Source: a virus
DNA: 34,186 nt
IMG/VR virus record: IMGVR_UViG_3300007725_000012
Span: 1-34,186 of that record
Strand: one strand, 5' to 3'
The first letter of the stretch is position 1. Each line of letters opens with the position of its first letter. The position numbers and the translations under genes were made by a program. Under the pieces are notes generated by a model. It had not been told where the DNA came from. It did not search any database and saw only the letters and a program-made list of their open reading frames with translations. This document shows, piece after piece, positions 1 through 34,186 of this stretch.

Positions 1-1
1 A

Positions 2-151
2 GCTATGGTGAATCATATCCGTGACCTAGAGCGCAAGATTGGTTCAATGCAGTTCAACCTTGACCAGTTGAACGTCGGTAAAAATGCTTTCACTGACATG
101 TTAATCACATCGTTGGATACAGAAAAAGACGATGATTCCGCTGCCGCTTGA
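2..151 (+). CDS. C-terminal end of an unknown coiled-coil phage protein (5' partial)
   Basis: An open frame enters from the left edge and stops with TGA at 149-151, giving about 49 residues. The visible part is rich in charged residues with heptad-like hydrophobic spacing, so a short coiled coil is likely, and it ends in an acidic DDD-S-AAA tail. It carries the first copy of the dispersed palindrome (93-104), read in frame as T-D-M-L. Its last 20 bases overlap the start of the broken gene that follows, a normal arrangement in this tightly packed late operon. The start lies outside the window and I do not recognise the family. Proximity to the lysis genes hints at a late virion or lysis-associated role, but that is inference only. 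Confidence 0.6.
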   Translation, partial: AMVNHIRDLERKIGSMQFNLDQLNVGKNAFTDMLITSLDTEKDDDSAAA

Positions 152-319
152 TAAGCAACTCCATTTTTCTCAGGCGGTATGTTAGCAGGGTTGTTCATGC
201 CGTTTGGGTTTGGAGTTGTGGCAGCGGTTGGTGTAGGTAAGGAAGTCTACGGTAAGGTCAGCGGTAAGGGTACGCCCGAATGAAAGGATGCTTTTGCTAC
301 TGTAGTAGGTGGGACGTAA
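132..319 (+). pseudogene. Broken small phage membrane-protein gene: one frameshift and one in-frame TGA
   Basis: ATG at 132 reads M-I-P-L-P-L-D-K-Q-L-H-F. After the T-run at 164-168 the sensible reading moves by -1 and continues F-S-G-G-M-L-A-G-L-F with a hydrophobic segment, then K-E-V-Y-G-K-V-S-G-K-G-T-P-E, a TGA at 281-283, then K-D-A-F-A-T-V-V-G-G-T and TAA at 317-319. The pattern DK-x-x-HF, hydrophobic helix, GKE-(V/I)-Y, GTPE-W-KDA is that of small YfiM/DUF2279-like membrane proteins often found near phage lysis genes. The TGA falls exactly where Trp (TGG) is expected. Loss of one T plus TGG to TGA would explain both lesions. Programmed -1 slippage with readthrough, or sequencing error, are alternatives. 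Confidence 0.55.
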
Positions 320-338
320 TCTTTAAGGAATAGCGCAC

Positions 339-722
339 ATGGAAGAAGACAGACTTGTTCGGATAGAGAACAAGCTGGACAAGCTGTCTGACGCCGTAGT
401 GGCGATAGCGCGTACAGAAGAACAGATCACTACCCTGTTCGCTAAGAACACCGAGACACGTACACGATTGGATGCGTGTGAGGCGGATATTAGGATACTG
501 CGTGAGCGCTCGCACAGTATCACCAACGCAATGGTTGAGCATGGGGCTAGGATTCACAGCCTTGAAGGCACCAAAGAGCTGGTTGAGGATATGCGGATTG
601 ATGTGCATGACAACAGCAGGTCCTTAGGTCGCATAGAGAAACTGACATGGCTAGCGGTTGGCGGTGTTGCCAGTATTGCTGTGTACCTGATTGAACGCTT
701 AATAGAGGGGATACTGCCATGA
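339..722 (+). CDS. Coiled-coil protein with C-terminal membrane anchor, lysis cluster
   Basis: The product has 127 residues. Residues 1-100 are strongly charged with heptad-like Leu/Ile spacing, which suggests a long coiled coil. Residues about 103-122 (WLAVGG...AVYLIERLI) form one hydrophobic helix near the C terminus. A Shine-Dalgarno AAGGA lies 9 bases before the ATG. The stop overlaps the start of the holin gene by ATGA, so the two are likely translationally coupled. Proteins of this shape are common beside phage holins. A role as anti-holin, spanin-like accessory or membrane-bound lysis regulator is possible. No family-specific motif is recognised. Confidence 0.75.
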   Translation: MEEDRLVRIENKLDKLSDAVVAIARTEEQITTLFAKNTETRTRLDACEADIRILRERSHSITNAMVEHGARIHSLEGTKELVEDMRIDVHDNSRSLGRIEKLTWLAVGGVASIAVYLIERLIEGILP

Positions 723-1105
723 TCGCCGGAATAGGGGCATTCTTAGCTGGGCTATTTAGCTCTACCAAGATGCAGGACACAGCCATAGATGCTGTAAGGA
801 AGCTGGGTGGCCTAGATGAAATGTCTGCTAAAGAGAAGTCAGAGTTTCTTATCCAGTATATGGAAACTACCAAGCATCAGTCGGTCGTTAGACGTTTTAT
901 TGCTATGGTGTTGGTTATCCTCTATAGCCTTATCGCTGTTGTTTGGCTTATCAGCGGCGGTGTGGGGTATCTCGTTGGCTACGTCCCAGCTCTTGAGTAC
1001 GCTGGGTCTGTTAAGTTATTCCTAGAGTCGGTAGTGATTCAGCCATTTAACATTATCTTATCGTTCTACTTTGTGATGAACATAGCAGGGAAGCTAAAAG
1101 GATGA
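719..1105 (+). CDS. Holin of the three-TM (GTA-holin) type
   Basis: The product has 128 residues. It has a short hydrophobic N terminus (about 3-14), a basic HQSVVRR stretch just before a long hydrophobic segment (about 58-86), and a second strong segment (about 104-124) followed by a Lys-Leu-Lys-Gly end. The order amphipathic N terminus, charged middle containing RR, then two strong TM helices fits the GTA_holin_3TM family, which makes lesions in the inner membrane so that endolysin reaches the wall. It overlaps its neighbours on both sides by ATGA, with the endolysin directly downstream, the classical holin-endolysin order. The family call rests on topology, the RR motif and context. Confidence 0.75.
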   Translation: MIAGIGAFLAGLFSSTKMQDTAIDAVRKLGGLDEMSAKEKSEFLIQYMETTKHQSVVRRFIAMVLVILYSLIAVVWLISGGVGYLVGYVPALEYAGSVKLFLESVVIQPFNIILSFYFVMNIAGKLKG

Positions 1106-1527
1106 CTATTGACGCCGCCAACAATGGGTTTTTCGAAAACCCATATTTCGATAGAGAAGAGTTCGCGTGCAAATGCGGCTGCGGATACAGCACCGTCGAT
1201 GCGCGTCTCCTTGAGATGTTAACGATAGTTCGTGGCACTCTCATTAAACCTGTTTATATAACCTCAGGGGCGCGGTGCCTGACACACAACGCCAAAGTTG
1301 GCGGCGCAGCGCCTCAACTTGGCATGGACCATCAGCCTGTTTCGGGTACGGGATCACAACATCTATGGGGTCTAGCCGCCGACATAACGGTAGAAGACAC
1401 GCCTCCGCACGAAGTCCAAAACCTTCTCACGCAATGTATGGAGGGATGGGGCGGCATCGGCAGTTACAAGACGTTTACTCACATAGATGTACGGCCTAAG
1501 ATGGCTAGATGGAAAGGCAACGATTAA
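1102..1527 (+). CDS. Endolysin, peptidase M15 family (D-Ala-D-Ala type carboxypeptidase)
   Basis: The product has 141 residues. The M15_3 signature is clear: ITSGARC-x-x-HN at about 53-63, then VGGA, then SQHLWGLAADI with His87 and Asp94, and THIDVRP with His127. In this family these His and Asp residues bind the catalytic zinc that cleaves peptidoglycan peptide cross-bridges. A Cys cluster C23-K-C25-G-C27 with C59 may add structural support. The length matches stand-alone phage M15 endolysins and there is no signal peptide, so it depends on the upstream holin for export. The start overlaps the holin stop by ATGA. Confidence 0.92.
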   Translation: MTIDAANNGFFENPYFDREEFACKCGCGYSTVDARLLEMLTIVRGTLIKPVYITSGARCLTHNAKVGGAAPQLGMDHQPVSGTGSQHLWGLAADITVEDTPPHEVQNLLTQCMEGWGGIGSYKTFTHIDVRPKMARWKGND

Positions 1528-1557
1528 GCCTTAAATTAACATGAAGGTTACTACGCT

Positions 1558-3177
1558 ATGGCGATGATAAAAGTTACACAGTTCGGCGGAGTCGCTCCTA
1601 AAGTACCGCCCCGGTATCTACAGGAAAACCAAGCGCAGGTAGCTCTAAATTGCCCCACATGGCTCGGTAACTTACAACCCATCCAAGACACCTCATATAT
1701 CGCGGATTTTTCTAAGTCCGGCACGATTTCTAGCATCTACAAGTTCGGACAGGATAACTATAACGAAGACGAATACTGGTTCCACTGGGCCGAAGATGTC
1801 GATGTCGTGCAAGGCTTCATCAATGGCGATGTAACCGAACGTACGTACTACACAGGCGATGGTTACCCTAAGGTAACCAATAACGAGTTAGCCTTATCGG
1901 GGGGTTCTACAGACTACCCTGTTGCCTCTTATAAGTTAGGCGTACCCAAACCGACTGTGGCTCCGATCTGTATACTTGGCGGCACGCCCGAAGAAGAGGC
2001 ACTTGCTGAAACACGCACATACACTTATACGTTTGTGAACTCATGGGGCGAAGAGTCTGGGCCGTTCTCAGAAGACCCATATCCCGCCTCTGCGGTTATC
2101 GACGTGATTGAGGGTGAGAATGTTACCCTGACGCTGCCTACAGGTGTCTCTGGCAACTACAACATTACCCACAAGCGTATCTACCGCTCGACCTCGGGCG
2201 TTTACCTTTACGTTGCAGAAATCCCACTGTCGCAGGGCACGTATGTAGATACCCTTGACCCTGACGCGTTAGTAGAAGAATTACCCTCTCTGACGTGGGA
2301 GCCACCACGTGATGACCTCAAAGGACTCACAGGTATGCCTAACGGTGTACTCGCTGCGTTCTCTGGCATCGATGTGTATTTCTCTGAGCCGTACCGTCCG
2401 TTTGCATGGCCTCTTCAGTACGCGCAGTCTGTGGGGTATCCGATTGTTGGACTTGGCGCTATAGACACCACACTAGTGGTTCTAACCAAAGGGCGTCCGT
2501 TCTTCATTCAAGGCTCGACTCCAGACTCTATGGTGGTTGTAGAAGGCGATGTTTCTCAGGCATGTGTCTCCAAGCAGTCTATCGTCAGTCTTAACGGCGG
2601 CGTGTACTACGCGTCTCCTGACGGCCTCGTTGCACTGGCTCCGGGCGGCTCACGTATCGTCACCCAAGGACTGTTTCAGAAACCTCAGTGGCAGGCACTA
2701 AACCCTGAAAGCATCCGCGGGTTTATCAGTGAAGATCGGTATGTTGGGTTCTACGACACGGGTGTGGTAAAAGGTGGGTTTATTTATGACCCAGCTTCTA
2801 ACTCTTTTACACTGCACAACATACACGCTACGGCTGGATACAGCGACCTCGAAACAGATACGCTTTACCTCGCTGTCGATAACAACTTACACAAATGGGA
2901 AGGCGGCAGTGCCCTCACATACACGTGGCGATCTAAGGTGTTCACTATGCCGGACCTCGTCTCGTTTACATGTTTCCGTGTTAACTCTGAGTCGTACCCG
3001 ATCACGATTACAGTCTACCGTGATGGGCAAGAGCACCACAGCACAACTGTAGAGTCCCGAGATATACAGCGTTTGCCTGTAGGGTATGGGCATGACTGGG
3101 AATTTGAGCTGACTGGAACAGGTGTTGTTTTCTCTGTCCAGATCGCACAATCGCCACGGGAGATAGCGAATGGCTAA
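1558..3177 (+). CDS. Conserved podovirus-like virion protein with FN3-like segment
   Basis: The product has 539 residues, mostly beta-rich. The N-terminal part has many Trp/Tyr residues and a YYTGDG-x-PK turn. Around residues 155-175 is a TYTYTFVNSWGEESGP stretch typical of fibronectin type III-like strands in phage structural proteins, and later regions look beta-propeller-like (repeated Y/F-x-G, D-G-L-V-A-L). The family is often annotated only as virion structural protein and its exact position is not known to me. It is placed between lysis genes and tail fibre, and its stop overlaps the fibre start (ATGGCTAA), so a neck or tail adaptor role is a reasonable inference. AAGG lies about 11 bases before the ATG. 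Confidence 0.6.
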   Translation: MAMIKVTQFGGVAPKVPPRYLQENQAQVALNCPTWLGNLQPIQDTSYIADFSKSGTISSIYKFGQDNYNEDEYWFHWAEDVDVVQGFINGDVTERTYYTGDGYPKVTNNELALSGGSTDYPVASYKLGVPKPTVAPICILGGTPEEEALAETRTYTYTFVNSWGEESGPFSEDPYPASAVIDVIEGENVTLTLPTGVSGNYNITHKRIYRSTSGVYLYVAEIPLSQGTYVDTLDPDALVEELPSLTWEPPRDDLKGLTGMPNGVLAAFSGIDVYFSEPYRPFAWPLQYAQSVGYPIVGLGAIDTTLVVLTKGRPFFIQGSTPDSMVVVEGDVSQACVSKQSIVSLNGGVYYASPDGLVALAPGGSRIVTQGLFQKPQWQALNPESIRGFISEDRYVGFYDTGVVKGGFIYDPASNSFTLHNIHATAGYSDLETDTLYLAVDNNLHKWEGGSALTYTWRSKVFTMPDLVSFTCFRVNSESYPITITVYRDGQEHHSTTVESRDIQRLPVGYGHDWEFELTGTGVVFSVQIAQSPREIANG

Positions 3178-6100
3178 GCTACCTGTAATCACGTCACTTA
3201 TATCGAACGATCTTCGTCGTTTCCTTGACCGAGTACGTGAAGCCTTTGACGGCAATGACCCTGTCATTAAGCGCAGTGATCTACTCAACTCGGGCGCGTT
3301 TACCGCAGGTCCGGGCGGGGACTTAGACTTCCGCGGCCCCGCTGATAGCACGTGTGGTACGCCTCCAGCACTGACTAACCTTGATGCGTCGGGTGCGATG
3401 ACATCGATCTTGTTGTCTTGGGAAGGATGGCGTTACCCATGTAAAGCCTATGTAGAGATCCACCGCGCTGATGTAGACGATATTGGCCTAGCGGTTTTGA
3501 TCGGATCGTCTACAGGCGGACTGTACTCTGACGCTGTTGGTTCCAACGCTACGCACTACTATTGGGTACGTGCTGTGAATACTGAGGGTACGGTAGGTCC
3601 GTTCAACCAGACAGCAGGCACCAAGGGTGAGACCGCGCCGGATATTCTCTATCTCCTTGACATGTTATCAGGACAGTTAAGGGAGTCTGAGCTTAACCAA
3701 ACCCTAACCTCACGTATCGACTTGATCGACGGTGACCCGCGAACACCGGGAACGATTCCCTACCAAATCGAAGACTCGAAAACTTCAGCGATAGCCGCCG
3801 CAGCAGACGATGCCGAAACTGCTATTTCGGCAGCCATTACTTCCTACGACACAGCGGTTGTTGGGGCGTACCGTACTAGCATCGCCAAGTCTATAAAAGA
3901 TGGGGACGCCGGGGTAACCGCTAAAGTCACGAACCTTAGTTACTCCATCTACGGTAACCCTCTCTCAGAAGATCCTGACGCGTTCGCGGGATCGCTCGCG
4001 CTTCTTAAGACTGACATTGAGCAGACAGCATCCGCAACATATGCCACGGCTAAAGATCAGAACTCACTTATTGCGGCGATCTACGGCCCTGAATACGATA
4101 TCAGTAACCCGCTCACGCTTGACCAATTAACCTCAGGCTCTATTTACGAAGAACGTGAAGTGCGATCTTCGCAGTTTGAGACGTTATCGCAGTCGATTGA
4201 AGTGCTGACCGTTGGTGCGGGTGAAGGTATCGATGCTATCCATACGTGGTTCTACGATGACGGGTTAGATAACTGGAAACCTCGCAGTACTACGCTATCT
4301 AACTATTTCGGTTACCTACGCGTTGAATCTGTAGATACCTCAGTCCCCGCTAGCGCTTATGTGTATACGAACAATGCGGCTAATGGCGATGCCATGTCGT
4401 TCTCTGGAGCTACCTATAACCACATTCGCATACGCGGACGCCGCACGGCAGGGGATAGTACGTCTTGGGATTTCCGCATCTTTTATCAGATAGATGGCAT
4501 ATGGCGTGTTGGATACACCGACATTGAGCGAGACATTTCTGTAGGCGAGTACTTTGTTATTAACGCTGACATGTCAAACCAAGCTGGGTGGACGGGCGGT
4601 ACTATTACGGGGTTACAGCTCCGTATGTTCAAAACCCGTAAGGACCTGTTCGATATTGACTACGTTACCGTGGGACGTATTGGTGTCGCAGCGTCTACAG
4701 CGACTGTACTCACAGAACGTGAAGCCCGTATTAGTGGCGATGCAGTGCAGGCTACGAACCTACAGACCTTAGAAGCGAAATTCCAAGGCGCTAATGCGTG
4801 GATCACAAGTTTTGATGAAGCCTATTCTAACGGTGAAGCAGACTCGGCAGATCAATTCAGCGCAACCAAGTCGCTCAAGACATTAGAGTCGGAAGTGGCT
4901 AATGCTCGTGCTTGGATCGCCAGCTATGACGATACGTTTAGTGATGCTAACACGTCAGCAGCAACGTCTCTGGATTCTCTCGGTAGTGAATTAGATGTAA
5001 CGTCGGCTTGGATTAACAAGTTAGATGATACGTTTGTCTCAACTACAGGCGCGACCTCGTATTCACTAAACCAGATCAGCACTACGCTTGGTGATAACAG
5101 CGCGGCTATCGAGACCCACGCTGAATCTATTGACGGGCTAAAAGCAGAATACACGGTTAAGATCGACAACAACGGACACGTCTCTGGGTTCGGCCTCGCG
5201 TCTACTCGTACGCTCGGTGACGAAGCTATTCCCGGCCCCGCTCTCTCAGAGTTCAGCATTGTTGCTGACAAGTTCTCTATAGCGCCTGTGGGTACGGACT
5301 GGGCGGATAAAGACAGCACTTCTCCGTTCTTCTATCTCACGAAGCCAACGGTAATCGGCGGCGAAGAGATCCCTGCTGGGGCGTACATGAAGTCCGCCTA
5401 CATCCATGACGCAGCGATTACCAACGCTAAGATTGGCGATGCAGCTATCGACGATGCCAAGATCTCGTCACTTAGCGCCGCGAAAATAACGTTCGGGGAA
5501 ATGGACGGGGATCGCATTAAGGCTAACACCCTAGATGCAGACCGTATCGATACAGACACAATCGTCGCCTATCTCGCCAAGATCACCAATGCGTATATCG
5601 ATAGCGCGAATATAAACAAAGGCGAAATCAAACGTGCAAACATCGAAGACGCGGCGATTAACAACGCGAAGATCGCGAACCTTGCCGTTGACGCCGCGAA
5701 AATAGCTAACGCCACCATCACAGGCGCAAAGATAAAAGATGCTCAGATAGACACCCTACAACTGGCTGGGCAAGCCGTAACCATCCCATCCAGCGCGTTT
5801 ACTGCGGGTGCTAGAGAGCTATACCTTGGTAACGACAACAAACCGCTACTTCAGACATTAAAACTAACGAGTACAGGTGCGCCTATCGTATTTAACTTTA
5901 GCGCCTGTATGCGTATTTTAACCGACCCCAATAGTCTAAAATACGGCGGGTACAACATGTACGCCCAGTTATATAAGGGAGATACACTAATATTCAACGG
6001 TTTTTTCTGGCGTCTAATTAAGTTCAATTCGTATGTTGCTGGCACGTCCACTTCATCCTTTTCTTTCCAAGCGCTTTACACCCCCGGCGCGGGTACACAT

Positions 6101-6202
6101 ACGTTTTACCTAAAGTGTTGGCATACGAAAGGATCGGGGACGACCAACGCACTATACACCTTCACTAACCGCGCTTTGACCGCGCTCGAGGTGAAGCGAT
6201 GA
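3170..6202 (+). CDS. Tail fibre / tip protein, lambda J-like with DUF1983 repeats and beta-helix stalk
   Basis: The product has 1010 residues. Residues about 65-140 form an FN3-like domain (ILLSWEGW, HYYWVRAVNTEG). Residues about 505-640 hold degenerate repeats (LE-x-x-x-x-AxAWI-x-x-xD) of the DUF1983 type found in phage lambda J. Residues about 660-705 carry YTVKIDNNGHVSGFGL and FSIVADKFSI, the J C-terminal signature. Residues about 740-865 are a run of A-I-x-x-A-K-I-x-x-A repeats expected to form a beta-helical or trimeric stalk. The last 140 residues are unlike the rest in composition and probably form the receptor-binding tip. Three dispersed palindromes lie in the gene (3658, 4566, 5013). 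It determines host adsorption. A fibre assembly gene follows with an ATGA overlap. Confidence 0.85.
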   Translation: MAKLPVITSLISNDLRRFLDRVREAFDGNDPVIKRSDLLNSGAFTAGPGGDLDFRGPADSTCGTPPALTNLDASGAMTSILLSWEGWRYPCKAYVEIHRADVDDIGLAVLIGSSTGGLYSDAVGSNATHYYWVRAVNTEGTVGPFNQTAGTKGETAPDILYLLDMLSGQLRESELNQTLTSRIDLIDGDPRTPGTIPYQIEDSKTSAIAAAADDAETAISAAITSYDTAVVGAYRTSIAKSIKDGDAGVTAKVTNLSYSIYGNPLSEDPDAFAGSLALLKTDIEQTASATYATAKDQNSLIAAIYGPEYDISNPLTLDQLTSGSIYEEREVRSSQFETLSQSIEVLTVGAGEGIDAIHTWFYDDGLDNWKPRSTTLSNYFGYLRVESVDTSVPASAYVYTNNAANGDAMSFSGATYNHIRIRGRRTAGDSTSWDFRIFYQIDGIWRVGYTDIERDISVGEYFVINADMSNQAGWTGGTITGLQLRMFKTRKDLFDIDYVTVGRIGVAASTATVLTEREARISGDAVQATNLQTLEAKFQGANAWITSFDEAYSNGEADSADQFSATKSLKTLESEVANARAWIASYDDTFSDANTSAATSLDSLGSELDVTSAWINKLDDTFVSTTGATSYSLNQISTTLGDNSAAIETHAESIDGLKAEYTVKIDNNGHVSGFGLASTRTLGDEAIPGPALSEFSIVADKFSIAPVGTDWADKDSTSPFFYLTKPTVIGGEEIPAGAYMKSAYIHDAAITNAKIGDAAIDDAKISSLSAAKITFGEMDGDRIKANTLDADRIDTDTIVAYLAKITNAYIDSANINKGEIKRANIEDAAINNAKIANLAVDAAKIANATITGAKIKDAQIDTLQLAGQAVTIPSSAFTAGARELYLGNDNKPLLQTLKLTSTGAPIVFNFSACMRILTDPNSLKYGGYNMYAQLYKGDTLIFNGFFWRLIKFNSYVAGTSTSSFSFQALYTPGAGTHTFYLKCWHTKGSGTTNALYTFTNRALTALEVKR

Positions 6203-6621
6203 TTTACTCAATATACGATAAGACAACGGGTGAGATCCGCAGAGTTATCCGTTGCCCCAAAGAGCAGATCGAGATACAGCTAGACGCTGGCGAATCCTAC
6301 TTGGAGCAGGACTCTGACGACGCTACGCAGTACGTAAGAGATGGCGCACTGGCCACCAAACCTTCACGCCCTACCGAACGTCACGTGTGGAACTGGGACA
6401 CGTATACGTGGGACAGCCCAAGTGCTGATGCTGAGTACGAGTACCGTATCGAGACAGCGTTAGCGCGTAGAGCTGACTTGTTAGCAGCAAGTGATTGGAC
6501 ACAGTTACCCGACGTTCCGTTGGCAACCAAAGAAAAATATGCGGAATACAGGCAGCGGTTACGTGACATAACCAAACAGCCGGGGTATCCACACCAGATC
6601 CACTGGCCTACAGAGCCTTAG
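6199..6621 (+). CDS. Tail fibre assembly chaperone-like protein (Phage_tail_APC type)
   Basis: The product has 140 residues. The C-terminal half holds the recognisable core: DWTQLPDVPL, a Lys/Tyr spacer, YRQRLRDITKQPGYP, then IHWP close to the end. This is the signature of phage tail assembly chaperone/fibre assembly proteins that help fold or attach the fibre. The N-terminal half has a beta-rich IYSIYDKTTGEI start common in such proteins. The gene follows the fibre gene with ATGA overlap, the normal partner arrangement. It carries a dispersed palindrome at 6473-6484 (A-D-L-L-A in frame). Confidence 0.8.
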   Translation: MIYSIYDKTTGEIRRVIRCPKEQIEIQLDAGESYLEQDSDDATQYVRDGALATKPSRPTERHVWNWDTYTWDSPSADAEYEYRIETALARRADLLAASDWTQLPDVPLATKEKYAEYRQRLRDITKQPGYPHQIHWPTEP

Positions 6622-6645
6622 TAACAAGGTGGTTTGTGTGGCGTA

Positions 6646-6690
6646 TTGCTATATACTAAGTAACATGCTAACACGTTGGTGTCATGTGGT
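6646..6690 (+). promoter_or_regulatory. Possible extended -10 promoter with two degenerate palindrome copies
   Basis: This sits in the longest clear gap of the + strand late block (6622-6690). TGC followed by TATATA at 6650-6655 (or TATACT at 6652) resembles an extended -10 element, but no good -35 is seen. Directly downstream lie TAACATGCTA (9 of 10 to the dispersed motif) and TAACACGTTG (8 of 10). It could drive the acetyltransferase and the three ejection-type genes separately from the tail genes. Confidence 0.35.
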
Positions 6691-7131
6691 ATGAATTATT
6701 CACTAGTGTTTGACGAGTCGCGCAATGTCGGTGAGTGGGTCGCAGAACAGGTAGAGCAAGAGTCTAGCTGGGGCGATTTCTACGCGATGGGCGTTAAAAA
6801 CACAGACACAGGTGAGTTCGTTGCGGGGGTTGTGTTCAACAACTATAACACAGCAAACGCGACATGCCATATTGCCGTCAAACGTACAGGCCGCTACCTG
6901 CGCGAGCTACTAGTACACGGCTACAAGTACGCATTTAAGACTTGTGGGTTGAACAGATTAACAGGGTTAGTGGAATCCACTAACCAGAAGGCGCTCAAAC
7001 TGGATTATCACATGGGGTTTGAGCACGAATTTACGATGAAAAAAGCGGGTAGAGACGGCGCTGACATTGAGGTGTTAGTCCTATGGCCTGAAAACTTTAG
7101 ATACAAAGGTGACGTAGATGAACTTGCATAG
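6691..7131 (+). CDS. GNAT-like N-acetyltransferase
   Basis: The product is 146 residues from ATG 6691. Upstream TTG and GTG codons at 6676 and 6679 would add five residues, but ATG is preferred. The fold pattern suits the GNAT superfamily: a beta-rich first half with GVVFNNYN and HIAVKRTGRY, then a helix and strand GLNRLTGLVESTNQKAL, where an Asn/Lys-rich loop precedes K-L-x-Y-x-MGF-x-x-E, the usual motif B to C region of phage-borne acetyltransferases. The substrate is unknown. The family often sits between tail and internal virion genes in podoviruses. The end overlaps the next gene by 14 bases. Confidence 0.65.
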   Translation: MNYSLVFDESRNVGEWVAEQVEQESSWGDFYAMGVKNTDTGEFVAGVVFNNYNTANATCHIAVKRTGRYLRELLVHGYKYAFKTCGLNRLTGLVESTNQKALKLDYHMGFEHEFTMKKAGRDGADIEVLVLWPENFRYKGDVDELA

Positions 7132-8233
7132 ATTCCGTGAGTTGACTCGTGGTGGGGTTAGCCCTGCGGCAGCAGCAATAGATTCCAACGTGTATAAAAA
7201 GGACTCTGCGCCACCTGACTACACCCCTGTGGCTGAAGCTTCTAAAGAAGCCGCACAAATCATGGCGAATTTGGGGTACGAACAGCTCGACTTCAGCCAG
7301 CGTATGTACGAAGAGAACGCGCCTATCCTTAAAGAGATCGCGCAGACTCAGATTGCGGCCCAGAACCAGCAGATGGAGCAGGGCAAAGAGTACTACGACT
7401 ACTGGAAAGATACCTACAAGCCGCTAGAGCAAGGGCTTGTCGATAAAGCACAGAACTTCAACACCGAGGCTTACCGTAACCAGTTAGCGCAACAGGCGGC
7501 GGCTGATGCAGGTAGAGCGTTCAACCAGACTCGTGCAGCTAACGAACGTGCGATGAACTCAATGGGTGTTAACCCTAACTCCGGCAAATACCAAGCACTG
7601 GCTTCTCAGTCGGCTCTGGGGCTTTCTGCCAACAAGTCAAACGCAATGACAGGCACTCGCCAGCAAGCTGAAGCCACAGGCTGGGCACGGGGGATGGACG
7701 CTGTTGGTCTAGGCCGTAACCTCGCAGGAGCTTCTTCTGGCGCGTACGCCGGAGCGATCAATGCAGGTAACTCTGCGGGTGCCAACCAGCAGTCGGCAGG
7801 TCTCAATTACTTGTCAGGCGCACAAGGCGCGGCAGGGACCATTGGTCAGGGTCAGCAGATGCAGTTGTCAGGGTTGCAGGGTGTACTCAACTCGCAGACG
7901 CAGATGGCAGTCAACCAAGATGACAGTTTCTTGGGCGACCTTGGTGGCGCTCTGGGCGGCTTCGGCGGTCTATATCAAGCGGCTGGCTGGGGCTTCTTGT
8001 CAGATCGTCGCACCAAAGAGAACATCGAAGCCGTCGGCACTATTAAAGGCAACGAAGGTCGGGAATACCGCCTCTACGAGTTCAACTACAAGATTCATCC
8101 AGAGACTCGTTATCGTGGGGTTATGGCTGATGAAGTGGCTGAGATATACCCAGAGGCGGTGGTTCATGGACACGATGGGTACTTACGTGTCGATTACGGC
8201 AAACTAGGGTTTAGCATGGAGGAAGTTGCATAA
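7118..8233 (+). CDS. Internal virion protein with C-terminal S74 chaperone domain
   Basis: The product has 371 residues. Residues 1-260 are rich in Ala, Gln, Gly and Asn with long helical stretches, like ejection proteins. At about 292 begins FLSDRRTKENI, followed by YRLYEFNY, GVMADEVAEIYPEAV and DGYLRVDYGKLG, the full pattern of the peptidase S74 intramolecular chaperone seen at the ends of endosialidases and fibres. Ser295 in S-D-R-R-T-K is the expected self-cleaving residue. The domain normally drives trimer folding of fibres, so its presence on an Ala/Gln-rich protein between acetyltransferase and ejection genes is of interest. The stop and next start share one base (TAATG). Confidence 0.75.
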   Translation: MNLHRFRELTRGGVSPAAAAIDSNVYKKDSAPPDYTPVAEASKEAAQIMANLGYEQLDFSQRMYEENAPILKEIAQTQIAAQNQQMEQGKEYYDYWKDTYKPLEQGLVDKAQNFNTEAYRNQLAQQAAADAGRAFNQTRAANERAMNSMGVNPNSGKYQALASQSALGLSANKSNAMTGTRQQAEATGWARGMDAVGLGRNLAGASSGAYAGAINAGNSAGANQQSAGLNYLSGAQGAAGTIGQGQQMQLSGLQGVLNSQTQMAVNQDDSFLGDLGGALGGFGGLYQAAGWGFLSDRRTKENIEAVGTIKGNEGREYRLYEFNYKIHPETRYRGVMADEVAEIYPEAVVHGHDGYLRVDYGKLGFSMEEVA

Positions 8234-10062
8234 TGGCTCGTCGATCAGGATGGCAGCAATTTGCCGACAACTTTAATGCCGTATATGACACGGTTACAGG
8301 CTTCGCGCAGGACGTTGAAGCTGGCAACATCATGGCTAAGTACAAGCCTAAAGAGTATCAGGAGCGCGAAGACAGCACGATCCAGTGGAAAGTGGGCGAT
8401 CAGATGTACGCCGATCAAGGTCTCGCTAAAACCGCTCAGCGGGATGCGGCCTATGCCGATATTGCTGACATGTACTCTCGGTACGGTAAGACTGACGAGG
8501 CGCTGAAATACCGCACGTCTATTAGCGGACTGGAGAACCAGAAGCTTCAGAATAGGTTGTTATCAGAAACCTTGCCGGACCTTATTGCGAAAGCGGGCCT
8601 ACAGAACCAGCAACTTACAGGGCTGGTTAGGAAGCAAGATCTGGACAACATGGTCTCTCAAGCAACGACTGAAGCAGACATTCAACGCATCAAGGCGCTG
8701 GCAAAAATCGCAGGTTTCGACGCGCAGTATGCAGGATTAACACTAGGCTCGCGTGTACGTACAACCGCAGCTAACGCAGATACCGCCGAGGCTAATGCGG
8801 TTACGGCGCAGGCTGATGCTCAGGTCGCCGCCAACACAATAGAAACCCGAATCGCTGCCGCGGAACAAGCTCTACGGAAAGGTGAAGGTGCTATCCGCGC
8901 CCAAGATCTTGCTAACATGTTAGCGGAAGCTACATTACCTTCACAGATTGCCCGCATTGAAGCATTGGCTAAATCCGCTGGAGTAGCCGCCGATGTAGCT
9001 GCACTTACACAGGGCGCACAGGTCCGTAGGACAGAAGCAGACGCAGTCTCAGCAGAAGCCGGAGCACAAGTAGACACAGGTTTAGTACAGCCTCGGATCG
9101 ACACAGGCGTAGCCCAAGCGGAGTCTGCACAGGCACAAGCAGAAGTAGATGCCGCCACTGTAGCGAATGACATCGCCAAAGCCGGACTGGAAACAGCCAC
9201 TGCGGCACAGCGCGTACAACTCGGGGGTCAGCAGATACAGGCAGGTCAGTTAGAGCTTGATGCGGCACAACGCGTAGAAAATGTTAATACGTTCCTTATC
9301 GACAACCCTGAGGCTACTGAAGATGACGTACGGGAAGCTATCCGTACTAATCTTGGTCCAGTCAAAAGTGCGGAAGTACTAAACGCCTTGGACAAGTTCG
9401 GACTTGAAACTATCGAGCGTCGCGGACAAGCCATCGCAAATCAGTTCTTAGCAGATATGAAGAGTCCGGGCGGTGTCCGCCAAGCAATCGCCAGCTATGA
9501 CGCCATTGATGACGGCGTAGACGTTAAGATCGAAGACATCCAAGACCCTGAGACGGGACAAAGAATGTTGCGGGTTACCCGCACTGTGGGTGATCGTACT
9601 GAGACCTTAGCCGTTGGTAGTGAGCAAGAGGTTGCCGCAAGTATGATGCAGATTATGAAAGGCCCCATGACTTCGATGGAGATTGCGGCAGCCGAGTTGG
9701 AGAACAACAAGACTAAGTCTGAGATCCTTAAGAACATGGCGACTACGTCCTACTACGAAGCGCAAGCTAAAGCAGAAGGCGTACCTACACGGGACCACGC
9801 TCTTGAGAACTACGAAGATAACGTCACTAGTATCATAAACGGCGCTCTCGACTTGGACGGCAATGTGAATGTTCAAGGTGTTATGGAAGCTATCCGTGTA
9901 TTGGATCAGGTGACAGGCCGTATGATTCCGGGGCTTTCTGATGCACAGATTATGGAAGACGTGAGTATGCTCCTTGAATCGGGCACTCCAGAAAACATCC
10001 AACGCGCTCAGGCTCTTTTGGAGAAAGCGCGAGAAACTGCTACTGTAGGCGGATTACGATAA
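8233..10062 (+). CDS. Large coiled-coil internal virion (ejection-type) protein
   Basis: The product has 609 residues. From about residue 100 to 360 it is dominated by Ala, Gln, Glu and Asp (many A-x-A-Q-A-D/E runs), giving a long helical or coiled-coil rod. The rest is mixed alpha/beta with DIQDPETGQRMLRVTRTVGD near residue 440. There is no signal peptide or enzyme motif. It is flanked by the S74 protein and the giant zincin protein, the usual context of podovirus core proteins that leave the capsid during DNA ejection. A perfect 14-bp palindrome GCTAACATGTTAGC lies inside at 8911-8924. The stop codon is the first part of another copy (10060-10069). Confidence 0.7.
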   Translation: MARRSGWQQFADNFNAVYDTVTGFAQDVEAGNIMAKYKPKEYQEREDSTIQWKVGDQMYADQGLAKTAQRDAAYADIADMYSRYGKTDEALKYRTSISGLENQKLQNRLLSETLPDLIAKAGLQNQQLTGLVRKQDLDNMVSQATTEADIQRIKALAKIAGFDAQYAGLTLGSRVRTTAANADTAEANAVTAQADAQVAANTIETRIAAAEQALRKGEGAIRAQDLANMLAEATLPSQIARIEALAKSAGVAADVAALTQGAQVRRTEADAVSAEAGAQVDTGLVQPRIDTGVAQAESAQAQAEVDAATVANDIAKAGLETATAAQRVQLGGQQIQAGQLELDAAQRVENVNTFLIDNPEATEDDVREAIRTNLGPVKSAEVLNALDKFGLETIERRGQAIANQFLADMKSPGGVRQAIASYDAIDDGVDVKIEDIQDPETGQRMLRVTRTVGDRTETLAVGSEQEVAASMMQIMKGPMTSMEIAAAELENNKTKSEILKNMATTSYYEAQAKAEGVPTRDHALENYEDNVTSIINGALDLDGNVNVQGVMEAIRVLDQVTGRMIPGLSDAQIMEDVSMLLESGTPENIQRAQALLEKARETATVGGLR

Positions 10063-10070
10063 CTTGTTAG
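10059..10070. repeat. Dispersed palindrome copy between ejection genes
   Basis: ATAACTTGTTAG begins with the stop codon TAA of the upstream gene and ends in the G that opens the GGGAA ribosome site of the giant gene. A second copy (10140-10151) follows 81 bases later inside the giant gene. It is one of three copies that are not fully inside coding sequence. Confidence 0.75.
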
Positions 10071-10081
10071 GGAAATGAGTG

Positions 10082-13000
10082 ATGGCTGCGAATAGCAACG
10101 ATCTCGATGCACGATACCAACGTGCGGTCCAACGTCTGGATAACTTGTCAGCGACTGCCAATACTCGCGGCCTATATCGCTCCCCTGTAGACGAGGAAGA
10201 AGAGGAAAAGCCTAAGACGGTAAAACCGCGATCTGTCGAAGAAATAGACGCCTATCTCCGTGGCGAAGTCACGTACCCAGACCGTAACGTATACGGTTTC
10301 CAGTACCCAGAGCGCGTTGTGGAAGAGCCTGTTGAGGAAGAACGTGGGGCGGTAAATAACACCATGCGGGGTATTGGGGAACGTGCCGCCGAGCTTGGCG
10401 GCAACTTGTTAACCGCAGGCGGACGCCTTGCTGACACCTTAGACAGTGACTCCAACGATGCCATGATTGTGTGGGGTGCGCCTGATGGCGGTTTCCTTGG
10501 TACGGGTCTAGGCATCATGTCGCGTGGTGAGTTTGAAACCCAAGGCGGGGTAGAAGCTACGCCCCTACAATCTGCCGCTCGTGCGTGGAAAGATCTCGAT
10601 CTGGGATACGTTGCAAGTGAAGGTTGGGAACAAGGCAAGCAAGACTTCGCTAACGGTGATGTTATTAACGGTGTGGGCAACATGCTTGCATGGGGTCTGG
10701 AGACAGGTACGGTATCTCTGCCTGACATGGCGGCGGCTATCGTAAACCCGCCAGCATACATCGCGTCTCGTTCCAATGAGATTGCAGAAGAACGTGCTAG
10801 ATCAGACGGGCGTAGCACTGAAGACCTACAAACCAGTGACCTTATCGTTGGTACGACTGCCGCAGTTGCCGTAACTGTATTGGAGCGTTTCGGTGCTCAG
10901 CAGCTTCTAAAAATTCCTGAGAAGACAAGTGGCGGCATTATTAACGGACTGCTTTCAGGGGCGCGTAGAGGCGCTGGCTATGAAGGTCTGACGGAACTCC
11001 AACAAGAAACGCTGGAATACCTAGCCGAGAAAGCTGGAACTGAAGAAGGTGCGACCTTCTTAGGCGCAGTAGAACGCTCGCTACAAGGTCTCGTTGGCGG
11101 CGGTACATTCGGTTCAGTTGCGGGTGGTGCTCAAGGTGCTGTGGGCGGTCTACGCTCTGGCAATACTACTGAAGTGGGAGCTGACGGTCAGACTGACTTG
11201 TTAGCCACACAGACACCAAAGACTGCACAGCAGATCGTAGACGAGCAGACGAAACAGCCTACCCGTTCTTTGCAGGAAATCATCAACGAGCAAACGAACG
11301 TCACATCCGCACCTACAAAAGCGGAAACCAAGGCACGTGAAGCAGATTTTCAAGCGGCTCTAACAGATGACACAGGTCTGCGAGTTAACGATGAAAACCA
11401 GATCGAGCGTAGTGAGACGGCATCAGAACGGTTAGACCGTTGGTTGCGTGAGAACGCTCCAGAACCCGCGCCTCCTACCCCACCATATCAAGCGCCTCGC
11501 ACCACGCAGGAACAGGTTGACTTGTTAACAGGTGTGTCTCAGCAGGGTCTTGGGTCTACTGAAGCAGATGTAAAAGCCGCATTTGGGGAATCTACAGGGC
11601 AATACGTTCCGGGCGAGAACCAGCTAGAAACTGAGTTACGGGCTGGGGATCTTATGGCGTTGCGTGCTGAGGCACGTATCGAGCCTGTTGCACCTAAGGG
11701 GTTGGGTTACATGCCGACCTTCCGTGTGGTGTTCCCAGATGGCTCCGTGAGCGAGGTCAACGAACAGACTCTTGCGGGTATCATTAACGCTCAGAACGAG
11801 TACGCGACTACTGCACAGCAGGGCGACTCCCGCGCCGCCGTGGAACTCCCACGAGTAAATGCCGAAGAGGTTATTGCCCAGCTCCTACGTTCTCCTGAGA
11901 TGACAATCCAACAGGTCATCGATCAGCAGACAGGTGTCAGCCGTGAGGTTAAGAACACGACTCCTAAAAACGTACGTGCTGCGGCAAACGAAGGCTCAGG
12001 CCAATTCGTTAACAGCGAAAACCAGATCGAGCGTGAAGTGGATATGGGTGAGGTGTATCAAGAGATCGCCACGCCTAAACAGCCTAACAAGGCAGCGCTT
12101 CGTAAGTCAGACCAGAAGTGGTACGAGAACAGTGTCTTTAACAAGTCAGCAGAAGACCTGAAAGCACTGTTGGGACGTGCGCGTAGTAACGTACGTAAAG
12201 GCATTATTGAGTCCGAGATTAAGTTCCGCGAGTACACAGATGCTGAGAAGAACACTCAGCCGAAGCTGACTCAGGAACAGAAAAATCAGCAGTGGTACGA
12301 AACAGAGGTCAAAGGCAAGTCCATCGAAGAGTTGAACCAGCTTGAAGATAACAAGTTAGGGAAAGCTCGTGCAGACATCTTAATTAAAGAGATCGCTCTG
12401 CGTGAACAAGAAGCTGCCGCAGCACCAAGTACCCCTGTTGAGCCTACACAGGCGGCGGAAGCAACCCCAGCCGTTGAAGAGAACGCCAAGGTAGCGGACG
12501 CACCGACTACTGAGTACTCGATGGCGGAGCGCATTAAAAATGCTCTACCTAAACAGGCTAAGAAACAGCGTGCTTTCGTTGATACGATTGTGGAGAACCC
12601 TGCCCTTCTGGATATGGAGGCTAAAGACGCCGCTAAAGCGATTGGCGTGTCTGAAGAATCGTTCTCTCGCATGAAGAAGAACCTGCAAGAAAACATCGTT
12701 AAGATGGCACAAGCTGAAGGCGTATCTGCACCTGAGCTGTACCGCCAGTTTGCCGACAGTATGCGCTCTGACGTAGATACTGATCTGACTCGCGACCAAG
12801 AGATTAAGCGAGATCTCGGTTACGGTGCGGGTGAAATGGATAGCGAAGCCCTCAATGCACGCGAAACTTCAGACGGTGTGACCACTGAAAACGTGAGTAT
12901 GGGTATCGTCCGCGACACCAAAGAAACACAGGACCGCCAGAGTAAGACTAAAGCTGAGCGTGAGGCTGACAAGTCACTCAATGAACAAGAGCAGGCTGAA

Positions 13001-16000
13001 GCGAAAGCAGAAGCTGAGAGCACTAGCAAAGCACAGAAAGTTTGGAACAAGACCCGTAAGGCGATGTCCAAAGAAGACCGCGCTAAAAGTGTTACGTGGG
13101 ATGAACTGTCTGGAGACAACCAGCAGGACTTTACGGCACTCATCGACAGTGGCATTGACGCTGACATGACAGTGATGGTCCTCGCTGCATCTGAGACTAA
13201 CATGACAGCCGCCAACGAAGAAACGATGACCGAAGAAGAGAACGCCTCTTTGCAGGAAATCGAAGCCCTCAACGAAGGTGCCGCTGCACTCTACGAAATG
13301 ATTAACAAGGGTGACTCATACGATGCCCTGACGAACGTAGAGAAAGAAGCCGCTCGTGAAGCCTACGAGTTCATCAAAGGTCAGAACGCGCTCGACGAGA
13401 TCGTGAAGCAACCGAAGATGTACCGTGACATCATGGATCACTTCATCAAGCAGGACGATTTCTACAAGCGTAACGGCGACACCGTCTCTGGCAACAGTGC
13501 TGGCGATGTACGTAAATGGGCTAAAAATGTCACTGACAAGTTAGCAGAATGGGTTAACGTAGAAGTTGTCCAGTCTGTTGAAGACCTTCCGGGCATCCAT
13601 CCATCCGATGTTGCGGGTGCTGTGATCGACGGTAAAGTCTACGTTGTTGCAGACAACATTAACTCCAAGTCAGAAGCTCTCGTGACCCTCGCCCATGAGG
13701 TTATCGGTCACATTGGTATGGAGCGTGTTCTCGGTAAAGAAGGGTTCCAGAAACTCACTGACAAGATTACGCAACTCCGTAAGAGTGGCGACAAGACTAT
13801 TAACCGCATCGTGGATGACCTGCGCACCAAGTACGTGAACGCCAATGGCGAGTACATGCTTAATGACGAGCAGGAAGCGCGAGAGGTTATCGCACACTTT
13901 ATCGAGGCCAAGCCGAACTACGGGCTTGTCCGTACGGTGCTGAATAAGATCAAACAGTTCCTTGCTAAATACGGCATGGCAGATGCTACGTCAGCAGAGA
14001 TTGAAGCTATCGCCATCAAGGCAGCTAAGCTGACTCGTACTGAGTTGTCATCCGCAGACTTCAACACCACCATGAAAGACGCTTACCAGCGTCTCGGCAA
14101 GTTCGTTGATTGGCAGACGCAGTTTGATAACATCGTAGAGCAGATGTACGGCAAGGACTCTGACCTTGAGCTATCGCACAAGTTGCTTAGCGCTAATGCG
14201 GATATTATCGCTGACAAGTTAGAGAGAATGAATACCTACGTAGACGTGCCCGACGGCAGGGGTGGGTTTACACGCATCAACACAGATGGACCAAGGGCTG
14301 TAGCAGAAACTTTGCGCGCCTACCGCCAAGAAAACCCCGCCGATGTAATGCCGAGAGCTTACATAATGCCTCCATTTCTTACCAGCGGTGGGCGCATAGC
14401 TGGGTTTGACGTTGACCAAATGGTCTACATCGGCGCAAATAATAGAGGCGATGCTAGTTTCTACTACATAGATCAGCAGATTGGCGAGTCGCAGGGGCAA
14501 ATATTCATCGCTATCAACTACGACACGAATGTTCTATCTGATGGGGACACGGCCTTTAGTTTCTACGTCATGCCTGTCGAGTTATACATGGCAGACCGCG
14601 AAGCTATTCCAATGGGCCAAGAGGTTATTCTGCAAGGTTACCTAGACATGGACACTGCGGCGGATGCGATGACTGTGGCGATTGACGGACCTGTGCTCGA
14701 TGGCGTTGCCCATCGTTGGATGAACTCTACCGATCCAAAGGTTGTGACTACCCACGACTTTGAAGCGGGTACTGACTTCCAAGGTGAAAAATACGCTCGC
14801 ACTAACATGGGAACGAAAGCAATCAATGGGTTCCTAAAAGCTGCAATACGCCATGCCAGCGTTGAAGGTAGGAATGTGTATGTTCCAGATCTAAACTGGC
14901 ATCGCAGTACAGGCATTAACCCATACGGCAGTGAGAAGACAGGCGGTAAAGCACCTAAAGATCTGAAGTCTGACATAGTGGAAGCTATGTATCGCCGCCG
15001 TGGTATGCCTGAAACCCTATACGATAAAGCCCGTAACGTAGCTAAAAGCGCCTTTGGCGGTAAGCTTTACGAGTACATCAAAGACGGCAAGCTTGGGGCA
15101 CAGTCACTCCATGCGCTAAATGAGAACTACGGTGGCGAGTTGAAGTCGCTTGGCAAGTTCTACAAGACCGCTCTTATGATGGAGCAGATGCAGCAAGAGT
15201 TGGCGAACAACGGACATAAAGTGGCGATGGCGTTCAAGGCGTTACCTACAGTGCAAGCTGACAAGGTTGCTGATCTAATGTACCGCGCTACCCGCATCAA
15301 CAAAGCCCCAGATGTAGAGGGGTCTCCATTAGCTAAAGAGTGGGCGGCACTCAGCCCAGAGGCTCAGCGAGTCTACCAAGATGCGCGTACGAAACTGCGT
15401 GCGGACTGGACACAGCGCATGAACACATTTGTGCGGATGACGAAAGAAGCCTATGCGGCGGAGATCGCTAAGGCGAAAGATCAGAAGTCTAAAGACGAGC
15501 TGACACGTCAGCGAGACCGTGTACTGCGTAAAGCCGATGGCAACATAAAACTGGCGGAGCGCAAAGAGTACTTCCCGCTGATACGCCACGGTGACTTCAT
15601 TGCCGTCTACAAGTCTCAGGAATACATTGACCTAGAGAACAAGATCGAAGACGCCACAGGTGCGCCGCGCCGTGAGATGGAGCGTAAGCTGGCCCAGATG
15701 ACGGCAAGTACTAAGCACTACCGCGTACGTGCTGAAGAAACCCAAGCTGCGATTGAGCAGGATATAGACCAGTGGGGGTCAAAGTACGCTAGTGTGGCAA
15801 GTCGTCTCTCGGTACGTACGGATGCTATGAACCATGACGCCTCTGCTGGAGCGTTCCAAGTTATCCGCAACCACCTCCAAGAAGTTCTGACTGACGCTAA
15901 GTTGTCAGAGGAAATCGGTAAGATCCTCACAGAGTTGGAGATCCAGAGACTCCCAGAGAACCACTCTCTCAAACGTACGCTTGAGCGTAAGAACGTAGCG

Positions 16001-17755
16001 GGTGCTTCTACTGACATGTTAAGGTCATTCGCCTCTACAGTTGAATCCAACGCGTTCTATCTCTCACGTATGCAGCACGCTAAAGATTTGGCGAACACGT
16101 TGTACGACATGGGACAGGAATCTGCTGAAGGTGGGAACTCCTTCGACACAGGTCGCGTAGTGCGCGAGATCCGCAAACGCCGTGACCTCGACATGAAATA
16201 CACCGAGACGCCAATCCAGAACGCACTGGCCCGTGTGTCAGGTATGTACCACCTTGTCTCGCCATCTTACTGGACGGTCAACGCCTCGCAGCCGTGGTTC
16301 ATTGGCGCACCTGTAATGGATGCTCGCTACCCCGGTAAAAATGCAGCTAAGAAGTTAGGGAAAGCGTCTGTTGAAGGTATGAAGCTGGCAAACAGTGTCA
16401 TCAAAGAAGGTGGCGTATTTGCTGACCTCGACGTAAACACCAAAGACGCTAAAGGTGAATACCTTATCAAGTCGAAAGAAGAGCGTGAACTTCTAAGCGA
16501 TCTGATTAAACACGGACGCATCGACATCAATATTACCAGTGACCTTGGGGTCATGGCTCGCGGCGAGACAGGCGCGTTATCTACGGTTACTCGCTACAGC
16601 ATGTGGCCCGCGCACCAAGTTGAGATCGTGAACCGTGTGGCAGTTGCTCTAGCAACGTACCGCATGGCTAAGGCATCCGGCGAATCGCATACAAAAGCAA
16701 TGGCGTCTGCGGATAAGATGATCGTAGATACTCAGATCGACTACTCGGATGTCAACGCGCCACGGTTTATGAAGCGTGAAGCAATGCCGCTTAGCCGCCT
16801 CGTGTTTCAGTTCCGCAAGTACCAGCACGCGATGGCTCAACTCCTTATTATGAACGCCCAGAAAGCCTATAAGGGTGACAAGGTAGCTCAACGTACACTA
16901 CGCAATATGGTCGCCGTGCAGGTCGCCACAGCAGGGGTCTTGGGTATTCCGGGTGTTAACACGCTTATGTGGATTGCCGACTTGTTTGGTGACGATGACG
17001 AGCCGGACGTACGCACAGAGATCCGCAACTGGCTGGCAGAAGAAATGGGACCTGACGCGGCACGTGCTGTTATGAAAGGCCCACTGGGCTACGCTCTGGA
17101 CACAGACCTCACTCGCCGTACTGGTTTGGGTGACGTGTTTAGCCCTATGCCGTTCCTACGTACAGGCGCTGAGTCCGGCATCGAAGGTTTGGGTAACGTG
17201 TTAGTGGCAGCGGGTGGCGCTCCTATGGGCATGTTAGCGAATCTGTACGAAGCGGAACTCGCCATGGAGCGTGGGGATTACGTAGGTATGGTTGAAAAGG
17301 CTATGCCGAAGGCAATTAAAGATGTGCTGAAAGCTTGGAGATATTCTGAGGAGGGTATCGAGACACGTTCTGGTACTCGCGGCACAGATCCAAACGCGTT
17401 TGATGAATGGGATGTGGCGCTCCGTGCGTTAGGTTTCTCACCAATGAAAGAGTCTGAGTACTACGAAGCTAGAACGGCATCTGTGAAAGTGGAGAAGGGT
17501 GTCAATGACGCTAAGAGTCGGATACTGAAAGCTTTTGTGGAGGCATGGCGTGACAAAGATACGGCAGCGCGGGGAGAGGTAATGGATGAAGTTCGTGAGT
17601 TTAACAAGAAACATCCTAAATACCGCATCACTCGTGGTTCACTAGAGCGTGCAGTACGGGGTCGTTTAACTACTGAAAGGGATACGATTCGCCCAGAAAC
17701 AGGGCTAGGGACTCGAAATAAAAATCTCGAAGGTTTGGACACGTTCGCAAGATAA
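10082..17755 (+). CDS. Giant virion / polyvalent-type protein with zincin motif
   Basis: The product is 2557 residues from ATG 10082, with GGGAA about 7 bases upstream; a GTG at 10079 is less likely. Visible in order: an acidic N terminus; a hydrophobic stretch near 250; a Gly-rich segment near 330-360; three degenerate repeats ending in ENQ(I/L)E (about 395-655); a doubled 45-residue unit with Q-K/Q-WYE (about 678-775); Glu/Lys/Ala-rich coils to about 1050; a metallopeptidase motif HEVIGH at about 1205-1210 with EAREVIAH (Glu about 1268) as likely third ligand; and helical hydrophobic parts near 2235-2300. The shape matches large polyvalent or ejection proteins that enter the host with DNA. 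A protease role in trimming virion or host proteins is inference. It holds nine dispersed palindromes. Confidence 0.8.
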   Translation: MAANSNDLDARYQRAVQRLDNLSATANTRGLYRSPVDEEEEEKPKTVKPRSVEEIDAYLRGEVTYPDRNVYGFQYPERVVEEPVEEERGAVNNTMRGIGERAAELGGNLLTAGGRLADTLDSDSNDAMIVWGAPDGGFLGTGLGIMSRGEFETQGGVEATPLQSAARAWKDLDLGYVASEGWEQGKQDFANGDVINGVGNMLAWGLETGTVSLPDMAAAIVNPPAYIASRSNEIAEERARSDGRSTEDLQTSDLIVGTTAAVAVTVLERFGAQQLLKIPEKTSGGIINGLLSGARRGAGYEGLTELQQETLEYLAEKAGTEEGATFLGAVERSLQGLVGGGTFGSVAGGAQGAVGGLRSGNTTEVGADGQTDLLATQTPKTAQQIVDEQTKQPTRSLQEIINEQTNVTSAPTKAETKAREADFQAALTDDTGLRVNDENQIERSETASERLDRWLRENAPEPAPPTPPYQAPRTTQEQVDLLTGVSQQGLGSTEADVKAAFGESTGQYVPGENQLETELRAGDLMALRAEARIEPVAPKGLGYMPTFRVVFPDGSVSEVNEQTLAGIINAQNEYATTAQQGDSRAAVELPRVNAEEVIAQLLRSPEMTIQQVIDQQTGVSREVKNTTPKNVRAAANEGSGQFVNSENQIEREVDMGEVYQEIATPKQPNKAALRKSDQKWYENSVFNKSAEDLKALLGRARSNVRKGIIESEIKFREYTDAEKNTQPKLTQEQKNQQWYETEVKGKSIEELNQLEDNKLGKARADILIKEIALREQEAAAAPSTPVEPTQAAEATPAVEENAKVADAPTTEYSMAERIKNALPKQAKKQRAFVDTIVENPALLDMEAKDAAKAIGVSEESFSRMKKNLQENIVKMAQAEGVSAPELYRQFADSMRSDVDTDLTRDQEIKRDLGYGAGEMDSEALNARETSDGVTTENVSMGIVRDTKETQDRQSKTKAEREADKSLNEQEQAEAKAEAESTSKAQKVWNKTRKAMSKEDRAKSVTWDELSGDNQQDFTALIDSGIDADMTVMVLAASETNMTAANEETMTEEENASLQEIEALNEGAAALYEMINKGDSYDALTNVEKEAAREAYEFIKGQNALDEIVKQPKMYRDIMDHFIKQDDFYKRNGDTVSGNSAGDVRKWAKNVTDKLAEWVNVEVVQSVEDLPGIHPSDVAGAVIDGKVYVVADNINSKSEALVTLAHEVIGHIGMERVLGKEGFQKLTDKITQLRKSGDKTINRIVDDLRTKYVNANGEYMLNDEQEAREVIAHFIEAKPNYGLVRTVLNKIKQFLAKYGMADATSAEIEAIAIKAAKLTRTELSSADFNTTMKDAYQRLGKFVDWQTQFDNIVEQMYGKDSDLELSHKLLSANADIIADKLERMNTYVDVPDGRGGFTRINTDGPRAVAETLRAYRQENPADVMPRAYIMPPFLTSGGRIAGFDVDQMVYIGANNRGDASFYYIDQQIGESQGQIFIAINYDTNVLSDGDTAFSFYVMPVELYMADREAIPMGQEVILQGYLDMDTAADAMTVAIDGPVLDGVAHRWMNSTDPKVVTTHDFEAGTDFQGEKYARTNMGTKAINGFLKAAIRHASVEGRNVYVPDLNWHRSTGINPYGSEKTGGKAPKDLKSDIVEAMYRRRGMPETLYDKARNVAKSAFGGKLYEYIKDGKLGAQSLHALNENYGGELKSLGKFYKTALMMEQMQQELANNGHKVAMAFKALPTVQADKVADLMYRATRINKAPDVEGSPLAKEWAALSPEAQRVYQDARTKLRADWTQRMNTFVRMTKEAYAAEIAKAKDQKSKDELTRQRDRVLRKADGNIKLAERKEYFPLIRHGDFIAVYKSQEYIDLENKIEDATGAPRREMERKLAQMTASTKHYRVRAEETQAAIEQDIDQWGSKYASVASRLSVRTDAMNHDASAGAFQVIRNHLQEVLTDAKLSEEIGKILTELEIQRLPENHSLKRTLERKNVAGASTDMLRSFASTVESNAFYLSRMQHAKDLANTLYDMGQESAEGGNSFDTGRVVREIRKRRDLDMKYTETPIQNALARVSGMYHLVSPSYWTVNASQPWFIGAPVMDARYPGKNAAKKLGKASVEGMKLANSVIKEGGVFADLDVNTKDAKGEYLIKSKEERELLSDLIKHGRIDINITSDLGVMARGETGALSTVTRYSMWPAHQVEIVNRVAVALATYRMAKASGESHTKAMASADKMIVDTQIDYSDVNAPRFMKREAMPLSRLVFQFRKYQHAMAQLLIMNAQKAYKGDKVAQRTLRNMVAVQVATAGVLGIPGVNTLMWIADLFGDDDEPDVRTEIRNWLAEEMGPDAARAVMKGPLGYALDTDLTRRTGLGDVFSPMPFLRTGAESGIEGLGNVLVAAGGAPMGMLANLYEAELAMERGDYVGMVEKAMPKAIKDVLKAWRYSEEGIETRSGTRGTDPNAFDEWDVALRALGFSPMKESEYYEARTASVKVEKGVNDAKSRILKAFVEAWRDKDTAARGEVMDEVREFNKKHPKYRITRGSLERAVRGRLTTERDTIRPETGLGTRNKNLEGLDTFAR

Positions 17756-17762
17756 CTCCATT

Positions 17763-17788
17763 GGAGAATAGGGCGGTTCTCCCTTTTT
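17763..17788 (+). terminator. Rho-independent terminator of the late + strand block
   Basis: A stem GGAGAA / TTCTCC with an 8-base loop is followed by C and five T. It lies 8 bases after the stop of the giant gene and closes the rightward late operon. Confidence 0.75.
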
Positions 17789-17789
17789 G

Positions 17790-17801
17790 CTGACATGTTA
17801 G
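17790..17801. repeat. Dispersed palindrome copy between the convergent operons
   Basis: CTGACATGTTAG is an exact consensus copy lying in non-coding DNA between the two facing terminators. Being outside any gene, it argues that the motif is kept at DNA level and is not only a codon-use effect. Confidence 0.75.
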
Positions 17802-17807
17802 AGTGAA

Positions 17808-17842
17808 TGGAAAGAGAAAGCTTCGGCGCATTTCTGCGCCGA
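17808..17842 (-). terminator. Terminator of the early - strand block
   Basis: A perfect 8-bp stem TCGGCGCA / TGCGCCGA with a TTTC loop at 17823-17842 is followed on the - strand by a pyrimidine-rich AGCTTTCTCTTTCC tract. It lies just after the primase-helicase stop. A T-run on the + side (17850-17854) might allow some function in both directions. Confidence 0.65.
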
Positions 17843-17852
17843 CGGCTAATTT

Positions 17853-20800
17853 TTAAATAGCTTCTTGAGCTGGGGAGTCGTGAACTTCTTTTAGGTGGGC
17901 TTTGTTTGCCATGCGGCTGAAGTCCATCATCAAGCACTGAGTACGAGAGTTAATCAAACCTGTACCTCGACTTAGATCCAACCGACTCACTGCTGTCTTC
18001 ATAGGTTCGGGCTTATTGGCGTTTGCCTTAAGTGCGTCAGGGTCGTGCTGGATATATCCGTTCTTGTCCAACTCCTCCAAAAGACGAGCGAACTCAATAG
18101 AGCGGGTCTTACACCAGTCTTTCATCGGCCCTACTGCAAGTGCTGCAAAGTGATCCTTAAGTGCGATACGCCCAACCAACTCACCATGAAGCTCCTTCTT
18201 AGGAAACTCTTGAGTATGTGGGCGACCTTTGCCTTGTGGGAACTTGTCAGTGATAAGCAGACCACCCTGATTCTGTCCCAAGTAACGGGAGAACGCATCG
18301 AGCATCGGCACTTTCGTATCATCACGGACGGAACGCATATCCTCACGTACAAGATGGATAAAGGTGCGTACACCCGCCACGTCTGGGAACATCAAACCTG
18401 ATTTCGATACTAACTCAGCCGCAGTCATCACTGCCGCTTCAAAGTAGTCGTGGAATCGCTCTGCCGATGGATCGGCTGACTTAGCCTTACAGATCTCCAT
18501 ATTGCGGTCTAACGTCTCCACCACGAGGTCTTTGTTCTGGAGTACCCAACGCATCCACACAACGCCAGCGGTGCCGTACTCGCTTGTCAGGAACTTCTGG
18601 ATCTTAGTTCCGACAGTTGGGTCATCACGGTTCACCATTTCATCTTTGTCATACGGTAGACGGTCAAGGTTCACTTCAAAGATACGCTTCTGCATCGCAT
18701 CACCCGCACCCTCAGAGTCGTTCTCGTCCTCGACCAGTCGGCGCATTAGTGGGTTGTTGGATGTGATCTTAGTGAAGCTCGCCCACGGGGAAGGTGGTTG
18801 CAGGGGTTTGCCATCACGCCCAAGACGCTTACGACCCATACCCATAGCAATGGAGTAAACAAGTTCGCCCAACACAGTTGGATGCTGTTTAGTCACCTCG
18901 TCCAATAATGGGCTAATGTGGCGTAGGGCTGACAAGCTATTCATAAAGGAGAGCGACGTAACACCCGCCTTAGGGTTGCCGTTCAATGTCAGTAGGTTCG
19001 GATTACCCCAAACAGATAGCGCCATCTTACAGCTTGTTGTTTTCGCCCAGCCAGAGATACCCGACAGGATCAAAGCGATACCTCGGAACTCGCCATTACA
19101 GAAGAGGCTCGCCAGTGGAGCGGCAAATTCCGTGAGCACCACGAACTGGTACGGTATAGCGTTGGGCTTCACATACAGATCATGGACACCACGCGCCCAC
19201 CCCTTAGCTGTGCCAGCTGTGCCGAAACCTTTGCGCCAATCATGGTCGATAGTTTCGCTTAACAAGATAGTCTCAGTGCCGGACTCCGTGACCAGTGTGT
19301 CACCAATAATGAACCCATCAGCGTGCATCGGATACAGCGGGTCATTACGGTCAAGTTCATCGTCCGAACTGCTCCACCCCATTGTGGCATAGGTTTTCTG
19401 CTCGCGTTGCATATCACGCAGAGCATCGCCGTAGGCTTTGAAGAGTTCTGATAACAAGTTAGTACCATGCTTAGTCGTCACATAAACCTCCTTTGCGGCA
19501 CAGGCTGAAGCAACATCTGTAGGTCGAGCAACGTAGGACGTGGGCATCGTGAAGGTGTCCCAGATCTCCTTACCTTGCTTAACGTATTTCAAACGGTGGA
19601 TTAGGAACGCCCATGTGTTATCGGATGTCCATAGGCGGGTCTCAACGTGGAACTTGGTGCGGCAGAAATGAATACGATCACGTACCCACTCACCATCTTC
19701 CTTCGTCCAAGAGTCGTAGTACATGCTACGCTCAGCATCGTCCCATCCGAAATCTTTAGGCCAGAAAGGGCCAGTCGGTGGAGTCGCTGCGACTTCCACT
19801 AACTTGATAAGCTCAGCTGCCTTCTCTCCGAGTCGTACAGGACTTGTGTACTGTCCACGGTACTGACAACCCTCACAGTAACCGAAGTCAGCGATAGACT
19901 CACAAGTTGCCGCGCCAGAACCTTCCCAACTGTCGATCTTCTCTTGGCAGTATTTGGGATCGTAATTCTCGTCAGCCATTGAGTACTCGTGGCACTTAGC
20001 CTGACCCTCTACGCAGTACTGCACCACACCCATCGCTTGGAACCATTCGTTGTACTGGTTGCCACCCCTAAAGCCCGTATCACGGAACGCCTTAATAAAC
20101 GCACACGCCTCAGCAACTGCCTCAGCGTCTGAGTCTGGGTATTCAACTGCTTGAACCAGATCAGTACTTGGGGCAAATGCTGCTAACAAGTCAGGGGAAA
20201 GCTCCCCTAATGCCGCCAAAGGATCGACTGTGGGAACGGCAACAACCGCCCCTAACTTCTCAGCCATAACCTCTGGGGTCGTAATTTCGTACTGGGTCTT
20301 GAGCGCCTTAACGATCAACGGCGTCTCGGTCTTGCGGTGATGCGTCCCTACGGCACGTAACACACGTGCTACGTCGCGGGTTATCTTTACGTCTACATTG
20401 AAGCCACGTTTGCGGGTAGCGTTTTTAAGTGCTTCAGCGATAGGGAGCCATTCGGCTGCGGAGATAGGTTCTTCTAGTATGAAGTAAACATGAAAACCTT
20501 CGCCCGAACTAACCACCAATGGGATCGGCAGATCGAGTTCTTTTACGAAAGTGACCAGCGCGGTTTGCGCTTCTTTACGGGTCTGAAATCCTTTTACACC
20601 CTTCGGGTCTACATCAACATCCAAATAGAAACATTTCTTTTGGGCTACGTTGTCAGCGTCAGCCTTACCAGATGCTCGCTTAAAGCTACAGGTGCTGTAA
20701 TAGACCGTGTAACCTTTGCTATCTATTTTAAGGGATTCGGATGCGACTTCTTCGAGGGAGTGGAGATATGTGATGCCTTTAGCTTCTTTCCCTTGCATCC

Positions 20801-20861
20801 ATCGGATAGAGAAAAGGCCAGTACTAGGCAGTACCAGCCTCAAAAATTGTTCTAATTGCAT
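17853..20861 (-). CDS. Primase-helicase fusion: AEP-type primase plus DUF927-like helicase
   Basis: The product is 1002 residues from ATG 20861, with a GGGGGG ribosome site 4-5 bases upstream; a TTG at 20879 is an unlikely start. The N-terminal archaeo-eukaryotic primase core shows FYLDVDVD (about 79-85, metal-binding Asp), SSGEGFHVYF (about 118-127) and RDVARVLRAVGTHHRK (about 162-177). Around 310-340 a Cys set including TCESIADFGYCEGC suggests a zinc element. The C-terminal half has Walker A GISGWAKTT (Lys near 605) and Walker B HISPLLDE, as in DUF927 helicases. It would unwind DNA and lay primers at the fork for the family A polymerase. It is the last gene of the leftward operon. Confidence 0.85.
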   Translation of the reverse strand: MQLEQFLRLVLPSTGLFSIRWMQGKEAKGITYLHSLEEVASESLKIDSKGYTVYYSTCSFKRASGKADADNVAQKKCFYLDVDVDPKGVKGFQTRKEAQTALVTFVKELDLPIPLVVSSGEGFHVYFILEEPISAAEWLPIAEALKNATRKRGFNVDVKITRDVARVLRAVGTHHRKTETPLIVKALKTQYEITTPEVMAEKLGAVVAVPTVDPLAALGELSPDLLAAFAPSTDLVQAVEYPDSDAEAVAEACAFIKAFRDTGFRGGNQYNEWFQAMGVVQYCVEGQAKCHEYSMADENYDPKYCQEKIDSWEGSGAATCESIADFGYCEGCQYRGQYTSPVRLGEKAAELIKLVEVAATPPTGPFWPKDFGWDDAERSMYYDSWTKEDGEWVRDRIHFCRTKFHVETRLWTSDNTWAFLIHRLKYVKQGKEIWDTFTMPTSYVARPTDVASACAAKEVYVTTKHGTNLLSELFKAYGDALRDMQREQKTYATMGWSSSDDELDRNDPLYPMHADGFIIGDTLVTESGTETILLSETIDHDWRKGFGTAGTAKGWARGVHDLYVKPNAIPYQFVVLTEFAAPLASLFCNGEFRGIALILSGISGWAKTTSCKMALSVWGNPNLLTLNGNPKAGVTSLSFMNSLSALRHISPLLDEVTKQHPTVLGELVYSIAMGMGRKRLGRDGKPLQPPSPWASFTKITSNNPLMRRLVEDENDSEGAGDAMQKRIFEVNLDRLPYDKDEMVNRDDPTVGTKIQKFLTSEYGTAGVVWMRWVLQNKDLVVETLDRNMEICKAKSADPSAERFHDYFEAAVMTAAELVSKSGLMFPDVAGVRTFIHLVREDMRSVRDDTKVPMLDAFSRYLGQNQGGLLITDKFPQGKGRPHTQEFPKKELHGELVGRIALKDHFAALAVGPMKDWCKTRSIEFARLLEELDKNGYIQHDPDALKANANKPEPMKTAVSRLDLSRGTGLINSRTQCLMMDFSRMANKAHLKEVHDSPAQEAI

Positions 20862-20879
20862 TGTCCCCCCGACTGCCAA

Positions 20880-21134
20880 TTAGCTGTGCTTGTCTATGAT
20901 TTCTTTTATGTATTCCATTCTATCTTCGCCCCGTATGGTGGGAGGCAGTGGTAGATCACCAGCCGTTACGGCGCTATCTACAGCGTCAAGAATAGTCTGG
21001 ACTTTGTGTTCGTGCAGAAAATGCGGCGCACGTTGTCCACGCATCCAGAGACCGACAGTGGTGTGGGAAACACCTACAATAGTACCAATCTCTTTCTGCT
21101 TCAACCCTGCACGAGTGAAGGCTGCTAGGTTCAT
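20880..21134 (-). CDS. Small helix-turn-helix DNA-binding protein
   Basis: The product has 84 residues. LKQKEIGTIVGVSHTTVGLW at about 11-30 is a clear helix-turn-helix: first helix, G-V-S turn, then recognition helix with TTVGLWMRGQR. The remainder is short and has no second domain, so it resembles Cro-like or replication-initiation regulators. AGGAG lies 7 bases before the ATG. It is placed after the SSB gene's terminator and 18 bases before the primase-helicase, with which it is co-transcribed. It is a candidate reader of the dispersed TRACWWGTYA palindrome, but nothing in the sequence proves that. Confidence 0.75.
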   Translation of the reverse strand: MNLAAFTRAGLKQKEIGTIVGVSHTTVGLWMRGQRAPHFLHEHKVQTILDAVDSAVTAGDLPLPPTIRGEDRMEYIKEIIDKHS

Positions 21135-21151
21135 AGCGATACTCCTATAAG

Positions 21152-21176
21152 AAAAAAAGCCAGTTACGGTTCTGGC
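21152..21176 (-). terminator. Rho-independent terminator between SSB and HTH genes
   Basis: Reading the - strand, GCCAG, an 8-base loop and CTGGC are followed by seven T. It should reduce transcription from the SSB gene into the HTH and primase genes, acting as a partial terminator or attenuator, since no strong promoter is seen after it. Confidence 0.7.
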
Positions 21177-21206
21177 GTTGGCTAAACCAACCGATTAGGG
21201 GGGATC

Positions 21207-22109
21207 TTAACTGCCGAGTACTTCGTCGATTCCGGCAAAGATGTCATCGTCATCATCGCTATCGTCTTCGACTACGGGAGCAGGTTCTTTCTTCGCGGCT
21301 TTTTTCTTCGGAGCAGGTGCAGGCTCGTCTTCCGCTATTGGAGCAGGTGCGGATGATACTGTTGGGAGGTCTGCCAGATCAACGCCATCGTCAGATGAAT
21401 CAACAAACGTATTCTCGATTACGCCTGTGATTTCTTTAATAGTATCATCGTCACGCATGTTCAGGATTTCCTGTAACATGTTAGCGTCACACAGACCGAC
21501 AGGCTTGAACACCAACAGCGGTGAGCTAGAGTTCTCGTCAAACGAGATCTGCGTCACGACAGCCTGAAGGCCCAGCTTACGGTTAGCCAGCATCTTCTGG
21601 TACTCACCTAGCGGCTTCATAGACGTTGGCGGTATGCGGAGCAACATCGGCTCATTCAACTGGTCAGGTGCCGCTACAGCGATACGGCGGCTGTCCGAAC
21701 ATGCCTTAGCCTTCTTACCACTATCCGTGATGCGTGAACCCCACTGGCTGTGTGGGCAAGTCGCACAGTTCTTAGACTGCGGTGCCTCGGCATTTGCTGA
21801 TGGGCGCTGTCCATCGTTAGAGAAACAGGTTGGCTTGTCAGCAGAACCCTCTTCGTATTTGTGGTCGTAGTAAACCTTAGATACGTTCGGGTTGTATGCA
21901 ACGATGCAGACCTCGATAGCCGACAGCACAAGTCCGTCTTTCTTCAGTACTTCGCGTTCACCGTTACGTGAGATAGCGAATTTACCGCCTTTGATGGAAA
22001 GGGCGGGGAAACCACCCGATACAACTAAGGAAGTATCTGGGGCAAAAGCCTCTTGCAGTGCAGCTAGGTCTTGTTTTGTTGCTTCGTTAAAAGGAATAAT
22101 GTGTCCCAT
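21207..22109 (-). CDS. Probable single-stranded DNA-binding protein with acidic tail
   Basis: The product has 300 residues. A beta-rich N-terminal part (FAISRNGEREV) contains four spaced cysteines, C95, C115, C118 and C137, in a NCATCPHSQWG context that could hold zinc, as in T4 gp32-like phage SSBs. From about residue 240 the chain becomes a low-complexity Ala/Pro/Lys/Glu linker and ends in a run of Asp followed by D-I-F-A-G-I-D-E-V-L-G-S. A flexible acidic C-terminal tail ending in a hydrophobic tip is the standard docking feature of phage and bacterial SSBs for polymerase and helicase. It lies in the replication operon, with AGGAG before the ATG. The SSB call is by architecture, not by a single diagnostic motif. 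Confidence 0.65.
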   Translation of the reverse strand: MGHIIPFNEATKQDLAALQEAFAPDTSLVVSGGFPALSIKGGKFAISRNGEREVLKKDGLVLSAIEVCIVAYNPNVSKVYYDHKYEEGSADKPTCFSNDGQRPSANAEAPQSKNCATCPHSQWGSRITDSGKKAKACSDSRRIAVAAPDQLNEPMLLRIPPTSMKPLGEYQKMLANRKLGLQAVVTQISFDENSSSPLLVFKPVGLCDANMLQEILNMRDDDTIKEITGVIENTFVDSSDDGVDLADLPTVSSAPAPIAEDEPAPAPKKKAAKKEPAPVVEDDSDDDDDIFAGIDEVLGS

Positions 22110-22119
22110 TGGATAACTC

Positions 22120-22497
22120 CTATCGTTTAAAATTTACGCCCAGTTCTTCGCGCCAGTTAATTCCCGGCGGCAAATCACCAGTTTCTTCAACCATTGCCGC
22201 AATGGCGGATTTCCCTGCTCTAATATCGGCAAGTTCCCACGCATCGTTCTCTAGGCAATAGCTTCGGAACAGTTCACGGTCAGCTACAGTGGCTGATGTC
22301 CGTTTGGTTTGGTAAGCCGTACCTGCGGTAGTCTTAAGAGACGTAGTGTTGAGTTCACCCATCTGCTTAAGCATCATTACTTCGATGTCTTGCATGTACT
22401 TCTTAATTGGAGCAAGCTCTTCGCGGTGTTTCGCTTCAAGCTCTGATTTTTTGTCCCGTAGTTGGACGTACTTGCTAACAAGTTTTTCGATATCCAT
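22120..22497 (-). CDS. Unknown small protein, first gene after the internal early promoter
   Basis: The product has 125 residues. Residues 1-45 are highly charged and helical (likely coiled coil), and the middle carries TAYQTKRTSATVADRELF, followed by a Trp-containing region and an end with PPGINWREELGVNF. Such proteins often sit next to SSB or recombination genes in phages and are of unknown function. It is the first gene read from the sigma70-like promoter at 22530-22557, with CGGAG 8 bases before ATG. Its TAG stop forms part of the AGGAG of the SSB gene, so the two are coupled. Confidence 0.7.
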   Translation of the reverse strand: MDIEKLVSKYVQLRDKKSELEAKHREELAPIKKYMQDIEVMMLKQMGELNTTSLKTTAGTAYQTKRTSATVADRELFRSYCLENDAWELADIRAGKSAIAAMVEETGDLPPGINWREELGVNFKR

Positions 22498-22529
22498 CGT
22501 TGCGACTCCGTATGAAACAAGTTACGAAA

Positions 22530-22557
22530 AGTATAACTAGTTAAGGGTAGGTGTCAA
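22530..22557 (-). promoter_or_regulatory. Sigma70-like promoter with a dispersed palindrome in its spacer
   Basis: Reading the - strand: TTGACA (22557-22552), a 16-base spacer, then TATACT (22535-22530). This is the best promoter in the window. The expected start of transcription is near 22523, giving a short leader to the gene at 22497. The spacer end and first base pairs of the -10 contain TAACTAGTTA (22534-22543), an exact fit to TRACWWGTYA, and a 9-of-10 copy AAACAAGTTA (22515-22524) covers the start point. A protein bound here would block RNA polymerase, so an operator is the natural reading. Confidence 0.7.
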
Positions 22558-24119
22558 GCGAATAATCGCTCATTTTTTACGAGATCCAGCAAAGTCCCTT
22601 GGAGAGACTGCTTTGCCTTAAGCTTTTTATAAATCCGAGTCTCTACAGGGGTGCCTTCGAGGTGGACTATAAACTGCTTATTCTTCTGACCGGGGCGAGT
22701 GATACGCCCGTTGGCTTGTTCGTAGGTTTCGTTGGATGTCACTGGACCGTACCAGACAATGGTATTAGCTTTTACTAATGTAAGTCCGTGTGACATGGCA
22801 GCGGGTTGCGCTACCAAAATACGTGGGTCATCATCTTTCTGAAAAGCTCCGAAAATCCTGTCGCGCCGTCCTTTGGAAACGCCGCCGTGGATAACCTCGC
22901 AGCTATAACCTTTCGACGCAACGTATTCACTAACCATGTTGATGGTACTAACGAACGGCACGTAGACGATAACCTTATGGTTGGTCTGTTCGATAACGCT
23001 GATAAGTTCCTCCAATCTGTGTTTCGGATTAAGGAGTACTTCTTTTCCGTCTGTGTCATACGCGACTCCGCACGCTATTTGGATAAGCTTCGCCATCTTC
23101 ACAGCTTCGTTGACCGCTAGGATTTGACCTGCATCGGCCTCCGCCACGAGCCTAGATGCCATAGACTTGTAAGCCTTTTCCTGATCCTTGGTGAGTTGAA
23201 CAACTCGCGACTCATACATGCAGTCAGGGAGATCCATACACTCATCACGTGTGAACCGCACAGCGGGAGACATAATCTCTTTGACCGTGTCCATCGCATC
23301 GGATTTCGGCACCCAGTTGAAGGGTCCGTACTGCCGCATGGTCATCTCACGGAACTTCATAAAGCTTCGCGGTGCCTGTGCTGGAGTAATCAGTTTCGAC
23401 TGTGCCCACGCATCAGTTGGTGCGTTAGGCGTTGGTGTGCCCGTCATGCCCCAGCAAGCTCTAGGTACTACTGACTTGTTAATGACAGCGTTGAGGGCTT
23501 TCCACTTGTCTGTTTTCTGGTTGCGCGCGCAGTGAGAGACCTCATCAATAGCCACGTGGGTTATGCGCGGGTGAGCCACTAGCTCATCTTGCAGTACCTT
23601 AGCGCCATCGTGATTGATGATGTAAATGTCCGCGTCCACAGCCAGTGCCTTCAGGCGTTGCTTGCGTGTGCCGTACACCACCGAGAATGATAGGTGAGGC
23701 ATGTGCGTGAACACCTCGTCGGCCCACGTACGCTCTAAGGTAGATAAGGGTGCCAGTACCAATAACTTGTCAGCCTTACCGATAGTTCGCAGGTAGTCGT
23801 AAGCCCACAGTATCGACATCGACTTGCCCGTACCGACCTCATTCAGCACAAATGCTCTGCTGTGCATACTAAGCATCGCCGCTGTTTCACGTTGAGCTGT
23901 GAAGGGTGCGAACTTTCCGGGCCAAGAATATTGGTGGTGAATAGGTGAAGGCGTGTTGACTCCAAGATTGGATAACAACTTAGCCTCTTCTATGTTGTAC
24001 GGAACGATTACGTTGTAGCCGCCATGTTGGAATTCTTTAGCTGTTGGTATGGCTGTTAGTACGCGTTCCGGGTTACGCATCTTAAACAAGATGGCGTTCT
24101 TCTCAGGAATCAAGCGCAT
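22554..24119 (-). CDS. SNF2-type superfamily 2 helicase
   Basis: The product is 521 residues from ATG 24119, chosen because GGAG lies 6 bases upstream; GTG 24149 and ATG 24131 have no ribosome site. Motif I is NEVGTGKS (about 93-100), motif II IDEVSH (about 191-196, a DEVS form of the DExx box), motif III MTGTPTPN (near 227), and motif VI QANGRITRPGQK near residue 485. This order and spacing are those of compact phage SNF2/DEAD helicases that act in replication or recombination. The gene overlaps the upstream unknown gene by 17 bases. It carries two dispersed palindromes, at 23471 and 23762. Its stop lies inside the spacing of the next promoter. Confidence 0.88.
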   Translation of the reverse strand: MRLIPEKNAILFKMRNPERVLTAIPTAKEFQHGGYNVIVPYNIEEAKLLSNLGVNTPSPIHHQYSWPGKFAPFTAQRETAAMLSMHSRAFVLNEVGTGKSMSILWAYDYLRTIGKADKLLVLAPLSTLERTWADEVFTHMPHLSFSVVYGTRKQRLKALAVDADIYIINHDGAKVLQDELVAHPRITHVAIDEVSHCARNQKTDKWKALNAVINKSVVPRACWGMTGTPTPNAPTDAWAQSKLITPAQAPRSFMKFREMTMRQYGPFNWVPKSDAMDTVKEIMSPAVRFTRDECMDLPDCMYESRVVQLTKDQEKAYKSMASRLVAEADAGQILAVNEAVKMAKLIQIACGVAYDTDGKEVLLNPKHRLEELISVIEQTNHKVIVYVPFVSTINMVSEYVASKGYSCEVIHGGVSKGRRDRIFGAFQKDDDPRILVAQPAAMSHGLTLVKANTIVWYGPVTSNETYEQANGRITRPGQKNKQFIVHLEGTPVETRIYKKLKAKQSLQGTLLDLVKNERLFA

Positions 24120-24423
24120 CCGAATCTCCATTGGGTTGCCGTGTTGCACGAATATTTCGACACATCACACAGCCGCATCGGGAATCTATATCCCCGTTAT
24201 CACAGGCTTCAAGCACCGCCATAAACACATCGTCAAACAGTCGAACCATGTCGTAGCCTGTCTCAGTTGTGGCGTTGTAGCAGCGTTTAGCTGACAAGTT
24301 AGCCAGCATGGCGACCATTGCCTCAGTCGAGAGCGTGGTGTCGTGCATCAAGTATTCGAGTCGTGCCGAAATTGTGCTGACCTCAGCCGCTTCCGGCTCT
24401 AATGAAATTGTGCGTGTCGGCAT
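24103..24423 (-). CDS. Unknown 106-residue protein with a Cys-rich C-terminal part
   Basis: No family is recognised. Residues 1-50 look helical. Near the C terminus is C-x-C-x-x-C (SRCGCVMCRN) with further Cys at about 49 and 73, which could bind a metal. The ATG overlaps the stop of the HNH-like gene (TGATG) and its own end overlaps the helicase start, so it belongs to the same translational chain. It carries a dispersed palindrome at 24291-24302, read as A-N-L-S-A. Confidence 0.65.
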   Translation of the reverse strand: MPTRTISLEPEAAEVSTISARLEYLMHDTTLSTEAMVAMLANLSAKRCYNATTETGYDMVRLFDDVFMAVLEACDNGDIDSRCGCVMCRNIRATRQPNGDSDALDS

Positions 24424-24674
24424 CAGTCATATCCTTTTTTATTTTTGCGCCAGCCTCGGTTGTCCTTAGCTGATTTCACTGACAAGTTAGAGTCACCATT
24501 ACCACCGCCTTTGCGTAACGGTTTTTTATGGTCTACTTCTTTATTGTCTCCTTTGGAAACTTTACCTTGAGCCTCAAGCTTTCGGCGTGCCGCGTTTCTC
24601 AGGGCACGCTTCTTTTTTTGCTCAGGTGAGGCATGGTACTCACGATATTCTTTTGCGTAGTCTCGTTCAGCCAT
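24423..24674 (-). CDS. Small HNH-like endonuclease protein
   Basis: The product has 83 residues and is very basic. The core is EVDHKKPLRKGGGN (Asp48, His49) followed by DSNLSV (Asn63) and KDNRGW (Asn72). It keeps the D-H, N and N positions of the HNH fold but has no zinc cysteines. Short proteins of this type occur in many podovirus replication operons, and whether they cut DNA is unclear. GGGAG lies 7 bases before the ATG. It carries a dispersed palindrome at 24479-24490 inside the S-N-L-S stretch, close to the conserved Asn. Confidence 0.75.
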   Translation of the reverse strand: MAERDYAKEYREYHASPEQKKKRALRNAARRKLEAQGKVSKGDNKEVDHKKPLRKGGGNGDSNLSVKSAKDNRGWRKNKKGYD

Positions 24675-24675
24675 C

Positions 24676-25032
24676 TCAGGTCTCCCAGCACATATAGGTT
24701 GTGCCTTTATGTTGAATGATTACTAAAGAATAGTACTCACTAATCATACTGGGCGAATCAAACTCGCCAGCATGGCAGTGTTCACAGAAAAACTTAATGC
24801 GTAGACCATCACGGCGGGGGCTAGGGTTTTTCTTCACCATGTTAGCGTCAGAGTCCACAACGACTTTGCCCTGCGCTTCGGTGCGGACTAATATACCTAC
24901 GGGGCTATCTTCATGCTGACGGAAACATGTCTCCACAGCGATGTGGTGTAGGTTCGCCTCGCCACATGTAGGACACAGTAGCGGACTTTCAAACATATTG
25001 CGGTGCCCGTAAGACACTTTAACTTCAGACAT
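24676..25032 (-). CDS. Zinc-ribbon-like protein of unknown function
   Basis: The product has 118 residues. Two CxxC knuckles, C20-P-T-C23 and C83-E-H-C86, are about 60 residues apart, suggesting a zinc-bound two-knuckle fold with an insertion. His29, His30 and C36 lie nearby. There is no enzyme motif. It sits between the VRR-NUC and HNH-like genes, overlapping the former by 8 bases with GGAG upstream. A nucleic-acid-binding accessory role is inference from the fold type and neighbours. Confidence 0.7.
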   Translation of the reverse strand: MSEVKVSYGHRNMFESPLLCPTCGEANLHHIAVETCFRQHEDSPVGILVRTEAQGKVVVDSDANMVKKNPSPRRDGLRIKFFCEHCHAGEFDSPSMISEYYSLVIIQHKGTTYMCWET

Positions 25033-25330
25033 CTGCGTTCTCCTTACAAGTTAGTAGCAGCTCAACTTGCTCAACGTTATCCACTACTACAGCAATGCCG
25101 TTTGCTTGACGGATAAGGTTGATCTGGTTTTGCTGGTTAGCAGACACGTTCTTTATTTTCCCCGGCGCTTTGGTTTCGATGGCTAAAAACTTCCCATCCC
25201 AGCACGCTATGATGTCAGGGATACCGACAACGCCCATGCCGTTCTGCATGGGCATAAAGAAGTAGATGCCGTGACGCTTCAGGAGCTTCTTCACGGCGTC
25301 TTTGACACGACCCTCAGGAGTTTGTGCCAT
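25025..25330 (-). CDS. VRR-NUC type nuclease
   Basis: The product has 101 residues, the usual size for stand-alone phage VRR-NUC proteins. Visible motifs are Glu6 in TPEGRVKDAV, G-x-x-GIPDII with Asp39, and FLAIETKAP with Glu52 and Lys54, the PD-(D/E)XK active-site set, followed by a Gln-rich helix (SANQQNQI). Family members cleave branched or flap DNA, and phage versions are thought to act as junction resolvases or replication nucleases. It lies in a nuclease cluster with the Cas4-like and HNH-like genes. The start overlaps the end of the 59-residue gene upstream. Confidence 0.9.
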   Translation of the reverse strand: MAQTPEGRVKDAVKKLLKRHGIYFFMPMQNGMGVVGIPDIIACWDGKFLAIETKAPGKIKNVSANQQNQINLIRQANGIAVVVDNVEQVELLLTCKENADV

Positions 25331-25493
25331 GAGGTTTACCTTGTTCTACAGCGTCCAATACAGCCTCTAGGCGTAACGCACCTTCGACCGCAAAGAAGTC
25401 ATGTCTTCGATCACACATGATGTAGTTAATAAACTCTCTGTCTGACAGGTTACGGACAGTCGTAGCTACTTTTTGTTCTAATGATTCGTGCAT
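25314..25493 (-). CDS. Unknown 59-residue protein filling the gap between two nuclease genes
   Basis: ATG 25493 has GGGAG 6 bases upstream, runs 59 codons and stops with TGA at 25316-25314, overlapping the VRR-NUC start by 17 bases. The sequence begins M-H-E-S-L-E-Q-K-V-A and includes VRNLSDREFINYI and ALRLEAVLDAVEQ, which look like two amphipathic helices. The placement, ribosome site and overlap make it a real gene. The function is unknown. Confidence 0.7.
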   Translation of the reverse strand: MHESLEQKVATTVRNLSDREFINYIMCDRRHDFFAVEGALRLEAVLDAVEQGKPHGTNS

Positions 25494-25495
25494 GT

Positions 25496-26167
25496 TTAAC
25501 TCCCACAGTGTTCACAGCGGAGTCTCCCCACTGCGCACCACCGTTTACATAATCCGCTCGGACGAGCTGGCCAGTTATCGTATTCAAGGGCTTCCTCAAG
25601 ACGCTTTACTCTGGGTGACAAGTCGGCCCAAGCCTTACGGGCCTCGTCACGTGTAAACGATTTGCGAGTTACAGCCTTTTCTTTGAGCCAGATGTACGCA
25701 GCATGTATCTGCTGAGCCTCTGGGTAGTAGGATGTTGCCATTGCCGCAAACAACGTAAGCTGATCGAAGTCTGACTTCTTCCTACCTGTCTTCCAGTCGA
25801 ACATATAGAGCGCACCGTCATGCAGGATCGCCACGTCTATAATGCCTCGAAACCATGCGTTAGGGTCGCCCCAAGCACAGGGTTGGAAATTCGCGTCTAC
25901 TGCCAGCTCCTTTTCCACTAACAACTCACCGTCAGGGAATCGGTCTTTCAACTGGTCAGCGTATTTTTGATACATTTTGACAGTATTTGGCAGTTCTTTG
26001 CCGTCCCGCAGGTACTCTTCAAGTGCCTCATGCACTCGACTGCCCCACAGTGCCGCCTCACCCGGAGGGTCTTGCACTTCTTGCGTGATCTTCTGGTAGT
26101 AGTACTGGCGTGGGCAGGTCTCGAATTTAGAGAGTGACGAAAAACTTGTCGGTAATACCTTACTCAC
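25496..26167 (-). CDS. Cas4-like PD-(D/E)XK nuclease with Cys cluster
   Basis: The product is 223 residues, starting with GTG 26167, which has AAGGAG 7 bases upstream. The N terminus SFSSLSKFETCPRQYYY holds Cys18. GSRVHEALEEYL (His46) is motif I, RGIIDVAI carries Asp111, MFDWKTG carries Asp124 and Lys126, and Gln136 follows. The C terminus holds C207, C211, C218 and C221, which with Cys18 could bind an iron-sulfur cluster or zinc, as in Cas4 and AddB-type exonucleases. There is no CRISPR array or cas1/cas2 nearby, so it is a phage recombination or end-processing nuclease, not part of a CRISPR system. Confidence 0.87.
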   Translation of the reverse strand: MSKVLPTSFSSLSKFETCPRQYYYQKITQEVQDPPGEAALWGSRVHEALEEYLRDGKELPNTVKMYQKYADQLKDRFPDGELLVEKELAVDANFQPCAWGDPNAWFRGIIDVAILHDGALYMFDWKTGRKKSDFDQLTLFAAMATSYYPEAQQIHAAYIWLKEKAVTRKSFTRDEARKAWADLSPRVKRLEEALEYDNWPARPSGLCKRWCAVGRLRCEHCGS

Positions 26168-26462
26168 CTCTTAACTCCTTAGCCTTACGGATGTACCACT
26201 CGGCTTTGCCTAGCTCCATGCGGGGCGTGTCTTTCAATCCACAGCGCCAGATGTATTTGAACGCCGCCAATTCACAGTAGATCGCCACAGCTTCCGGACC
26301 TCGCGCCGCAACCATCGCATCAATGCACTCGATTGCACCCTGAGTGTAATGCTCAGGTCGATTGACCATATCGTCCATCGAATCTTCAATGACTTTATCT
26401 GTTGCTTCCAATACGCCTTTAAGCATTTCACGTTCCGCATCACTCAATAAATCCATGTTCAT
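26160..26462 (-). CDS. DUF3310 family protein
   Basis: The product has 100 residues. NRPEHYTQGAIECID (34-48) and FKYIWRCGLKD (68-78) followed by ELGKAEWYIRKA are the full DUF3310 signature, the same domain found at the end of the T7 gp1.7 nucleotide kinase. A role in nucleotide metabolism is therefore plausible, but the kinase part of gp1.7 is not present. GAGGTG precedes the first ATG by 5 bases, and a second ATG lies two codons later. It sits next to the polymerase and shares the operon with the MazG-like gene. Confidence 0.85.
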   Translation of the reverse strand: MNMDLLSDAEREMLKGVLEATDKVIEDSMDDMVNRPEHYTQGAIECIDAMVAARGPEAVAIYCELAAFKYIWRCGLKDTPRMELGKAEWYIRKAKELRGE

Positions 26463-26464
26463 GG

Positions 26465-26656
26465 TTACACCTCTACGTCCATCGCCAACACGACCTTACG
26501 GAGTTGGGCTAACAAGTTACCTCGACGCTCAATGATGCCGCCTAGCATGGCGTCTCGCGCCGCTTGCGACCAATTATCAGTGTTCATGTCCAGCGTAACC
26601 TCTATCCTGTCGCACTCGTCTAATGCCCGATACAGGCGTCTTAAATTCGCGTCCAT
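26465..26656 (-). CDS. Unknown 63-residue helical protein
   Basis: The product is short, charged and probably all helical (RRLYRALDECDRIEV, then a second helix with RRGNLLAQLRKVV). A GGGGGA ribosome site is close to the ATG. The stop TAA is used as part of the next gene's GAGGTGTAACC leader. It contains a dispersed palindrome at 26509-26520, read as G-N-L-L-A. It is the first gene after the 79-base spacer with two dyads. Confidence 0.65.
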   Translation of the reverse strand: MDANLRRLYRALDECDRIEVTLDMNTDNWSQAARDAMLGGIIERRGNLLAQLRKVVLAMDVEV

Positions 26657-26735
26657 ATGTTCCCCCTAGCGTATCACACGCTCAACTAGTTTTCAATTTG
26701 AAAACATGTAATCATTATGTGTAGTCACTGACTAC
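26657..26735 (-). promoter_or_regulatory. Spacer with two odd-centred dyads and a weak extended -10 promoter
   Basis: This is the largest spacer of the early block. Dyad 1, GTTTTCAA-T-TTGAAAAC (26689-26705), has perfect 8-base arms. Dyad 2, GTAGTCA-C-TGACTAC (26721-26735), has perfect 7-base arms and touches the polymerase stop codon. On the - strand TTGAAA (26696-26691), 17 bases, TGA and TACGCT (26673-26668) could be a promoter overlapping dyad 1. Degenerate copies of the dispersed motif flank dyad 1 (CAACTAGTTT, AAACATGTAA). The transcript start would fall within the ribosome site of the next gene, so the promoter part is uncertain. Confidence 0.45.
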
Positions 26736-28544
26736 TTATTTAGCATCACCGTAGCGATCAGCGATGTCGCCTTCAGCCGCCAGAGGGATCTCAGGCCACC
26801 AGCTTGGACTGGTAGACATCACTTTTAAAATCCACTCCAGTGCAGTTTCGGCCTCGTCTTCCGGCACAACACAGACGAACTCGTCGTGTACCATCATGGC
26901 AACGTGATACTTCTTGGCGATTGTCACTAACTGCTCAGCGAGAATGTTGCGGCTCAGGTGCTGACACAGGTTCTCCACCACCTTACCGCCGTAGAGCTTC
27001 ACCGTCTCAGTACCTCGACCCTTGCGTGACTGGTACTGGAATCCATCTTCACAACGTTCGAGCTTGGGGTAGTAGATATAGTGCTTAGGCGCTGTCATTA
27101 GCATGTTCTTTCGTGACCGCACCAGACCGCCACCCATCTCACAAGTACTGCCGTCTAGCATGGCTTTGATTAACTTGTCAGCGTCACGCCAACCCTTCAC
27201 GACTTGAGAGTACGTGTTGCGCCACAGGTTCACGATGTTCTCAGCTTCTTCGTCTGTTACATCTGTGCCGGATATGCGGAGCATCTCTTTGAACTTCCTC
27301 CAGCCACAGCCGTACCCCAATGATAGGTGAGCGACCTTACCCACAAACCGTTGGTCTTTCGTAACCTCGGCAATCTCTACACCGTACAACTGCGATGCGA
27401 AGTCCTTGTATAAGTCTTCACCGCGCTCGATCATCTCGATCACATCCATCTGCCCAGCGAGCGTGTGGTTGGTACGTAGCTCGATGTTGGAGGAGTCGGC
27501 TACCACTAACTTGTAACCCTCAGGTGCTTTGATCGCACGGCGGATCGTATTGTCGCCACGGCTTGGTAGGTTCTGAAGGTTCAACCCGTCCTGTCCTGAC
27601 CACCGCCACGTAGTCACTGCGCCACAGTAGCCCAGCGGGACCGACAGTGGACCGAGCTTAGACAGCCGGATCAGCTTCTCCATGCGGGTCTCGTTTAGCG
27701 TTGACTTGTTAGCGAGACGTGCTTCGACAAGCGAAGCTACCCGGGGGTCTGACTTAAGCGCCATGAATCCTTTGTCTGACTTGGCAAACGCGTAGGTCTC
27801 TTTGCCTGTAGTGGGGCTGGTCTTCATCGGAGGCTCAACACCCTTGGACCGCAGCAGCTCAGCAAACTTGTTGTTAGACATCAGCTCCGACGGATCTGAC
27901 AGCTCAGCGGCTCCGATTAACGCTAACTTGTTAGCCTGTTCTTCAGCCAAGGCTTGCGTCAGAAGCTCCGTGTCCAGCATCAACGTCGGATGCGTCGCCA
28001 TACGTACTGTGCAGTCGATGACTCGCATCTCCATGTCAGTGGTATGTTTGCGTAGCATCGGGTACAACTTGGCAGTCAGCTCCACGTCATTAATACAGTA
28101 CTGTCCATAGGCGGCTAACTGTTCCTCTGAGAAGTCAGCGAGACGTTTACCGAGTGCATCAACGACTTCAGTGCCCTTAACACCGATCTTATATTTCTCA
28201 GCCAGTGCCTTCAGCGAGCCGCCCACCGTCAGGCCGTGCATAGGCTTCGACATAGACAGCGTATCGACAATCACCTTAGGGACGATACCGAACTCACGCT
28301 CTAGTATCTGCACATCAAACGCGGCATTGTGGGCTACCACGACCTGTCCGTGTAACGGCTCTAGGTAGGATCTGTAGTAGGCTTGGAGCGGGAAGCTATG
28401 CCATTGGGTGGGTTCGTTGTTCTTCTTTATACCAACACCGATGATCTCGAATCGGCTGTCAGCGATATACTCTTGGGTTGTCATCTTACCGAGACTGTAG
28501 TCTTTGCTGTAATGTGTCTCGAAATCTATTACGTAAACGTCCAT
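26736..28544 (-). CDS. Family A DNA polymerase with 3'-5' exonuclease domain
   Basis: The product is 602 residues from ATG 28544, with AGGAGA 6 bases upstream. The proofreading domain shows DFE (Asp7, Glu9), HNAAFD (Asp77) and YCIND (Tyr149, Asp153). The polymerase domain shows GLNLQNLP, motif A VVADSSNIELR (Asp350), motif B R399-x3-K403-x3-L407-x3-Y411-G, LYGGKVVENLCQ, and motif C VHDEF (His553-Glu555). The residue matching E. coli Pol I Phe762 is Leu407. There is no 5'-3' exonuclease domain, as usual for phage replicative enzymes. It is served by the primase-helicase and SSB genes downstream. Three dispersed palindromes lie in the gene (27170, 27701, 27923). Confidence 0.96.
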   Translation of the reverse strand: MDVYVIDFETHYSKDYSLGKMTTQEYIADSRFEIIGVGIKKNNEPTQWHSFPLQAYYRSYLEPLHGQVVVAHNAAFDVQILEREFGIVPKVIVDTLSMSKPMHGLTVGGSLKALAEKYKIGVKGTEVVDALGKRLADFSEEQLAAYGQYCINDVELTAKLYPMLRKHTTDMEMRVIDCTVRMATHPTLMLDTELLTQALAEEQANKLALIGAAELSDPSELMSNNKFAELLRSKGVEPPMKTSPTTGKETYAFAKSDKGFMALKSDPRVASLVEARLANKSTLNETRMEKLIRLSKLGPLSVPLGYCGAVTTWRWSGQDGLNLQNLPSRGDNTIRRAIKAPEGYKLVVADSSNIELRTNHTLAGQMDVIEMIERGEDLYKDFASQLYGVEIAEVTKDQRFVGKVAHLSLGYGCGWRKFKEMLRISGTDVTDEEAENIVNLWRNTYSQVVKGWRDADKLIKAMLDGSTCEMGGGLVRSRKNMLMTAPKHYIYYPKLERCEDGFQYQSRKGRGTETVKLYGGKVVENLCQHLSRNILAEQLVTIAKKYHVAMMVHDEFVCVVPEDEAETALEWILKVMSTSPSWWPEIPLAAEGDIADRYGDAK

Positions 28545-28554
28545 TGCGGATCTC

Positions 28555-29004
28555 CTAGTTCCAAGCGTCAAGCTGTTCAAATATGTGCCCAGCTACTTTC
28601 TCACTAATTTCTTGACCTGAAGGGTCGGCTATCCAGCCAACGCCACACATATGATTAGGGTTAAAGTCGCGAATCAGCCGCCCATGATGTTCCTCAAACA
28701 CAGGGGCTAGATCCTCTTGGTAGTACCGTGAAGAGGTAAAAAGCTGTTCGCCTTTCATATACTCCTCATGGTCATGGCGTCCGAACACTGCGATGTAGCA
28801 ACTCCACGTATGAGGTCGCATCAGTGCCGCCATAACGCGTGTGCCTTCTTTGGATTCAGGTGGGACGATACGCGACTGCTTTAGGTCAATCATGTAGCAC
28901 CCTTTGAGTGTGTTGGTGTAACACAGCACCTTGTTCTTCAGTAGGTGGTCGGCTGTCATAGCGAGGTGTTTCATTTTATTGTAGGTCTTGCGTCTCTTGG
29001 GCAT
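28555..29004 (-). CDS. Unknown protein upstream of the polymerase gene
   Basis: The product is 149 residues from ATG 29004, which overlaps the previous stop as TGATG. The basic N terminus (MPKRRKTYNKMKH) is followed by a mixed alpha/beta body with MIDLKQSRIVPP, FGRHDHEEY and a late Cys/His (NHMCGVGW). No family is recognised. The TAG stop is part of the polymerase gene's AGGAGA ribosome site, which suggests coupled translation with the polymerase. Confidence 0.65.
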   Translation of the reverse strand: MPKRRKTYNKMKHLAMTADHLLKNKVLCYTNTLKGCYMIDLKQSRIVPPESKEGTRVMAALMRPHTWSCYIAVFGRHDHEEYMKGEQLFTSSRYYQEDLAPVFEEHHGRLIRDFNPNHMCGVGWIADPSGQEISEKVAGHIFEQLDAWN

Positions 29005-29333
29005 CACCAGATTCCTATTAACTTGTGAGCCTGAGGGATGTCTTCATCTCGGGGTTTAGCTTTCTTGGGGGTAGCCTGTTTCTTTGTCGCGCCCCGTAGC
29101 TTAGACAAATACCTGTTGCGAGTGTTCTGTCGCTCTACCGTGTCTACGCCTAACCTCTCAGCCCAACGCCGCATAGTGTGCTCGCCCACGCCCCATGATT
29201 TAGCTAACTCGATAATACTGTTGCTGAGATCGTTCAACTGCTCCAATAGCTCGTCTTTGTTGGCTTGGAATATAACCTCTAGTTCGGCTTGTCTTCGCTT
29301 AATTCTGCGAGCCTGTCCATTTTCCATTCCCAT
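29004..29333 (-). CDS. Helix-turn-helix protein with basic tail
   Basis: The product has 109 residues. Residues 39-62 (SIIELAKSWGVGEHTMRRW) form a helix-turn-helix of the resolvase/terminase-small-subunit style: ELAKSWGV, then E-H-T-M-R-R-W. Upstream is a charged coil (11-38), and downstream a Lys/Arg/Pro-rich tail (TKKQATPKKAKPRDED). It could bind DNA as a regulator or nucleoid-like protein. It is a second candidate reader of the dispersed palindrome. The start lies within the end of the preceding gene, an overlap of about 55 bases. Confidence 0.65.
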   Translation of the reverse strand: MGMENGQARRIKRRQAELEVIFQANKDELLEQLNDLSNSIIELAKSWGVGEHTMRRWAERLGVDTVERQNTRNRYLSKLRGATKKQATPKKAKPRDEDIPQAHKLIGIW

Positions 29334-29578
29334 TCGGTCTGCATCCTTTCGTATCGTAATTGTTGAGCGGCCAAACTTAGCTTCCTTGCGGGTTTGCTAT
29401 AGTAAGTGGCCTTACGCCAACCCTGTGCGTCATACACCGCAGTGACGACTTCCCAGATTAAATCTGGACTTGAGCGGGGGAACTTACGTGATACAAGAAC
29501 CACTGCCCCTGTGAAATCCTGAGGGTCACACGCGTGTATGATGTATCGCACTAACTTCTTAGTGATCTCGGCTTGCAT
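29279..29578 (-). CDS. Unknown 99-residue protein
   Basis: No family is recognised. The first part is helical with HACDPQDF, then SSPDLIWEVVTAVYDAQGWRKA, and a charged Trp-rich end (MQTEWEWKMDRLAEL). It overlaps the NinX-like gene before it and the HTH gene after it, so it is held in the translational chain. The ribosome site is weak (GAGA). Base use matches the neighbours. Confidence 0.6.
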   Translation of the reverse strand: MQAEITKKLVRYIIHACDPQDFTGAVVLVSRKFPRSSPDLIWEVVTAVYDAQGWRKATYYSKPARKLSLAAQQLRYERMQTEWEWKMDRLAELSEDKPN

Positions 29579-29873
29579 GGTCTCTTTTATTCTCTTTCAT
29601 TTTCAGGTAGCACAGTGCAGCAGCTTTTGTAGGTGATTTATCAATCGCAAATACTTCGTTTGAATACGCCCTGTAAACGTCGCCATGCACCAGTGCTAAA
29701 CCAATCTTCTCACGTTCAATGATGGGGCCAATCCAAAACCACTCCATATAATCCATGCCCCTTATGTTGGGATGCCTGACAGGAAATACCGCTGTACGCC
29801 CTATCCAAGATTCGATCTTGTAGTCGGGATACTCTAGTTTTGCTATTGCTAAGTTGATGGCACTATCTTCCAT
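29559..29873 (-). CDS. NinX-like (DUF2591) protein
   Basis: The product is 104 residues from ATG 29873, preferred because GGGAG lies 8 bases upstream; longer reading to 29939 has no ribosome site and would run far into the MazG-like gene. AINLAIAKLEYPDY at the start, a central P-I-I-E-R-E-K-I-G-L, and DKSPTKAAALCYLKMKE at the end are the typical conserved blocks of the phage NinX/DUF2591 family. The family is common in early regions of lambda-like and other phages. Its function is not established. Confidence 0.75.
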   Translation of the reverse strand: MEDSAINLAIAKLEYPDYKIESWIGRTAVFPVRHPNIRGMDYMEWFWIGPIIEREKIGLALVHGDVYRAYSNEVFAIDKSPTKAAALCYLKMKENKRDHASRDH

Positions 29874-29892
29874 TGTGTTTCTCCCTTGCGGA

Positions 29893-30288
29893 TTAGTAAC
29901 GTTTGCCTCCATTGCGGCGATGCTCTGGAGTGTGGTCAATGCGGTTGCGGTTATATATTAACTTCTCGACGAAAGCCCCGCCGAGGTCTAGGTCCAACCC
30001 ACCCGCCATGTCAAAGATGCGGATGACAGCGTCCGCTAACTCAACGGTTAGCCCGTCACGCCACGGTAACTTGTCATCCTGAAGTCCCTTGCGGTCTGCC
30101 TCCATAGCTTCGGCTACTTCAGACACGACCAGCATAAGCAGTTCACCCACGTTCCGCTCGATAGGCTCGCCTGTGTTGACGTCCTGCCACCAACGCTCGT
30201 TTTCCTCGTGTACTCCTCTGACGAAGGCGTTAAGGGCATCAGCCAGTTCGGCTTGATCTTCATCTAGGTATATCAGTTCCATCTGCAT
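29893..30288 (-). CDS. MazG-like nucleotide pyrophosphohydrolase
   Basis: The product is 131 residues from ATG 30288. VSEVAEAMEADRKG gives E57-x-x-E60, and VELADAVIRIFDMAG gives E83-x-x-D86, the paired metal-binding motifs of all-alpha NTP pyrophosphohydrolases, followed by LDLGGAFVEKL...N-R-N-R. These enzymes split NTPs or dNTPs to the monophosphate, and phage copies are thought to alter nucleotide or alarmone pools during infection. AGGAG lies about 9 bases upstream. It contains a dispersed palindrome at 30066-30077 (D-D-K-L-P). It follows the small membrane gene by 15 bases. Confidence 0.88.
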   Translation of the reverse strand: MQMELIYLDEDQAELADALNAFVRGVHEENERWWQDVNTGEPIERNVGELLMLVVSEVAEAMEADRKGLQDDKLPWRDGLTVELADAVIRIFDMAGGLDLDLGGAFVEKLIYNRNRIDHTPEHRRNGGKRY

Positions 30289-30302
30289 CACGCGGGGTCT
30301 CC

Positions 30303-30470
30303 TTAGGGTTTATCGCAGTAGATGTGTGGTTGAGGGGGCCACAGCCCATCTGCAATCATTTTGCAGTGGTACTCATGTTGCGCTAGTTGGTCTTGATAAT
30401 CCATCTCTGATACCAGCAAAAAGATCGCAACCAAAACCACTAGCGCAATACCGCCCTGTATGTACTGCAT
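30303..30470 (-). CDS. Small single-TM protein, 55 residues
   Basis: ATG 30470 overlaps the preceding stop (TGATG) and runs 55 codons to TAA. The first 20 residues are M-Q-Y-I-Q-G-G-I-A-L-V-V-L-V-A-I-F-L-L-V, a single TM helix or signal anchor. The rest contains HEYHCKMIADGLWPP and a terminal Y-C-D-K-P. A C-x-M followed by G-x-WP pattern is seen in short phage membrane proteins often placed in early operons. The function is unknown. Coupled translation supports it as real. Confidence 0.75.
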   Translation of the reverse strand: MQYIQGGIALVVLVAIFLLVSEMDYQDQLAQHEYHCKMIADGLWPPQPHIYCDKP

Positions 30471-31240
30471 CACAGCGGTCTCAGGCGGTAAACGTCAGTG
30501 CCACCTGCATTGCTAAAACTATGCCACGGTTGCAGTAGCGCACATTTTGCGAACACCTTAGCCAGAGGCTCCAACTTGGGGCGCAACTTAGTTTCGTCCA
30601 GTGATTTAGGCCAAGGACTACGGCGCTTTTGGTTCTTAGCAACCTGTTGCGCCTCTCCCTCTAACAAGACAAGGTAAGACGGAAACACGGTGTTCCACTG
30701 TCCGGGGGTCTTGCAGAACCATGACATCTGCTCGAACGTAGCATAGGCGTTGTCTCGCACATGCCGCATCTTGACGTAGGCGGTAAGCCAATCCTGTAGT
30801 TCTTGGTAAAACGGATGGTCGTCGCCAATGGTGGCAGTACTTCCGGCTGTGAAGAAAGATTTGCTACGCATGTCCGCTAAGTCGATACGCCACTCAGCAC
30901 TGACGCGTAACATTTCGTCCTCGGGGATCTCGCTGAAATGGCGTCCACCTGTGTAACTGTGCTGTTGCGAATACTTCAACGGTATCTCAAACGTACCGCC
31001 GATATTCGCGGAGTAAGGCGTGCTGACTACGTGCATCTCAGGGTGCTGCTGATGATAGGTGTTGACCTTACGTGCTAGGTCTAACAGGTCAGGCGGGTAG
31101 AACGCATACAATCGCTCCATCTTGTCAGACTCACGTAGGCACGGGGGTTGCGGCACCAGACGATAGAGTCGGTCAAGGAAACAGTTCGCTTGTCTACGGA
31201 TCTGGTATGATTCTTGGTCACTGAATCGAGTTGCTGACAT
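30470..31240 (-). CDS. Unknown protein associated with the MoxR/VWA genes
   Basis: The product has 256 residues. No family is recognised. It has a basic, Cys-containing N terminus (QANCFLDRLYRLVPQPPC), a middle section with SANIGGTFEIPLKY and EWRIDLADMRSKSFF, and a Trp-rich section later (MSWFCKTPGQWNTVFPSYLVLLEGEA). AAGGAG precedes the ATG, and the start overlaps the upstream gene by 23 bases. Its position two genes after the VWA protein suggests it might be a client or partner of that module, but this is inference from order only. Confidence 0.65.
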   Translation of the reverse strand: MSATRFSDQESYQIRRQANCFLDRLYRLVPQPPCLRESDKMERLYAFYPPDLLDLARKVNTYHQQHPEMHVVSTPYSANIGGTFEIPLKYSQQHSYTGGRHFSEIPEDEMLRVSAEWRIDLADMRSKSFFTAGSTATIGDDHPFYQELQDWLTAYVKMRHVRDNAYATFEQMSWFCKTPGQWNTVFPSYLVLLEGEAQQVAKNQKRRSPWPKSLDETKLRPKLEPLAKVFAKCALLQPWHSFSNAGGTDVYRLRPL

Positions 31241-31523
31241 GATTATTTACTCCTTGCGAGTTGTCGAGTGTGAGCGCACCAGTGTAGTCCGTAATGAACT
31301 CTAATGCACCTTTGTAGTTGCGCCCGAATTTTATTTTCACGGGTACGACTTGCTCGGGTTTATATATGAGAAGCGATGAATCTTTGGCGCTGACTAGCGC
31401 AACTAGCTCCATGTCTTCCCCTAACTTGTTAGTGACAAAGCATTGTAATACCCCGTCACCTTTGTCGGTTTTAGGCGTGAACCCCTGCTTTTGCAGTAGC
31501 TCCACTAACTTGTCATGCGTCAT
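31218..31523 (-). CDS. Unknown 101-residue protein after the VWA gene
   Basis: The product is mixed alpha/beta: a helix MTHDKLVELLQKQGF, then GDGVLQCFVTNKL, ELVALVSAKDSSLLIY and VVPVKIKFGRNYKGALEF. No family is recognised. It overlaps the VWA gene by 11 bases and the following gene by 23, so it is part of the chain of coupled genes. It holds two dispersed palindromes (31421-31432 as T-N-K-L-G, 31505-31516 as H-D-K-L-V). Confidence 0.65.
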   Translation of the reverse strand: MTHDKLVELLQKQGFTPKTDKGDGVLQCFVTNKLGEDMELVALVSAKDSSLLIYKPEQVVPVKIKFGRNYKGALEFITDYTGALTLDNSQGVNNHVSNSIQ

Positions 31524-32808
31524 TGTTTATCTCCACGTATATTGTTTGTCCATAAGGCGCAGTGATGTCCGGCTCTGTGATGCCCCAGATTACATGTGAC
31601 TTCTCAGGCTGAACACCCCACGGTGTATAACCGTCCGTCAGTACTACGATAGTCTCAGGCTGTTCGTCGAAATTATTCTCGATGTATGCGAGTCCGGCCC
31701 CCATGTCAGTACCACCTGAGCTTGAGTACGATAGCTCAGCGATCTGATCGACATCGTCAGGCTCATCAACATGCTGGACCCTGTCGTTGACCCACAACAC
31801 TTTGACCCAGTCAGGCTTACATGTCTGCATAAGATACTGTAACTCGCCAAGGTATTGCGACTGCTCGTTGGGTGATATAGATCCAGAGATGTCCATAATG
31901 ATGGCGACTGGACCCGTACGGAACCCCATAGCCGATGGGAAATAGATGTCCCACATAGCGAGGCGGCGGCGGTGTGGCTTAGCCCACGTGACTGACTCAC
32001 GACCCTCGTCTGGCTGGAAGGCCGACGCCAGAGCCTCTTTCCAGTTGACCTTTGCCTCGAACAAGTTAGCCAGAGCTTTCGCCAGTGTGCCGGGAAGGTT
32101 GCCCATCTGCTTAGCGACCTCCATCGCTTGATTGACAGAGATACGCACCTCATCCTCGGATTTCGGCTCGCCATCAGGGACTAAGTGCTCGTCAAAGCCA
32201 CCGTGTTTGCCTGTGCTGGATGATGACGACTGGCCGGAGTTACTGGGTTGGCCTGACTTGTCATCGTCAGGACCGTTGGCACCAGACCCCGAGCCGGACT
32301 GGTCACCCTCACCGTCACCGCCGTTGTTGGGTTGCTCGGGCTGTTCTTGCTCGTCGTAGATGCGGCAGTACACATCCTCGACAGCCTCGTCACCGTTGAA
32401 CCGCGAGTCGATCAGACCCTCTTTGGGCATGGTGCCGATGTGTGAGAGTTTGAGTATGGCGTTGATAATGTAGTCAGCGGCAATGTTATGCACCCGATGC
32501 GAATACGGTTTGTTGTTGGGACCGACTTTCAGATCGGCCCAGTATTTACCGCGTGAACCGTGCTGAAAGATGCCGTGTAGTACCTCGTGGCAGAACACGA
32601 ACACCAGTTCGTCTAGGGTTAACGTCTCAGCAAAACGTGGGTTGAAGTATATAGTGATGCCGTCAGTGGCCGCCGTATCCACCTCGTCTGTCTGTATGAT
32701 TGACATGTTAGTGTAAAAGTACGAACCGAAAAACGGTTGCATAGCCATTACACGTCCTAACATGTTAGCGATAACGTCAGAGGGTTGTTTGGTTGGTGTG
32801 AGTTTCAT
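31513..32808 (-). CDS. Metallopeptidase-like plus VWA domain protein (DUF2201 type)
   Basis: The product has 431 residues. The N-terminal domain has the zinc-protease motif HEVLHGIFQH (His74, Glu75, His78). A low-complexity Ser/Gly/Asp/Gln linker spans about 155-210. The C-terminal VWA-like domain shows D306-I-S-G-S, GGT-D near 365-368 and LTDG near 390-393, a full metal-ion adhesion site set. This double-domain layout is the one paired with MoxR AAA+ ATPases in bacteria and in large phages. The MoxR gene lies directly upstream, 34 bases away. The pair probably remodels or inserts a cofactor into a target protein. The target is unknown. It has three dispersed palindromes (32253, 32700, 32757). 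Confidence 0.87.
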   Translation of the reverse strand: MKLTPTKQPSDVIANMLGRVMAMQPFFGSYFYTNMSIIQTDEVDTAATDGITIYFNPRFAETLTLDELVFVFCHEVLHGIFQHGSRGKYWADLKVGPNNKPYSHRVHNIAADYIINAILKLSHIGTMPKEGLIDSRFNGDEAVEDVYCRIYDEQEQPEQPNNGGDGEGDQSGSGSGANGPDDDKSGQPSNSGQSSSSSTGKHGGFDEHLVPDGEPKSEDEVRISVNQAMEVAKQMGNLPGTLAKALANLFEAKVNWKEALASAFQPDEGRESVTWAKPHRRRLAMWDIYFPSAMGFRTGPVAIIMDISGSISPNEQSQYLGELQYLMQTCKPDWVKVLWVNDRVQHVDEPDDVDQIAELSYSSSGGTDMGAGLAYIENNFDEQPETIVVLTDGYTPWGVQPEKSHVIWGITEPDITAPYGQTIYVEINNDA

Positions 32809-32842
32809 AGCGTTGCGCTCCGTGATGATAGGTGAAGGCTAC

Positions 32843-33931
32843 TCAGTGAGTAGCCAGAGACATAGTTGCTTCAGGGTTAGCCGCGATAAAGCGTGCGATG
32901 CTTGGCGCGTTGAGTGCCAGAGGCTCGACCTCAGTGAAGCGTTTGAGTGATGCCAGTGTCATCTCTGTGCCCAGACGTTGCACGAACTGGAACAGCGGCT
33001 CGATGTTTTGACTGTTAGCGTGAGCGACGGCTTGCATCATACACGCATACCTTGCGTCGATACGCTCGATCGGCGGGATCTTACAGCTCGTTGGATTCTC
33101 TAACATGTCAGCGGGAGACGGCATGACATCCTGATTGCGTAGGAACCCGAACAGGGCGGTTGCCGCACCGACACCGATAGCACCCTTGATCGTCTCGAAC
33201 TCGATAGGATCTTGGTCAGTACTGCACGCTAGATCGTTGCCGTTGGAGTTGAGCGTATGGAAGTTGTGGGCATACATCAACGCACGTGGGTTACAGTGCT
33301 TAGTGGTGCGGTCCTCGGGGGGCGTAGTCACGAACACCTCATGCGGGAAGCGTTCAACAAATGCACGGTACAGGTGATGTACGTTGTTCTTCGCTGCCCA
33401 TGCAAGCCAGCCTGACACGTCAGGAGAAACCTCGATGTCGATCCAGCGAGTGACCTCATGCCCCATTGGAGGGATCGTACCTGCACGCCACGCTTTGGGG
33501 TTGGATGCACCCCAGATGACCCAGCCGTCCGGCAGTGACCAGTCACCGATTTTGCGGGATGTTAGGAACTGCGAGACTGCTTTGCGGTTGCCAAGCTCCG
33601 CCTGATAGTACTCATCAAAGAATATGACACCGCCACGGCGCCCCTTGGCGATCTCAGCATCAACCATTGCCGCCAGTGGCGTACGTGTAGATACCGTGTC
33701 TGGAGCTGAGTTGTCAGCCTTACGTTGTGGGACCATGATGCCACGGACATCCACGGCTTCGATCTGAGACAGCACAAGCTCGACATAGCCTAAGTTGTTA
33801 GCCTCAGTGAACTCGATCATCATCTGCGATTTGCCGATGCCGGGCGCACCCATGAACATGTAGTTATCGCCTGACTGCAACATGCGGTTCATCAGAGCGA
33901 AGTTGTTAGCGGTAAGTTTTGATTGCAACAT
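32843..33931 (-). CDS. MoxR-family AAA+ ATPase
   Basis: The product is 362 residues from ATG 33931, with AAGG about 8 bases upstream; GTG 33940 is the other option. Walker A is GAPGIGKSQ (about 28-36), Walker B VIFFDE (ending near 107), and sensor 1 WGASNPKAW follows about 35 residues later. An Arg-containing WIDIEVSP stretch comes after it. MoxR ATPases act as chaperones with VWA partners, and the partner gene follows immediately. The C-terminal part is helical and less conserved. It has one dispersed palindrome at 33110-33121 (A-D-M-L-E). Confidence 0.88.
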   Translation of the reverse strand: MLQSKLTANNFALMNRMLQSGDNYMFMGAPGIGKSQMMIEFTEANNLGYVELVLSQIEAVDVRGIMVPQRKADNSAPDTVSTRTPLAAMVDAEIAKGRRGGVIFFDEYYQAELGNRKAVSQFLTSRKIGDWSLPDGWVIWGASNPKAWRAGTIPPMGHEVTRWIDIEVSPDVSGWLAWAAKNNVHHLYRAFVERFPHEVFVTTPPEDRTTKHCNPRALMYAHNFHTLNSNGNDLACSTDQDPIEFETIKGAIGVGAATALFGFLRNQDVMPSPADMLENPTSCKIPPIERIDARYACMMQAVAHANSQNIEPLFQFVQRLGTEMTLASLKRFTEVEPLALNAPSIARFIAANPEATMSLATH

Positions 33932-33958
33932 GATATTCACCTTTTCGGTTGGTTTGGT

Positions 33959-34186
33959 TTAGAAGAACAACGCATCGAGATCTGCAAACGGATCGTTCGG
34001 ATCAGTGGCGGGTTGCTCAGGGGGTTGTGGTACAGGTTCCTGCACAGGTTCGGGTTGTGTTGGCTGTGCTGTTGGTGTTGGTGCTGTTGGCTGTGCTGTT
34101 GGTGTTGGTGCTGTTGGTGTTGGTGCTGTTGGTGCTGTTGGTGTTGAGTTGTCAGCGGTTTCGGTTGGCTGTTCGGGCGCGATGAT
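33959..34186 (-). CDS. C-terminal part of a Pro/Thr/Ala-rich protein with acidic tip (5' partial)
   Basis: The open frame enters from the right edge, giving 75 codons to TAA at 33961-33959. Most of it is a P-T-A / P-T-P / Q-P repeat, an extended linker, followed by P-E-Q-P-A-T and a tip N-D-P-F-A-D-L-D-A-L-F-F. A disordered linker ending in an acidic and aromatic tip is like the docking tails of phage SSBs. The folded part is outside the window, so no function can be given. Confidence 0.65.
   Translation of the reverse strand: MIAPEQPTETADNSTPTAPTAPTPTAPTPTAQPTAPTPTAQPTQPEPVQEPVPQPPEQPATDPNDPFADLDALFF
34060..34147. repeat. In-frame 27-base tandem repeat coding the P/T/A linker
   Basis: Unit TGGCTGTGCTGTTGGTGTTG plus GTGCTGT appears at 34060 and again at 34087, followed by shorter GCTGTTGGTGTTGGT derivatives. 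All steps are multiples of three, so the protein linker keeps its frame while its length can change by slippage or recombination. Confidence 0.7.

Follow-up and report, generated by a model that had tools for sequence, protein, structure and literature searches.

An array of about 75-100 copies of a 22-bp palindrome is spread over the genome of an uncultivated bacterial virus, and the same array is carried by one related phage contig (G001). The DNA analysed was a stretch of 34,186 nucleotides (IMG/VR virus record IMGVR_UViG_3300007725_000012), which in its whole length is called the window. Our leading explanation, which we put forward tentatively, is that these are sites for a phage-coded homodimeric protein, most likely an 84-aa HTH protein, that would silence or roadblock phage transcription.

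Palindromic sites in the window

The preliminary description of this DNA had reported 36 exact copies of the self-complementary 10-mer TRACWWGTYA, where chance gives about 0.5. Our recount by a second pattern search also gave 36 copies (first start 94, last 33101; Table 1), as compared with 0.47 expected from base composition and none for the pattern read backwards. For the 32 copies lying entirely within predicted CDS, synonymous-codon shuffles, which keep the proteins and the codon pool, gave a mean of 0.77 copies (sd 0.90, maximum 5 in 1000 runs), and codon-order shuffles a mean of 0.37 (maximum 3 in 1000 runs); the array has thus withstood the codon-shuffle check proposed in the preliminary description. 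Motif-capable tripeptides, [DN][KML][LS], are over-represented (48 versus 26, sd 5), which suggests that the site may shape even the protein sequence.

The 10-mer, previously regarded as the unit, is the self-complementary core of a longer site, and a weight matrix made for the window extends it to 22 bp, approximately TNNcgCTRACWWGTYAGcgNNA, with an outer T/A 10.5 bp off centre in 131 of 148 half-sites and, less strongly, a C adjoining the core. With a matrix score of at least 12, 74 sites were found in the window, including 33 of the 36 exact copies, versus 0.55 in Markov controls, and a looser cut-off gave 102 sites versus 3.7. Lone half-sites are without enrichment in the window (47, where the controls hold 68 half-sites in total). 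One A-type and one G-type half are combined in 22 of the 36 exact copies, and therefore the two halves vary independently. In gene direction, G..T combinations outnumber A..C ones in the window (30 versus 14), a bias ascribed to amino-acid preference, and the centres are AA in 30 and TT in 24; TA centres are almost absent, which we read as avoidance of TAG.

An RNA hairpin was considered in an informal comparison and rejected, since the A..C combinations, in which RNA pairing would be disrupted, together with the frequent mixed halves favour a DNA site. As for restriction or methylation sites, phages usually lose them. Neither the consensus TRACWWGTYA nor such an array was found in the literature searched, mostly outside subscription journals.

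Table 1. Positions of the palindromic sites, the candidate binding protein and its neighbours in the window
Feature	Coordinates	Strand	Basis
Exact copy, TGACATGTTA	94..103		pattern match
Exact copy, matching site in G001	3658..3667		pattern match, alignment
Exact copy	4567..4576		pattern match
Exact copy	5014..5023		pattern match
Exact copy	6474..6483		pattern match
Exact copy, top matrix score 25.7	8913..8922		pattern match, matrix
Exact copy, TAA is stop codon of gene 8233-10062	10060..10069		pattern match
Exact copy	10141..10150		pattern match
Exact copy	11194..11203		pattern match
Exact copy, under matrix cut-off (score 12)	11518..11527		pattern match
Exact copy	12139..12148		pattern match
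Exact copy	12349..12358		pattern match
Exact copy	12967..12976		pattern match
Exact copy, matching site in G001	13534..13543		pattern match, alignment
Exact copy	14212..14221		pattern match
Exact copy	16012..16021		pattern match
Exact copy, between two convergent gene blocks	17791..17800		pattern match
Primase/helicase, conserved neighbour	17853..20879	-	DUF927, PHROG 25314
Exact copy	19452..19461		pattern match
Exact copy	20184..20193		pattern match
84-aa HTH protein, candidate array binder	20880..21134	-	G001 orthologue, absent from G002, modelled fold
300-aa conserved neighbour, labelled SSB-like here	21207..22109	-	position, acidic tail
Exact copy	21474..21483		pattern match
Exact copy, intergenic, sole exact copy with TA centre, under matrix cut-off	22534..22543		pattern match
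Exact copy, matching site in G001	23472..23481		pattern match, alignment
Exact copy, matching site in G001	23763..23772		pattern match, alignment
Exact copy	24292..24301		pattern match
Exact copy	24480..24489		pattern match
Exact copy	26510..26519		pattern match
Exact copy, matching site in G001	27171..27180		pattern match, alignment
Exact copy, matching site in G001	27702..27711		pattern match, alignment
Exact copy	27924..27933		pattern match
Exact copy	30067..30076		pattern match
Exact copy	31422..31431		pattern match
Exact copy, under matrix cut-off (score 12)	31506..31515		pattern match
Exact copy	32254..32263		pattern match
Exact copy	32701..32710		pattern match
Exact copy	32758..32767		pattern match
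Exact copy	33101..33110		pattern match
41 more degenerate sites	1212..34154		22-bp matrix, score at least 12; 10-bp core starts: 1212, 1881, 2262, 2880, 4948, 5266, 7068, 7477, 7630, 7807, 10402, 13162, 13198, 14041, 15501, 15898, 16348, 17194, 18240, 19260, 19800, 20253, 20646, 23973, 25044, 25443, 25616, 25919, 26928, 27507, 28128, 28479, 29019, 29151, 30551, 30662, 32059, 32620, 33707, 33791, 34145

Placement and spacing of the sites

Only 7 of the 102 window sites are intergenic, where intergenic sequence makes up 3% of the window, and many copies lie deep within long genes, the 2558-aa gene, the polymerase and the primase among them. Sites are sparser in the structural part. Mean spacing ranges from roughly 370 bp (matrix cut-off 11) to 466 bp (74 sites), and dispersal without tandem clustering, as claimed previously, holds. 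At moderate cut-offs the window sites are spaced more regularly than by chance (at cut-off 11 the CV is 0.64 versus 0.94, and none of 400 null sets was as regular); this evenness is weaker at the strictest window cut-off, which 26 of the 400 null sets equalled, and it disappears at three of the four cut-offs applied to G001. No helical phasing of the site spacings was seen in the window.

The array in related phages

In G001, 20 exact copies were found versus 3 for the reversed pattern, and 42 matrix sites versus 0.95 in controls; its ORFs hold 10 exact copies versus 0.40 in synonymous shuffles. Among alignable sites of the window and G001, 8 of 56 are at matching positions versus 0.29 at random, and because so few coincide, the number of sites is apparently conserved more than their position.

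The motif is missing from another relative, G002, in both exact and matrix scans, and G002 is also without the 84-aa HTH gene common to the window and G001. Loss of the motif in a relative that keeps the proteins, which had been named earlier as evidence against the array, is seen in G002 as far as the motif goes, but the HTH gene is missing there as well. We count the presence of both array and gene in G001 and of neither in G002 in favour of the 84-aa protein as binder, a co-occurrence that is based on few phages and confounded by relatedness, G002 being one loss.

When the neighbourhood of the HTH gene was compared in the window, G001 and G009, a third relative, the G009 HTH protein (34% identity) was found between the same neighbour genes. 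G009 has its own palindrome, TGTTWACATGTWAACA, with 36 sites versus 1.75 in controls and the same TNAC..GTNA core. A Pfam integrase was found in G009 and none in the window or G001, records that may be fragments, and thus lysogeny repressor is not an obvious role for the binder. The window and G001 records may be incomplete, so that another binder could lie outside them.

The candidate binding protein

When 32 window proteins were compared with 32 other contigs, the 84-aa HTH protein was found in two, G001 and G009; its G001 orthologue (59%) keeps VSHTTxGLWMRGQR unchanged. The dimeric binder that the preliminary description had suggested from symmetry gains support from the symmetric halves, the unenriched lone half-sites and this co-inherited gene, which together argue for a dimeric genome-wide binder. 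The AlphaFold model of the protein has a mean pLDDT of 89, and its closest solved folds are lambda-repressor-type HTH proteins, with a best Z of 6.5 (1.5 A, 52 residues) and a Z of 5.9 for P22 c2 (1.8 A over 51). A Foldseek search with the model gave no match at E 0.001, and the Pfam HTH_3 score of the protein, 20.3 bits, is under the curated cut-off of 23. When 10 records were searched with Pfam HTH_3, eight had exactly one match each, always the gene also detected by our HTH profile and in three of the eight above the curated cut-off; there was no match in G001 or G002. Our HTH profile, built by iteration with a permissive threshold, combines different types of HTH.

The 84-aa protein had no match among cultured phages at 1e-5, and of two HTH homologues from relatives, one gave three weak satellite-phage matches and the other none. 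No relative was confirmed in viral-contig searches with the primase or the HTH protein alone, and the search with a two-HTH alignment found G001 as the sole relative. In genome scans with HTH and polymerase alignments, 0 of 143 and 0 of 48 pattern hits were confirmed, such short-pattern seeding being prone to miss diverged relatives. The 300-aa neighbour matches PHROGs families 27714 and 23155, with no known function. Two of the window proteins compared (256 and 101 aa) had a counterpart in G001 but in no other contig, and these matched no Pfam family at 0.01. A 109-aa HTH-like protein (29004-29333) was rejected as binder, having no G001 homologue.

Survey of wider contigs

Among 29 further records the window motif is scarce, with 0-4 copies in each; of these records 26 were used, eleven only partly, and G040, G041 and G042 were left out. 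An HTH gene in a comparable location is present in many related contigs together with a sparser palindrome of their own, and others show none; this HTH-contig set was chosen after palindrome and HTH hits, so that rates in it are not unbiased. No palindrome was found at the scan cut-off in 12 of 29 HTH-carrying records, including G001, which passes a looser cut-off. Several contigs that carry other HTH genes again have TAAC half-sites, spaced by 3 or 4, and ATAC half-sites are found instead in G017, G018 and G030. In G019, G020, G029 and G037, with 9-15 palindromes each, 10/13, 9/15, 7/10 and 7/9 are intergenic, respectively, and those of G019 and G020 are often immediately upstream of gene starts. 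Over 27.7 kb, G027 and G028 represent a single phage, and G020 is DNA-related to G036; these are therefore not independent records.

The unbiased palindrome scan fires on repeats too, the mirror control being positive in 11 of 31 records, while none of 33 Markov-shuffled records was positive. In the first scan (82 loci listed, three left out), 21 of 79 loci of at least 15 kb were positive at 1e-8, and since several are unrelated phages, the presence of dispersed palindromes is in itself nothing rare. When 67 sequences were rescanned uniformly, 36 had no palindrome; the window, with 2.81 per kb, came fourth and G001, with 1.94, came fifth, below L215, L213 and L225, of which the latter two look repeat-driven; L187 (repeat-like), G034 and G025 were also set aside. 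A count over 84 loci gave 50 exact copies where base composition predicts 18. Of these copies, 11 belong to the window itself, represented by four overlapping loci, and the remaining 39 amount to a mild excess in polymerase relatives. Beyond the window and G001, 217 loci (2809 kb) hold 113 matrix sites.

Interpretation of the array

If the 84-aa HTH protein is the binder, one dimer would occupy each 22-bp palindrome, with recognition helices contacting TRAC on both sides of the centre and the outer T/A contacted further out, and CTGACATGTTAG with this outer T/A is its predicted target. Because sites are found across both gene blocks, most of them coding, binding would extend over the genome as a whole. 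The most likely effect would be a distributed block of phage transcription, as a stoperator-like roadblock or a silencer, governed by how much of the protein is present in the replication phase or a dormant state, and DNA organisation could be a second effect. If the protein were still present late, roadblocks within the late structural genes would come at a high cost.

A rather unlikely, though not negligible, alternative is that the same HTH or another phage protein serves compaction, segregation or packaging, and that transcription is not directly involved. The location of sites mostly within genes, the turnover of positions at a high site number and the more even spacing in the window fit this, but the evenness weakens or disappears at other cut-offs and in G001, the structural part has a lower site density, and the sparser sites of relatives, several mostly intergenic near gene starts, look regulatory. 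Those intergenic sites are in turn what would be expected of ordinary operators, merely numerous, of a repressor for many small operons; with only 7 of 102 window sites intergenic and many copies deep in long genes, we consider this improbable for the window.

Binding by a host regulator, nucleoid or segregation factor, whose signal the phage has adopted, appears a shade more improbable still. Phages with many host-regulator sites, such as those of CtrA, are known (PMC9437464), which would fit this reading; nevertheless, the motif is missing in G002 and rare in the further records, variants of it are found in contigs with related HTH genes, and CtrA sites differ in consensus and placement. The genic exact copies share a single codon phase, xxT RAC WWG TYA, except two overlapping gene ends, and this might speak for a coding or compositional artefact. 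Its probability is negligible, because stop codons in phase 0 would force the phase, the synonymous shuffles fall far below the real count, and codons are no obvious source of the flanking T/A. More speculatively, and with a rather low probability, a sequence-specific, genome-organising phage protein could use the roughly even palindromes, around 100, embedded in coding sequence and selected by number and not by place, to hold viral DNA bridged or silenced, many members of the lineage having their own HTH protein and site as a fast-evolving self-recognition code.

Comparison with known systems

The stoperators of Cluster A mycobacteriophages L5, Bxb1 and Trixie are 13-14 bp sites without dyad symmetry, monomer-bound, present at 20-30 per genome and oriented with transcription, and their motif drifts with phage lineage and repressor (PMC6550527). 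The parallel with stoperators drawn in the preliminary description stands for the many dispersed sites, which in the window would serve one phage protein, and a motif that drifts with lineage is a further likeness, but the parallel fails for the type of site: the window array is made of 22-bp palindromes, with 74-102 sites per 34 kb, mostly coding, in an unrelated phage, and these, with 30 AA and 24 TT centres in gene direction, have no orientation comparable to that of stoperators. SPBRE of Bacillus phage SPbeta, bound by the phage master repressor MrpR, whose fold resembles tyrosine recombinases, is a repeated element of promoter regions whose 15-bp motif was obtained from nine ChAP-seq peaks (PMC10516654). 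This promoter placement is not shared by the window array. CtrA sites, TTAA-N7-TTAA, are mainly intergenic in CtrA-site-rich phages (PMC9437464). The window palindrome differs from them in both consensus and in-gene placement. In phiC31, a phage of Streptomyces, about twenty conserved inverted-repeat operators are distributed over the genome between genes, and they resemble the window array in being palindromic and dispersed.

A TTACC-N6-GGTAA array of 28 dispersed palindromes, which likewise lie in and between genes, is present in the cultured Rhizobium phage RHph_TM3_14A, whose polymerase is related (35%), but with another half-site and spacing and with weak HTH-profile matches (E 0.0011 and 0.18); its HTH-like gene is QIG67510. 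With this phage the general question is open to bench experiments, and the differing palindromes of relatives provide a natural series on the joint change of HTH protein and sites. In our best reading, the window array would be a stoperator-like genome-wide control that is palindromic, denser and in-gene. Accompanied by one small candidate protein, the array looks like a second way, structurally unlike stoperators, of controlling a phage genome as a whole.

Palindromic sites in the window

The window has the gene content of a tailed phage, with an internal virion protein, a family A polymerase, an SNF2-type helicase, a DUF927 primase and a DarB-like protein. The internal virion protein shows 34-37% identity to cultured Aeromonas, Vibrio, Achromobacter and Escherichia phages among the matches listed (25 of 162), and the polymerase shows 34-35% identity to Rhizobium and Pseudomonas phages; no near nucleotide match of bases 1-25000 was found among cultured phages. 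A Pfam integrase was detected in one of 16 records, the related contig G009. Scans of bacterial genomes seeded by short patterns gave no confirmed relative of the helix-turn-helix (HTH) or polymerase genes.

Our recount agrees with the preliminary description in giving 36 exact copies of TRACWWGTYA, where base composition predicts 0.47; a pattern search of the window for the motif read backwards gave 0. A codon shuffle had been named as a possible refutation of the motif, and the motif survives it. Thirty-two copies lie wholly within the 32 predicted genes. Synonymous shuffles that left proteins and codon pool unchanged gave 0.77 on average and never more than 5 in 1000 runs, and codon-order shuffles gave 0.37. 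Since [DN][KML][LS] tripeptides number 48 in the window proteins and 26 after protein shuffling, the site seems to have shaped protein sequence.

Extended outward from the exact copies, a symmetric weight matrix defines a 22-bp palindrome with an outer T, a weak C-G-C, TRAC and an A/T centre, the outer T being 10.5 bp from the centre in 131 of 148 half-sites. At scores of at least 12, the window has 74 sites against 0.55 in Markov controls, and a second matrix fit, made at a control rate of 5%, finds 102 where controls have 3.7. Half-sites total 149 against 68 expected; the 47 lone ones show no excess, and the unit is therefore the whole palindrome. Among the 93 sites scoring at least 11, 83 are in one codon phase, three in another and seven not wholly genic, and a single site has a TA centre. 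We read the phase restriction as imposed by stop codons, because TRA in phase 0 would end translation; a TA centre in the allowed phase gives TAG, which fits its scarcity. In gene direction, half-sites are biased to G..T (30 vs 14 A..C), which we tentatively ascribe to Asp/Leu being preferred over Asn/Ser.

Sites in related phages

The contig G001 (IMG/VR 3300002231_001573, 49 kb, 12 bases unread) matches the window at 63% in the internal virion protein and 60% in the polymerase. It has 20 exact copies, with the reversed pattern occurring 3 times, and 42 matrix sites where 0.95 are expected; its ORFs contain 10 exact copies, and synonymous shuffles of them 0.40. The contig G002 (57% and 38%, respectively) has 0 exact copies and 2 matrix sites against 1.1. 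Of the window sites, 56 lie in codons that can be aligned with G001, and eight of these are no more than 1 bp from a G001 site (random sets give 0.29, at most 3); shared protein sequence explains part of the coincidences. Because the other 48 do not coincide, array positions turn over while the array stays large. Exact copies number 0-4 in each of 29 further records (13 have any); a separate set of eight records, overlapping these by two, has 7 in G009, 1 in G016 and 0 in the other six.

A loosely iterated HTH profile, in which several HTH types are mixed, matches 29 of 31 records. These are the window and all other IMG/VR contigs but G002 (28 of 29); the second record left unmatched is the cultured phage Rollin. 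In the loci that were compared by eye, the gene is 5-7 kb from the polymerase on its downstream side, the same arrangement as that of the window. At 1e-9, 17 of the 29 matching records have an enriched palindrome and 12 do not, rates biased by a contig choice that followed earlier palindrome and HTH matches. The 12 include G001, which passes at 1e-7, G022, where the CTAACA type appears on a scan with the G020 matrix, and the examined part of G027, a contig of the same phage as G028. G002, Rollin and the cultured phage KPP25, which have no HTH match, showed no enriched palindrome, the latter two being examined in part. The mirror control was positive in 11 of 31 records, owing to repeats; of 33 Markov-shuffled records, 0 were positive.

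Site numbers in relatives are 6-22, with 36 in G009; G034 (84) and G025 (52) were set aside. Sites are mostly intergenic in G019 (10/13), G037 (7/9), G029 (7/10) and G020 (9/15), less so in G028 (5/16), G036 (5/21) and G021 (3/22), and many are near gene starts in G019, G020, G028 and G036. Because relatives have fewer sites, of varying intergenic share and often near gene starts, we take the window and G001 to carry a regulator-site system of the lineage in expanded, in-gene form. In sites per kb they ranked fourth and fifth in a uniform rerun of 67 sequences; two of the three ranked above the window look repeat-driven and the third is ambiguous.

Several local features were also recorded. 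AGNNACT-N5-AGTNNCT and GGNCC-type patterns, which may be repeats, are enriched in G025 (L249-L251) and G034 (L275-L277). The gene-start CTAACA-type palindromes of G036 (L270-L271), G019, G020 and G028 lie in one genome part, and 13 of the 21 in G036 read ACAAATGT on the + strand and two ACATTTGT; the window array centre has no such bias. Palindromes of TGTTWACATGTWAACA type in G009 (L228-L230) overlap 8 bp apart as short tandem operators, e.g., at 43815 and 43823. GTTAG-N8-CTAAC occurs also in locus L044, and G021 (L241-L243) has 22 sites and a different HTH type.

Features of the window and palindromes of related records
Feature	Window position	Records	Remark
84-aa HTH-like protein, candidate binder	20880-21134 (-)		G001 orthologue 59%, G009 homologue 34%
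DarB-like 2558-aa giant protein	10079-17755		adjoins structural genes
Low-complexity GTGCTGTTGGTGTTG repeat	34039-34155		in last 150 bases
CTAACAWWTGTTAG palindrome		G019, G020, G029, G032, G036	one of clearest
CTAACAWTGTTAG palindrome		G028	one of clearest
TTAAC-N4-GTTAA palindrome		G037	one of clearest
TGTTWACATGTWAACA palindrome		G009	one of clearest
ATAC-N1-GTAT palindrome		G017, G018, G030	counts against a simple story
GTTAG-N8-CTAAC palindrome		G021	counts against a simple story
CGACA-N4-TGTCG palindrome		G023	counts against a simple story

A cultured parallel is Rhizobium phage RHph_TM3_14A, whose polymerase has 35% identity to that of the window. In the 49,890 bases examined (L293, MN988472.1 11000-60889), 28 dispersed TTAC-N8-GTAA sites, mostly TTACC-N6-GGTAA, lie between 1727 and 46377 against a Markov mean of 0.14; 17 of them fall inside ORFs, where synonymous shuffles give 0.69. 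One stops a few bases 5' of the start codon of the HTH-like gene QIG67510.

Candidate binding protein

When 32 window proteins were compared with 32 other contigs, the 84-aa protein was found in G001 and G009 only, and no homologue was found in G002. VSHTTxGLWMRGQR is identical in the G001 orthologue, and the G009 homologue is flanked by the same neighbours as in the window, neighbours having been checked in these three genomes. Two other genes, of 256 and 101 aa, are found in G001 alone and match no Pfam family at 0.01. Other shared DNA-binding genes are polymerase, primase, helicase and nucleases, and the 84-aa protein is the sole HTH-looking one among the shared proteins scanned, a set outside which gene 3170-6202 falls. 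When 10 records were searched with Pfam HTH_3, eight had one match each, always the gene of the HTH profile and above cut-off in three of the eight, and G001 and G002 had none. The AlphaFold2 model (21 aligned sequences; mean pLDDT 89) has five helices, and its closest solved folds are of the lambda-repressor HTH type (Z: SO3848 6.5, CylR2 6.0, P22 c2 5.9), with Foldseek E above 0.1. This predicted likeness is weak evidence for a binder because the fold is common. We infer that the 84-aa protein is probably the binder of the array.

Possible function and comparison with known systems

Seven of 102 window sites are intergenic, where intergenic sequence makes up 3%, and 18 of 93 lie in the first 10 kb, a stretch occupied chiefly by structural genes. 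Mean spacing is 370 bp (cut-off 11) and evener than random, null sets being equally even in 0, 0 and 5 of 400 cases at cut-offs 9, 11 and 13, and weakly so at 16 (26/400). G001 is evenly spaced at cut-off 9 (1/400) and not at 11, 13 and 16 (58, 260 and 369 of 400); it has 0 sites in the first 5 kb and 5 of 56 in the last 9.4 kb.

One protein dimer would occupy each 22-bp palindrome, matching the site symmetry. The full reading, in which the 84-aa protein binds the array with silencing or roadblock as chief effect, is tentative, and we place it just short of even. A service of the array in DNA architecture is rather unlikely, and ordinary operators are an improbable description of the sites. 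Binding by a host protein is about as improbable. CtrA sites in phages show that host regulators are exploitable by phages, but differ from the window array in motif and placement, in the excerpted text of PMC9437464.

The array was compared with described systems. No published description of the array was found in a search limited to open-licence papers. One paper (PMC9283540) reportedly concerns a monomeric stoperator repressor. SPBRE is located in promoter regions according to the excerpt of PMC10516654. Stoperators, the dispersed repressor sites of Cluster A mycobacteriophages, appear in the excerpted part of PMC6550527 as oriented, monomer-bound sites that lack dyad symmetry, are 13-14 bp long and number 20-30. 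Because two defining features in that excerpt are lacking in the window array, it is not a stoperator array; by analogy, it may nevertheless act like one.
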